A stretch of DNA of 51,096 bases from Acidovorax sp. (GTDB taxonomy: Bacteria > Pseudomonadota > Gammaproteobacteria > Burkholderiales > Burkholderiaceae_C): the NCBI RefSeq assembly GCF_027492855.1, contig NZ_JAPUDY010000086.1:1-51096 (forward strand), read 5' to 3'. A model generated the notes under the pieces. That model had not been told where the DNA came from. It saw nothing but the letters and a program-made list of their open reading frames with translations, and searched no databases. Shown one piece after another: positions 1 to 51,096 of the stretch (position 1 is its first letter; the number at the start of each line of letters is the position of its first letter). The position numbers and the translations under genes were made by a program.

Positions 1-82
1 CCAGCACCTCTCAGAAGCGAAGCCCTCGACTATAGCATGGTTTGAATGGCCAAAGAAACAGGTCGGCCCGAAATGTCGATGC
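1..82. other. left-edge intergenic sequence
   Basis: These 82 bases lie downstream of the glutathione synthase stop codon. I see no credible coding frame, hairpin terminator or repeat here. In many Burkholderiales the next genes on this side are PTS components (EIIA, HPr, EI), but nothing of them is inside the window. Confidence 0.4.
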
Positions 83-1039
83 TCAGCGGCGCTGCGCCGC
101 CACTGCAGCTTCCAGCGCATCAACGAATAGAAACGCCACGTCACAGCCTGTCTGGTCAAAGATCTCCTGGAAGCAGGTGGGGCTGGTCACATTGATCTCG
201 GTCACGCAGTCACCGATCACATCCACGCCCGCCAGCAACAAACCCCGCTCCGCCAGAACCGGCCCCAACGCTTCTGCAATTTCCCAGTCCCGTGCAGACA
301 AGGGCCGGGCTACGCCCTTTCCGCCTGCGGCCAGGTTGCCCCGCACTTCGCTGCCCTGGGGAATGCGAGCCAGGCAGAAAGGCACGGGCTTGCCGCCGAT
401 GATGAGGACGCGTTTGTCTCCGTCGACGATTTCGGGCAGAAACTTCTGCACCATCACGCTCTGTGCGCCGTTGCCGTTCAGGGTTTCCGTGATGCTGCCC
501 AGATTGAGGCCATCGGGGCCCACGCGGAAGATGCCCATGCCGCCCATGCCATCCAGCGGCTTGAGGATGATGTCCTGGTGCTCTGCATGAAACCGCCGGA
601 TGTCCGCAGCATTGCGCGTGACCAGCGTAGGGCCGATGAACTCCGGAAACTCCATGATCGCGAGCTTCTCGGGGTGGTCGCGCAAGGCGCGGGGTTTGTT
701 GAACACCCGTGCGCCATCACGTTCGGCCTGCTCCAGCAGGTGGGTGGCGTAGAAGTATTCGCTGTCAAAGGGTGGGTCCTTACGCATCAGCACCGCGTCA
801 AAGTCCGCCAGCACGGCGCTGCGCTCTGGCTGGGCGTCGTACCAATGGGTGGCATCCCCCGTGAGATGCACATCGCGCACAGTAGCCGTCACCTTGCTGC
901 CACGCTGCCAGGTGATGTGCTGCGGCTCGCACACCGCCAGCACGTGGCCGCGCCGCTGCGCTTCGCGCATCATGGCGAACGTGGTGTCCTTGTAGATCTT
1001 GAAGCTTGGCAGCGGGTCGGTGATGAAAAGCAGTTTCAT
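83..1039 (-). CDS. gshB: glutathione synthase
   Basis: Catalyses ATP-dependent addition of glycine to gamma-glutamylcysteine, the last step of glutathione synthesis, in the cytoplasm. The 318-residue product has the prokaryotic GshB layout: an N-terminal domain (MKLLFITDPLPSFKIYKD at the start, RKDPPFD near residue 87) and an ATP-grasp domain with KPLDGMGGMGIFR near 160, GDKRVLI near 208, the Gly-rich loop NLAAGGKG near 237 and TEINVTSPTCFQEI near 281. The length matches the family (about 315). It starts with ATG 27 bp after the stop of the upstream benE-type gene, so the two are probably co-transcribed. The partner gene gshA is on the same strand about 3.4 kb upstream. Confidence 0.96.
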   Translation of the reverse strand: MKLLFITDPLPSFKIYKDTTFAMMREAQRRGHVLAVCEPQHITWQRGSKVTATVRDVHLTGDATHWYDAQPERSAVLADFDAVLMRKDPPFDSEYFYATHLLEQAERDGARVFNKPRALRDHPEKLAIMEFPEFIGPTLVTRNAADIRRFHAEHQDIILKPLDGMGGMGIFRVGPDGLNLGSITETLNGNGAQSVMVQKFLPEIVDGDKRVLIIGGKPVPFCLARIPQGSEVRGNLAAGGKGVARPLSARDWEIAEALGPVLAERGLLLAGVDVIGDCVTEINVTSPTCFQEIFDQTGCDVAFLFVDALEAAVAAQRR

Positions 1040-1066
1040 GGTGTCGGATCAGAAAAAAGGGGTGGG

Positions 1067-2254
1067 TCAGGCGCCTTCAGCCTGCGAACGCCTGTACTGT
1101 TGCACAAATAGCGCGATGCTGCCGGCCACGACGCCCCAGAATGCTGAGCCCACACCGGCAATAACCACGCCGCTGAGCGTGACCAGAAAGGTGATGAGCG
1201 CGGCCTCGCGGTGAGACTCGTCGCGCAACGCGGTGGCCAGGCCATTGCCGATGGTTCCGAGCAGCGCCAGGCCTGCGATCGCCACCACCAGTTCTTTGGG
1301 GAAGGCCGTGAGCAACCCGGTGATGACCGCGCCGAAGAGCCCAATCGCCACATACAGGGCGCCGCACGACACGGCGGCGGTGTAGCGTCGGCTGCGGTCT
1401 TCATGCGCTTCCGGGCCCATGCACATCGCGGCGGTGATGGCGCTGAAGTTGAGCGCAAAGGCACCAAACGGCGCCAGGACCAGCGTGGCCAGCCCGGTGA
1501 GCGTGATGAGGCGAGAGATGGGCAGGTCATAACCCGAAGCACGGATCACCGCCACGCCAGGCAGGTTCTGCGAGGCCATGGTGACCACAAACAGCGGGAT
1601 CGCCAGACTGACCAGGGCCGCCACGCTGAACTCGGGCGCCATGAAGACCGGCAACGCCAGTTCCAGCTTCACCGCACCCCAGGCCATCTGGCCCCGTGCG
1701 GCCACATAGGCCACGGCAACGGCGAGCGTGATGACCACCGCGTAGCGCGCCAACCAGCGGCGGCTGACCAGGTACACCATCAGCATGAGCAGCACCAGCG
1801 GCAGCGCCGTTTCTGCGGCTGCAAATGCCTGCAGGCCAAACCGGGCGAGCACGCCCGCCAGCAGCGCTGCTGCGATTTCCATGGGGATGCGGTTCATCAC
1901 GCGCTCGAACCAGCGGGTGGCGCCCGCCAGGGTGATGAGCACTGCACTCACCATGAAAGCACCCACCGCTTCGCCCATGCTGAAGCCCCCAGCCAGCCCA
2001 GCCGTAGCCAACACGGCCGCGCCGGGGGTGGACCAGGCGATCATGACGGGTTGGCGCAAGATCAGCGAAGGCACCAGCGAACACAGGCCCATGCCCAAGC
2101 CCAGCGCCCACATCCAAGAGGTGACCTGGGCGGGCGTGGCACCGAACGCCTGCGCGGCCTGGAACACGATAGCCACCGAGCTGGTAAAGCCCACCAGCAC
2201 CGCCACAAAGCCCGCGACGAAGGTCGAGAGGCTCAGGTCTTTGAAAAATTGCAT
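1067..2254 (-). CDS. benE: BenE-family benzoate/H+ symporter-like permease
   Basis: Inner-membrane transporter of 395 residues with about 11-12 hydrophobic segments and very few charged residues, the normal size of the BenE family (benzoate:proton symporters). The N-terminus (LSTFVAGFVAVLVGFTSSVA) and the Gly/Ala-rich segment QPVMIAWSTPGAAVLA near residue 70 are typical of this family. No aromatic-degradation gene is nearby, so the substrate cannot be assigned from context; benzoate is only the family default. It lies between kup and gshB on the same strand, 27 bp from gshB, suggesting read-through into gshB. The start is the ATG at 2254. Confidence 0.85.
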   Translation of the reverse strand: MQFFKDLSLSTFVAGFVAVLVGFTSSVAIVFQAAQAFGATPAQVTSWMWALGLGMGLCSLVPSLILRQPVMIAWSTPGAAVLATAGLAGGFSMGEAVGAFMVSAVLITLAGATRWFERVMNRIPMEIAAALLAGVLARFGLQAFAAAETALPLVLLMLMVYLVSRRWLARYAVVITLAVAVAYVAARGQMAWGAVKLELALPVFMAPEFSVAALVSLAIPLFVVTMASQNLPGVAVIRASGYDLPISRLITLTGLATLVLAPFGAFALNFSAITAAMCMGPEAHEDRSRRYTAAVSCGALYVAIGLFGAVITGLLTAFPKELVVAIAGLALLGTIGNGLATALRDESHREAALITFLVTLSGVVIAGVGSAFWGVVAGSIALFVQQYRRSQAEGA

Positions 2255-2319
2255 GGACTGGATTCTGGCACCGAGCCCTCAGCGTTGCCCGCCAAGGGTG
2301 TTCTCGTAGTGTCGAACCA

Positions 2320-2385
2320 GAATACTATTAATTTGATAGCAACTAGCGCTTGATATACAAGCGCTAGAGTCCAAAAACAATCAAA
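2320..2385. repeat. two-hairpin repeat at the 3' end of kup
   Basis: Plus strand: CTATTAATTTGATAG (small hairpin), CAA, CTAGCGCTTGATATACAAGC with GCTAG completing the large hairpin, then AGTCCAAAAAC. A nearly intact reference copy, placed 6 bp from the kup stop codon and 66 bp from the benE start. Confidence 0.85.
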
Positions 2386-2390
2386 ATCCC

Positions 2391-4259
2391 TCAGATCTCG
2401 ATCTTGGAGCCGAGTTCGACCACGGCGTTGTTGGGCAGGTGCAGGAAGTCCGCAGCGCCGCTGGCGTTGTGGTGCATCTGGGCGAACAACTTTTCGCGCC
2501 AGGGCGCCATGCCGCCGCCGATGGTGGGGATGACGGTGTCGCGCGACAGGAAATAGCTGGTTGTCATGGCCTCCAGCTCGCAGCCCCGGCCGCGCAGCAG
2601 CTCCAGCGCGCGTGGCACGTCGGGGTCGTTCTTGAAGCCGTAGTGGATCACTACCTGCCAGCAGTCATGGCCCAGGGGTTCGACCTGCAGGCGCTTGTCC
2701 AGGCCAATCCAGGGCGTCTCGTGGTTATGCACCGTGACGAACAGGTTTTGCTGGTGCAGCACCTTGTTGTGCTTGAGGTTGTGCAAAAGCGCATTGGGCA
2801 CCGCCCCCACCTCGGCGGTGAGGAACACGGCCGTGCCGTCCACGCGGGTGGGCGGGCTGATGAACACAGACTCCAGGAAGTCCTTGAGGTCGATGGCGTC
2901 GGCGCGCAGCTTGTCATTGAGCAGGCGGCGCCCTTCCTTCCAGGTCATCATGAGCGAGAACACGATGCCGCCGATCACCAGCGGGAACCAGCCGCCCTGG
3001 AACAGCTTGAGCATGTTGGAGGCGAAGAACGCCAGGTCCACCACGAAGAAGCAGCCGGTGGCCGCGATGCACAACGCCAGCGGATAGCCCCAGCCGTAGC
3101 GGATCACGAAGAAGGTGAGGATGGTCGTGATCAACATGTCCAGCGTCACCGCGATGCCGTAGGCAGCCGCCAGGTTGCTGGAGGAGCGGAACATCACCAC
3201 GGCCAGCACGATGGCCACGAACAACCCCCAGTTCACCAACGGTATGTAGATTTGGCCCGTGTCGCGCACGCTGGTGTGCTGGATGTTCAGGCGCGGCAGA
3301 TAGCCGAGCTGGATGACCTGTTTGGTCACGCTGAACGCCCCTGTGATCAGCGCCTGCGATGCAATGACAGAAGCCATAGTGGCCAGCACCACCAGAGGAA
3401 TCAGCGCCCAATCCGGCGCCATCATGTAAAACGGGTTTTTGACCGCCTCAGGCTGGGCAAGCAACAACGCGCCCTGGCCGAAGTAGTTCAGTGTGAGGGC
3501 CGGCATGACCACACTGAACCAGGCCAGGCGAATGGGCCGCTTGCCAAAATGGCCTAGATCCGCATACAGCGCCTCGGCTCCCGTAACGCACAGCACGACC
3601 GCGCCCAGAATGATGAAGCTGATGCCTGGGTTGGCCCAGATGAAGCCCAGCGCATGATGCGGGCTCAGGGCCCAGAGAATCTCGGGGTGGCCCACGATGT
3701 GCGACACACCCAGCAGCGCGATGCTGATGAACCAGATCAGCGTGATGGGGCCAAAAAACTTGCCGATGCCCCCGGTGCCACGTTTTTGCACAAAGAACAG
3801 GCAAAACAGTATGACCAGGGCGATGGGAATCACATACTGGGCGAAGTGGGGCGAGACAACTTCGAGCCCCTCCACCGCCGACAGCACTGTAATGGCCGGG
3901 GTGATGACGCCATCGCCATAAAAAAGCGCGGTACCGAAGATGCCCACCGCCAGCAGCACGCGGCGCAGTTGGGGTTTGTCCTTCACCGCCTGCGAGGCCA
4001 GGGCCAGCATCGCGATCAGCCCGCCTTCGCCGTGGTTGTCGGCGCGCAGCACCAGCACCACGTACTTCAGCGAGACGATGACGGTGAGCGTCCAGAAGAA
4101 GATCGAGAGAATGCCGTAGATGTTGGCGGGCGTGAAGGGTACGTGGCCGGACCCGAACACCTCCTTGACGGCATACAGCACGCTGGTGCCGATATCGCCA
4201 TACACAACACCGATGGCGCCTAGCGTGAGCGCTGCGAGCGATGACTTGGAGCTTTGCAC
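2391..4259 (-). CDS. kup: Kup-type potassium uptake protein
   Basis: Low-affinity K+/H+ symporter of the inner membrane. The hydrophobic N-terminal two thirds (about 12 membrane segments) begins with the family signature [18 protein letters not shown], followed by a cytoplasmic C-terminal domain of about 170 residues. I choose a GTG start at 4259 giving 622 residues, the usual Kup length; the frame stays open upstream to an ATG at 4334, but those 25 residues are Arg/Pro-rich and unlike the family. The SD sequence is weak. It is preceded by gshA (146 bp gap), and a two-hairpin repeat lies just beyond its stop codon. Confidence 0.93.
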
Positions 4260-4405
4260 TGACCACCCCCGCGCGCTGGGGCGACGGGGTTCCGTTACTT
4301 TTGGGAACGCTATTGTGCGCCTGCCCCAGATCAAGTGCCTGACGGCAAATTCTCATGTTGCAACGCAGCAACTCGCCCTTGGCAACCGGGCGCAGACATG
4401 GCAGA

Positions 4406-5701
4406 TCAGTCGTACACCTCGGCGTCGGGGTTGGTGGCTTCCAGCTCATAGCTGGCCGCCAGCATAGCCAGGCGCGCCACCACGCCATACATATAAAAGC
4501 GGTTGGGTGCGCTCACACCGGGGCGCACGCCGGGCTGGGGCATGTGTGTGCTGTGCTCGAAGGCCAGGGGCACAAAACTTGCGCCGGGGGCGTTGAGGTT
4601 CTCGTCCACGCCGCGTTCGGCATGCATGCGATAAAAGCCCCCCACCACGTAGCGGTCCATCATGTAGACCACGGGCTCGGCCACGGCTTCGTGCACGCGC
4701 TCCTGGGTCAGCACACCCTCCTGGATGATGAGGTCCGTGAGCGGCTGGCCGTCCTTGATGACGGCCATCTTGTTCTTGGCCTTGCGGTTGACCGCGTCCA
4801 GCTCCTTGGCATCGCGCACCGTCATGATGCCCATGCCGTAAGTGCCGTTGTTGGCCTTGACGATCACGAACGGCTTCTCGTTGATGCCGTATTCCTTGTA
4901 CTTGCGGCGCACCTTGGTCAGCAGGGCATCCACCGTGGTCTGCAGCTTGTCCATCCCCACGTCTTGTGCAAAGTCCACCTCGTCGCACTGGCTGTACATG
5001 GGGTTCACGAGCCAGGGGTCGATGCCCAGCATCTTGCCGAAGCGCTTGGCCACTTCTTCGTAGTTCTTGAAATGCGTGCTCTTCTTGCGCACGCTCCAGC
5101 CCGCATGCAGGGGCGGCAGCAGGTACTGCTCGTGGATGTCTTCCAAAATGCCGGGCGCGCCCGCCGAGAGGTCGTTGTTGAGCAAAATGGTGCAGGGGTC
5201 GAAATCCTTGAGTCCCAGGCGGCGTTTGGTGCGCAGCACTGGCTCCAGCGTCACGGCGTCGCCATTGGGCAGCTCGACCCGCGTGGGCTTCTTGATCTCG
5301 GGGCTGATGGAACCCACGCGCACATTCAGGCCCGCCATGTTGAAGATGCGCTGCAACTGCACCACGTTGGCCAGGTAGAAGGTGTTGCGCGTGTGGTTCT
5401 CGGGGATGATGAGCAGGTTGCGCGCCTCGGGGCAGATTTTTTCGATGGCGGCCATGGCGGCCTGCACGGCCAGGGGCAGCATCTCTTTGGTGAGGTTGTT
5501 CCAGCCGCCAGGGAACAGGTTGGTGTCCACGGGCGCGAGCTTGAAGCCCGCATTGCGGATATCCACCGAGGTGTAGAACGGCGGCGTGTGCTCCATCCAC
5601 TCCAGGCGAAACCAGCGCTCGATGGCGGGCATCGAATCGAGCATGCGCTGTTCGAGTTCGTTGATGGGCCCCGTGAGGGCCGTGATGAGATGCGGAACCA
5701 T
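4406..5701 (-). CDS. gshA: glutamate-cysteine ligase (proteobacterial type)
   Basis: Joins L-glutamate and L-cysteine using ATP, the first and rate-limiting step of glutathione synthesis. At 431 residues it belongs to the form found in many beta- and some alpha/gammaproteobacteria, which differs from E. coli GshA. Visible signatures include PVDTNLFPGGWNN near residue 58, IIPENHTRNTFYL near 98, and the nucleotide-binding stretch KANNGTYGMGIMTVRD near 281. It is on the same strand as kup, benE and gshB. A TACAAT -10-like hexamer (minus strand, 5740-5745) lies about 40 bp before the ATG, consistent with an own promoter. Confidence 0.95.
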   Translation of the reverse strand: MVPHLITALTGPINELEQRMLDSMPAIERWFRLEWMEHTPPFYTSVDIRNAGFKLAPVDTNLFPGGWNNLTKEMLPLAVQAAMAAIEKICPEARNLLIIPENHTRNTFYLANVVQLQRIFNMAGLNVRVGSISPEIKKPTRVELPNGDAVTLEPVLRTKRRLGLKDFDPCTILLNNDLSAGAPGILEDIHEQYLLPPLHAGWSVRKKSTHFKNYEEVAKRFGKMLGIDPWLVNPMYSQCDEVDFAQDVGMDKLQTTVDALLTKVRRKYKEYGINEKPFVIVKANNGTYGMGIMTVRDAKELDAVNRKAKNKMAVIKDGQPLTDLIIQEGVLTQERVHEAVAEPVVYMMDRYVVGGFYRMHAERGVDENLNAPGASFVPLAFEHSTHMPQPGVRPGVSAPNRFYMYGVVARLAMLAASYELEATNPDAEVYD

Positions 5702-5805
5702 GGGGAGCCCTCAGAGGAGACGGGAACGATTGACAACCATTGTAGGGTTGGGGCGGGCCCCGCCCTTCGCAAGCCTGCCGGGCCGGTTTTTCTGGACGGC
5801 CACGC

Positions 5806-7272
5806 TCAGCGCCGCCAGAACGCCGGGGTCAGCAAGGCCATGAAACTCAGGATCTCCAGCCGCCCGAGCAGCATGGCCAGCGTGCACACCCAGAGCTGGA
5901 AATCGGTGAGCACCGCATAGTTGGAGGCAGGCCCCACGCTGCCCAGGCCCGGCCCCATGCAGTTGACGCTGGCGATCACCGCCGAGAACGCCGTCACCGC
6001 GTCCAGGTCGGTCAGCAGCAGCACCATGCTCAGGCCGATGATGGTGGCGCCATACACCAGCATGAAGGCCAGCACCGAGAAGATCACCCGGTTGTCCACC
6101 ACCGCATCGCCCAGCCGCACGGGCTGCACGGCGCGCGGGTGCACCAGGCGGTTCATCTCGCGCCGCGCCTGCTTGAGCAAAATCAGCATGCGCACCATCT
6201 TGATGCCGCAGCCGGTAGAGCCCGCACTGGTCGCCACCCCCGACAACAGCAGCATGAACACCGGCGCAAACACGGGCCAACTCAGGTAGTCCACGGTGGC
6301 ATAGCCAGTGGTGGTGGCGATCGACACCACGTTGAACATGCCGTAGCGCAGGGCGTCCAGCGGCGCATACACCCCTTTCACCCACAGCAGCACGGCCACC
6401 AGCAGCCCGCCGCCAATCAGTGTGAACAGGGTCGCGCGCAGCTCCGGGTCGCGCCAGAAGCCCTGCCAGTGGCCCTTGCGGATCGCCACAAAATACAGCG
6501 CAAAATTGCAGCTGGCCACCAACATGAAACCCACCGCAATCGCCTCCAGCAGTGGCGAATGGTAGAAACCGAAACTGGTGTCGTGCGGCGACAGTCCGCC
6601 CAGGCTCACCGTCGAGAACATGTACATCACCGCATTCAGCGGGTCCATGCCCCCGAGCCAGTAGGCCAGCGCACAGGTGGTGGAAAACAGCGCGTACACA
6701 CCCCACAGGCCCTTGGCGGTTTCGGTCATGCGCGGGGTGAGTTTCGCGTCCTTCACCGGCCCCGCCGCCTCGGCCTTGAACAACTGGCTGCCGCCAACGC
6801 CCAGCAGGGGCAGCACCGCCACGGCCAGGATCAGGATGCCCATGCCGCCCACCCACTGCAAGAAGGTGCGCCACACGTTCATCGACACGGGCAAGGAGTC
6901 GAGCCCGGTGAGCACCGTGGAGCCCGTGGTGGTCAGGCCCGACACCGCCTCGAAGTAGGCGTGTGTGAACGACATGGGCCGCCCGATCTCATGGGCGGCC
7001 AGCATCAGCGGCAGCGCGGCAAACAGCGGCAGCAGCACCCACACCAGGGTGACCAGCATCACGCCGTGGCGCGGCTGCAGCTCGTGCCGGAACAGGCGCA
7101 GCTTCCACCACAGGCCGCAGCCCACGGCCAGGGTGGCGGCCATGGCCACCGGGTAGATGTGCCACACCCCGTCGCGCCAGAACCAGGACACCGCCATGGG
7201 CAGCCCCATCGTCAGCGCGAAAATCATGATCAGGATGCCCAACACCCGCAGCACGGGAAACATGTCCACCAT
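5806..7272 (-). CDS. trkH: Trk potassium uptake system, membrane subunit
   Basis: Ion-conducting subunit of the Trk K+ transporter in the inner membrane. The 488-residue product carries the four pore-loop repeats of the TrkH/KtrB superfamily: SGLTTTGST at about 111-119, VSLGGLSPHDTSFG in the second, ATTTGYATVDY in the third and SAGSTGCGIK in the fourth. Each has the filter glycine, so the pore looks intact. It starts 21 bp after the stop of trkA, which encodes its NAD-binding gating partner, so the two form an operon. A start at the internal ATG three codons downstream is possible. Confidence 0.95.
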   Translation of the reverse strand: MVDMFPVLRVLGILIMIFALTMGLPMAVSWFWRDGVWHIYPVAMAATLAVGCGLWWKLRLFRHELQPRHGVMLVTLVWVLLPLFAALPLMLAAHEIGRPMSFTHAYFEAVSGLTTTGSTVLTGLDSLPVSMNVWRTFLQWVGGMGILILAVAVLPLLGVGGSQLFKAEAAGPVKDAKLTPRMTETAKGLWGVYALFSTTCALAYWLGGMDPLNAVMYMFSTVSLGGLSPHDTSFGFYHSPLLEAIAVGFMLVASCNFALYFVAIRKGHWQGFWRDPELRATLFTLIGGGLLVAVLLWVKGVYAPLDALRYGMFNVVSIATTTGYATVDYLSWPVFAPVFMLLLSGVATSAGSTGCGIKMVRMLILLKQARREMNRLVHPRAVQPVRLGDAVVDNRVIFSVLAFMLVYGATIIGLSMVLLLTDLDAVTAFSAVIASVNCMGPGLGSVGPASNYAVLTDFQLWVCTLAMLLGRLEILSFMALLTPAFWRR

Positions 7273-7293
7273 GGCTCTCTCGCTGGCTGTGGG

Positions 7294-8751
7294 TCAGAAA
7301 AATGTGGCGCTGACGCGGAACAGCTTTTCCACGTCCCGCACCAGGCGCTTGTGCGGCAGGAAGAACACCACATGGTCGTTGCTCTCCACCACGGTGGAGC
7401 TGCGCGGGATGATCACCTCGGGCTCCGGCAGGTCTTCGTCGGTGGGGGCGTCGGGCGACTCCGGCAGGCCGCGCACGATCAGCCCCATGTGCACCTCGTG
7501 GGGCAAATGCAGGTCGCTCACTTTTCGGCCCACCACGCGCGAGCTCTTCTTGTCGCCACGGGCCACGATTTCCAGAGCCTCCGCCACGCCCCGGCGCAGG
7601 CTGTGCACGGCCTGCACGTCGCCCTGGCGCACGTAAGCCAGCAGCTCGCCCAGCATGGCCTGCGCGGGCGACAGGGCAATGTCGATCTGTGTGCCGTGCA
7701 TCAGGTCGGCATAGCTGCGGCGATTGATGAGCGCCAGCACCCGCTTGGCCCCCATGCGCTTGGCCAGCAGGGACGACATGATGTTGTCCTCGTCGTCATC
7801 AGTGAGCGCCAGGAACAGGTCGATCTCCTCCACGCTCTCGCCGCCCAAGAGGTCCTCGTCCGTGGTGTCGCCCTGCAGCACCAGCACCTCCGAAGGCAGC
7901 GTGGACGCCAGCTCGATGCAGCGGTCGGGGTTGTCTTCGATCATCTTGATGTGAAACCGCCCCGGCTCCTTGCTGAGCTGGCGCGCTAGGCGCGAGCCCA
8001 CGCGGCCGCCGCCCGCGATCATGATGCGCCGCACGGGCGGCACCGGGTGGCCGCCGCGCCGGTGCAGGGCCGTGATCACGTCGGCGATGTGGCTGCTGGC
8101 CGCCAGCACGAACACTTCGTCGCCGGGCTCGATGCGCGTGTTGCCGTCACAGGCCACAAAACGGTCGGGCTCATCCTGAAAGCGCCGGTAGATGGCCACC
8201 AGGCGCATGGCCACGTCGGGCGAGCTGTCGCGCAGCTCGCAGATGGTGTGGCTCACCATGGGTGCCCCGGCCCGCGCGCGCACCGACACCAGGCAGGCCC
8301 GCCCGCCCGCAAACTCGCGCACCTGCATGGCCTCGGGGTACTCGATGAGCTTGCCGATGTAGCGGGTGAGGGATTCCTCGGGGCAGATGATGCGGTCCAC
8401 CGCAAAACCTTCGGGGCCGGTCATCTGCTCATTGAGCACAAAGCCGCTGGAGCGCACGCGCGCGATGCGCTTGGGGATGTTGAAAAAGAGCTGCGCCACC
8501 TTGCAGCACACCAGGTTGGTCTCGTCCTGCGCGGCGCAGGCGATGAGCAGGTCGGTGTCCTTCGCGCCCGCCTCGGCCAGCACGGCGGGCTCGATGCCGT
8601 TGCCCACCACGCCGCGCAGGTCAAAACGCGACTCCAGGTCGCGCATGCGCGCGGCATCGGTGTCGATGACGGTGATGTCGTTGCGCTCTGACACCAGGCT
8701 TTCTGCCACGCTGTAGCCCACACGGCCCGCGCCGAGGATGATGATTTTCAT
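7294..8751 (-). CDS. trkA: Trk system potassium uptake protein TrkA
   Basis: Peripheral cytoplasmic NAD(H)-binding subunit that gates TrkH. It has two tandem RCK modules, each with a Rossmann dinucleotide loop: GAGRVG at residues 7-12 with the acidic ribose ligand in VIDTD, and GGGRVGSRLA near 245. Each is followed by a TrkA-C domain. At 485 residues it is a little longer than E. coli TrkA (458); the extra is mainly near the C-terminus (SPDAPTDEDLPEPE). It is the first gene of the trkA-trkH operon; upstream on the same strand is proA. Confidence 0.96.
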   Translation of the reverse strand: MKIIILGAGRVGYSVAESLVSERNDITVIDTDAARMRDLESRFDLRGVVGNGIEPAVLAEAGAKDTDLLIACAAQDETNLVCCKVAQLFFNIPKRIARVRSSGFVLNEQMTGPEGFAVDRIICPEESLTRYIGKLIEYPEAMQVREFAGGRACLVSVRARAGAPMVSHTICELRDSSPDVAMRLVAIYRRFQDEPDRFVACDGNTRIEPGDEVFVLAASSHIADVITALHRRGGHPVPPVRRIMIAGGGRVGSRLARQLSKEPGRFHIKMIEDNPDRCIELASTLPSEVLVLQGDTTDEDLLGGESVEEIDLFLALTDDDEDNIMSSLLAKRMGAKRVLALINRRSYADLMHGTQIDIALSPAQAMLGELLAYVRQGDVQAVHSLRRGVAEALEIVARGDKKSSRVVGRKVSDLHLPHEVHMGLIVRGLPESPDAPTDEDLPEPEVIIPRSSTVVESNDHVVFFLPHKRLVRDVEKLFRVSATFF

Positions 8752-8765
8752 GCGAAATTGGCCTT

Positions 8766-8815
8766 CAGCGCACTACTGACAAGCGCAACAAGCTATCAAA
8801 AACATAGCAAATCAA
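8766..8815 (-). repeat. two-hairpin repeat, copy at the 3' end of proA
   Basis: Copy of the dispersed repeat seen throughout this window. The GCTATCAAAAACATAGC arm (small hairpin) is clear; the larger AGCGCTT/AAGCGCT hairpin is decayed. Its outer edge overlaps the proA stop codon: the TGA at 8812-8814 is part of the string TGATTTGCTATG on the minus strand. It fills the gap between proA and trkA. Confidence 0.65.
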
Positions 8816-10092
8816 CCCCGAACCTCGCCCTCGCCCAGCACCACGTACTTGAGCGAGGTCAACCCCTCCAGGCCCACCGGTCCGCGCGCATGGAACTTGT
8901 CGGTGCTGATGCCGATTTCGGCGCCCAGGCCGTATTCAAAGCCATCGGCAAAACGGGTGCTGGCGTTCACCATCACACTGGCCGAATCCACCTCGCGCAG
9001 GAAGCGCTGGGCATGCACATGGTTGGTGGTGAGGATGGCGTCGGTGTGGTGGCTCGAATAGCGGTTGATGTGGGCAATGGCATCGTCCACCCCCTCCACC
9101 ACCTTCACGCTGATGATGGGCGCGAGGTATTCCTCGCTCCAGTCCTGCTCGGTGGCAGGCACCAGCTTCGCGCCGGGCACGGCCGCCAGGATGGCCAGCG
9201 CCTCGGGGCTGCCGCGCATCTCCACACCCTTGGCGGCATACACGGCGCCGATCAGCGGCAGAAACTGCGCCGCCACGCCGCGCGCCACCAGCAGGCCTTC
9301 GCTCGCGTTGCAGGGGCTGTATTTGTTGGTCTTGGCGTTATCGGCAACTTTCACCGCCATCGCGATGTCGCAGGGGTCGTCCACATAGGTGTGGCAGTTG
9401 CCGTCCAGGTGCTTGATGACGGGCACCTTGGCGCCCGCGCTGATGCGCTCGATCAGCCCCTTGCCGCCGCGCGGGATGATCACGTCCACAAACTGCGGCA
9501 TGGCGATGAGCTGGCCCACGACTTCGCGGTCGGTGGTTTGCACCAATTGCACCGCGTCCTGCGGCAAACCTGCTTCGGCCAGCGCCTGCTGCACCAGCTT
9601 GGCGAGCGCCTTGTTGGAATCAATGGCTTCCGAGCCGCCGCGCAGAATGCAGGCGTTGCCACTTTTGATGGACAGCGACGCGGCCTCGATGGTCACGTTG
9701 GGGCGGCTCTCGTAAATCATGCCGAACACGCCGATGGGCACGCGCATCTGGCCCACACGGATGCCGCTGGGTTGCTGCTTCATGCCGATGATCTCGCCAA
9801 TCATGTCGGGCATGGCGGCCAGTTGCTCGCAGCCTTCGGCGCAGGTCTCCAGCACCTTGGGACTGAGCTTGAGGCGGTCCACCATGGGCTCGGCCAGGCC
9901 TGCGGCGCGGGCGCGGTCCAGATCGCGGGCGTTGTCGGTCTGCAGCGCATCCACGTTCTCGCGCAGCAGCCGGGCCAGGGCCTTGAGTGCTTTGTTTTTG
10001 ATAGCTGCTGGCGCTTTAGCCATCAGCGCAGAGGCCGTTTTTGCCTGCAATCCAAGGGCTTGCGTGTATTCGGCGACGTTGAGCGCATTCAT
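8812..10092 (-). CDS. proA: gamma-glutamyl phosphate reductase
   Basis: NADPH-dependent reduction of gamma-glutamyl phosphate to the semialdehyde, second step of proline synthesis. The product shows the aldehyde-dehydrogenase fold with the catalytic cysteine in [11 protein letters not shown] near residue 260 and [13 protein letters not shown] near 135. I choose the ATG at 10092 (426 residues, starting [11 protein letters not shown], close to the usual 417); a GTG at 10110 would add six residues. Residues about 19-35 are encoded by an in-frame copy of the dispersed repeat. proB is not in the window. Confidence 0.95.
9989..10036 (-). repeat. two-hairpin repeat inside proA, translated in frame
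   Basis: Read on the minus strand it carries GCGCTGATGGCTAAAGCGC (large hairpin, one arm mismatched) followed by GCTATCAAAAACAAAGC (small hairpin), the same order as intergenic copies. It encodes [15 protein letters not shown] in the N-terminal helical part of ProA. The A/T-rich codons stand out from the neighbouring GC-rich codons. Confidence 0.65.
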
Positions 10093-10132
10093 GGCGAAAT
10101 TCTCGCACACCCCACCCGCGCGAGCCGCCCTC

Positions 10133-11332
10133 TCAGCGCATGAAGCGCCCGTCGCGCCCTATGTAGGTGAGCTCCACAAAACGCGAGCCCTCACGCGAAC
10201 CCTTGGCAAAGCTGATCTCGAATCCGCCGAGATCGACCTTGCCCATCGACTCCAGGGCCTGGACGAAGCGCGCCACGGTCAGCTCGCGGCCCGCGCGGCG
10301 CAGCCCTTCGGTCACGGCCTTGGCGTTCAAAAATGCCTCGAACCCCACAAACGACAGGTTGGCAAAGCCGCTGCGCTGCATGGCCGCGCGGTACTCCTGG
10401 GCGGCCACCACGCTCTTGCTCCAGGGGAGCGGGACCACGGAAGTGACGACCATGCCCACCCCATCAGGCCCCAGCGCCTGCACCGTGGCCTGGCTCCCCA
10501 TGACGGACAGCGCATAAAACCGCATCCCCCGGCCCACGGCGTTGTAGCGCTTCACGAACTCCAGCGTGGCTTTGCCGGTGGTCACCAGCACCAAGGCATC
10601 CGGGCGGCTGTCGTGAAGCACCTGCACCGCCGCGTCCACATCCGAGGCATCGGGCCGCAGGCTGGCCTGGGCATGGAGCTGCATGCCACGCCGCGCCAGG
10701 GCATTTCGCATACTGGCCAGCCCGTCCTGGCCAAAACCGTTGTCCAGATAGACCATGGCGATGCGCTGCTGGCTCAGCGTGTGCAGGTGCGCGACGATTT
10801 TTTCGATCTCATCGGCGTAGCTGGCGCGCAGATGGAATATCGCGGCACCTGTGTCCGTGGCGGTGCGCAGGTTCCCCGCGCCCGTGATGGGCCCGAACAG
10901 CGGCAGCCCGGCCTTGTCCAGCAGCGGCTGCACGGCGGTCACATTGCCCGTGCCCGTCATGTTGAGCAGCGCAAAGGCCTGCACCTCGCTCACCATCTTC
11001 TGCACCGCCTTCACGCTGTTGGCGGGCACATAGCCGTCGTCGAGCGTGACAAGCCGCACCGCGCGGCCATGGATGCCCCCTTGGCGATTGACGCCATCGA
11101 ACCACGCCTGTGCGGCATTTGCGATGTCTTGCGTCATGCCGCTCAAGGGCCCCGTGAGGGCAATGATCTGCCCGAGCACGATCTCGCGCTCGGACACGCC
11201 GCCAGCGCTCGCCTGCGCCCCCCACGGCCCGAGGGCTGCAGCCAGCCCGGCCAGGCAGGCGCGGCGGCGCAAGAGGCCGGTGCCCGGCGAGCCCCCGGCC
11301 CGTGGGCTGTTCAACAGCCGGTCCACGATCAC
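10133..11332 (-). CDS. ABC transporter substrate-binding protein, branched-chain amino-acid type (orphan)
   Basis: Periplasmic ligand-binding protein of the Peripla_BP_6 (LivJ-like) type, 399 residues. The N-terminus has an Arg-rich segment ([19 protein letters not shown]) ending in AQA/SA cleavage sites, compatible with Sec or twin-arginine export. The mature part opens with [18 protein letters not shown], a standard start for this family, followed by [16 protein letters not shown]. No permease or ATPase gene is adjacent, so it is an orphan. Its GTG start overlaps the stop of the upstream carboxylesterase gene by 4 bp (GTGA), indicating translational coupling. The ligand is unknown; ester hydrolysis products are a guess from context. 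Confidence 0.85.
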
Positions 11333-13044
11333 TGCGCCCCGATCACGGCCTGTGTCTGGGTCGCATCGAACACCAGCCGCGAAGGCCAGCCTTGCCAGGT
11401 GCGCCCCAGGCCCGCGTTGTTCGGGTCCCCCGTGCGTGCAAACGCCCCCAGGCTGGCCATCATCGCCCCCGACAAGGCCAGGCGGCCGGGCTTGTTGGCG
11501 GTGCTGTTGGTGACGTTGGCAAACAGCGAGGGGCCGAAATTGCCAAACAGGAAGGGCAGGTCAAACGCATGCGCGGCCCCGTAGATGGTGTTCCACGGCG
11601 CGGGCTGCTGAGCCCAGCGGAAGTCGTAGGCCCACACCTTGTCCTGCTGCGTCTTCAAGGTGTTGAGCACGTTGTCGCGGCTGAGTCCGAACAAGCCGTT
11701 GCCAATCATCGCCGTGCGAGCGTTCCAGCCGGTCGCTGCGGTGTCGGCGGGCAGGTAGTACGGGTGGATGATGTCGCCGATCGCCGTGGCGGCGGGAGCG
11801 TCTGGCCGGTAGTTCATCATCAGCTTGAAGCGGTCGGCATCGTTCATGACAAAACCCGCAGGCCCGCCCAGAAGCGGCAGGAACGGAGCAAACAACTTGC
11901 CCTCGTCCGCGGTGACGCCCGCCAGCACCGGCATGCGGTTGTATTTGCCAGCCGCCATGGCGCTGATGGGGTCGGCAGGCAACACAGTGCCATCCGGGAT
12001 CGGGCCGGACCCGGTCAGCCCGCTGGCAAGCAGGGTGCTGAGCAACTGCTTGCCATCCTTGCCCCGCAGGTAGGTGGCCACTTCAGCCGCGCCCATGCCT
12101 GCCACCGCCGTTGCGGCAGCGGTCATGTCGGCGGCGCGGCCGTCGGCCACCAGCAGGCGCGCCAGCAAGGCGTTGGCCTGCGCGGCATACGTGGTGGCGG
12201 GGTTCAAGGTGGCGATGGCGCCTTTGGGCAGGTTGGACGCCAGCGAGATGCCCCCAGACAACGGAACCGCCTTGTGGAACAACCCGGCGGCGGCGGGCGA
12301 TGCCACCAGGGCCCACACGTTGATGGCACCGGCCGATTGCCCCATGAGCGTGACATTCCCCGCATCTGCGCCGAACACGGTCGCATTCTTTTTCACGAAG
12401 CGCAGGGCCTGCATCACATCGAGCAAGGCAAAGTTGCCCGAAGCCTCCTCGGCGCTCGCGCCCTCCTTGAGCTGCGCCAGATTGAAAAAGCCCAGCGGCC
12501 CCACGCGGTAGTTGACCGTCACCACCACGGCATTGGCCGCCTTGGCCAGCGCGGCGCCGTCGTACACCGGGTCGGCCGTGAAGCCGCTGATATTGCTGCC
12601 CCCATAAACGAACACGATGACCGGCAGTTTGTCGGCGTCGCCATCCGGGCGCCAGACGTTGAGCGTGAGGCAGTCTTCGCTGCCCACGGGCGTGTTGAGC
12701 GTGGTGGCAATGGTCGCGTCATAGGTGTTGTTGGCGCCGGGTCCGTAGAGGCGCCCGTTCTGCAGGCAGGCCTGGCCGAAGCGTGTGGCGTCCCTGGCTG
12801 TGGCCCAGGCAGCCGGCTCCACCGGCGCCCGCCAGCGCAAGGCGCCAACCGGTGGTTGGGCGAAGGGAATGCCCTTCCAGGAAAGGGTGCCCTGGCCCGC
12901 GTCACGCGCCCCTTCGACCACCCCGAGGTGCGTGGTGCGCGAGGTCGGTGCATCGCTGCTGTTGCCTCCACCACATGCCGCCACGAAGCCGACGGAACAC
13001 AACGCCGCGGCCACTCCCTTCCATCTGTCGTATCGCTTCATCAT
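11329..13044 (-). CDS. type-B carboxylesterase, putative lipoprotein
   Basis: Ester hydrolase of the carboxylesterase/cholinesterase family. I choose the ATG at 13044, preceded by AAGGAGA with 7 bp spacing (571 residues), over an in-frame start 63 bp upstream. The N-terminus is a lipoprotein signal with lipobox FVAAC near residue 22 and a Gly/Ser linker. The nucleophile serine lies in GQSAGA near residue 237, the oxyanion segment is YGGSNISG, and a candidate catalytic His is in AAHAFDLPF near 491. It is the first gene of a two-gene unit with the substrate-binding protein and diverges from two AraC-type regulators. Natural substrate unknown. Confidence 0.9.
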   Translation of the reverse strand: MMKRYDRWKGVAAALCSVGFVAACGGGNSSDAPTSRTTHLGVVEGARDAGQGTLSWKGIPFAQPPVGALRWRAPVEPAAWATARDATRFGQACLQNGRLYGPGANNTYDATIATTLNTPVGSEDCLTLNVWRPDGDADKLPVIVFVYGGSNISGFTADPVYDGAALAKAANAVVVTVNYRVGPLGFFNLAQLKEGASAEEASGNFALLDVMQALRFVKKNATVFGADAGNVTLMGQSAGAINVWALVASPAAAGLFHKAVPLSGGISLASNLPKGAIATLNPATTYAAQANALLARLLVADGRAADMTAAATAVAGMGAAEVATYLRGKDGKQLLSTLLASGLTGSGPIPDGTVLPADPISAMAAGKYNRMPVLAGVTADEGKLFAPFLPLLGGPAGFVMNDADRFKLMMNYRPDAPAATAIGDIIHPYYLPADTAATGWNARTAMIGNGLFGLSRDNVLNTLKTQQDKVWAYDFRWAQQPAPWNTIYGAAHAFDLPFLFGNFGPSLFANVTNSTANKPGRLALSGAMMASLGAFARTGDPNNAGLGRTWQGWPSRLVFDATQTQAVIGAQ

Positions 13045-13201
13045 TGTTTGTCTCCTTGGTATCGAGGGAAATCTCCAGTTGCAAGCACCCGCACCCTGCA
13101 CGGACACTGAACTGAGGCGGGCGCAGCGTCCAAATGCAGTCTAGAAGCGGCAAACACGCATGCGCCTATCCCAACAACGCCAATCACCTGACTTCACGCA
13201 C
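13045..13201. promoter_or_regulatory. divergent promoter region, carboxylesterase / AraC regulators
   Basis: This 157-bp gap separates the minus-strand carboxylesterase start from the plus-strand AraC regulator start. It must hold the promoter of the esterase unit and probably the regulator binding site. I do not see a clear -35/-10 pair or a convincing direct repeat, so only the arrangement supports this entry. Confidence 0.35.
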
Positions 13202-14251
13202 ATGCCTCGCACCAGTTCCTTCGCCTGGGTCCGCGGCCTTGCCGACATGTTTGCCGCGCAAGGAGTGGACACCTCCGAACTACTGGCCTGCGCCGGCATG
13301 GACCCCTCGCGGCTCGAAGACCCCCAACAACGCTTCAGCGTGGACGAGGTCAGCCTGCTGTGGGAACACGCCGTGCGCCTGTCCGGGAACCCCGCCCTCG
13401 GCCTGGACCGCGCGCTCGCTGCGCGCCACGTCAACATGGACCTGACGGCCTACGTGATGCTCAGCAGCACGCACCTGCGCGCCGCACTGGAGAACCTTGC
13501 GCGCTATATGGCCGTGGTGTCTGACGCCGCCCTCTTCTCGCTGGAGCCAGATGCCGAGGCGGCAGGCTGCTGGCTCGTGCTCGGAGGCCTGGGCAATGAA
13601 CGCCCTGTGCCACGCCAGCGCTACGCCTATGGCCTGCTGACCCTGCTCTTTATCTGCGACTGGCTGACGCGGCGTTCCATCCGCCCCAAGGCCGTGGACT
13701 TCCGCTTCGTCAAGCCGCCCAACGCAGCGCGCCACCACGAGGTGTTCGGCGCGCCGGTGCGTTTTGCCCAGGCCGAGAACCGCATCCTGCTGTCCGCCGA
13801 AGACCTGCTACTGCCACTGCCCTCATGCAACCCCGCCTTGATGGCAATGCACGAAGCCGTGCTGCGCGAGCGCCTGCAGGCGCTGGGCCGCAGCAGCACC
13901 AGCGCCCGCGTGACGGCAGAGATACTGCGCCAACTGCACCGCTGCGAGCCCCGGCGCGAAGCCGTCGCCAGATCGCTGGCCATATCAGACCGCACTCTGC
14001 AGCGCCGCCTGACCGAAGAGAAAACATCGTTTGCCGAACTGCTGGACGATGTGCGGCAGGAGCTGGCGCGCAAATACCTCAGCGAAGAAAACCACTCGCT
14101 GAGCGACGTGGCCGATCTGCTCGGGTTTGCCGATCAGAGCAATTTTTTTCGTGCTTGCCGCCGCTGGTTTGAGGAGCCTCCCACGCAATACCGCCAGCGG
14201 GTGCTGGCGGCGTCTGGCGCGCCCATTGCCGCCGACACAGCCGCCCCATGA
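13202..14251 (+). CDS. AraC-family transcriptional regulator (first of a tandem pair)
   Basis: DNA-binding regulator of 349 residues with an N-terminal Arabinose_bd-like (OruR/PF12625-type) sensory domain, typified by LSGNPALGLDRALAARH near residue 65, and a C-terminal AraC double helix-turn-helix (about 250-335) ending in LGFADQSNFFRACRRWF. I start at the ATG at 13202 because MPRTSSFAWVRGL aligns with the start of the next gene (MSPTSSSAWVRGL); an ATG 42 bp upstream is also in frame. No SD is evident. Its stop overlaps the start of the second regulator (ATGA). It probably controls the divergent esterase unit; the inducer is unknown. Confidence 0.88.
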   Translation: MPRTSSFAWVRGLADMFAAQGVDTSELLACAGMDPSRLEDPQQRFSVDEVSLLWEHAVRLSGNPALGLDRALAARHVNMDLTAYVMLSSTHLRAALENLARYMAVVSDAALFSLEPDAEAAGCWLVLGGLGNERPVPRQRYAYGLLTLLFICDWLTRRSIRPKAVDFRFVKPPNAARHHEVFGAPVRFAQAENRILLSAEDLLLPLPSCNPALMAMHEAVLRERLQALGRSSTSARVTAEILRQLHRCEPRREAVARSLAISDRTLQRRLTEEKTSFAELLDDVRQELARKYLSEENHSLSDVADLLGFADQSNFFRACRRWFEEPPTQYRQRVLAASGAPIAADTAAP

Positions 14252-15285
14252 GCCCCACCAGCTCCAGCGCCTGGGTTCGCGGCCTGCTGCGCATGTTTGC
14301 CGACCAGGGGGTGGACCCGTCGGCCCTGCTTGCCCGTTGTGGGCTCTGTGCACAGCGCGTGGCCGACCCGGCTGCGCGCTTCGCGCCCGACGACATCACG
14401 CGCCTGTGGGAAGCCGCGCTGCAGTTGTCGGGCAACCCAGCGCTGGGTATCGATGCAGAGCTGGCTGCGCGGCACATCGACTTTCAAGAGCTTGGTGTCG
14501 TGATGCTCTCGTGCACCGACTTGCGCGAAGGCATCGACCATGCCGCGCGCTATCTGGCGCTGGTCTCCAGCGCCACCGTTTTCAGGGTAGAGGCGGATGC
14601 CAGGGGGTGCTGGATAGAGATGGGCCACACCGGCGTGTCGCGCCCCGTGCCGGTGCAGCGCACGGCCTATTCACTGCTCGCTGTGTTGTCCATGTGCCGA
14701 TGGGTGACACGCAGGGCCATCAAGCCGCTGACCGTCGAACTGGCGCACCCCTTGCCGCCTGGCGAGGCACGCTACAGCGCGGCGTTCGGCGGCCCCATTC
14801 TGTGGCAGAGCGGCACGCACCGCATGTTGCTCTGCACGGCAGACCTGGACACGCCGATTCCGTCACGGGACGCCCGCCTGCTGCCATGGCACGAACGCAC
14901 CCTGGACGCCCGCCTGCAGGTACTGAGTCAGGACAGCGTCGCCCTGCGCGCCAAGGAGGCCATCGTTGCCGCCCTGCAGCGGGGGGAGCCCCGCAGGCTC
15001 CACATCGCCCAGCAACTGGGCCTGTCCGAACGCGCGCTGACGCACCAACTGCAGCAAGAGAACCAGTCCTTTCAAGCCCTGCTCGACCACACCCGCAAAG
15101 AACTGGCGGAGCGCCACCTGAGTGAGCGCCGACTGGGCCTGGCCCAGATCGGCCACCGCCTGGGGTTCAGCGACGAAAGCAACTTTGTGCGTGCATGCCG
15201 CCGCTGGTTTGGCGTGTCCCCCGGTGTGTACCGTGACGCACAGACCCAGGCGGCCCCGATGCAGAGGCCGCCCCCCGGCGCCTGA
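14248..15285 (+). CDS. AraC-family transcriptional regulator (second of a tandem pair)
   Basis: Paralogue of the preceding gene, 345 residues, with the same layout: N-terminal ligand-sensing domain (LSGNPALGIDAELAARH near residue 64) and C-terminal AraC HTH (LGFSDESNFVRACRRWF near 310). The ATGA overlap with the upstream gene shows translational coupling. The two proteins align end to end with many substitutions, so the duplication is not recent or the copies have been selected to differ. The stop codon coincides with the left end of a MITE-like element. Confidence 0.88.
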   Translation: MSPTSSSAWVRGLLRMFADQGVDPSALLARCGLCAQRVADPAARFAPDDITRLWEAALQLSGNPALGIDAELAARHIDFQELGVVMLSCTDLREGIDHAARYLALVSSATVFRVEADARGCWIEMGHTGVSRPVPVQRTAYSLLAVLSMCRWVTRRAIKPLTVELAHPLPPGEARYSAAFGGPILWQSGTHRMLLCTADLDTPIPSRDARLLPWHERTLDARLQVLSQDSVALRAKEAIVAALQRGEPRRLHIAQQLGLSERALTHQLQQENQSFQALLDHTRKELAERHLSERRLGLAQIGHRLGFSDESNFVRACRRWFGVSPGVYRDAQTQAAPMQRPPPGA

Positions 15286-15389
15286 TACGGTTTTGCATTC
15301 AATCGGATAACTAGGCGGGACGCAGCAGACAGTGCTTTAGCACGGCAAGGCGACCCAACAACGTTATACGTTTTAAGGCAAATCCGTAT
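15285..15389. mobile_element. MITE-like element with 27-bp imperfect terminal inverted repeats
   Basis: A 105-bp non-coding segment between two convergent genes. The left end ATACGGTTTTGC and the reverse complement of the right end, ATACGGATTTGC, extend into a 27-bp inverted repeat with 22 identities. The interior has GCGGGACGCAGCAGACAG and GTGCTTTAGCAC. A direct TGAT lies at each boundary (15283-15286 and 15389-15392), which could be a target duplication. From memory, similar elements with this core are widespread in Comamonadaceae and Xanthomonadaceae. No transposase is present. Confidence 0.65.
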
Positions 15390-15392
15390 GAT

Positions 15393-15986
15393 TCAGTTTG
15401 CCGTGGCCAGGGTCTCTATCTGGCGCGCCACCCGCTCTTCGTCCTCCCCGAACAGGCGCTGTGCATCCTGCCCAAAGTGCTGGCGACGCAAGGCGCGCTG
15501 CGCCGCCAACATCTGCGTCGCGCCCTCCACGCCCTCGGCACGGCCAGGCTGCGTGAACAGCGCCTTTTCATCCGCGCGCAAGGCTCGCAGTTGGGTCAGC
15601 ACGCCCAGTGCCTGGGCAGCGCCCGCATCGTCGAGCCCCGCAGCAGCGACCTGCTCAGGCACTTGCGCATCGTGGTCGCTGTGTTCTGTGTCCAGCAGGG
15701 CGCTCAGCCGATCGATCGCCCCTGAATCCACCAGGAGCTTCCCCGATGGATCGGTGCGAAAGACCAGGTTGCGCCCAATCCCTGGCGCCCCGGCCAGGCC
15801 ACCCTCGCCATCACCTCCCGCTGCGGCAGGGGCCGAAGGCGCCCCCTCGACCCGCCCCACGGAAGGAGCGCGCTCAAGGCCGCCCTGCGGCGACTCCGGC
15901 GACTCCGGCGACTGCAGCTGGTACAGCCCCCAGGCCAGCAGGACGGCAAACACGGCCCCTCCAGCAACGCGGTACATCTTTCCCAT
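15393..15986 (-). CDS. short lipase-chaperone-like (foldase) protein
   Basis: A 197-residue protein: N-terminal membrane anchor (about 6-22), a Pro/Gly/Ala-rich linker (25-70), then a region resembling the steric foldases of secreted lipases (Lif/LipB). RTDPSGKLLVD (77-87) resembles the start of mini-domain 1, and RRQHFGQDAQRLFGEDEE (168-184) resembles the LRR-x-G-LFG-E segment of the helical domain. The rest of the helical domain and mini-domain 2 of a full chaperone (about 340 residues) are absent, and the RxxFDY motif is replaced by IDRLSALL. It starts 6 bp after the esterase gene stop. Likely a periplasm-facing folding helper for that esterase; this is inference. Confidence 0.6.
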   Translation of the reverse strand: MGKMYRVAGGAVFAVLLAWGLYQLQSPESPESPQGGLERAPSVGRVEGAPSAPAAAGGDGEGGLAGAPGIGRNLVFRTDPSGKLLVDSGAIDRLSALLDTEHSDHDAQVPEQVAAAGLDDAGAAQALGVLTQLRALRADEKALFTQPGRAEGVEGATQMLAAQRALRRQHFGQDAQRLFGEDEERVARQIETLATAN

Positions 15987-15992
15987 GGCGTG

Positions 15993-17000
15993 TCAGCGGC
16001 GGTAGTTGCGAAAGAAGGCCCAGCTGATGCCGGTCGCATCTGGCGCGAGCTCGTCGCTGAATGGCCACACCGACGGGCCGCCGCTCCAGGCGTGGTTCAT
16101 GCCGTCGACCGTGTATTTCTGCGCGACCACGGTGCCGCCACTGTTGCGGTAGGTTGCCACCGTGTAGGCGCGGCCGTTGGCCACCGGCGTCACGTGCGAC
16201 GTGGTGCTGGCGGCCACGTAGGCGGCGCTGTTGTTGTCACTGCCATCGTCGCCATAGTCGTTCGTCTGCACAAACTGCCGCACCGTCTGGTCGCCATTGA
16301 CCGGGTTCACGACGATGTCGCTGGTGCCGTGGAACACCAGCATCGGCATCAACCGGCGTGGCGAGCCCGAGCACTGCCAGGCCCGTTTGCCGCGCTCGTC
16401 CGGATCGTAAGGACTGCCCAGCAGCAGCGACTCGGCAGCGGTGACCAGGCCCACGCCGCCCTTGTACATGCCCCCGGCATGCACCGCCGCCGCGGCGAAC
16501 AGGTCCGAGTAGCAGGCGGCCATGGTGGAGGTCATGGCGCCGCCCGCCGAGATGCCGGTCACGTACATCCGCGAGGTGTCCACGGAGTAGCGGTTGCGAA
16601 CCTCTCCCACGATGCCTGCGAGGATCGACGGCTCGCCCGCCCCGCGCGTCTGGTTGGTCGACAGCATGAAGTTCCAGCAGCGCTGCGGGTTGGAGGTCAC
16701 GTTCTGGCGCGGATACACGACGATGAAACGGTCGCGGTCCGCCAGGTCGTTGAAGCGGCTGACCGCCGCCATGCTGTTGGGATCCGTCAGGCAGCCGTGG
16801 AGCACGAGCACCAGGGGCACGGGCGTGCCCGCCTGGTACCCGGATGGAATCCACACCTGGTACTCGCGGGCCCCCCACAGGTTGCCATGCACACCAAAGG
16901 TCCAACTGCCTGCGTGGGCAGACACGCTCCCCAGCATGGCGACGATGAAAACGAGCAAAGCCGCCGCGCGGCCCGCCCCACGATGAAACAGGTTTTCCAC
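15993..17000 (-). CDS. secreted PHB-depolymerase-family esterase
   Basis: Extracellular or periplasmic esterase of the PHB depolymerase/CE1-like family, 335 residues. I choose a GTG at 17000 because it has an AGGAG SD 5-8 bp upstream and gives a clean signal peptide ending in SAHA; an upstream in-frame ATG at 17078 has neither. Family signatures: REYQVWIPSGY, LHGCLTDPN (oxyanion), the nucleophile in GISAGGAM (Ser about 151), GTSDIVVNP (Asp about 228) and GMNHAWSGG (His about 303), so the triad is complete. No substrate-binding or linker domain is present, so polymer hydrolysis is uncertain. It is followed immediately by a lipase-chaperone-like gene. Confidence 0.88.
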   Translation of the reverse strand: MENLFHRGAGRAAALLVFIVAMLGSVSAHAGSWTFGVHGNLWGAREYQVWIPSGYQAGTPVPLVLVLHGCLTDPNSMAAVSRFNDLADRDRFIVVYPRQNVTSNPQRCWNFMLSTNQTRGAGEPSILAGIVGEVRNRYSVDTSRMYVTGISAGGAMTSTMAACYSDLFAAAAVHAGGMYKGGVGLVTAAESLLLGSPYDPDERGKRAWQCSGSPRRLMPMLVFHGTSDIVVNPVNGDQTVRQFVQTNDYGDDGSDNNSAAYVAASTTSHVTPVANGRAYTVATYRNSGGTVVAQKYTVDGMNHAWSGGPSVWPFSDELAPDATGISWAFFRNYRR

Positions 17001-17127
17001 GATATGTCTCCTAGAGTTGTTGTGGTGGGGGGACTCTAGGCAGCGCGGCCCCGTTGGCCATTGGCCGACCCGCGCCATTCCGCTGTCTTTGCGAACGGGG
17101 CGGCCTGGCGTGCGCGATACTCACCCC

Positions 17128-17412
17128 ATGTCGTCCACCGCCCTTGCCGAACTGCAGACCCTACAGAGCCAACTGGATGCGCTGCGCAGCGGCGCACTCA
17201 GTGTCGCCACCCTGTCCACCCAGGCCCGCGCGTCCAGCGCACTGCTGGCCGCCCTGCCGCCGCGCTACACCGAGGTGCTGCACGGCCTGCTGGACCGGCT
17301 CGAATCGAGCGCGCTGTTTTCAGAAGAAAGCTGCTCGTTCAGCCAGAAGGATCTGCTGGACAACCTGCAGATGTGGGTGGAGAAGGCGCGGGGAGTGTTG
17401 GCAATTGCTTGA
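17128..17412 (+). CDS. small conserved-looking hypothetical protein
   Basis: A 94-residue protein, predicted soluble and largely helical, starting MSSTALAELQTLQSQLDAL. I do not recognise a named domain. Codon use matches the neighbours, and the frame is intact. The ATG lies 6 bp after a GATACT -10-like hexamer (17116-17121), so the transcript may have almost no leader. Its TGA stop runs directly into a copy of the dispersed repeat. It is divergent from the esterase gene and convergent with holA. Confidence 0.65.
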   Translation: MSSTALAELQTLQSQLDALRSGALSVATLSTQARASSALLAALPPRYTEVLHGLLDRLESSALFSEESCSFSQKDLLDNLQMWVEKARGVLAIA

Positions 17413-17484
17413 TGCAATTGCTATTATTCTGATAGCTTTTAGCGCTTGATGAATAAGCGCCAGAGCCCATTTCCATCAAAATTG
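17410..17484. repeat. two-hairpin repeat between convergent genes
   Basis: On the plus strand: small hairpin CTATTATTCTGATAG, then AGCGCTTGATGAATAAGCGC, then flanking CAGAGCCCATTTCCATCAAAA. It fills the whole gap between the 94-codon gene (stop inside the left edge) and holA (stop at 17486-17488). No uridine tract follows either hairpin, so a classical terminator role is not obvious. Confidence 0.8.
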
Positions 17485-17485
17485 C

Positions 17486-18541
17486 TCAGCGCGCCGCCTG
17501 CGTGAGTCGGCACACCTGCAGCGCCAGCCGCTGCAGCGCCTGCCAGCTGTTCTGCGGCCAGTCGGGCTGCTTGAGGCCCTTGACGATGCCATCGACCGTG
17601 TGGGCCGACTGCAGCAGGCGCGCCAAAGCGGCGTCGCTGGCCTTGGGCAGGATGCGCTCGAACAGGCGCTCCTTGGGGCCCCAGATGCGGTTCTCGCGCA
17701 GGGCCATGGGCAGGGGGCGCCCGGCGTTCATGGCGTCCTTCACGCGCTTCAGGGCGCGGATGTCTTCGGCCAATGCCCAGTGCACCAGCACCTCGGCCTC
17801 GCCTTCGGCCTGCAGGCCGTCCAGCATGCGCTGCACGCGGGCGGTGTGGCCGGAGAGCACCGATTCAGACAGCTTGAACACGTCGTAGCGCGCCACGTTG
17901 AGCACGGCGGCTTCGACCTGGGCCTGGGTCAGCTCGCCTGCCGGGTGCAGCAGGGCAAGTTTTTGAATCTCCTGGTGCGCTGCCAGCAGGTTGCCCTCCA
18001 CGCGGTCGGCAAAAAACTGCAGGGTGCGCTGGCCTTCCTCGCCCGCCACCACGCGCTGGCCCTGCGCGGCCAGGCGCTGGGCGATCCATTGCGGCAGCAT
18101 GCCGCGCTCGATGGGGTCGATCTGGACCGAGGTGCCGCTGGCTTCGAGTGCGGAAAACCAGGCGCCGGTGCGGGTGGCCTTGTCCAGGCGCGGCAGCATC
18201 ACCAGGGTGAGCGTGCTGTCATTGCCCTTGGCCGCCTCGGCAAGCTGCTGCAACGCCACGCTGCCGTCCTTGCCGGGCTTACCTGAAGGGATGCGGATCT
18301 CCACGATCTGCTTGTCGGCAAACAGGCTCAAACTGCCGCCTGCGGCCAGCACGGCGCTCCAGTCGAAATGGGCGCCAGCCACGGTGTAGCTGCTGCGTTC
18401 GGTGTAGCCCTGGGCACGGGCCGTGGCGCGGATGGCGTCGGCGGCTTCCTGCTGCAGCAATGGCTCGTCGCCATGCAGCACATAAAGCGGCGACAGGCCC
18501 CGTTGAAGATGCGGTGAGAGTTGGGCCAGGGCGACTTGCAT
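17486..18541 (-). CDS. holA: DNA polymerase III delta subunit
   Basis: Clamp-loader subunit that opens the beta sliding clamp during replication. The 351-residue sequence matches HolA in length and features: PLYVLHGDEPLLQQEAADAIR near residue 17, a Walker-like AAA+ N-terminal region without a functional P-loop, and GNLLAAHQEIQKLALL near 175, the most conserved delta segment. In related genomes holA follows leuS and lptE on the same strand; here an arginase gene on the other strand separates it from lptE, so holA must have its own promoter in the 178-bp gap upstream. Confidence 0.93.
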   Translation of the reverse strand: MQVALAQLSPHLQRGLSPLYVLHGDEPLLQQEAADAIRATARAQGYTERSSYTVAGAHFDWSAVLAAGGSLSLFADKQIVEIRIPSGKPGKDGSVALQQLAEAAKGNDSTLTLVMLPRLDKATRTGAWFSALEASGTSVQIDPIERGMLPQWIAQRLAAQGQRVVAGEEGQRTLQFFADRVEGNLLAAHQEIQKLALLHPAGELTQAQVEAAVLNVARYDVFKLSESVLSGHTARVQRMLDGLQAEGEAEVLVHWALAEDIRALKRVKDAMNAGRPLPMALRENRIWGPKERLFERILPKASDAALARLLQSAHTVDGIVKGLKQPDWPQNSWQALQRLALQVCRLTQAAR

Positions 18542-18719
18542 GCGGCAAAGTTTATCGCCTTGCCCGACGGAGAATTGCGCAAATTGCTACCGCACGCCCA
18601 CACTGTGCGCAAAAGTGATGGCGGCCTGATCAGCTCTTTCACTGTTCATTGGCGCCCAAAGCCCCGAAAATCTCCCCGGCCCCATCCTCTCTCGCCCCTG
18701 ACCAGAAAGCCCCCGCACC
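18542..18719. promoter_or_regulatory. divergent promoter region, holA / arginase
   Basis: A 178-bp non-coding gap between two divergent starts. It contains a short imperfect dyad around 18588-18612 (GCAAATTGC followed by CACACTGTGCGC). I see no confident -10/-35 pair. It must contain promoters for both genes because each is first in its transcript. Confidence 0.35.
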
Positions 18720-19691
18720 ATGCCCCCCAATGCCCTTCGCAGCGCTCAGCCCACTAGCCTGATCGGCGCACCCACCGATATCGGCGCCGGGGCGCGTGGC
18801 GCCTCCATGGGGCCCGAGGCTCTGCGCGTGGCGGGGCTGCAGGCGGCGCTGGAGAGCCACGGCCTGCAGGTGTTTGACCGGGGCAACCTGAGCGGCCCGG
18901 CCAACCCCTGGTTGCCGCCCGTGGACGGCTACCGCCACCTGCCCGAGGTGGTGGAGTGGAACCAGCGTGTGTTCGATGCCGTGTATGCCGAGCTGCAACT
19001 GGGCCACCTGCCCATCCTGCTGGGCGGCGACCACTGCCTGGGCCTGGGCAGCATCGGCGCAGTGGCGCGCCATTGTGCGGAGGCTGGCAAGAAACTGCGC
19101 GTGCTGTGGCTGGATGCCCATGCCGACTTCAACACCAGCGCCCTGACCCCCAGCGGCAACGTGCATGGCATGCCCGTGGCCTGCCTGTGCGGCTTTGGCC
19201 CCGAGGCGCTGACCGGGCTGGCCCGCATGCCCGACGGCGGCCCCGCGCTGCGCCCGAGCCAAATCCGCCAGATCGGTATCCGCAGCGTGGACGAGGGCGA
19301 AAAGCGCTTTGTGCACGAACAGGGCCTGGAGGTTTTTGACATGCGCTACATCGACGAGGTGGGCATGCGCCAGACCATGCAGCAGGCGCTGGCCGGGCTG
19401 GATGCCCACACCCATCTGCATGTGAGCTTCGACGTGGATTTTCTGGACCCCGACATCGCGCCCGGCGTGGGCACCACGGTGCCCGGCGGCCCCACCTACC
19501 GCGAGGCGCAGCTGTGCATGGAGATGATCGCCGACAGCGGGCGCCTGGCGTCGCTGGACATTGTGGAGTTGAACCCCGCGCTCGATGTGCGCAACCGCAC
19601 GGCTGTGCTGGCCGTGGACCTGGTCGAGTCGCTGTTTGGCAAAAGCACGCTGATGCGCGTGCCCTCGCCGGGCCACGGCCTCAGCGCCTGA
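18720..19691 (+). CDS. rocF: arginase
   Basis: Hydrolyses L-arginine to ornithine and urea, a dimanganese enzyme of the ureohydrolase family. The 323-residue product has all metal-ligand motifs: GGDHCLGLGS near residue 102, WLDAHADFNT near 130 and SFDVDFLDPDIAPGVGTT near 237. SLIGAPTDIGAGARGASMGP at the start is typical of arginase rather than agmatinase. The gene is on the plus strand inside an otherwise minus-strand leuS-lptE-holA series. Its TGA directly abuts the lptE stop (TGATCA), leaving no room for a terminator between the two. Ornithine could feed proline metabolism, but no coupling with proA is shown. Confidence 0.92.
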   Translation: MPPNALRSAQPTSLIGAPTDIGAGARGASMGPEALRVAGLQAALESHGLQVFDRGNLSGPANPWLPPVDGYRHLPEVVEWNQRVFDAVYAELQLGHLPILLGGDHCLGLGSIGAVARHCAEAGKKLRVLWLDAHADFNTSALTPSGNVHGMPVACLCGFGPEALTGLARMPDGGPALRPSQIRQIGIRSVDEGEKRFVHEQGLEVFDMRYIDEVGMRQTMQQALAGLDAHTHLHVSFDVDFLDPDIAPGVGTTVPGGPTYREAQLCMEMIADSGRLASLDIVELNPALDVRNRTAVLAVDLVESLFGKSTLMRVPSPGHGLSA

Positions 19692-20189
19692 TCAGCGCTT
19701 GGCGGCCGCCAAGCGGCGCATGAGCTGCTGCACCAGGTCGGTCCGCATGTTGCGGTAGAGCAGCGCCTCTTCGGCCTCTTTGGCCAGCGCAATGGTTTCG
19801 TTGTAGCTGATGTCGCGCTGCTGCAGCAGCTCGGTCTCAGGAATCATCTCCACGCCCGCAGGCGTGCGCAGGCGGAACCGGATGCGCAGGCGCAGCTGCA
19901 GCTCGCGCACCTGGCCCGATGCGTTGAGCCCCACCACCGAGCGCTCCTGCTGCTCTCTCAGCAGGTCGAGGATGGCATCGGCCTTGGGCATGTCCGCCGG
20001 GTCGCTCAGCATCCGGAGCTTGCCGCCCGAGCCCTCCAGTGTGCGCTGCAGCTCTTTTGCCAGCGGCGAGTTGGCGGGGGCTGCGATGTAGAGCGAGTCA
20101 AACCCGAACTCCGGCACGCCCCGCAGGCGAAAACCGCAGGCGGACAGCAGCGCCACGGGCGCAAGGCAAAGCAGTGTGCGCTTGTTCAT
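19692..20189 (-). CDS. lptE: LPS-assembly lipoprotein LptE
   Basis: Outer-membrane lipoprotein that plugs the LptD barrel and helps insert lipopolysaccharide in the outer leaflet. At 165 residues with lipobox LLSACGFRLRG, it has the CGFxLRG start typical of LptE (RlpB). The start lies 5 bp after the leuS stop, the conserved leuS-lptE arrangement. The C-terminal helix is basic (LMRRLAAAKR). Confidence 0.92.
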   Translation of the reverse strand: MNKRTLLCLAPVALLSACGFRLRGVPEFGFDSLYIAAPANSPLAKELQRTLEGSGGKLRMLSDPADMPKADAILDLLREQQERSVVGLNASGQVRELQLRLRIRFRLRTPAGVEMIPETELLQQRDISYNETIALAKEAEEALLYRNMRTDLVQQLMRRLAAAKR

Positions 20190-20194
20190 GGGGG

Positions 20195-22888
20195 TTACAC
20201 CACCACGTTCACGAGGCGGCCCGGCACCACGATCACCCGCTTCGGATGTGCGCCTGCAGCCTGGGCCACAAAGGCTTCGCTGGCCAGCGCGATGCGTTCG
20301 ATCTCGGCCTTGTCGGCCTGGGCGGGCACATGGATGGAGCCGCGCAGCTTGCCGTTGACCTGCAGCATCAGCTCAATCTCGTCCTGCACCAGCGCGCCCG
20401 CATCCACCTGCGGCCAAGGGGCGTCGAGCAGCTCGCCCAGGGCACCGGCGTAACCCAGGCCTTGCCACAGGCTGTGCGCGATGTGGGGGGTGGCGGGGTA
20501 CAGGCAGCGCAGCAGGATGCCAAAACCTTCGATCAGCGCCACTTGGGCACCAGCCGAGTCCGTGGCCTTGAAGTCTTCGAGCGCGTTGATCATCTTCATC
20601 GCGCCCGAGACCACGGTGTTGTACTGCATGCGCTGGTAGTCGTAGTCCACCTGTTTGAGCACGGTGTGGATCTCCAGGCGCAGGGCCTTGGCCTCTTTGC
20701 CAAATTCCACATCTTTAAGGCTGCTGGCGCGCGCCACACTTGCGATGGCAGCTTCTCTATCAATAGCAGAAAGCTTGGCGGCAAAGTTCCACACGCGGCG
20801 CAGGAAGCGGTAGCTGCCCTCCACCGCAGCGTCGTTCCACTCCAGCGTGGCCTCGGGCGGGGCGGTGAACATGGTGTACAGGCGGGCGGTGTCGGCGCCG
20901 TACTTCTCGATCAGGTCCTGCGGGTCCACGCCGTTGTTCTTGGACTTGGACATGGTGCCCACGCCCTCGTAGTCGATGGGCGTGCCCACGCTGAGCAGGC
21001 CGTCGCCGCTAGTGGCTTCGTTCTTGAGCTGGGCGCCGATGATCTTGCCGCCTTCATCCAGCACATGCTCCACATCGTGCGGCCAGAAGTAGTCCTTGCC
21101 GCCCTTGGCGGTGCGGCGGCTGTAGATGTGGTTGAGCACCATGCCCTGTGTGAGCAGCTTGGTGAAGGGCTCATCGACCTTCACCAGGCCCAGGTCGCGC
21201 ATGACCTTGGTCCAGAAGCGCGCATACAGCAAATGCAGGATGGCGTGCTCGATGCCGCCGATGTACTGGTCCATCGGCATCCAGTAATCAGCACCGCCAG
21301 CCACCATCGCATCGGCGTTCTTGGGGTCGCAATACCGCATGAAGTACCACGAGCTGTCCACGAAGGTGTCCATGGTGTCGGTCTCGCGGCGCGCGGCCTT
21401 GCCACACACGGGGCAGGTCACACCGGCGTGGAAGCCCTCGTGCTTGTGCAGCGGGTTGCCCGAGCCGTCGGGGATGCAGTCCTGCGGCAGCACCACAGGC
21501 AGGTCTTTTTCGGGCACCGGCACGGCGCCGTGTTCATCGCAATGGATGATGGGGATGGGCGTGCCCCAGTAGCGCTGGCGGCTCACACCCCAGTCGCGCA
21601 GGCGCCAGGTGGTTTTCTTCTCGCCCAGGCCCTTTTGCTGCAGCGCGTGGGCCACGGCGTTCACCGCGTCCTTGTAGGAGAGGCCGCTGAAACTGTCGGA
21701 GTTGATGGTGACGCCGCGCTGTTTGTCGCCGTACCAGTCGTTCCACTGGTGGTAGTCAAAGTGCTCGCCATCAACAAGCACCACCTGCTTGATCTCGATG
21801 CCGTACTTGAGGGCAAACGCAAAGTCGCGCTCATCGTGCGCGGGCACGCCCATCACGGCGCCGTCGCCATAACCCATGAGCACGTAATTGCCCACCCAGA
21901 CCTCGACCTTTTCTGCGGTCAACGGGTGGGTGACGAACAGGCCCGTGGGCATGCCCTTCTTCTCTTGCGTGGCGAGTTCGGCCTCGGTGGTGCCGCCGGT
22001 CTTGCACTCTTCGATGAAGGCAGCAAGTTCCGGGTTGGCCTTGGCCGCGTGGGCGGCCAGCGGGTGCTCGGGCGCCACAGCACAGAAGGTCACGCCCATG
22101 ATGGTATCGGCACGTGTGGTGAACACATACATCTTGCCGTCGCCAATCAGCGCGCCGTCGTCACCCGCGATGTCGTGGGTAAAGGCAAAACGCACGCCTT
22201 CGCTCTTGCCGATCCAGTTCTCCTGCATCAGCTTCACGCGCTCGGGCCAGCCGGGCAGCTTGTCGCCGGTCACGAAGTCGAGCAGCTCTTCGGCGTAGTC
22301 GGTGATCTTGAGGTAGTAGCCGGGGATCTCGCGCTTTTCCACCGTGGCGCCGGTGCGCCAGCCCTTGCCGTCAATCACCTGCTCGTTGGCCAGCACGGTC
22401 TGGTCCACCGGGTCCCAGTTCACCACCTGGGTCTTGCGGTAGGCAATGCCCTTTTCGAGCATCTTCAAAAACAGCCATTGATTCCACTTGTAATACTCAG
22501 GGTCGCAGGTGGCGACTTCGCGGCTCCAGTCGATGGCCAGGCCCATGGCCTGCATCTGCTTTTTCATGTACGCGATGTTTTCGTGCGTCCATTTCGCGGG
22601 TGGCACCCCGTTTTTCAGCGCGGCGTTTTCGGCAGGCAGGCCGAAGGCGTCCCAGCCCATGGGCATCAAGACGTTGTAGCCCTTCATGCGCAGTTGGCGC
22701 GTGAGCATGTCGTTGATGGTGTAGTTGCGCACATGGCCCATGTGCAGCTTGCCGCTGGGGTAGGGCAGCATTGAGCAGGCATAGAACTTCTTCTTGCTCG
22801 TGTCTTCCGTCACGCGGTAGGCGTCGGTGGCGGTCCAGTGGTCGTGCGCGGCGCGCTCGACGTCTTGGGGAGAGTATTTGTCTTGCAT
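20195..22888 (-). CDS. leuS: leucyl-tRNA synthetase
   Basis: Class I aminoacyl-tRNA synthetase charging tRNA-Leu, 897 residues from the ATG at 22888; the frame is open for another 149 codons upstream but that part overlaps exbD and is not LeuS-like. The HIGH-type motif [11 protein letters not shown] is near residue 40 and the KMSKS motif is TMSKSKNN near 646; the CP1 editing domain lies between. A stretch near residues 710-725 ([17 protein letters not shown]) resembles half of the dispersed repeat. It is followed at 5 bp by lptE. Confidence 0.97.
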
Positions 22889-23024
22889 GGGGGCTCGGGG
22901 GTGAGAGATGTGTGCAACCGCAGGGCTGCGCTGGGCAGATTTTAGGCGGTCAGGCCCGCCATTCGGCCAGGCACCACCGCCACCGACCGTCAGAGGCTGC
23001 GCCCGGCCTCCGCAAACCGTGGTG

Positions 23025-23474
23025 TCAGGGGGTTTTGGCGGGCAGGGCTGGCGCCCCGGAGGGCCGGGGTTCGGCCACAAAACCGATGCGCTGCAGCCCG
23101 GCCAGATGGGCGGCACCCATGACTTCGACCACCCGGCCATAGGGCACGGCCACATCGGCGCGCAGTTGCACTTCGGTGTCCGGCCGCTCGGCGCCGATGT
23201 GATGCAGGCGCTCGGCCAGTACGGCCTGCGACAGCGGCTGATCGTCCAGAAAGGCCTGCCCTGAGGCATCCACCACCAGCGTGACAAACTGCGGCGCCGT
23301 GCCGGGCGTCGCGCCTTCGGTTCGGGGCAGGTCAAGCCGGATGGAGCTGGCCAGCAGCGGCGCCGTGAGGATGAAGATGACCACCAGCACCAGCATCACG
23401 TCCACCAGCGGCGTCATGTTGATGTCGCTCATGGGCTGGGGCCCGCTCGTGCGCTCCAGCCGACCGAAGCTCAT
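23025..23474 (-). CDS. exbD: ExbD/TolR-family biopolymer transport protein
   Basis: Inner-membrane protein with one N-terminal membrane segment carrying the functional aspartate ([18 protein letters not shown], about 23-40) and a periplasmic domain. It partners ExbB to use the proton gradient, energising TonB or Tol. 149 residues, normal for the family. The ATG overlaps the exbB stop by 4 bp (ATGA). Without tonB or tolA nearby, ExbD versus TolR cannot be settled; the dapB-exbB-exbD-leuS order is one I associate with ExbD-like proteins in Burkholderiales. Confidence 0.85.
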
Positions 23475-24148
23475 GCCTTTGTGCTCCCAGCGGTGGGCGC
23501 GGTGTCGATCAGCAGTTCGCGCAGGTCACGCGCAAAGCCTTCAAGGTCGGCCTCGATGCGGCCGATCAGACGGCCGAACACGTTGTAGGCCAGCACCGCC
23601 GGTATGGCCACGGCCAGCCCGGCGGCCGTCATGACCAGTGCCTCGCCGACGGGGCCGGACACGCGGTCGATGGTGATCTGCCCCGCGCCCGCCATGGCGG
23701 TAAGCGCGTGATAAATGCCCCACACTGTGCCCAGCAGCCCCACAAAGGGCGCGGTGGAGCCCACGGTGGCCAGCAGCACCTGCCCAAACTGCAGGCGGCC
23801 CAGCACCTGGTGCAAGGCATCGCGCAGCACACGCGTGAGCTGCTGCGACAGGCTGCCAGCGGTGGCCAGGCTGGCTGCGCCGGAGTGATTTGCTATTGAA
23901 TTTGCAGCAACAACCAAAGGCAGGACAAGCGCAGAGCGGTCAAATGACTGCAAACGTTGCGCTGCATCCTCCATGGATGGCGCCTGCCAGAATGCCGCCG
24001 TGCTGCGGGCCACATCGGCGCTGGCCTGGCGCATGAGCCGCAGCTTCCAGACGATGACCACCCAACTCGCCACCGACATGGCCAGCAGCACCAGGGCTGC
24101 GCCTTGCGTCACGGCATCGCCTTGGCGCCACCAGTGGAGGGCATCCAT
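23471..24148 (-). CDS. exbB: MotA/TolQ/ExbB proton channel family protein
   Basis: Inner-membrane proton-channel subunit of 225 residues with three membrane segments. The second and third contain the family stretch TVGSTAPFVGLLGTVWGIYHA and EALVMTAAGLAVAIPAVLAYNVF. A segment near residues 85-92 (VVAANSIANHS) is encoded by GCTGCAAATTCAATAGCA, close to the distal part of the dispersed repeat. It lies 13 bp downstream of dapB and overlaps exbD. Confidence 0.87.
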   Translation of the reverse strand: MDALHWWRQGDAVTQGAALVLLAMSVASWVVIVWKLRLMRQASADVARSTAAFWQAPSMEDAAQRLQSFDRSALVLPLVVAANSIANHSGAASLATAGSLSQQLTRVLRDALHQVLGRLQFGQVLLATVGSTAPFVGLLGTVWGIYHALTAMAGAGQITIDRVSGPVGEALVMTAAGLAVAIPAVLAYNVFGRLIGRIEADLEGFARDLRELLIDTAPTAGSTKA

Positions 24149-24161
24149 GGTCTGCTGAGGG

Positions 24162-25004
24162 TCAGTCGTTCAAACCCAGCACGTCGAACATGTCGAACAT
24201 GCCTGTTTTGTGCTGTGCCAGGAAGCGCACCGCCCGCAAGCTGCCCTGCGCATAGGTGGTGCGGCTGGAGGATTTGTGCGTGATCTCGATGCGCTCGCCG
24301 ATCCCGGCAAACAGCACCGTGTGGTCACCCACGATGTCGCCACCTCGGATGGCAGCAAAACCAATGCTGGACGGATCGCGCTCGCCGGTCACGCCTTCGC
24401 GGGCATAGACGGCGCACTCCTTGAGATCACGGCCCATGGCGTCGGCGATCACCTCGCCCATCTTGAGCGCGGTGCCCGAGGGCGCATCCACCTTGTGGCG
24501 GTGGTGGGCTTCGATGATCTCGATGTCGTAGCCGGTGGACATGGCCTTGGCGGCCATCTGCAAGAGTTTGAGCGTGACGTTCACGCCCACGCTCATGTTG
24601 GGCGACATCATGATGGCGGTGCGCTGGGCAAACGCCGCGATCTCCACCTTCTGCGCGTCTGTGAAACCCGTGGTGCCGATGACCGCCTTCACGCCCAGTT
24701 GGCTGCAAACGGCCAGGTGCGCCAGCGTGCCCTCGGGGCGGGTGAAGTCGATCAGCACGTCGGCGTTCTTGAGGCCCGTGGCGATGTCGGCGGTGATGGC
24801 GACGCCGCTGGCATGGCCCAGAAAGGCCGTGGCGTCCGAACCCACGGCGGGGCTGGCCGCAACGTCAAGCGCACCAGCCAGCACGCAGTCGTCGCTGGCA
24901 CGGATGGCCTCGATCAGCATGCGGCCCATGCGGCCCGAGGCTCCGGCAACGGCCACGCGGCACGGAATGGGGGCGGAGGCTGCAGGTGAAGATGTCCCTG
25001 TCAT
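24162..25004 (-). CDS. dapB: 4-hydroxy-tetrahydrodipicolinate reductase
   Basis: NAD(P)H-dependent reductase of the lysine/diaminopimelate pathway, supplying peptidoglycan precursors. The 280-residue product has the Rossmann loop [12 protein letters not shown] near residue 19 and the catalytic/substrate segment [20 protein letters not shown] near 165 with the His-His and Lys residues. It lies between bamE and exbB on the minus strand with short gaps, probably one transcript. The start is the ATG at 25004. Confidence 0.96.
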
Positions 25005-25082
25005 GAGAGTCCTGTTCGGTTGAAGGGCAGTGCACGGACGCCATGCACTGCGGGGTCGCTGGCGCCAGAGGCTGAGCGTTTT

Positions 25083-25646
25083 TTAGCGCGCAGGCGCGTC
25101 GAGCGGTGGGTAACGGGTGGGCACGGGGGCCGTGGGCACAGCAGCGGGCGCGGGGTCGGGCCGCGCGGATACCGGGTATTTGGCCAGCTGCTCCGGCGTG
25201 GCTTCGAGCACGGGCACCTTGCCTTTGGCGCCGTCGCGCGCGCCCAGCGTGGCAACAAACTCCGTCTCGGTAGGCATTTCGTCGCCTTCGGAGCGCTCCA
25301 GCACGTCGCCCTTGAAGAACACGGTCAGCTTGCGGGTCTGGAGTTCTGCACTGGGGCGCTTGAGTGTGAACACGTATTCCCAGCGGTCGGAGTGGAACAG
25401 GCTGGTGACCAGGGGCGTGCCCAGGATCTCACGCACCTGCTGGCGGCTCATGCCGGGCTGCAGGGCTTCGACCTGCTCGCGCGACACGAAATTGCCTTGC
25501 ACCACGTCCACCTTGTAGGGCTTCACGATGCCGGCAATGCGGTTGCTGGCGCTATCCAGGCTGCCGCAACCGGCCAGGGCAGCCATGCTGGCGCCGATCA
25601 ACAGGACCAGGCCCAGACGGGCGCTGCAACGGGCTTTGACGGGCAT
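25083..25646 (-). CDS. bamE: outer membrane protein assembly factor BamE
   Basis: Small lipoprotein of the BAM complex, which folds beta-barrels in the outer membrane. 187 residues from the ATG at 25646: signal peptide with lipobox ALAGC, then the SmpA/OmlA domain (REQVEALQPGMSRQQVREIL, DRWEYVF). A Pro-rich C-terminal tail of about 70 residues extends past the E. coli length (113), common in Burkholderiales. It is divergent from fur, a conserved betaproteobacterial arrangement. A TACAAT hexamer on the minus strand (+ strand 25677-25682) is a plausible -10. Confidence 0.92.
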   Translation of the reverse strand: MPVKARCSARLGLVLLIGASMAALAGCGSLDSASNRIAGIVKPYKVDVVQGNFVSREQVEALQPGMSRQQVREILGTPLVTSLFHSDRWEYVFTLKRPSAELQTRKLTVFFKGDVLERSEGDEMPTETEFVATLGARDGAKGKVPVLEATPEQLAKYPVSARPDPAPAAVPTAPVPTRYPPLDAPAR

Positions 25647-25734
25647 GGGTAAAAGGGCTAAGGATATGATCGCCCCATTGTAGCGGCAGCCCCCCAAACC
25701 TTGAGGCGGAGGCCACCACCTGAAGGAGCATGCC
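25647..25734. promoter_or_regulatory. divergent promoter region, bamE / fur
   Basis: An 88-bp gap between the two starts. On the minus strand TACAAT sits about 31 bp before the bamE ATG. On the plus strand a GAAGGAG SD lies 7 bp before the fur ATG. I did not find a convincing 19-bp Fur box. Confidence 0.45.
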
Positions 25735-26151
25735 ATGACCAATATCGACGAACTCAAAAGCACGGGACTCAAGGCCACGTTGCCCCGTTTGAAGATTCTG
25801 GAAATTTTCCAAAAGGGCGCACAACGCCACATGACGGCGGAAGACGTGTTCCGCGTGTTGCTGGAAGAGCGTTCGGACATCGGCCTGGCCACCGTGTACC
25901 GCGTGCTCACGCAGTTTGAGCAGGCAGGCATCCTGATCCGCAGCAATTTCGAGAGCGGCAAGGCGGTCTATGAACTGAACGAAGGTCAGCACCATGACCA
26001 CTTCATCTGCACATCCTGCGGCAAGGTCGAGGAGTTCTACGACGCCGAGATCGAAAAACGCCAGCACGCCGTGGCCAAGGCCAAGGGCTGGCTGGTGCAG
26101 GACCACACCATGGCCCTGTATGGCCAGTGCGCTGACTGCGCGAAGAAGTAA
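25735..26151 (+). CDS. fur: ferric uptake regulator Fur
   Basis: Iron-responsive DNA-binding repressor, 138 residues. It has the winged-helix N-terminus ([37 protein letters not shown]), the metal-binding cluster [16 protein letters not shown] near residue 86, and a C-terminal CADC. Sensor and structural metal sites are complete, so it should be functional. SD GAAGGAG precedes the ATG. Immediately after its stop comes a copy of a second dispersed intergenic repeat. Confidence 0.96.
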
Positions 26152-26250
26152 GCCCCCCTGAGTCGCCTTCGGCGCCTTCCCCCGCAGGGGGACGCCCCCG
26201 GCGCGGCGGGGCGGCCCTTGCGCGGGGGCACTGGCGTGGGGTGTGCCAGT
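26152..26250. repeat. GC-rich dispersed intergenic repeat downstream of fur
   Basis: Begins GCCCCCCTG directly after the fur stop, continues with TTCCCCCGCAGGGGGACGCC (a hairpin CCCCC/GGGGG) and ends near GGCGTGGGGTGTGCC. The same order of blocks follows corA at 45973-46077, so it belongs to a repeat family. The CCCCC-GCA-GGGGG hairpin might help end transcription, but no T tract follows. Confidence 0.7.
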
Positions 26251-26274
26251 TTTGTCTGTATTGGGCCTAAAAAT

Positions 26275-26329
26275 CGGCCTTGGCGCTTACCCATCAAGCG
26301 CAAGCAGCTATCAAATACGCAGCAAATTA
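26275..26329. repeat. two-hairpin repeat at the 3' end of hprK
   Basis: Plus strand: TGGCGCTTACCCATCAAGCGCA (large hairpin) then GCTATCAAATACGCAGC (small hairpin, decayed). The hprK stop TAA (26327-26329 read on the minus strand) forms the outer edge of the repeat, so the element supplies the stop codon. Confidence 0.8.
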
Positions 26330-27283
26330 GCCGCCGGTATCGCGCTCCATGGCGCGGCGGTGGCGGTCCACGAACTCCTGGTAGGTGTCGATGCCGCGCA
26401 ATTGCAAAATGGTGTTGCGCACGGCCGCTTCGACCAGCACGGCGATGTTGCGGCCGGCCACCACCTGGATCACCACCTTGAGCACGGGCACGCCCAGCAC
26501 GTCCTGGGTGAGCGGCTCATAGGGCAGGCGTTCGTAGTCGCGCTCCAGGGTTTCCTTGCGGACCAGGTGCACGATGAGCTTGAGGCGCATCTTGCGGCGC
26601 ACGGCCGTCTCGCCAAAAATGGCACGGATGTCCAGAAGGCCGATGCCGCGCACTTCCAGCAGGTTCTGCAGCAGTTCGGGGCACTTGCCCTCAATGGTCG
26701 TCTGGTTGATGCGGAACAGGTCCACCGCATCGTCGGCCACCAGGCCGTTGCCGCGCGAGATCAGTTCCAGGCCGAGTTCGCTTTTGCCAAGGCCCGATTC
26801 GCCGGTGATCATCACACCAAGGCCCAGGATGTCCATGAACACGCCGTGCATGGTCGTGCGGTCGGCAAAGTGCTTGGACAGGTAAGCGCGCAGCACGTCG
26901 ATGACAAACGCCGACGACTCGTGGGTGGCGAACATCGGGATCTGCGCACGCTCGCACATCGACACCAGCGCATCAGGCGCGATCTGGTTGTCGGCCAGCA
27001 CCAGCACGGGCGGCTCCAGCGTCACGATGCGGGCAATGCGGCGCTTGCAATCGTCGGGCGACGCACTGCTCAGGTACGCGATCTCGCGCTCGCCCAAAAT
27101 CTGGACGCGGTAGGGGTGGATGTAGTTGAGGTAGCCGACCAGATCGGCGCCCGATCGCGCAGAGCGCACGGCCACTTCGTCAAAACGCCGCTCGGAGGCT
27201 CCGAGGCCCGCGACCCATTCCCACTTCAGGGGGCCACGGAATTCCTCGAAAAGGACATCGGCACTGACAACATTGGGCTTCAC
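26327..27283 (-). CDS. hprK: HPr kinase/phosphorylase
   Basis: Bifunctional enzyme that phosphorylates and dephosphorylates Ser46 of HPr, a regulator in the betaproteobacterial nitrogen/carbon PTS. 318 residues with Walker [15 protein letters not shown] near 157 and the HprK signature [16 protein letters not shown] near 205. The start is a GTG at 27283 (product begins [14 protein letters not shown] after the initiator). It follows ptsN and hpf on the same strand. The C-terminus ends at RDTGG with the stop inside a repeat copy. Confidence 0.94.
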
Positions 27284-27324
27284 GGCAGGTCAGCGAGAAA
27301 AAAGTGCGCGGCGTGGGCGGGAAT

Positions 27325-27792
27325 TCAGGCCGTTTGTGTGGACTGCCAGCCCGCGATCATGCCGTGCAGCTCGGCGGCATCGGTGCTGGCCTTGAGCTTT
27401 TCGCGCAGGGCCGAATCACTGAGCAGCTCGGCGATCTCGGAGAGGATTTCCAGGTGCTTTTGCGTGGCCGCCTCGGGCACAAGCAGAAAAATCAGCAGCC
27501 CGACCGGCAATTCGTCAGGCGCATCGAAACCAATGGGGTTGAGCAGTTGGAACACGGCCGCCATGGGCGCCTTGAGGCCCTTGATGCGCCCGTGGGGAAT
27601 GGCCACACCATGGCCCAGACCGGTGGAGCCCAGGCGTTCGCGCGCAAACAGGCTGTCGGTGATCAACGCCCGAGAGAGGCCGTGCTGGCTTTCGAACAGC
27701 AGACCCGCTTCTTCAAAAGCACGCTTCTTGCTGGTGGCGTCCACGCTCACAAGCACTTGAGCGGAGGGCAGGATGGAGGCGAGTCGGTTCAT
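27325..27792 (-). CDS. ptsN: nitrogen regulatory PTS enzyme EIIA (EIIA-Ntr)
   Basis: Phospho-acceptor of the nitrogen PTS, modulating potassium transport, nitrogen metabolism and stress functions in other bacteria. 155 residues from the ATG at 27792; a TTG 15 bp upstream could also serve. The phosphorylated histidine lies in LGHGVAIPHGRIKG near residue 67. It lies between hpf and hprK on the minus strand. EIIA-Ntr acts on Trk and Kdp systems in E. coli; trkAH and kup are in this window, but a link is inference. Confidence 0.92.
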   Translation of the reverse strand: MNRLASILPSAQVLVSVDATSKKRAFEEAGLLFESQHGLSRALITDSLFARERLGSTGLGHGVAIPHGRIKGLKAPMAAVFQLLNPIGFDAPDELPVGLLIFLLVPEAATQKHLEILSEIAELLSDSALREKLKASTDAAELHGMIAGWQSTQTA

Positions 27793-27853
27793 GGTCAAGG
27801 GTAACAATTATGCACATATCGGCAAAAACCCTGAGCGCGGCGCATCAGGCAAC

Positions 27854-27877
27854 AAAAAAACCGCCCGAACGGGGCGG
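27854..27877 (-). terminator. intrinsic terminator after hpf
   Basis: On the minus strand a 6-bp CCGCCC/GGGCGG stem with a 5-nt loop is followed by TTTTTTT. It sits between hpf and ptsN, so part of the transcription from the hpf promoter may end here and ptsN-hprK may be attenuated or separately transcribed. Confidence 0.8.
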
Positions 27878-27905
27878 CTGCTGTGCCAGGCTCAAGGCTG
27901 GCGCA

Positions 27906-28250
27906 TCAAGCGTGCAAAGCGTGCAATTCGCGCTTGGCGGCTTCGTGGTGATGGTCTTGCAGGCGGTCCTTGTGGCGCACGACCTGGCGGTCCATCTTGT
28001 CTACCAGTTCATCCACGGCGGCATACAAATCGGCGTGGGAGCTTTCGGCAAACAGGTCGTTGCCCTTGACGTGGATATTGCATTCCGCTCGCTGCCTCTT
28101 TTCCTTTTCCTTTTGCTTCTCTACCGTCAGCAGTACCTTGACATCGACAACTTGGTCAAAATGGCGGGTGATCCGATCCAGCTTGGTGGTGACGTAGCTG
28201 CGCAAGGCGGGGGTAACTTCGAGGTGGTGACCGCTGATCGTCAAGTTCAT
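27906..28250 (-). CDS. hpf: ribosome hibernation-promoting factor
   Basis: Binds the 30S subunit and helps form inactive 100S ribosomes in stationary phase. 114 residues, short-HPF type, with [20 protein letters not shown] at the start and [21 protein letters not shown] in the second half. SD AGGAG lies 8 bp before the ATG. In many betaproteobacteria the gene directly upstream is rpoN; here it is an MFS transporter gene on the same strand, 226 bp away. Confidence 0.93.
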
Positions 28251-28476
28251 AAATAAGTCTCCTGTGGCTCTCGGTGGAAGAAACGCCGCCCTGGATCAGA
28301 GGTGCGGCCCGGCGAACTTGGATGCATCCGTTGACGTGAGTTCACTATGCCCCTGCCGTTCCCGAAAAGCAATCCCATACCGGCTCTGCCCGCTGGGTTA
28401 TGCAGCCCAAGGTGCCAAGCCGCCAAAAAGCGCGCACAATGAGCGGATTGGCCGACCAGCCACCCGCAGCAAACGC
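28251..28476. other. intergenic region upstream of hpf
   Basis: 226 bp between the MFS gene stop and the hpf start. It contains a sequence like a sigma-54 promoter on the minus strand (TTGGCACCTTGGGCTGCA) whose GG-GC spacing is 11 instead of 10, so I do not call it. No repeat of the two common families and no clear terminator for the MFS gene were seen. Confidence 0.4.
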
Positions 28477-29703
28477 TCACCGCGCCGCTGGTGCCGCCCC
28501 GTGCAGCTGGAGCTTGCCCACCACCAGCATCGACAGCGCCGCTGCGGCAATGCCCACCAAGGCCGCCACCCAATAGTTCTGTACCAGCCCCTGCGCATCG
28601 CGGCTGATCAGCAATCCCCCCACGAACGAAGCCGCCCCCATGGCGGCCGATTGCACCGACGCATTCAGGGTCATGAACGTGCCTCGCAAGGACGGCTGCG
28701 CGGCCGAGGTGATGATGGCCATGCCCGGAATCATGCGGCCGCTGACGAAGGCGAACATGAAGGTGGACACCACCAGCACGCCCCACAGCGGCAGCCCCTC
28801 GGACAGGGCCGTTCCCAACAGGCAGGGCATTGAAGCCAGCGCCAGCACGCGGAAGGTGCGCACCTTGCCCCACCGGTCGGTCAGGCGGCCAAAGTAGCGC
28901 GCCGTGAACAACGTGGCGACACCGCCGCACAGGTAAGCCAGCGGAATCTGGTCGGCCCGCACCCCGGCGTTGGTCTGCATGTAGATGGTGATGTAGGGGA
29001 TCACCGTGAAACCGGTGGACATCACCAGCGCAGAGAAGAGAAAGGCCCAGCGGTGGTTCGGGTCGGCCAGCACTTGCGCGATGCCGCCCAGCGCGGTTCG
29101 GCCGTGGGCGGCATGCACGTGGGCAGTCATGGCGGGCATGGTACGGGCTGCCTGGACGGCCAGCACACCCACCATGGCCGCAATGGCGATGAACGGCGCG
29201 TTCCAGCCGCCATGCTCCGCCAGAATCAGCCCCAGGGGCACCCCGGCCACCGTGGACACCGAAAATGACGTCATCACGATGCCCATGGCGCGCCCGCGCC
29301 GCTCAAACGGCACCACGTCGGCCACGATGGTCTGCGACAGGGCCGACAGCACACCGCCAAACGCCCCCGCCAGAATGCGCGCCGCCATGAGCGTGCCATA
29401 GGTGGGCGCCACGCCGCAGGCCAGCGTCGCCAGCCCGAACAGGACGTAAAGCACCAGCAGCAGCCGCTTGCGGCCAAAACGGTCGATATACGTGGATGCC
29501 AGCAGCCCCGACGCCCCCGCCGACAGCGTGTAGGCCGACACCAGCAGGCCGAACTGCGCATCGCTGATGGAGAACAACTGCGTGAACTTCGGGCCCAGCG
29601 GCATCATGATCATGAAGTCGAGGATGTGGGTGAACTGGATGCCCGCCAGGGTCAGCAGCAGCCAGAGTTCGCGGCGGGGTGTAAGCGCAGAGGAGGAGGG
29701 CAC
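28477..29703 (-). CDS. MFS transporter (drug/metabolite exporter type)
   Basis: Inner-membrane permease of the major facilitator superfamily with 12 predicted segments. Motif A appears in the loop between segments 2 and 3 (ASTYIDRFGRKRLLL), and FTHILDFMIMMPLGPKF in segment 1 is typical of DHA1 exporters of the arabinose-efflux/Bcr type. I give a GTG start at 29703 (408 residues) since the open frame upstream is Arg/Pro-rich and not membrane-like; an SD is not visible and the start is uncertain. Substrate unknown. Confidence 0.82.
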   Translation of the reverse strand: MPSSSALTPRRELWLLLTLAGIQFTHILDFMIMMPLGPKFTQLFSISDAQFGLLVSAYTLSAGASGLLASTYIDRFGRKRLLLVLYVLFGLATLACGVAPTYGTLMAARILAGAFGGVLSALSQTIVADVVPFERRGRAMGIVMTSFSVSTVAGVPLGLILAEHGGWNAPFIAIAAMVGVLAVQAARTMPAMTAHVHAAHGRTALGGIAQVLADPNHRWAFLFSALVMSTGFTVIPYITIYMQTNAGVRADQIPLAYLCGGVATLFTARYFGRLTDRWGKVRTFRVLALASMPCLLGTALSEGLPLWGVLVVSTFMFAFVSGRMIPGMAIITSAAQPSLRGTFMTLNASVQSAAMGAASFVGGLLISRDAQGLVQNYWVAALVGIAAAALSMLVVGKLQLHGAAPAAR

Positions 29704-29785
29704 AGAAAGGGGCCGCGAGCGGCCTGGTCGAAGGCAAGGCTGCACAGTGTGCCCCAAGGGCGCGGGCAGGCTTTGCCCCGGCGCG

Positions 29786-29791
29786 TAAAAT
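29786..29791 (+). promoter_or_regulatory. candidate -10 element of purC
   Basis: TAAAAT, about 90 bp before the purC ATG, embedded in GTAAAATC. The same octamer precedes purE at 32716-32723. No good -35 hexamer is visible, so the call rests on the hexamer and on the shared context. Confidence 0.3.
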
Positions 29792-29881
29792 CGGCAGGTT
29801 GCGCGCGGCCCCAACCCGCCAGCGCCTTGCTCACCGTCTGCGGACTACCCGCAGCAGCTTTCGACCGCCCACACCGACACC

Positions 29882-30805
29882 ATGACCCAGCCCAGCTCCA
29901 ACGCCCTGCACACTTCGGCCCTGACCTCGCTGCCCCTGCTGGCACGCGGCAAGGTGCGCGACAACTACGCCGTGGGCGACGACCGCATCCTGATGGTGGC
30001 CAGCGACCGCCTGTCGGCGTTCGACGTGATCATGGGCGAGCCCATTCCCGGCAAGGGCGAGCTGCTCACGCAAATGGCACTGTTCTGGTTCGACAAACTC
30101 GGCCATATCTGCCCCAACCACCTGACGGGCGATGCCCCCGAAAGCGTGGTGAGCCCCGAGGAAGCACCCCAGATCCGGGGCCGCTCGATGCTGGTGCAGC
30201 GCCTGAAGCCCATCCCGGTGGAGGCCGTGGTGCGCGGCTACCTGGCCGGCAGCGGCTGGAAGGAATACCAGGAATCGCGCTCGGTGTGCGGCGTGTCCCT
30301 GCCTGAGGGCCTGACCAACGCCGCCAAGCTGCCCGAGCCCATCTACACGCCCGCCGCCAAGGCCGCGATGGGCGAGCATGACGAGAACATCACCTTCGAG
30401 CGCACGGTGGAGATGATCGGACTCGACCTGGCCACCCGCATCCGCGACCTGAGCATTGCGATCTACAAGGCTGCGGCCGACATCGCCCTCACCAAGGGCA
30501 TGATCATTGCCGACACCAAGTTCGAGTTTGGCCTGGCGCCCGACGGCACACTGGTGCTGATGGACGAGGTGCTGACCCCCGACAGCTCGCGCTACTGGCC
30601 TGTGGAGGGCTATGCCGAGGCCCTGGCCAAGGGCGAGAACCCGCCCAGCTATGACAAGCAGTTCGTGCGCGACTGGCTGGAGCAGGCCCAGGTCAACGGC
30701 AAGCCCTGGGACAAGACCGCGCCCTCGCCCCGCCTGCCCCAGGCGGTGATCGAAAAGACCGCCGCCAAGTACCGCGAGGCGCTGGAGCGGCTGACCTCCC
30801 GGTAA
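29882..30805 (+). CDS. purC: phosphoribosylaminoimidazole-succinocarboxamide synthase
   Basis: Condenses CAIR with aspartate using ATP, step 8 of de novo purine synthesis. 307 residues, the longer form common in betaproteobacteria and yeast-like SAICAR synthetases. [27 protein letters not shown] near residue 23 (kinase-like Gly-rich loop and SDR motif), [16 protein letters not shown] near 114, and [12 protein letters not shown] near 212 are diagnostic. It is separated from purE-purK by two minus-strand genes. Confidence 0.96.
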
Positions 30806-30844
30806 GCGGTCAGCAGCAACAGCCTGCCCGCCGGGTAGCGGCGG

Positions 30845-31699
30845 TCAGCTCAGCGGGGTTTCCTCTGCCTCAAAACGCAGCAGGGGCTGGCCCTCGCCGC
30901 CCCGCAGCAGCAACTGCGTGCCTTGCTGCCTAAAACTCTGCACCGCAGCCAGCGCCTCGAAGAAGCGCGCCTCCAGCCCGCTGGTTTGCAGGCACAGCGT
31001 GATGTTGGAAACCAGCCGGCCAAAACGCAGCCGCGCACCTTGCACGCCATAGTCCGCCAGGAACCGGTTGCACCCGCCCGAGCCCATGGCGCGGGGCTCA
31101 TCCGCCTGCAGCACCAGATGGGGCACCATATCCCCCGGCGCAGGACGGGGCACAGCCTCGCCCTCGATCTCGATAAGCCTCCAATGCGTGAGCGCCAGGG
31201 GCACCCCAGCCTCCACCGTCGCAGGCTGCGGCAGCATGCGCTGCAGTTGCACATTCACGTGGCGGTAAGCCGCATCCTGCGGCACGGGGTGGCGCATATC
31301 GGTCGTCAAAAGCAGCCGCCCCTCCAGCGTCACCGTGGCTCGCACCTCGTAGCGCCCCTTGGGCAGGAACCGGGCTGACGGGTAGGGAATCCAGATCGCA
31401 AAAGGCGGATGGCCTGCGGGTGCGACGCGCTGGCGGCCCAGCACCACGGGGGGGAGGTCGGGGTTGGTCACGTCCAGCAAGGTGGCTTCGAACACCGCTT
31501 CGGGGGGCAACATGACGCGCTCCCGGGACAACGCAACGCCCGAGACGACGGCGTCAGGCTCGGGCGGACGGGTGGCGCAGCCCGCCACCCAAGCCATGCC
31601 CAGCAGGGCCGCAACCCGCCAGGAACCGCCCCAAAAACGCCGCAACGGCCGAGCCAGCGGGGTGAACAACGCGTGCGGCCTATTCACCCATTGACCCAT
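30845..31699 (-). CDS. putative lipoprotein with YbaY-like and META domains
   Basis: 284 residues. A long basic N-region leads to a lipobox (AWVAGCATRP, Cys near residue 41). The middle (about 55-145) resembles the YbaY/YscW beta-sandwich (LPPEAVFEATLLDVTNPDLP, PFAIWIPYPSARF), and the C-terminal part (about 165-280) resembles the META/HslJ domain (THWRLIEIEGEAVP, GSGGCNRFLADYG, LEARFFEALA). Both domains occur in envelope stress or drug-tolerance lipoproteins; the function of this fusion is not established. It is convergent with purC and 18 bp downstream of the thioredoxin-like gene. Confidence 0.75.
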   Translation of the reverse strand: MGQWVNRPHALFTPLARPLRRFWGGSWRVAALLGMAWVAGCATRPPEPDAVVSGVALSRERVMLPPEAVFEATLLDVTNPDLPPVVLGRQRVAPAGHPPFAIWIPYPSARFLPKGRYEVRATVTLEGRLLLTTDMRHPVPQDAAYRHVNVQLQRMLPQPATVEAGVPLALTHWRLIEIEGEAVPRPAPGDMVPHLVLQADEPRAMGSGGCNRFLADYGVQGARLRFGRLVSNITLCLQTSGLEARFFEALAAVQSFRQQGTQLLLRGGEGQPLLRFEAEETPLS

Positions 31700-31717
31700 T
31701 CATCCCTTCACACCCTC

Positions 31718-32626
31718 TCAGCTCAGCACCACGCTCGACAAGCGGCGCCGGTACGTGGCCACCACCGGGTCTTCGGGCGGGATCTGGCCCTCGGCCACCT
31801 TGGGCTTGGGGAGTTCGATGATTTCGAGGATGGCCACATAGGTCTTGCGGGCGATTTCTTCGCCCCAGGCCTTGTCGCGCATGAGGATTTCGAGCAGTTC
31901 GTCCATCGCGTCGGTCCAGCGCTGCTGGGCCATCAACCAGCGGGCACGGGCGTAGCGGGTGTCGAAGTCACGCTTGTTGGCCGCGATTTTTGCATCAAAA
32001 TCGGCTCCAGCGCTTTCACCATAAGCGCTAACAGCTGCAAAATCAATAGCATCCATCCACACCTTGAGCGCGCCCAGCTTGCGCGAGCCAGCGGCCTTGG
32101 CGATCACCGGGGCAAAAGCAACCTTGGCATCGTCCTCGCGGCGCAACTGCAGCAAAAGCTTGACGTAGTCGAAGCGCACGTCGTCGTTGGACGGGTCGGT
32201 CGCCACCGCGTGCTGCAGCTTTTCGAGGGCCGTGTCCGTATCGCCATCGGCCAGGGCTTCAAGGGCTTCTTCCTCCTCGGCCTCAGCCACCATCTCTTCG
32301 GCCGTGGGCACATGTTTGTCGAGGAAGGCGCGCACCTGCCCCTCGGGCAAGGCGCCCATGAAGCCGTCCACGGGCTGGCCGTTCATGAGCAGCACGCAGG
32401 TGGGAATGCTGCGGATGCCGAACATGCTGGCGATCTGCTGCTCCTGGTCGGAGTCGATCTTGACCAGCTTGAAGCGGCCGGCGTATTCGGTCTCCAGCTT
32501 CTCCAGCACCGGGCCCAGCGACTTGCACGGGCCACACCAGGGCGCCCAGAAGTCCACCAGCACGGGCACGTTCATTGAGGCGGCAACCACCTCGGCTTCA
32601 AAGTTCTCTACGGTGACGTCAATCAT
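31718..32626 (-). CDS. cnoX: CnoX-type thioredoxin-TPR co-chaperone
   Basis: 302 residues: an N-terminal thioredoxin domain (1-110) with a full WCGPC active site (Cys31, Cys34) and cis-Pro in RSIPTCVLL, followed by a helical tetratricopeptide-like half. This is the layout of CnoX/YbbN, a holdase that protects proteins from oxidation and hands them to chaperonins. E. coli CnoX has lost the first active-site cysteine; this one retains both, so it should be redox-active. Residues about 192-212 (AIDFAAVSAYGESAGADFDA) are encoded by an in-frame copy of the dispersed repeat. Confidence 0.87.
   Translation of the reverse strand: MIDVTVENFEAEVVAASMNVPVLVDFWAPWCGPCKSLGPVLEKLETEYAGRFKLVKIDSDQEQQIASMFGIRSIPTCVLLMNGQPVDGFMGALPEGQVRAFLDKHVPTAEEMVAEAEEEEALEALADGDTDTALEKLQHAVATDPSNDDVRFDYVKLLLQLRREDDAKVAFAPVIAKAAGSRKLGALKVWMDAIDFAAVSAYGESAGADFDAKIAANKRDFDTRYARARWLMAQQRWTDAMDELLEILMRDKAWGEEIARKTYVAILEIIELPKPKVAEGQIPPEDPVVATYRRRLSSVVLS
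31992..32052 (-). repeat. two-hairpin repeat inside cnoX, translated in frame
   Basis: Plus strand shows CCAGCGCTTTCACCATAAGCG (large hairpin) then CAGCTGCAAAATCAATAGC (small hairpin side). The order and spacing match intergenic copies, and the local composition is richer in A/T than the surrounding gene. It encodes part of the linker between two helices in the C-terminal half. Confidence 0.75.
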
Positions 32627-32716
32627 GGGGGTGTGAGGCCATAGGCCTGAGAAGCGGTTTGCGCGCTATTTTGGCCCATCGAAACAGCCCCACGTCGGCA
32701 AGGGGGGCGCAAAAAG

Positions 32717-32722
32717 TAAAAT
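32717..32722 (+). promoter_or_regulatory. candidate -10 element of purE
   Basis: TAAAAT inside GTAAAATC, 61 bp before the purE ATG, the same octamer as upstream of purC. No clear -35 is visible. Confidence 0.3.
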
Positions 32723-32783
32723 CCTGGGTTCCACCCACAGCGGTGCGGCGGGCCCTGCGCACTGCTGCCACCCTCCAACCACC

Positions 32784-33278
32784 ATGAAACCCATCCAGAT
32801 CGGCGTGGTCATGGGTTCCAGCAGCGACTGGGACACCATGCAGCATGCAGTGCAGATTCTTGAACAGTTCGGCATCCAGCACGAGGCCCGCGTGGTCTCG
32901 GCCCACCGCATGCCCGACGACATGTTCGCCTACGCCGAGGCCGCCGCAGGCCGGGGCCTCAAGGCCATCATCGCCGGGGCCGGGGGCGCCGCCCACCTGC
33001 CCGGCATGATCGCCGCCAAGACCACGGTGCCCGTGCTGGGCGTGCCCGTGGCCAGCCGCCACCTGCAGGGCGTGGATTCGCTGCACTCCATCGTGCAGAT
33101 GCCCAAGGGCATCCCCGTGGCCACGTTCGCCATCGGCACGGCGGGCGCCGCCAATGCCGCGCTGTTTGCCGTGGCCCTGCTGGCCAACGAAAGCCCCGCG
33201 CTGCGCGCGCGGCTCGAAGCCTTCCGCGCCGAGCAGACTGAAGTGGCCCGCAACATGACCTTGCCGCCCGCCACATGA
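32784..33278 (+). CDS. purE: N5-carboxyaminoimidazole ribonucleotide mutase
   Basis: Class I PurE, converts N5-CAIR to CAIR in purine synthesis. 164 residues with the active-site segment [13 protein letters not shown] near residue 11, SAHRMPDD near 40 (catalytic His) and [16 protein letters not shown] near 68. The stop overlaps the purK start by 4 bp (ATGA), giving stoichiometric expression of the two partners. Confidence 0.97.
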
Positions 33279-34453
33279 GCCCCGACGACGCCTCTCTCAA
33301 GCCACTGCTGCCCGGCGCCACGCTGGGCGTGCTGGGCGGCGGCCAACTGGGCCGCATGTTCGTGCACCAGGCGCAGGCCATGGGCTACTTCACGGCCGTG
33401 CTCGACGCCGACCCCGCCAGCCCCGCCGGGTTGGTGAGCCACCACCATATTCAGACCGACTACGAAGACCCCAAGGGCCTGGCCGAGCTGGCACGGCTGT
33501 CGGATGCGGTCACCACCGAATTCGAGAACGTGCCTGCCGCCGCCCTGGCTGCGCTGGCCGTGCAACGCCCCGTGTCACCCGCCGCCAGTGCGGTGTCGGT
33601 GGCGCAGGACCGTGCGCGGGAAAAAGCGCATTTCGTCGCCTGCGGCGTGCCCTGCGCGCCCTACGCCGTGATCGAGACGGCGGAACAACTGGCCGCGGTG
33701 CCTGCCGATCTCTTGCCGGGCATCCTCAAAACCGCCCGCATGGGCTACGACGGCAAGGGCCAGGTGCGCGTGAAGACCACCGCCGAGCTGGCCGCCGCCT
33801 GGGACGCGGTCGGCAAGGTGCCCTGCGTGCTGGAGAAGATGCTGCCGCTGCAGCTCGAATGCTCCGTGCTCGTGGCGCGCGGCGCCGACGGTGCCATGGT
33901 GCACTTGCCCGTGCAGCGCAACCTGCACCGCGATGGCATCCTGGCCGTGACCGAGGTTTATGAAGAAAATCTGCCTCTAGCGCTTGCTACACAAGCGGTA
34001 GTAGCTGCGAAATCTGTAGCAGAAGGTCTGCAGTACGTGGGCGTGCTGTGCGTGGAGTTCTTCGTGCTGCAGGACGGCCACCTGGTAGTCAACGAGATCG
34101 CCCCGCGCCCGCACAACAGCGGCCACTACAGCCAGGACGCCTGCGACGTGTCGCAGTTCGAGCTGCAGGTGCGCACCATGGCCCGCCTGCCGCTCACCCA
34201 GCCGCGCCAGCACAGCGCAGCCGTCATGCTCAACCTGCTGGGCGACCTGTGGTTTGCGCAGGGCGATGTGCAGCAGTCGCCCCCGTGGGACCAGGTGCTG
34301 GCCCTGCCCGGCGCGCACCTACACCTGTACGGCAAGCGTGAAGCCAAACGGGGCCGCAAGATGGGCCACCTCAACATCACCGGCGCCACGCCTGCCGCCG
34401 CGCGCGCCACGGCGCTGCAGGCCGCCGCCCTGCTAGGCATCGCAGCGTTCTGA
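33275..34453 (+). CDS. purK: N5-carboxyaminoimidazole ribonucleotide synthase
   Basis: ATP-grasp enzyme making N5-CAIR from AIR, ATP and bicarbonate. 392 residues; [17 protein letters not shown] at the start, [15 protein letters not shown] near 152 and [18 protein letters not shown] near 274 are diagnostic. Residues about 231-251 ([20 protein letters not shown]) coincide with a copy of the dispersed repeat that supplies the helix before [11 protein letters not shown]. It is translationally coupled to purE and followed 2 bp later by tsaC. Confidence 0.96.
33966..34025 (+). repeat. two-hairpin repeat inside purK, translated in frame
   Basis: Sequence blocks CTAGCGCTTGCTACACAAGCG, then GTAGCTGCGAAATCTGTAGC, in the same order as in other copies. 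It encodes [15 protein letters not shown], which in PurK proteins is a conserved amphipathic helix, so the repeat-derived peptide fits the fold. Codons TCT, AGA and GTA here contrast with the GC-rich neighbours. Confidence 0.75.
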
Positions 34454-34455
34454 CC

Positions 34456-35472
34456 ATGATTCTTGACGGCACCCTGCCCGAATCCATTGCCGCCGCCACC
34501 CGCGCCGTGCGCAGCGGCGCGCTGCTGGGCCTGCCCACCGAAACCGTGTATGGCCTGGCCGCCGACGCCAGCAGCGATACGGCCGTGGCGCAGATCTATG
34601 CCGCGAAAGGGCGACCCGCCGACCACCCGCTCATCGTGCATGTAGCCAATGCCGAGGGCATCGCACACTTCGCCCGCGAGGTGCCGGGCTTTGCCCAGAA
34701 GCTGGTCGATGCCTTCTGGCCCGGCCCGCTCACGCTCATCCTGCCGCGCCGGCCCGGCGTGGCCACGGCCGCCACCGGCGGCCAGGACAGCGTGGGCCTG
34801 CGTTGCCCCTCGCACCCCGTGGCCCACGCGCTGCTGCTGGCCTGCGCGGCACCGGCCGACGGCACGGACCAGGGTGGCCCGCCCGTGTGGGGCGTTGCGG
34901 CGCCCAGCGCCAACCGCTTCGGCCGCGTAAGCCCCACCACCGCCCAGCATGTGCAGGACGAGCTGGGTGCCGACCTGCTGGTGCTGGACGGCGGCCCCTG
35001 CGGCGTGGGCATTGAAAGCACCATCGTGGACTGCACACGCGGCGTGCCCGTGCTGCTGCGCCCCGGCGCCATCACGCGGGCGCAAATCGCCGCGGCCTGC
35101 GGCATCGCACCGCTGTCCAAGGAGGACCTGCCCGCACACACGCCCCGCGCCTCGGGCACGCTGGAGGCACACTATGCCCCCGCCGCCAAGGTGCGCCTGA
35201 TGGACGCCAAGGCCCTGCAGACCAGCCTGGACCTGCTGGGCGCCGACGCCGCGCACATCGCCGTCTATGCCCGCGCCGCGCTGCGCACCCGATCCTCCCA
35301 GCTCGTGATGCGGCGCATGCCCGACGACTCCACAGCCGCTGCCCAGCAGCTTTTTGCCGTGCTGCGCGGCTTTGACGACGAAGGGGTGAAGCTGATCTGG
35401 ATCGAAACACCACCCGCCGCGCCCGACTGGGAAGGCGTGCGCGACCGTCTGCAGCGCGCCGCTGCAGCATAG
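34456..35472 (+). CDS. tsaC: L-threonylcarbamoyladenylate synthase
   Basis: Makes threonylcarbamoyl-AMP for the universal t6A37 tRNA modification. 338 residues: YrdC domain (about 10-200; LPTETVYGLAADASS near 27, KGRPADHPLIVHV near 52) plus a C-terminal Sua5 domain (SGTLEAHYAPAAKVRLM near 234), so it is the Sua5-type long form rather than the short TsaC. It follows purK by 2 bp. tsaB, another t6A gene, is 7 kb downstream. Confidence 0.93.
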   Translation: MILDGTLPESIAAATRAVRSGALLGLPTETVYGLAADASSDTAVAQIYAAKGRPADHPLIVHVANAEGIAHFAREVPGFAQKLVDAFWPGPLTLILPRRPGVATAATGGQDSVGLRCPSHPVAHALLLACAAPADGTDQGGPPVWGVAAPSANRFGRVSPTTAQHVQDELGADLLVLDGGPCGVGIESTIVDCTRGVPVLLRPGAITRAQIAAACGIAPLSKEDLPAHTPRASGTLEAHYAPAAKVRLMDAKALQTSLDLLGADAAHIAVYARAALRTRSSQLVMRRMPDDSTAAAQQLFAVLRGFDDEGVKLIWIETPPAAPDWEGVRDRLQRAAAA

Positions 35473-35551
35473 AGCCTGTTCACTGGCATGGCTGCTTTAC
35501 AAGCATTGGCATTGCCCCGCTAAACTACCTCCCACTTTTCTGGAGAAATAC

Positions 35552-36505
35552 ATGGCAGCAAATTGGATGCGCCGCACCGTCATGGTCGCCGCATGTGCGT
35601 CGGCCGCGTTGCTCGCGGCTTGCGGTTCCAGCACCACCGAATCGGCCATCTCGCCCCAGCGCTTCATTGCGTTTGGCGACGCCCTGAGCGATGTGGGGCA
35701 AAACGGCTCGCGCTACACCGTCAACGACGGCAGCGTCAACAACTGGACTCTGCAGGTAGCAAACAACTACGGCAAGCCCCTCACGTCCGTGTCTGCTGGC
35801 GGCACAAGCTATGCCACGGGCAACGCGCGCGTCAACGCCAAGCCCGACGCAGCAGGCAACACCAGCACCCGCACGATCACCGAGCAGATCGACGCCTTTT
35901 TGGCCGGCGGCAGCTTTGTGAACACCGACCTGGTGATCGTGAGCGGTGGCATCAGCGACGTGATCGCCGGTATGGCTGCCGTGAATGCAGGCACCCAGAC
36001 CGAAGCCGCCATGGTGGCCGCCGCGCGCAAGGCGGGCGAGGACCTGGCCGCCCAGGTGCGCCGCCTGGTGACGGCTGGCGCCAAGTATGTGGTGGTGACC
36101 GGCACCTACGACCTCAGCAAAACCCCCTGGGCCAAGACCATCGGCCGCGAAGCCCTGCTGACGAATGCCAGCAGCCGCTTCAACGATGGCCTGCTGGTGG
36201 GCATCGTGGACCTGGGCGCCAACGTTCTGTATGTGGACTCGGCCTACTACGTGAACCTGTATACCGGCGTGCCCGGCAACTACGGCTTCAACAACGCCAC
36301 GACGCCCGTGTGCACGTCGGTGGACGCCAAAAACGGCATCGGTATTGGCGCGGGCCAGGTCAACTCTGCCCTGTGCAACAGTTCCACACTGCTGCCAAGC
36401 GCCAGCCAGACCTCGTACGTGTTTGCAGACCCGATCTACCTCACGCCTTCTGCACAGCGCCAGTTTGGCACCTACGCCTACGACCGCCTGCGCGCGCGCT
36501 GGTAA
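35552..36505 (+). CDS. SGNH-fold lipoprotein lacking catalytic residues
   Basis: 317 residues with a lipoprotein signal (lipobox ALLAAC near residue 25). The fold markers of SGNH/GDSL hydrolases are recognisable, but key residues differ: block I reads AFGDALSDVG, so the nucleophile serine is Ala (about residue 44); block III reads SGGISD instead of GGND; and the DxxH of block V reads ADPIYLTP, so the histidine is Tyr (about 296). The protein may bind rather than hydrolyse esters or glycans. An SD-like GGAGAA precedes the ATG. A strong terminator follows at 36529-36557. Confidence 0.8.
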   Translation: MAANWMRRTVMVAACASAALLAACGSSTTESAISPQRFIAFGDALSDVGQNGSRYTVNDGSVNNWTLQVANNYGKPLTSVSAGGTSYATGNARVNAKPDAAGNTSTRTITEQIDAFLAGGSFVNTDLVIVSGGISDVIAGMAAVNAGTQTEAAMVAAARKAGEDLAAQVRRLVTAGAKYVVVTGTYDLSKTPWAKTIGREALLTNASSRFNDGLLVGIVDLGANVLYVDSAYYVNLYTGVPGNYGFNNATTPVCTSVDAKNGIGIGAGQVNSALCNSSTLLPSASQTSYVFADPIYLTPSAQRQFGTYAYDRLRARW

Positions 36506-36528
36506 GCCAACCGCCTGCCGCCACACGC

Positions 36529-36557
36529 AAAAAAGGCCGCTCATCGAGCGGCCTTTT
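36529..36557. terminator. bidirectional intrinsic terminator
   Basis: An 11-bp stem AAAAGGCCGCT/AGCGGCCTTTT with loop CATCG. It ends in T4 on the plus strand and in T6 on the minus strand, so it can stop the plus-strand SGNH gene and the minus-strand OmpW gene that converge here. Confidence 0.85.
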
Positions 36558-36577
36558 GCATGGACGGAGCCAGTCCT

Positions 36578-37258
36578 TCAGAACCGATAGACCACACCCA
36601 GCGTCACCACATTGGGGTTGAGCTTGACGTTGATGGTCTGCCCGGTGGACAGCGTGTTGCGCGTCTTGACGAAGGTCTTGTAATAGGCCACGTCCAGCGA
36701 CAACTGGTCGGTCAGGGCCACGCTCACGCCCACCTGTGGGGTCAGGCCGAACCGCGACTCAGCGCTCAGCGTGGTGGGCCGCGAGGGGTTGCCACCCGTG
36801 AGGCCGGTCAACGCTGCCGTGCCGCGCTCCTTGAAGAACTTGGCGTAGGTCACGCCCAGGCCCACGTAGGGACGCACGCGGGCGTTGGCCTCCAGAAAGC
36901 GGTATTGCGCAAACACGGTCATGGGCAGCACTTTGACCTCGCCGATCTTGCCCACACCCGCGATCGCACCGGCACCCACGATGTCGTGCTTGAACGGCAG
37001 GGCCAGGGGCACATCCACCGCCCAGTTGTCGGTAAGCATGTAGGTGATGCCACCCGCCAATTGCGTGTTGGAGCGCACGTCCACCTTGGTGCCCGTGAAG
37101 CTGGGGGCCGACAAATCCCCGCTGTTGACCTGGGGGGAGATTTGCGTGGCGCCCGCCCGCACCAGCCAACTGCCCGCCGTCTGCGCCTGCGCGCCCCCAG
37201 CGGTTGCCAGCACCAGGGCGCCAACGGCCCACGCAAAGGAATGCTTGATTTTTTTCAT
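36578..37258 (-). CDS. ompW: OmpW-family outer membrane protein
   Basis: Eight-stranded outer-membrane beta-barrel of the OmpW family, 226 residues from the ATG at 37258. It has a signal peptide (MKKIKHSFAWAVGALVLATA, cleavage after AQA), the N-terminal AGSWLVRAGATQISP typical of OmpW, internal ITYMLTDNWAVDV and RPYVGLGVTYAKF, and a C-terminal VVYRF ending in aromatic Phe as BAM substrates do. OmpW proteins form narrow hydrophobic channels. It lies between two GDSL-type genes. Confidence 0.92.
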   Translation of the reverse strand: MKKIKHSFAWAVGALVLATAGGAQAQTAGSWLVRAGATQISPQVNSGDLSAPSFTGTKVDVRSNTQLAGGITYMLTDNWAVDVPLALPFKHDIVGAGAIAGVGKIGEVKVLPMTVFAQYRFLEANARVRPYVGLGVTYAKFFKERGTAALTGLTGGNPSRPTTLSAESRFGLTPQVGVSVALTDQLSLDVAYYKTFVKTRNTLSTGQTINVKLNPNVVTLGVVYRF

Positions 37259-37289
37259 GATGGTGAAGAGCCTTGTATCGCCGTTGTGT

Positions 37290-38432
37290 TTACAGCCAGC
37301 CCGCGCGGGCCAACGAGCGTGACACCAGTTGGCTGACCAGTTGGTGCCCATAGGGGGTGGGGTGGAAGCTGTCGGAGAACGCATAGGTCTTCCACCAGTC
37401 CGCGCCGCCGGTGGCACCTGCGGGCGGCGTCATCGCCGACAAGGCCGTGGCCGTGCAGGTAGCGAAGGTGTAGCTGGGCAAGCCCTCGGCGCTCTGGCCC
37501 GTGATCGGGCAGGCCGTGTCCTTGGCATTGGTCAGCCCGAACTGTGCGGGGTTGGCCGCCTGCTCATTGAACGAGGTGTAGAAATCCACCACCACGACCT
37601 TGCTGTTGCCCTCGAAACGTTTCGCCAATTGGCCATTGAACGCCTCCATCCATGCCTTGAGCACGCCTTGCACCTGGGCAGCCGCAGCGGCCCCGGCGCT
37701 GGCCGTGACACCGCCCAGCACCTGCTGCAGGCGTGGGGTTTTGTCGATGGCGGGCATGTTCAGCACGGCCACGCGCATGGCGCCTTTGTTCAGGGCATTG
37801 GCCTCGATGGCGCCATGGAACTTGTCGGCCAGGGCCACCATGTAGGCGCCGCCCAACTGGGCCATGCCCGTGGCGCCGCCCGCGAATCCGGCAGTGACCG
37901 TGGCCGCAGGCAGCAGCGTGGTCAGCACGGCGCGGTAGGCCGCGCCGCCGTCCTTGGAGACCGCGAGATACGCGCCGATGAGGTCGGCCGCGTCGTTGCC
38001 GCCGCCGTCGATCAGCAGCAGGTCGCCCGCGTTGAAACCATCGGTCCCCGCGTCAGCCAGTTGCTTGACGATGGACACGGGCGAGGTGGGTGCCGTGAAG
38101 TTGTTGATGCGCCCGCCACCCACGGCGTAGTTGGTGCAGCCTGCTGCGGTGTTGAACGCGCTGCCGGTGAATGCGTAGCGGGGGCACAGCGTGTTGCTGA
38201 AATTGCTGGCCACCAGCTCAGGCCAGATGGGGGTGGACGATGGGCCCGTGGGCGCCGCGCCCTGCACGGTGAACTTGATGCCGAACGTGCCGCTGTCGGC
38301 AATGCTATCGCCCATGACCTTGACGGTCTTGATGGGTGCTGCCGGGGTGGTGTCGGCCCCGCCGCCTCCGCACGCCGCCAGCAGCGACGCAGCCGCCAGA
38401 GAAACCCACAATGCCTTGCGCTGGAAATTCAT
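37290..38432 (-). CDS. SGNH/GDSL esterase lipoprotein
   Basis: 380 residues with a lipobox (SLLAACGGGG). Catalytic blocks are complete: VMGDSIADSGTFG (Ser about 43), AVGGGRIN, DGGGNDAAD (GGND-type Asn) and SDSFHPTPYGHQ (His about 357, Asp three before). Likely a surface- or periplasm-anchored esterase or lipase. The SD CAGGAGTG precedes the ATG at 38432. An AGCAC-N4-GTGCT palindrome lies 37-58 bp upstream of the start. It contrasts with the neighbouring SGNH paralogue that lost these residues. Confidence 0.88.
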   Translation of the reverse strand: MNFQRKALWVSLAAASLLAACGGGGADTTPAAPIKTVKVMGDSIADSGTFGIKFTVQGAAPTGPSSTPIWPELVASNFSNTLCPRYAFTGSAFNTAAGCTNYAVGGGRINNFTAPTSPVSIVKQLADAGTDGFNAGDLLLIDGGGNDAADLIGAYLAVSKDGGAAYRAVLTTLLPAATVTAGFAGGATGMAQLGGAYMVALADKFHGAIEANALNKGAMRVAVLNMPAIDKTPRLQQVLGGVTASAGAAAAAQVQGVLKAWMEAFNGQLAKRFEGNSKVVVVDFYTSFNEQAANPAQFGLTNAKDTACPITGQSAEGLPSYTFATCTATALSAMTPPAGATGGADWWKTYAFSDSFHPTPYGHQLVSQLVSRSLARAGWL

Positions 38433-38468
38433 CGGTATTCACTCCTGCCATATCGGCCACAAAATGGA

Positions 38469-38490
38469 AAATAGCACGGCCGTGCTATTT
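38469..38490. promoter_or_regulatory. perfect 22-bp palindrome, candidate operator
   Basis: A 22-bp perfect inverted repeat centred on AGCACGGCCGTGCT with A/T flanks (AAAT.../...ATTT). It lies 37-58 bp before the GDSL esterase ATG, where a repressor site would overlap the promoter. A matching AGCACAGTCGTGCT lies upstream of fadD at 48832-48845. TetR-type fatty-acid regulators of betaproteobacteria bind sites of this general form. Confidence 0.6.
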
Positions 38491-38513
38491 GCTAATATCT
38501 TATGGCTCAAAGC

Positions 38514-38547
38514 AAAAACGCCCCACCGGGTAAATACCGGTGGGGCG
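38514..38547 (-). terminator. intrinsic terminator after the secreted alpha/beta hydrolase gene
   Basis: On the minus strand an 11-bp stem CGCCCCACCGG/CCGGTGGGGCG with a 7-nt loop is followed by TTTTT. It lies 32 bp after the hydrolase stop. Confidence 0.8.
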
Positions 38548-38578
38548 TAGGGTGCGGGTTCTAAATAAGGCGGTTTAT

Positions 38579-39877
38579 TTACTTGACTGCATCAAATACT
38601 GCACGCGCCTGCGCATGGCAGAACGGCGGCTCGTAGGTGCCGTGGTAGCTGCCGTAGTAGGTGGCGAAGGCTGCCGAGGTGGGATCGGTAGGGGCCTTGC
38701 CGCCGGGGCCAAAGGTGGCCTGCACGGCTGCATCCACATCGACCGAGGTGACGTTGGTCACGCCCCGGCTGTCAAAGTCGGCTTTCATCACGGCCTGGTG
38801 AACGGCCGGAGGCACGGTGGGGTCGCCCGCGCCGCCACACAACATGACGCGCGCCTTGGGTGTCCAGCCCAGCAGGTCGTTCTTCTTGGCCGCGAGGTAC
38901 AGCGGGTGGGTGGTGCTGGTCTGTGAGCCGGTGGTGAACGCCGACTGGAACACGGCATCACGCGCCTGGTTGGGCGTGCCTGCAGGCAGGGTGCCCGTGG
39001 TCAGCAAGGTGGTGTAGTTGAGCGTGGGGTTGGGCAGCAGGTTCTCGATGTAGCCCGAGTACGGGGCCTTGAACACGTCCTTCACGTCCGTATAGACGTT
39101 GCCATAGACCTTTTGCCAGGCTGTGACCAGATAGGGCACGAAGAACTGAACGCCCGCAATGGCATCCGGAACGCGCAGCGAGCCCGACAGGTTGTAGGGG
39201 CCCGCCAGGTGCGCGCCAGCGACCACGTTGAACTCCGTTCCGTAGTCGCGCTCAGCCGCCCGGTGCGCCGCCATCGACGAGTGCCCGCCCTGCGAGTAGC
39301 CCGTGAACATGACTTTGCCCGACAGGCTACCCCCCACGGTGGCCGCCGCGTTGCGCGCCGCACGCACCGAGTCGATGACGGTCGTGGCTTCGGAGTCTGC
39401 ATGCAGGTAGGGGTGGAAGCTGTAGCCCGACTTGGCGAAACCGAGGTAATCGGTGGCCACCACCGCATAACCCTGGGCCGCATACATGGCGATCAGCAGA
39501 AAGGTTTCGGCATCTTGCGGATTGGCCAGCGTGCGGGGCTTTTGTACGTCGGTGCCCTTGGCGTAGGCCACCAGCGGCGCCGCTGCGGTGCAACTGCCCG
39601 AGGGCACGAGCATCACGCCCGAGGCATTGGTGCTCTCGCCGCTCTTGGCGCCCGCAGTGGCGTAGTTGAGCGCCACCACCTTCACATCACATTTCGCCTT
39701 GCCGGAGATGCCCTGCAGACCGCTGCTGGAGGTGCTGGCGTCGATCTGCGCGGCCGTCAGCGTGGTCAGCACAGCGGGCGGGTCAATCAGGGAGCCACGC
39801 GCCGGGTCGTCAGAACCCCCACAGGCAACCAGCAAGACCGCCGCAGCGGCAACACAGGAAAGGCGGAAACAGTTCAT
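38579..39877 (-). CDS. secreted alpha/beta hydrolase, lipase-like lipoprotein
   Basis: 432 residues from the ATG at 39877 (SD GAGGTG). Lipobox LLVACGGSD near residue 20. The hydrolase core shows VVATDYLGFAKSG, the nucleophile elbow GYSQGGHSS and a late GAGDPTVPPAVHQ containing the acid. The layout resembles secretory lipase (LIP) or tannase-like esterases of Burkholderiales; substrate unknown. It reads toward a terminator and is followed by the GDSL esterase on the same strand. Confidence 0.85.
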   Translation of the reverse strand: MNCFRLSCVAAAAVLLVACGGSDDPARGSLIDPPAVLTTLTAAQIDASTSSSGLQGISGKAKCDVKVVALNYATAGAKSGESTNASGVMLVPSGSCTAAAPLVAYAKGTDVQKPRTLANPQDAETFLLIAMYAAQGYAVVATDYLGFAKSGYSFHPYLHADSEATTVIDSVRAARNAAATVGGSLSGKVMFTGYSQGGHSSMAAHRAAERDYGTEFNVVAGAHLAGPYNLSGSLRVPDAIAGVQFFVPYLVTAWQKVYGNVYTDVKDVFKAPYSGYIENLLPNPTLNYTTLLTTGTLPAGTPNQARDAVFQSAFTTGSQTSTTHPLYLAAKKNDLLGWTPKARVMLCGGAGDPTVPPAVHQAVMKADFDSRGVTNVTSVDVDAAVQATFGPGGKAPTDPTSAAFATYYGSYHGTYEPPFCHAQARAVFDAVK

Positions 39878-40000
39878 GGCAAGGCACCTCGCGTCAGTGA
39901 AGAACGACGCATCGTGCGCGCATCTGCGCCGCAGCATCCATTGGGGATAACGCTTGAGACCAGGCGCGAAGACGCCTTGGCGACACCCCGCCCACCCTCT

Positions 40001-40261
40001 TCAGCGCGTACCGTACCGCAGCTTCATGCCCAGGATGGCTCCGGCCAGAGCCAGCGTGATGGCGTTGGCCGCCACGATGGGCCAGGCGGCCAGGGCCAGC
40101 CCATAGGCCAGCCACAGCGCCACGCCCGCCGTGAATACGCTGTACATGCCCAAAGAGATGCCGCTCACGTCCCGCGTGCGGAAGGTGTGCAGCGCCTGGG
40201 GCACAAAACTGCAGGTGGTCAGGCAGGCAGCGGTATAGCCGATGAGTTCGTGGGTTTGCAT
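40001..40261 (-). CDS. SemiSWEET-type transporter
   Basis: 86-residue membrane protein with three helices forming one MtN3/PQ-loop triple-helix bundle. It carries the PQ motif in CSFVPQALHTFRTRDVSGIS (about 17-36), the hallmark of bacterial SemiSWEETs, which dimerise to move sugars by facilitated diffusion. No sugar-use genes are adjacent. It is 26 bp downstream of dacB on the same strand. Confidence 0.88.
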   Translation of the reverse strand: MQTHELIGYTAACLTTCSFVPQALHTFRTRDVSGISLGMYSVFTAGVALWLAYGLALAAWPIVAANAITLALAGAILGMKLRYGTR

Positions 40262-40287
40262 GGTGATACGGTCATTCGTTCATTCAT

Positions 40288-41745
40288 TCACTGGTCGCGC
40301 GCCGTCCAGTCGATGAGGCTGTCGAGCACGGGCCGCGCGGCCCCTGCGTTGGCGTGGTTGACCACGGCCACCAGCACATAGCGGCGCCCGCTGGCTGCGT
40401 GCACATAGCCCGCTATCGCCATCACATCGCGCAGGCTGCCGGTCTTGAGGTGGGCGGTGCCCGCGCGGCTCTGGCTGCGGCGCAGCGTGCCGTCCACCCC
40501 CGAGATGGGCAGCGAGGCCAGCAGCTCCGGCATGGCAGGGGATGCCCAGGCCACCTGCAACATGCGGGCCAACGCCTGCACGGTCAGGCGCGCATCGCGG
40601 CTCAGGCCCGCGCCGTTGTCCACCAGGGGCAGCTCCACGTCGCCCAGGCGGGTCTGCCACCACAGGCGCAGCACCTCGCGCGCGCCGTCGAAGGTGGCCA
40701 CGCCGTTCTTCTGCAACGCCAGGGTCAGCAACACCTGCTGGGCCATCACGTTGTTGCTGTATTTGTTCACGTCGCGCACCACCTCGGCCAGGGAGGGCGA
40801 TGTGGCCACAAACGCGGGCTTGAGGCCCGAGGGCACTTTGCCGTCGCGCACGCTGCCGGTGAGCTTGCCCCCCAGCTCGCGCCACATGCCCTCTACCGCG
40901 CGCGCGGCAAAGCCACGCGGGTCGGTGGCGGCCACGGGCCATACGCGCTCGCCGCAAGCGGCCGGGTACACGCCCTGGAAGCTCACCTTCGCCGGGTCGG
41001 CCAGTTCGGCGCGCAAGGCGCCGCGCCAGTCGCCACAGTCAGTGCCGGCCGCCGCCAGCGACACGCTGGCCTGACGCGACACACCTGCCAGGGGCGGGTC
41101 GTACTGAATGCGCGCCAGCCCGGCAGCCACGTCGGGCACGAAGGTCATCACCGACGACTTGTAGTTGATCAGCAGGGCATCGGGCGAGGCGTTGTAGGGG
41201 CGCAGCGGCTCGCCGTCAAAACGCGCCGGGTCGTGCTCCGGCACATCAAAGGCGGTGCGGTCCAGCACGATATCGCCCACAATCACCTGAATGCCCTGGC
41301 CCTGCAGGCGCCGCATCAGCAGCCACAGACGCTCCATGACCAGCTTGGGGTCGCCCTGCCCCTGGATATAGACGTTGCCGCGCAGGCTGCCGTCCTGCAC
41401 CGTGCCCTGCACATAAACCGGGGTGTTCCACACATACGCAGGGCCCAGTTGCTCCAGTGCTGCATAAGTGGTCACCAACTTCATCACCGACGCCGGGTTG
41501 ACCGGCACCTGCGCCCGGTGCGCCAGGCGCGTGGGGGGCTTGCCGCCCTGGGCGTCCATCACCACCACCGACAGGGCCTCGCGCGGCAGGCGGGCCCGGC
41601 CGAGGGCGGCTTCCACCTCGGGTGGAAGTGGGCTCGAAGCAGGTGTCTGGGCCCCCACCGCCCCCACCAGCGCGAACCACGCCACGGCCCCGCCCAACAC
41701 ATGGCGCAGCATGGTGCGGCGCCGGGGAAAAGAAACAGAAAACAT
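40288..41745 (-). CDS. dacB: D-alanyl-D-alanine carboxypeptidase/endopeptidase (PBP4)
   Basis: Periplasmic low-molecular-weight penicillin-binding protein, 485 residues. The signal peptide ends at VGAQT near residue 33. Active-site motifs: SVMK (SxxK) near residue 83, SNN (SxN) near 335 and KTG in HLKTGSLRD near 435. The large insertion between the first two motifs marks class C PBPs. It trims and cleaves peptidoglycan crosslinks. A GATAGA hexamer lies 8 bp before the ATG on the minus strand; an internal ATG (residue 12) is an alternative start. Confidence 0.95.
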   Translation of the reverse strand: MFSVSFPRRRTMLRHVLGGAVAWFALVGAVGAQTPASSPLPPEVEAALGRARLPREALSVVVMDAQGGKPPTRLAHRAQVPVNPASVMKLVTTYAALEQLGPAYVWNTPVYVQGTVQDGSLRGNVYIQGQGDPKLVMERLWLLMRRLQGQGIQVIVGDIVLDRTAFDVPEHDPARFDGEPLRPYNASPDALLINYKSSVMTFVPDVAAGLARIQYDPPLAGVSRQASVSLAAAGTDCGDWRGALRAELADPAKVSFQGVYPAACGERVWPVAATDPRGFAARAVEGMWRELGGKLTGSVRDGKVPSGLKPAFVATSPSLAEVVRDVNKYSNNVMAQQVLLTLALQKNGVATFDGAREVLRLWWQTRLGDVELPLVDNGAGLSRDARLTVQALARMLQVAWASPAMPELLASLPISGVDGTLRRSQSRAGTAHLKTGSLRDVMAIAGYVHAASGRRYVLVAVVNHANAGAARPVLDSLIDWTARDQ

Positions 41746-41798
41746 GGCGGAAGTCTATCGCCCGGCGCTGGGCCCAGGCGGGCGCTGATAATCCCCCG

Positions 41799-42812
41799 AT
41801 GCGTTTTTCTCCTCGTACCATGGGTCTGTTGGCGGCTGTCGTGACAGTCACCCTCTGGACGAGCTTCATCGTCATCGCCCGCGCCGCAGCCGAGCGCACG
41901 CTCACCCCGTTCGACATCGTCCTGCTGCGCATCACCGGCGCCAGCCTGGTGCTGCTGCCCTGGGGCTGGTGGATGGTGCGCCGCCGCCGGGCCGCGCTGG
42001 GCGCTGCGGCGCCTGCCTCCAGCCTGGCGGGTTTCTCGCCCCTGCCGCTGCGCACCACGGCCATTCTGGGCACGTTCGGCGGGCTGCTCTATGCCGTGAT
42101 GGCTTATTCGGGGTTCTTCCACGCCCCGGCCACACATGCCTCGGTGCTCATGCCCGGCAGCCTGCCGCTGTGGACGGCGCTGCTGGCCGCCTGGCTGCTG
42201 CGCGATCACATCACGCCGCTGCGTGCCGCCGGGCTGGCCCTGATCGTTGCGGGCGACCTGCTGGTGGGCGGGAGCAGCCTGCTGGCGGCTTTTTCGGGTG
42301 GCGACGTCTGGAAGGGCGACCTGCTGTTCATGCTGGCGGCAGTATCCTGGGCCACCTACAGCGTGCAGGCGCGGCGCCATGCGGTCGATGCAGTGCAGGC
42401 CACCATCGCCCTCGCCGCCTTTGCCTGCCTGGTGTATGTGCCCACTTACGCGCTGCTGATAGGGTTGGGCGCTGTCACGAGCCGCCTGGCCGTGGCACCG
42501 TGGAGCGAGATCGTCTTTCACATGGCGTTCCAGGGCGGGGGGTCGGTGGTGATCTCGGGCATCAGCTTCACCCGCATGATTCAGCACTTCGGGCCTGTGC
42601 GCTCGACCATGATCACGGCGCTGGTGCCGGGCCTGTCGGCCATGGGGGCGGTGTACTTTCTTGGGGAGCCGTTGTACTGGAATCTGGTCGCCGGGCTGCT
42701 GCTGGTGACCGCCGGTATCCTTGTGGGCGTGCTGCGCAAAAGCCAGGCCCCGGCAGCCCCCGCCAGCGCCGTGCAGCCCCAGCACCCGACAACGACACAA
42801 CCCGGCCCATGA
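41799..42812 (+). CDS. DMT-family (EamA) permease
   Basis: Inner-membrane transporter of the drug/metabolite superfamily, 337 residues with ten predicted helices in two EamA repeats (FDIVLLRITGASLVLLPWG; MIQHFGPVRSTMITALVPG). The start is the ATG at 41799, 6 bp after GATAAT, or the ATG at 41820; no SD is seen for either. Its stop overlaps the tsaB start (ATGA), so it is co-transcribed with tsaB-rimI. Substrate unknown. Confidence 0.85.
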   Translation: MRFSPRTMGLLAAVVTVTLWTSFIVIARAAAERTLTPFDIVLLRITGASLVLLPWGWWMVRRRRAALGAAAPASSLAGFSPLPLRTTAILGTFGGLLYAVMAYSGFFHAPATHASVLMPGSLPLWTALLAAWLLRDHITPLRAAGLALIVAGDLLVGGSSLLAAFSGGDVWKGDLLFMLAAVSWATYSVQARRHAVDAVQATIALAAFACLVYVPTYALLIGLGAVTSRLAVAPWSEIVFHMAFQGGGSVVISGISFTRMIQHFGPVRSTMITALVPGLSAMGAVYFLGEPLYWNLVAGLLLVTAGILVGVLRKSQAPAAPASAVQPQHPTTTQPGP

Positions 42813-43534
42813 ATCTTCTCGCCTTCGACACCAGCACCGACACCCTCTCCATCGCCGTACAACACGGCGATGGCGTGTGGCAGCACCAGGGGCCTGGCGG
42901 GGCGCAGGCCTCGGCCACGTTGATTCCGGCAGTGCGCGCCCTGATGGCGCAGGCCGATCTGTCGTTCGACGCTTTGGACGCCATCGCCTTCGGGCGCGGC
43001 CCTGGCTCGTTCACCGGCTTGCGCACCGCCTGCGCCGTGGCCCAGGGTCTGGCCTTTGGTGCACGCGGTGGCCAGGGCGTGCCTGTGCTGCCCGTAGACA
43101 CCCTGCTCGCCGTGGCCGAAGAAGCCCGCCTGCAGCACGGCTGCGCCCAGGTGGTGGCAGTGCTGGACGCGCGCATGGACGAGGTCTACCACGCGCGCTG
43201 CGAGTGGCAGGCAGCCAGCGGCCACTGGCACACCGATGCCGACTTTGGCCTGGGGGCACCCGAGTCGGTGCAGCCCCCCCAAGGCTGGACGGTGGCCGGC
43301 AATGCGCACACGCCCTACGGCGAGCGGCTGGCGCCCGGTGCCCACCATGTTTTGGCCCTGCCCACCGCCACCGCCCTGCTGCGCCTGGCGCCCGCCCTGA
43401 TCGCCGCAGGCGCCGCCGTGGCCGCCAGCGATGCCCTGCCGCGCTATATCCGCGATAAAGTGGCGCAAACCACCGCCGAGCGGGCCGCCCTGCGCGCCGC
43501 CCAGGCGGCGGCAACGCCTAAAGACCCCGCATGA
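42809..43534 (+). CDS. tsaB: tRNA threonylcarbamoyladenosine biosynthesis protein TsaB
   Basis: Scaffold partner of TsaD and TsaE in t6A37 modification of ANN-decoding tRNAs. 241 residues of the ASKHA fold: LLAFDTSTDTLSIAV at the start and AIAFGRGPGSFTGLRTACAVAQGLA near residue 55, a hallmark of TsaB. Overlaps the DMT gene upstream and rimI downstream by 4 bp each. The tsaB-rimI pairing is conserved in proteobacteria. Confidence 0.95.
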   Translation: MNLLAFDTSTDTLSIAVQHGDGVWQHQGPGGAQASATLIPAVRALMAQADLSFDALDAIAFGRGPGSFTGLRTACAVAQGLAFGARGGQGVPVLPVDTLLAVAEEARLQHGCAQVVAVLDARMDEVYHARCEWQAASGHWHTDADFGLGAPESVQPPQGWTVAGNAHTPYGERLAPGAHHVLALPTATALLRLAPALIAAGAAVAASDALPRYIRDKVAQTTAERAALRAAQAAATPKDPA

Positions 43535-44034
43535 GCGCCCTGCCCACCCCGCCCTCCTCGCCAGCCGACGACGCCAGCCACGCCCGCACCGAGGCACGTT
43601 TTGAAGCGCTCACGCTGGACCGGCTCGACGCCGTGTTGGCCGTGGAGCAGCGCGCCTACTCGCATCCCTGGACGCGTGGCAACTTCATCGACGCCATGGC
43701 CGCAGGCTACCAGGCGCAGGTGCTGCTGGCAGGCGACCACCTGCTGGGCTACTTCGTCGCGATGATGGGGGTGGACGAGGTGCACTTGCTCAACATCACC
43801 GTCACCCCTGAGTTCCAGCGCCAAGGGTGGGCGCGGGTGATGCTGGATGCGCTGGCCCTGTGGTCGCGCGGGCGCGGCGCGCAGTGGCTGTGGCTGGAGG
43901 TGCGCCTGAGCAACCTGCGCGCCCAGGCCATCTACCAGACCCACGGCTTTCGCCGCGTGGGCGACCGCAAACGCTACTACCCCGCAGACGAAGGCCAGCG
44001 CGAAGACGCCGTAGTCATGAGCCTGGGCCTGTAA
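43531..44034 (+). CDS. rimI: ribosomal protein S18-alanine N-acetyltransferase
   Basis: GNAT acetyltransferase that acetylates the N-terminal alanine of ribosomal protein S18. 167 residues with motif A in LLNITVTPEFQRQGWARVMLDAL near residue 87 (acetyl-CoA loop QRQGWA) and LEVRLSNLRAQAIYQTHGF near 127. Translationally coupled to tsaB. Confidence 0.93.
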   Translation: MSALPTPPSSPADDASHARTEARFEALTLDRLDAVLAVEQRAYSHPWTRGNFIDAMAAGYQAQVLLAGDHLLGYFVAMMGVDEVHLLNITVTPEFQRQGWARVMLDALALWSRGRGAQWLWLEVRLSNLRAQAIYQTHGFRRVGDRKRYYPADEGQREDAVVMSLGL

Positions 44035-44076
44035 TCGCCCTCCTGTCCACAACACACCGATTGCCCGACCACCCGT

Positions 44077-44826
44077 ATGAGCCTTCACCTTGATGCACGA
44101 CAGCGCGCCATGCTGCAAGAAATGGGCGTCACCGTGTGGGACCCGGCGCCTGCTGCAATGCCCACAACGCAGGCACCAGCGGCCCCTTCCGTGACGGCGG
44201 TAGCAGCACCAGCGGTGGCCCCTTCGCGCGCGCCAGACCCCGTGCGCGCAACCCCCGACACCCGTGCCGCAGCCCAAACTACTTCGGCGCCCCCGCCCAC
44301 AACAGCCCCCACCGCCCCGGCGCTGACACTGCACGCAGCGCAAGCGCTGTACCCCACGGCGGACCCCGCGCAAACGCCCGCAGACCTCGGCAGCGGCTGG
44401 CTGATCGTGGCGGAAAGCCTGGCCCCCGCCGACCCGCTGGGCGGTGACGCCGGGCGCCTGCTGGACAACATGCTGCGCGCCATGCAACTGCACAAGCACC
44501 CGCGCGTGTTCCTCGCGGCGCTGGAGCGGCCAGGGCCCGGTAGCAGCGCCCAAGCCAGTGCCGACATCCCCGCCACCTTGGCCGACACGGTGGCCACCCT
44601 GAAGCCCGCCATGGTGCTGGTGCTGGGCCATGTGGCCGCGCGCGCGGCCCTGGGCCGCACCGAGCCGCTGGGCCGCCTGCGCGCAGGGCCGCACCAACTG
44701 GCCGGGTCCCCCGCCGTCGTGACCTACGACCCGGCCTTTTTGCTGCGCTCGCAGGACACCAAGGCCGCCGCCTGGGCCGACCTGTGCCACGCCTTGGCCT
44801 TGGTGCGCAGCCACAGCGCTGTTTGA
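44077..44826 (+). CDS. degenerate family-4 uracil-DNA glycosylase-like protein
   Basis: 249 residues; an Ala/Pro-rich linker (25-90) precedes a domain aligning with family-4 UDGs, which occupy this position after rimI in relatives. Conserved elements are eroded: motif A reads VAESLAPADPLGGDAG in place of GExPGxxED-PFVG; the Fe-S cluster cysteines are absent (the only Cys is in DLCHAL near the end); and the motif TYHPAYLLR reads TYDPAFLLR with the His replaced by Asp. It is probably not a glycosylase. Codon use is normal and the frame intact, so it may have another role. Confidence 0.78.
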   Translation: MSLHLDARQRAMLQEMGVTVWDPAPAAMPTTQAPAAPSVTAVAAPAVAPSRAPDPVRATPDTRAAAQTTSAPPPTTAPTAPALTLHAAQALYPTADPAQTPADLGSGWLIVAESLAPADPLGGDAGRLLDNMLRAMQLHKHPRVFLAALERPGPGSSAQASADIPATLADTVATLKPAMVLVLGHVAARAALGRTEPLGRLRAGPHQLAGSPAVVTYDPAFLLRSQDTKAAAWADLCHALALVRSHSAV

Positions 44827-44841
44827 CACAGTGCAGTGCGA

Positions 44842-44986
44842 TAATTCAGCGCTTACTTATTTTTAACGGAGACAGCTCCTTGGAAACCTACCCGAGTTGG
44901 TAGCTTTCAGCTCCCCGGCCTGCCGTGGGGTTGAAAGCAACCCCTAATCCCCCACCGCAGACGCCAATCACAAAGGGAGTGAGCCC
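44842..44986 (+). promoter_or_regulatory. structured 5' leader of corA
   Basis: After a GATAAT -10-like hexamer (44840-44845) the leader holds successive hairpins: GGAG-ACAG-CTCC (44868-44879), CTACC-CGAGTT-GGTAG (44888-44903) and a long one closed by GCTTTCA/TGAAAGC (44903-44938) with CCCC/GGGG inside. GACGCCAAT follows (44961-44969), then the SD AAGGGAG before the ATG. No T tract follows the long hairpin, so it is not a simple terminator. This could be a magnesium-responsive leader; GACGCCAAT also occurs in M-box aptamers as I recall them, but the whole fold was not matched. Confidence 0.45.
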
Positions 44987-45973
44987 ATGCTCAACATCTT
45001 TACGCTCGTCAATGGCCGGCTGTTCCAGGAAGAAATCGAATCCCTGGAAGAGCTGACCAAGTTCCAGCCCATCTGGGTGGACCTGGAAGCCCCCACCCTC
45101 GAAGAAAAACGCTGGATCAAGCAGCACTACGGCCTGTCCATCCCCGAGGATGCGATGGACGAGGACATCGAAGAATCCGCCCGCTTCTACGAGGAAGACA
45201 ACGGCGAGCTGCACATCCGCAGCGACTTCTTGATCGACGACGACGAAGACCCGCGCTCGGTGCGCGTGGCCTTCATCCTGAACCAGCACAACGCCAACCT
45301 CAAGAGCCGGGGCGTGCTGTTTTCCATCCACGACGAAGACGTGCCCGTGTTCCGCCTGCTGCGCATGCGCGCACGCCGTGCGCCCGGCCTCATCGAGGAC
45401 GCCAAGGAAGTGCTGCTCAAGCTGTTCGACGCCGATGCCGAATACTCGGCCGACACGCTCGAAGGCATCTACGACGAGCTGGAAAAGGTGAGCACCCAGG
45501 TGCTGGCGGGCGACGTGACCGACGCCCGCGCCGGCGAGGTGCTGGCCGCCATCGCGCGCCAGGAAGACTTGAACGGCCGCATCCGCCGCAACGTGATGGA
45601 CACCCGCCGCGCCGTGAGCTTCATGATGCGCAGCAAGATGCTCAACGCCGAGCAGTTCGAGGAGGCGCGCCAGATCCTGCGCGACATCGAGTCGCTGGAC
45701 AACCACACGGCCTTTTTGTTCGACAAGATCAACTTCTTGATGGACGCCACAGTCGGTTTCATCAACATCAACCAGAACAAGATCATCAAGATCTTCTCAG
45801 TGGCCAGCGTGGCGCTGCTGCCGCCCACACTGATCGCCAGCGTGTATGGCATGAACTTCAAGTTCATGCCCGAGCTGGATTGGTCGCTGGGCTACCCCTA
45901 CGCGCTCGGCCTGATGGTGGCCAGCGCCTTGGGGCCCATGTGGTACTTCCGCAAGCGCGGCTGGTTGAAGTAG
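44987..45973 (+). CDS. corA: magnesium/cobalt transport protein CorA
   Basis: Pentameric Mg2+ channel of the inner membrane, 328 residues. A large acidic cytoplasmic domain is followed by two C-terminal membrane helices, with the selectivity motif as YGMNFKFMPELDW (GMN near residue 286). Two helices, acidic funnel and terminal RKRGWLK are typical of CorA. SD AAGGGAG lies 8 bp before the ATG. Upstream is a 145-nt leader that folds into several hairpins; downstream is a dispersed GC-rich repeat. Confidence 0.95.
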   Translation: MLNIFTLVNGRLFQEEIESLEELTKFQPIWVDLEAPTLEEKRWIKQHYGLSIPEDAMDEDIEESARFYEEDNGELHIRSDFLIDDDEDPRSVRVAFILNQHNANLKSRGVLFSIHDEDVPVFRLLRMRARRAPGLIEDAKEVLLKLFDADAEYSADTLEGIYDELEKVSTQVLAGDVTDARAGEVLAAIARQEDLNGRIRRNVMDTRRAVSFMMRSKMLNAEQFEEARQILRDIESLDNHTAFLFDKINFLMDATVGFININQNKIIKIFSVASVALLPPTLIASVYGMNFKFMPELDWSLGYPYALGLMVASALGPMWYFRKRGWLK

Positions 45974-46077
45974 CCCCCCTGTGGCGCTGCGCGCCCTCCC
46001 CCCCGAGGGGGGACGCCTCCGGTGGCCCGGCAAAGCCGGTTCCACGGTGGCGCTGGCGGAGGCGTGCCCTTTTATAG
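45973..46077. repeat. GC-rich dispersed intergenic repeat downstream of corA
   Basis: Starts with GCCCCCCTG at the corA stop, then CCCTCCCCCCCGAGGGGGGA (hairpin) and GGCGCTGGCGGAGGCGTGCC near the end. The block order matches the copy after fur at 26152-26250. Placement just after a stop codon is the same in both. Confidence 0.7.
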
Positions 46078-46135
46078 GGCAGCGGATTTGAAATGAAATT
46101 GCCTGAGCGCGCACATACCTTAGACGCCCCCTATC

Positions 46136-46160
46136 CGTTCGGGCTGAGCCTGTCGAAGCC
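46136..46160. repeat. TTCG-GGCTGAGCC-CGAA dyad repeat
   Basis: CGTTCGGGCTGAGCCTGTCG plus AAGC: an imperfect dyad. Sequences of this form (TTCGxGCTGAGCxTGTCGAA) are, from memory, abundant in intergenic regions of many proteobacteria. Only one copy is in this window. Confidence 0.5.
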
Positions 46161-46190
46161 TGGGCGCTCTTTGGCAACAACACTTCGCTA

Positions 46191-46245
46191 GGTGAAATTG
46201 GCCTCTAGCGCTTATTCAACAAGCGCTAACAGCTATTAATTTTAT
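46191..46245. repeat. two-hairpin repeat at the 3' end of mtnN
   Basis: Plus strand: CTCTAGCGCTTATTCAAC, AAGCGCTAACAG, then CTATTAATTTTATAG. The mtnN stop TAA lies inside the small hairpin (CGCTATAAAATTAATAG on the minus strand), so the repeat provides both the stop codon and the last Leu codon. Confidence 0.85.
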
Positions 46246-46994
46246 AGCGACCGCAACAGCGTCTGCACCATGTGTTCGGCGTAGCGGCTGGCCACGGCCT
46301 GCACGAACTGGGCGAAGTCGACATGGGCGGTATCGTCAGCGCGGTCCGAGATGGTGCGCACGGCGGCAAAGGGCAGGCCGTAGTCGTGGCAGACCTGGGC
46401 CACTGCAGCGCCCTCCATCTCCACGGCGAGCACGTTGTGCCCGGCGTCCCGCAGCGCGGTACGCAGGCGCTGGGATTCCTCTGCGGTCGAAACGAATCGG
46501 TCGCCGCTGGCCACCAGGCCGTGGTGAACGCGGTGTGCTTGTTCACCGGTTGATTTGAAGCCAAATTGACTGCTAGCGCTTGTTATACAAGCGCTAGCAG
46601 CTCCTAAAAGCAGAGCGGTCAGCGCTGGGTCACAGGCCAGTCGGGTGCGCGCGTAGCCCGGCAACTCCCAGCGGGCGAACAGCGGCGATGCGTCCATGTC
46701 GTGCTGCACATAGTCCTGCGCCACCACCACATCACCCACGTTCACCCCGTCCCCCAGGCCCCCGGCCACCCCGGTGAACACGATGCGCGCCACCCCAAAG
46801 TGTTCGATCAGCGCCGTGGCCGTGGTGGCCGCGGCCACCTTGCCGATGCCCGACAGCGCCAGCACCACCTGCCGGTCGTGCAATTCTCCGCACCAGAAGG
46901 CGCGGCCCGCATGCGTCACGCGCTGCGGATGGGCCAGGTGCTGGACCAGCGAGCTTTGTTCTTCGGGCAGGGCGCTCAGGATGGCGGTACTCAT
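46242..46994 (-). CDS. mtnN: 5'-methylthioadenosine/S-adenosylhomocysteine nucleosidase
   Basis: Cleaves adenine from MTA and SAH, recycling methionine and removing methylation by-products. 250 residues: MSTAILSALPEEQSSLV at the start (catalytic Glu region), FTGVAGGLGDGVNVGDVVVA near 73, and VEMEGAAVAQVCHDYGLPFAAVRTISDRADD near 190-220. It is about 15-20 residues longer than the usual form; the extra lies near 128-150, where an in-frame repeat copy encodes GAASACITSASSQFGFKS. The stop codon is inside another repeat copy. Confidence 0.93.
   Translation of the reverse strand: MSTAILSALPEEQSSLVQHLAHPQRVTHAGRAFWCGELHDRQVVLALSGIGKVAAATTATALIEHFGVARIVFTGVAGGLGDGVNVGDVVVAQDYVQHDMDASPLFARWELPGYARTRLACDPALTALLLGAASACITSASSQFGFKSTGEQAHRVHHGLVASGDRFVSTAEESQRLRTALRDAGHNVLAVEMEGAAVAQVCHDYGLPFAAVRTISDRADDTAHVDFAQFVQAVASRYAEHMVQTLLRSL
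46557..46608 (-). repeat. two-hairpin repeat inside mtnN, translated in frame
   Basis: A near-perfect large hairpin CTAGCGCTTG-TTATA-CAAGCGCTAG with GACTG/CAGC extensions; the small hairpin is decayed. It sits before HHGLVASGDRFV. The in-frame insertion adds residues to a loop next to a surface helix. This is the best-preserved coding copy in the window. Confidence 0.85.
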
Positions 46995-47054
46995 ACAAAC
47001 AAACCCTCAAATCTGCTGCGCTGCCACAGCGCGCTAATCAACGCCACGCGGCGA

Positions 47055-47079
47055 CAAAAAAAGGCGGCCGAAGCCGCCT
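47055..47079 (-). terminator. intrinsic terminator after fadD
   Basis: On the minus strand AGGCGGC-TTCG-GCCGCCT is followed by TTTTTTT. A tight UUCG tetraloop with an all-GC stem makes a strong terminator, 18 bp after the fadD stop, separating fadD from mtnN. Confidence 0.88.
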
Positions 47080-47096
47080 GGGGATTGTGGCGCGGG

Positions 47097-48776
47097 TTAC
47101 TTCTTGTCGCGCAACTCGCGGCGCAGGATCTTGCCCACAGGGGTCTTGGGCAGCTCGGTGCGGAACTCGATCACGCGCGGCTGCTTGTAACCCGTGAGGT
47201 TGGCCTTGCAGAACTCCCGGACCTGCGCTTCGGTGAGTGCAGGGTCTTTCTTCACGATGACCAGCTTGACGGCCTCGCCGGTCTTTTCGTCAGGCACCCC
47301 CACCACCGCGCATTCGAGCACGCCGGGCAATTGGGCCACCACGTCCTCGACTTCGTTCGGGTACACGTTGAAGCCAGAGACCAGCACCATGTCCTTCTTG
47401 CGGTCCACCACCTTGAAGTAGCCGCGTTCGTCCATCACACCGATGTCGCCAGACTTGAAGTAGCCGTCGTCGGTCATGACCTTGGCGGTTTCGTCGGGGC
47501 GCTGCCAGTAGCCTGCCATCACCTGCGGGCCCTTGATGGCGATCTCGCCCGGCTCGCCCAGCGTGGTGACCTCACGGCCCTCGTCGTCGAGCAGCTTCAT
47601 GTAGGTGCTCGGAATCGGTACGCCGATGGTGCCGGAGTACTCTTTGCTGGTGGTCGGGTTGCAGCTCGCCGAGGGCGAGGTTTCCGACAGGCCATAGCCT
47701 TCGCAGATGGGGCAGCCGGTCTTTTCGAGCCAGAGCTTGGCCACGGCGCCTTGCACGGCCATGCCGCCGCCCACCGAGACCTTGAGGTTCTTCCAGTTGA
47801 CGGTGTCGAAATCCGGGTGGTTGGCCAGGCCGTTGAACAGCGTGTTGACCGCAGGGAAGCTGTGGAAGGTGTGCTTGGACAGCTCCTTGAGCACCGCGGG
47901 CAAATCGCGCGGGTTGGGGATGAGGATGGTTTTTCCGCCGGTGCGCATGCTCAGCATCATGTTCACGGTGAACGCGAAGATGTGGTACAGCGGCAGCGCG
48001 CAGATGCTGGTGGGCTGCTCGCCCGCGGGCACCTTCTTCATCACCGGGTCGTTCCAGGCCTCGGACTGCAGCACGTTGGCGATCACGTTGCGGTGCAGCA
48101 GCACCGCACCCTTGCTCACCCCCGTGGTGCCGCCGGTGTATTGCAAGAGTGCAATGTCATCGGGCTTGATGTCGGGCTTCTTGAATGTGCCGCGCGTGCC
48201 CTGCGCCACGGCCTGGTTGAAGCGCACCGCGCCCGGCAGGTTGTAGGCAGGCACCATCTTCTTGACGTTGCGCACCACGTAGTTGACCAACGCGCCCTTG
48301 AGCAGGCCCAGCTGGTCGCCCATGGCGCACAGCACCACATGCTTGACGGGCGTGTGCGCGATGCACTGCTCCAGCGTGGTGGCGAAGTTCTCGATGATGA
48401 CGATGGCCTTGGCGCCCGAATCCTTGAGCTGGTGCTCCAGCTCGCGCGGGGTGTACAGCGGGTTCACATTGACCACCACGAAGCCAGCGCGCAGCACGGC
48501 GGCCACGGTGACGGGGTACTGCGGCACGTTGGGCATCATGATGGCCACGCGGTCGCCCTTGACCAGGCCCAGGCCCTGCAGATAGGCCGCAAACGCGCTG
48601 GAGAGCGAGTCGGTCTGGGCATAGGTCACGTCCTTGCCCATGAAGCTGTAAGCCACACGGTCGGCGTACTTCTTGAACGCCTCGTCCATGAGGGCCACAA
48701 GGGATGCGTACTGCGAAGGGTCGATGTCGGCGGGAACACCTTGCGGATAGGCGGCCAGCCACGGACGGTCGGTCAT
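47097..48776 (-). CDS. fadD: long-chain fatty acyl-CoA synthetase
   Basis: Activates fatty acids to acyl-CoA for beta-oxidation, membrane-associated. 559 residues from the ATG at 48776 (SD AGGAGA, 8 bp). ANL-superfamily motifs: P-loop YTGGTTGVSKGAVLLHRN near residue 208, GYGLSETSPSASCNP near 362, the FACS segment YFKSGDIGVMDERGYFKVVDRKKD near 440, and the catalytic Lys in PKTPVGKILRRELR near the end. An AGCAC-N4-GTGCT palindrome lies 56-69 bp upstream, matching one upstream of the GDSL esterase gene. Confidence 0.95.
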   Translation of the reverse strand: MTDRPWLAAYPQGVPADIDPSQYASLVALMDEAFKKYADRVAYSFMGKDVTYAQTDSLSSAFAAYLQGLGLVKGDRVAIMMPNVPQYPVTVAAVLRAGFVVVNVNPLYTPRELEHQLKDSGAKAIVIIENFATTLEQCIAHTPVKHVVLCAMGDQLGLLKGALVNYVVRNVKKMVPAYNLPGAVRFNQAVAQGTRGTFKKPDIKPDDIALLQYTGGTTGVSKGAVLLHRNVIANVLQSEAWNDPVMKKVPAGEQPTSICALPLYHIFAFTVNMMLSMRTGGKTILIPNPRDLPAVLKELSKHTFHSFPAVNTLFNGLANHPDFDTVNWKNLKVSVGGGMAVQGAVAKLWLEKTGCPICEGYGLSETSPSASCNPTTSKEYSGTIGVPIPSTYMKLLDDEGREVTTLGEPGEIAIKGPQVMAGYWQRPDETAKVMTDDGYFKSGDIGVMDERGYFKVVDRKKDMVLVSGFNVYPNEVEDVVAQLPGVLECAVVGVPDEKTGEAVKLVIVKKDPALTEAQVREFCKANLTGYKQPRVIEFRTELPKTPVGKILRRELRDKK

Positions 48777-48831
48777 TTGTGTTGTCTCCTGGTAAGTTTT
48801 TTCGGTAATGAAAGTCGCGCCGATATTTTTC

Positions 48832-48845
48832 AGCACAGTCGTGCT
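48832..48845. promoter_or_regulatory. candidate operator upstream of fadD
   Basis: AGCACAGTCGTGCT flanked by T tracts: two inverted pentamers AGCAC/GTGCT with a 4-bp spacer. Position 56-69 bp before the fadD ATG is suitable for control of its promoter. The same half-sites and spacing recur at 38473-38486. A TetR-type fatty-acid repressor (PsrA/FadP class) is the likely ligand. Confidence 0.55.
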
Positions 48846-48868
48846 TTTTTACTGAGGAATTATGCCCG

Positions 48869-50281
<1,413 letters not shown>

Positions 50282-50316
50282 GTTCTGTGCTCCTCGTTGT
50301 TCTTGTCGTTATGGAT

Positions 50317-51096
50317 TTATTTGCGGAACATGGCGAGCATGCGGCGCGTGACCGCAAAGCCGCCGAACATGTTGATGGCCGTGAGTACCGTGGCGGCAAA
50401 AGCCAGCCAGAGGATCAGCCCTGCGGGGCGCCCGTTCAAGGTGGCATCGGGCGGCGCGATCTGCACCAGCGCGCCGATGGCGATGATGCTGGAGATGGCG
50501 TTGGTCACGCTCATCAGCGGCGTGTGCAACGCGGGCGTGACGTTCCACACCACCATGTAGCCGATGAAACAGGCCAGCACGAACACCGTAAAGTGCCCCA
50601 GGAAGGCCACAGGCGCATAGGCGCCAATGGCCCAGAACAGCACGGCCAGCACGGCAAAAACAATGGTCAGCGTCTTGGCGGACATCGGCGCGCCCGTGCC
50701 ATGGCTGGATTTCTTCGCGGCCACGGGGGCGGCTGCCGCCTTGGGCGCAGGCGCGGGGGCCTGCTTGAGCGGCGGGGCAGGCCAGGTGATGGCGCCATCC
50801 TTGACCACGGTGAGCCCGCGGATCGCATCGTCTTCCATGTTGACCACGGCCACGCCGTCCTTGGCCTTGCACAGCTCTTCCGTCAGGCGCAAAAGGTTGG
50901 TGGCGTACAACGTGGACGACTGCTTGGCCAGGCGCGAGGCCAGGTCGGTGTAGCCGACAATGGTCACGCCGTGGCGCACCACGGCTTCACCGGGCACGGT
51001 CAGCTCGCAATTGCCGCCCTGCTCGGCAGCCATGTCCACGATCACGCTGCCGGGCTTCATGCTCTGCACCATCTCGGCGGTGATGAGCTTGGGCGC
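50317..51096 (-). CDS. pntA: NAD(P) transhydrogenase subunit alpha, C-terminal part (cut by window edge)
   Basis: The 3' 259 codons of pntA; the gene continues past the right end of the window. The visible part starts in domain I ([32 protein letters not shown]-binding), has [19 protein letters not shown], an Ala/Pro/Lys-rich linker near [17 protein letters not shown], and about four membrane helices (domain II part). Fused domain I-domain II in one chain is the E. coli-like arrangement, in contrast with species that split PntA in two. Directly upstream of pntB. Confidence 0.92.

Follow-up and report, generated by a model that had tools for sequence, protein, structure and literature searches.

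A dispersed palindromic repeat of roughly 65 bases, present in hundreds of copies in the genomes of Acidovorax and its relatives, is confirmed to be translated in frame within proA, cnoX, purK and mtnN of an Acidovorax sp., and in these housekeeping genes it appears to replace coding sequence rather than to lengthen the protein. Coding copies sit at identical codons in different species and genera, and where the comparison is cleanest, in purK and proA, they replace existing sequence without any change in length. With a probability of roughly 0.6, we explain these observations by a DNA motif that has spread through one bacterial family, is held by a force acting on DNA and overwrites tolerant protein segments. 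A sequence-only reading of the 51,096 nucleotides analysed here (the window) had reported the element in these four genes, all of which we found and translated; the core spacer that it gave as 5 is actually 7 nt.

In the Acidovorax genome of the window, the element spans 68 nt and holds 58-65 bits of information in a position weight matrix. It runs from an AT tract through a genus-specific core, which is a hairpin in Acidovorax, to a constant small hairpin GCTAT-N7-ATAGC. A motif of ~60 bits is long for one site, which is a counterpoint to the view of a single binding site. The exact core AGCGCTT-N{3,8}-AAGCGCT occurs four times in the window (0.01 expected), and with N7 and at most one mismatch it occurs 363 times in the window genome, where the same pattern read backwards is absent. 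A first matrix, trained on 34 core copies from the same 451-kb sample of the genome that was later scanned, detected 62 elements at ≥22 bits and none in the reversed sequence. The refined matrix, trained on the same sample with coding copies among the training set, gave 15 matches at ≥30 bits inside 362 called genes and none in 20 synonymous-codon shuffles, which reached a mean of 0.7 matches at ≥15 bits per 354 kb of coding sequence; coding matches are thus far above chance. Genes were called with our own codon-score caller, which is unreliable for the low-GC Polaromonas sample (coding fraction 0.27); the coding/intergenic split of that sample was left out. Folding z-scores against mononucleotide shuffles were -3.2, -2.5, -1.3 and -1.6 for dialects A, X, R and P, respectively, and Rfam returned no match at gathering score in the window. 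Pairing of the AT tracts as an RNA or cruciform stem was rejected, as the type of the left tract shows no dependence on that of the right (108/50/31/11, p=0.57).

The copies in the window are the following, with the strand of the element after the coordinates:

2322..2389, minus: intergenic copy flanking the 3' end of the minus-strand ORF 2391-4334, 81.6 bits
8743..8810, plus: copy between the proA 3' end and the 5' end of the minus-strand ORF 7294-8751, whose first 9 bases it overlaps, 68.2 bits
9987..10054, minus: copy in proA (gene 8812-10110, minus), read on the element strand as a 22-residue peptide, 46 bits
17418..17485, minus: intergenic copy between two genes called convergent, of which the left is short and has a weak score, 79.9 bits
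20702..20769, plus: weak and degenerate copy in leuS (gene 20195-23335, minus, named by NCBIfam), 37.9 bits
26258..26325, plus: intergenic copy at the 3' end of the minus-strand ORF 26327-27283, 64.2 bits
31985..32052, plus: copy in cnoX (gene 31718-32626, minus), read antisense to the element as peptide AIDFAAVSAYGESAGADFDAKI, 71.7 bits
33955..34022, plus: copy in purK (gene 33275-34453, plus), read on the element strand as a 22-residue peptide, 65.5 bits
46183..46250, plus: copy overlapping the mtnN stop codon and 3' side, 82.9 bits
46551..46618, plus: coding copy in mtnN (gene 46242-46994, minus), read antisense to the element as peptide ALLLGAASACITSASSQFGFKS, 64.9 bits

The proA copy is degenerate, with a weak core that is not of the Acidovorax type, and the gene named cnoX in the sequence-only reading shows only a thioredoxin domain in NCBIfam. 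Of the partial matches suspected there in leuS and exbB, the former holds, if weakly, and Rhodoferax leuS carries the element at the same site; the nearest match in exbB (23890-23957, 16.5 bits) stays at a level reached by the codon-shuffle control and was discarded as chance. The copy at the mtnN 3' end lies at the same place in six of the eight relatives whose mtnN region was examined, with a mean identity of 0.61 among the copies, the window included, which were picked by score, and of 0.26 in the adjoining 60 nt.

Length at the coding sites was compared with a single set of loci for each gene, and the indel counts exclude rows with a score between 0 and 25 bits (6 in purK, 4 in proA, 8 in cnoX). 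Among the 110 purK orthologues, 44 carry the element and 60 are clearly without it, and there is no net indel at the site in 42 of the former and 59 of the latter. The same applies to all 9 element rows and all 16 element-free rows of proA, and to 15/17 and 59/79 rows, respectively, of cnoX. The purK and proA copies are not insertions. The element overlies pre-existing family sequence; for this reason, the repeat-derived peptide had been seen within a family helix. At 250 aa, MtnN exceeds its family profile of 232 positions, and a lengthening by the element had been proposed but is not supported: length varies at this site in rows with and without the element alike, and of 19 element-free orthologues six show no net length change, nine are three codons longer and four are shorter. 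In cca, the single clearly element-free relative is two codons shorter than the element-bearing orthologues, so that some added length is possible in this gene. The wider proposal that the element inserts and adds protein segments consequently fails for purK and proA and may retain some ground in cca.

The element also sets synonymous codons against the bias of the genome. GC3 inside and outside the segment is 0.36 and 0.87 in purK rows with the element and 0.78 and 0.82 in rows without it; the corresponding values are 0.34/0.84 and 0.78/0.81 for cnoX, 0.48/0.84 and 0.87/0.87 for proA, and 0.37/0.86 and 0.81/0.81 for mtnN. Within the genus, two further genes, which we take to be cca and miaA, carry the element at ≥25 bits in 26/30 and 28/30 loci, respectively, counted in the best 30 of 36 (cca) and of 35 (miaA) same-genus matches and scored with the A or X model at its best-fitting position in the segment. 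In 27 cca and 29 miaA loci, with the window genome, the element-free cca locus L384, and L385 excluded, AT-ending codons common to at least 80% of the species make up 13 of 40 element codons vs ~13 of 658 others, and up to nine amino acids per position are found in the middle of the segment. Overall codon conservation is not raised inside the element (major-codon share 0.78 vs 0.83 in the rest of the gene for cca, 0.83 vs 0.81 for miaA), and neither is synonymous codon identity in purK (0.64 inside vs 0.62, with some genomes entered twice, whole and cut). We therefore argue conservation from the AT-ending codons, which hold against a GC3 of 0.87-0.88. Regarding the reading frames, only two of the six are used by 40 of the 42 copies that lie in coding sequence or 5' extensions of the Acidovorax and Rhodoferax samples; in genome G015, these two main frames account for only 15/29 coding or extension copies. 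The core type of the proA copy, the two codons of cca, the frame use in G015 and the codon conservation that is not raised are counterpoints to the explanation preferred here.

In an order-wide sample of 100 genomes, the repeat is abundant only in genera of the Comamonadaceae, the family named for it in the sequence-only reading. Outside this family the diagnostic hairpin stays near or below control, except for a mild excess in two families (f41 and f42). Within it, the purK copy (score ≥20) is present in 34 of 37 genomes with a high hairpin density and in 2 of 15 with a low density, the other 13 lacking it. With coding matches above chance as well, none of the outcomes that the sequence-only reading had named as refuting it came about. 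Genera carry their own versions of the repeat, which we call dialects, even at the same site in the same gene. With models trained only on copies that lie outside any open frame of ≥110 codons, the intergenic model of the own genus fits better in 17/17 orthologous two-genus site pairs from eight genes; nine of the pairs are purK, two Rhodoferax-like genomes share one model, and relatedness is left in. The own-genus model is also better at 29/34 single sites, and at element-free target sites in 15/34, which is chance; here, the OS-4 genome was scored with the Rhodoferax model, and duplicates were retained among the 34 control sites. The clearest case is cnoX, where the Polaromonas orthologue has a Polaromonas-type element at the same codons (Acidovorax: A model 63, P model -7; Polaromonas: A model 6, P model 62). 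A rank test of dialect, which gave rho 0.61 for 45 coding copies, was replaced by this pair test after a control on purK, as rho was 0.57 at the site (n=18), yet |rho| reached 0.75 in shifted windows.

Spaced motifs of this kind are on record. A 2017 survey lists 114 copies of GCTTAT(N)5AAGCG in Acidovorax ebreus TPSY (107 intergenic, 5 in genes, 2 overlapping; 44 convergent), a pair that fits the Acidovorax core exactly, and 125 copies of ATAGCT(N)22CAAAAG, 18 of them in genes, in Polaromonas naphthalenivorans CJ2 (PMC5217627). The CJ2 motif shares ATAGCT, abundance and placement with our element and is likely the same, although CAAAAG is missing from the Polaromonas consensus obtained here. 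In the accessible part of that survey, the motifs are separate and statistical, and it contains no coding analysis, dialects, mechanism or orthologous sites. A search of the open-access literature retrieved no analysis of the coding copies or of the repeat family as such.

It is possible, though on the unlikely side, that coding stretches resembling the element are overwritten from other copies, through single-stranded DNA or by gene conversion over short homology, which would homogenise the family within a genus without insertion. Such templated overwriting would account for the length neutrality, for one dialect per genome and for the dialect difference at fixed sites. The core loops of Acidovorax are equally similar flipped and unflipped (20 vs 18 exact matches, 1431 pairs), a pattern that could also come from hairpin or single-strand events; in G015, the exact matches are 24 flipped vs 35 unflipped (4465 pairs). 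However, copies within one genome are only 0.60 identical to each other, and the similarity of orthologous copies within the genus (0.75 in 22 cca copies and 0.77 in 24 miaA copies, both inflated by coding constraint) exceeds their similarity to the remaining copies of the window genome (0.56 and 0.53), so that homogenisation would be slow at best.

The element might also be a DNA uptake or recombination signal with dialects, building up in non-coding and unconstrained coding DNA by molecular drive, as proposed for the uptake sequences of Haemophilus and Neisseria (PMC1939737); we regard this as unlikely. As far as the available text of that paper goes, the uptake sequences of Pasteurellaceae and Neisseriaceae resemble our over-represented motif in having coding and non-coding copies, coding sites in tolerant stretches, lineage variants and AT tracts beside the core, and in our element A-runs or T-runs are possible on each side independently. 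In contrast, the known uptake sequences have only 9-29 bp (PMC1939737), against 58-65 bits over 68 nt here, and our element, which lies between genes in 41 of its 64 Acidovorax copies, shows an intergenic preference for gene 3' ends: 18/49 are in convergent gaps, compared to 34/241 for all gaps of ≥60 bp.

The insertion view of the sequence-only reading, which would make the repeat a MITE or a palindromic element of the Rickettsia type whose in-frame arrival gives proteins extra peptide segments, has become quite improbable. That an intergenic family also has in-frame copies within genes, for the most part in two frames, would suit it, as would the longer cca, and a palindromic repeat in frame inside conserved genes is what the Rickettsia elements share with ours. 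Those elements measure 105-146 bp and are described, in the portion of the source at hand, as intragenic insertions (PMC2229807), whereas there is no net added length relative to orthologues in purK and proA. For these two genes insertion is already contradicted, and genera with different dialects carry the element at the same sites.

The abundance and 3'-end placement are REP-like, and a Y1_Tnp match is present in 52/54 genomes, mostly single, but mobilisation by a Y1 tyrosine transposase (RAYT) is very improbable and was rejected as the engine, because Y1_Tnp also occurs in genomes nearly without repeats, is missing in G020 with its 184 forward hairpins, and has an element within ~1.5 kb at only 2 of the 10 loci inspected (a set that includes IS200-like copies and repeat-poor genomes and excludes the locus of the window genome). 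Within the accessible text of PMC3733652, REP elements of the GTAG and CGTC superfamilies are likewise numerous dispersed palindromes 3' of genes, some of them inside ORFs and giving stop codons; our element is longer (68 nt vs a palindrome of 20-40 bp), showed no RAYT link, replaces rather than interrupts purK and proA, and has genus dialects at fixed coding sites.

We prefer a motif held by a force acting on DNA. Substitutions would move tolerant parts of the coding sequence (helices, loops, linkers) toward the motif, and the resulting copies would be held by selection for the site of a putative sequence-specific DNA-acting factor or by recombinational or uptake drive. A shift in the preference of this factor would then shift intergenic and coding copies together. 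Frame use would follow from filtering, since we take few frames of the motif to be stop-free with harmless peptides.

Repeats within genes are commonly taken for insertions that the protein tolerates, but here sequence has apparently been re-written in place. Within a genus, coding copies have their dialect in common with the non-coding family, which offers a natural experiment that separates protein selection from forces on DNA. At somewhat less than even odds, a genome-wide motif drives its own sequence into essential genes and re-writes codons upon a change of dialect, so that parts of PurK, LeuS, CnoX, IcmF, Fmt and others would be dictated by a DNA-level process and not by protein function. 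The low-GC3, hypervariable patches make proteins diverge in a way that could mislead dating and tests of selection, and the finding points to a putative DNA-acting factor in many Comamonadaceae.

Inside purK and proA, the cleanest of the genes that carry it, the dispersed repeat is not an insertion; the DNA was replaced instead. The element, derived from a 451-kb sample (the window together with positions 1-340000 and 120001-180000 of two other contigs of the genome, C8 and C99), is 68 nt long, holds about 63 bits of information and consists of an AT tract, GGCCTC, the palindromic core and finally AGCAGCTAT-N7-ATAGCAA. This sample contains 62 copies of at least 22 bits, the reversed sequence none. 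In a pattern search of the whole 4.64-Mb genome, of which the window (51,096 bases, 65.7% GC) is contig C86, the core AGCGCTT-N7-AAGCGCT was found 363 times with at most one mismatch and the backward-read pattern not once. In Acidovorax copies, the 7-nt core loop (model positions 31-37) is found equally often either way round with respect to the asymmetric flanks (exact matches among 1431 pairs: 18 in the same orientation, 20 flipped), as if the core hairpin were invertible; in a related genome, G015, the values are 35 and 24 among 4465 pairs.

All four coding copies claimed by the sequence-only reading (proA, cnoX, purK and mtnN) are present, and five further copies in the window lie between genes or span a gene end. 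The partial match claimed in leuS is a real but weak copy. Coding matches also exceed chance, as the same reading had proposed to check: 362 called genes (354 kb) contain 15 matches of at least 30 bits and 20 synonymous-codon shuffles none, with a matrix trained on the same sample. When the rule for calling genes was changed slightly, the 64 Acidovorax copies of at least 30 bits comprised 41 intergenic copies, 16 within genes, 4 in possible 5' extensions and 3 that overlap a gene end. Host genes with NCBIfam matches above cut-off include mutL, comEC, a lipid A phosphoethanolamine transferase and leuS; two others are presumably cca and miaA. A permease-like gene with weak family matches only (C8, L143:16598-19243) contains a pair of oppositely oriented elements, each read in frame. 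Of 42 coding or extension copies in the Acidovorax and Rhodoferax samples, 40 are confined to two of six frames (19 same strand, phase 0; 21 antisense, phase 1), as are 10 of 11 copies in Polaromonas and only 15 of 29 in G015. Three Rhodoferax elements (L286-L305) fall in parts of long proteins that are rich in Ala and Pro, e.g. ISAPKAAPAPATAAPAAPVSVA, and such low-complexity linkers may be favoured hosts. In Rhodoferax and Curvibacter (L191:4836-4916, L251:4846-4926), a reading frame takes its start and an N terminus resembling a signal peptide from the antisense-read element; the sequence reads MKNTIKFIATCA... and MKNTMHLIAASA....

To the idea that the element adds protein segments, the orthologues give a clear answer in two genes. 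Each site was aligned across one locus set per gene, counting orthologues of at least 25 bits as with and those below 0 as without the element. For purK, whose nearest match to the window gene among the 80 named loci listed is Acidovorax sp. GW101-3H11 (92%), 110 usable orthologues comprise 44 with, 60 without and 6 between, and there is zero net indel in 42/44 and 59/60, respectively. For proA (29/30 usable; 9 with, 16 without, 4 between) the indel is zero in all 25 classified orthologues, and the claim fails for both genes. In cnoX (104/110 usable; 17 with, 79 without, 8 between) there is no net indel in 15/17 and 59/79, and in mtnN (30 usable; 10 with, 19 without, 1 between) site length varies in both classes. 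In the element-bearing genes, GC3 is 0.34-0.48 in element codons vs 0.84-0.87 in the remainder, and 0.78-0.87 at the site in element-free orthologues. Without net indel and with this change in GC3, the repeat overlies a segment already present in the protein family. The main rival explanation for such replacement is templated copying of the element over coding stretches. REP/RAYT mobilisation is disfavoured; Rickettsia-type insertion is likewise disfavoured, as it conflicts with the zero net indel at purK and proA. Earlier papers present REP and RPE copies inside genes as insertions or interruptions (PMC3733652, PMC2229807).

The version of the element at a given site tends to follow the genus. 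Rhodoferax, Polaromonas and G015 have an element of equal length with the same small hairpin and different cores, the variants being CTAGCGCTT..., CTAGC(C/G)CCCGTRGAT..., CTAGCCGGCGTATTTA... and a fourth (65, 59, 83 and 119 copies of at least 20 bits; 1, 0, 0 and 0 in reversed sequence). Using models that draw solely on copies lying outside any open frame of at least 110 codons (31, 20, 51 and 35 copies), we compared coding sites with at least 15 bits in both of two genera. In these 17 pairs (9 purK, 2 leuS and one each of cnoX, proA, icmF, ribD, fmt and an unnamed gene), which are not independent, own-genus models were better in 17/17 pairs and 29/34 single sites, vs 15/34 at element-free target sites. 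With A, R, P and X denoting the Acidovorax, Rhodoferax, Polaromonas and a further model, examples in bits are cnoX (A 63 / P -7 vs A 6 / P 62), icmF (R 44 / P 8 vs R 33 / P 73) and the unnamed gene (R 73 / X 45 vs R 44 / X 74). The dialect match is weakened by this non-independence, by the purK rank test (rho 0.57, n=18, yet up to |rho| 0.75 in shifted windows), by the proA copy, in which the Acidovorax core type was not seen, and by the Polaromonas purK copy, which is too degenerate for typing. In another genome, G020, 184 diagnostic hairpins were counted in the forward and 171 in the reverse direction, with few Acidovorax-type cores (3) and no Y1_Tnp match; it perhaps carries a further dialect. 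G015 has 20 Y1_Tnp matches, several of them IS200-like copies with identical scores and some in two adjacent pieces.

Across an order-wide set of 100 genomes, of which 3 are Comamonadaceae, counts of the diagnostic hairpin AGCTAT-N7-ATAGCA in the other families were close to or lower than those of the control, apart from a mild excess in f41 and f42, both families with small genomes. In 54 Comamonadaceae genomes, numbers are high in many genera; in Delftia, Diaphorobacter, Limnohabitans, Hydrogenophaga and others they stay at the level of the control. Genomes dense in the hairpin tend to have the coding copy too: a score of at least 20 is reached by purK in 34/37 dense vs 2/15 sparse genomes and by cnoX in 15/35 vs 0/13 (kinship ignored in both). 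A 2017 statistical survey contains an A. ebreus motif pair (114 copies, 5 in genes) that fits the Acidovorax core and a P. naphthalenivorans pair (125 copies, of which 18 in genes) that is probably a member of this repeat family; in its accessible text, in-gene copies are not analysed (PMC5217627).

Copies also persist. Among same-genus loci (the best 30 of 36 cca and the best 30 of 35 miaA matches), 26 and 28, respectively, have the element at the same place with at least 25 bits; one cca locus is clearly element-free and 2 codons shorter. In 27 cca and 29 miaA loci, AT-ending codons common to at least 80% of species make up 13/40 scored element codons vs about 13/658 elsewhere (odds ratio 24). 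The arms thus hold AT-ending codons counter to genome bias, and in the middle the protein is hypervariable (up to 9 residues per position vs a mean of 1.8-2.0 elsewhere). Codon conservation as a whole is no higher in the element than in the rest of the gene (major-codon share 0.78 vs 0.83 in cca, 0.83 vs 0.81 in miaA), nor is plain synonymous identity. Within-genus orthologous copies of at least 20 bits share an identity of 0.75 (cca, 22 copies) and 0.77 (miaA, 24 copies) vs 0.56 and 0.53 with other copies of the window genome, so within a genus copies are mostly inherited. A copy 3' of mtnN recurs in 6 of 8 relatives compared; the seven copies including the window's, picked by score and so biased toward similarity, have a mean identity of 0.61, vs 0.26 in 60 adjoining bases and about equal to unrelated copies within one genome (0.60).

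The analysis shows that the element replaces sequence in purK and proA, that copies persist at fixed sites and that they match the dialect of their genus. We infer a force acting on DNA that would shift tolerant stretches toward the motif; it may work through the site of a putative factor or as a drive by recombination or uptake, the drive model being drawn from work on uptake sequences (PMC1939737).
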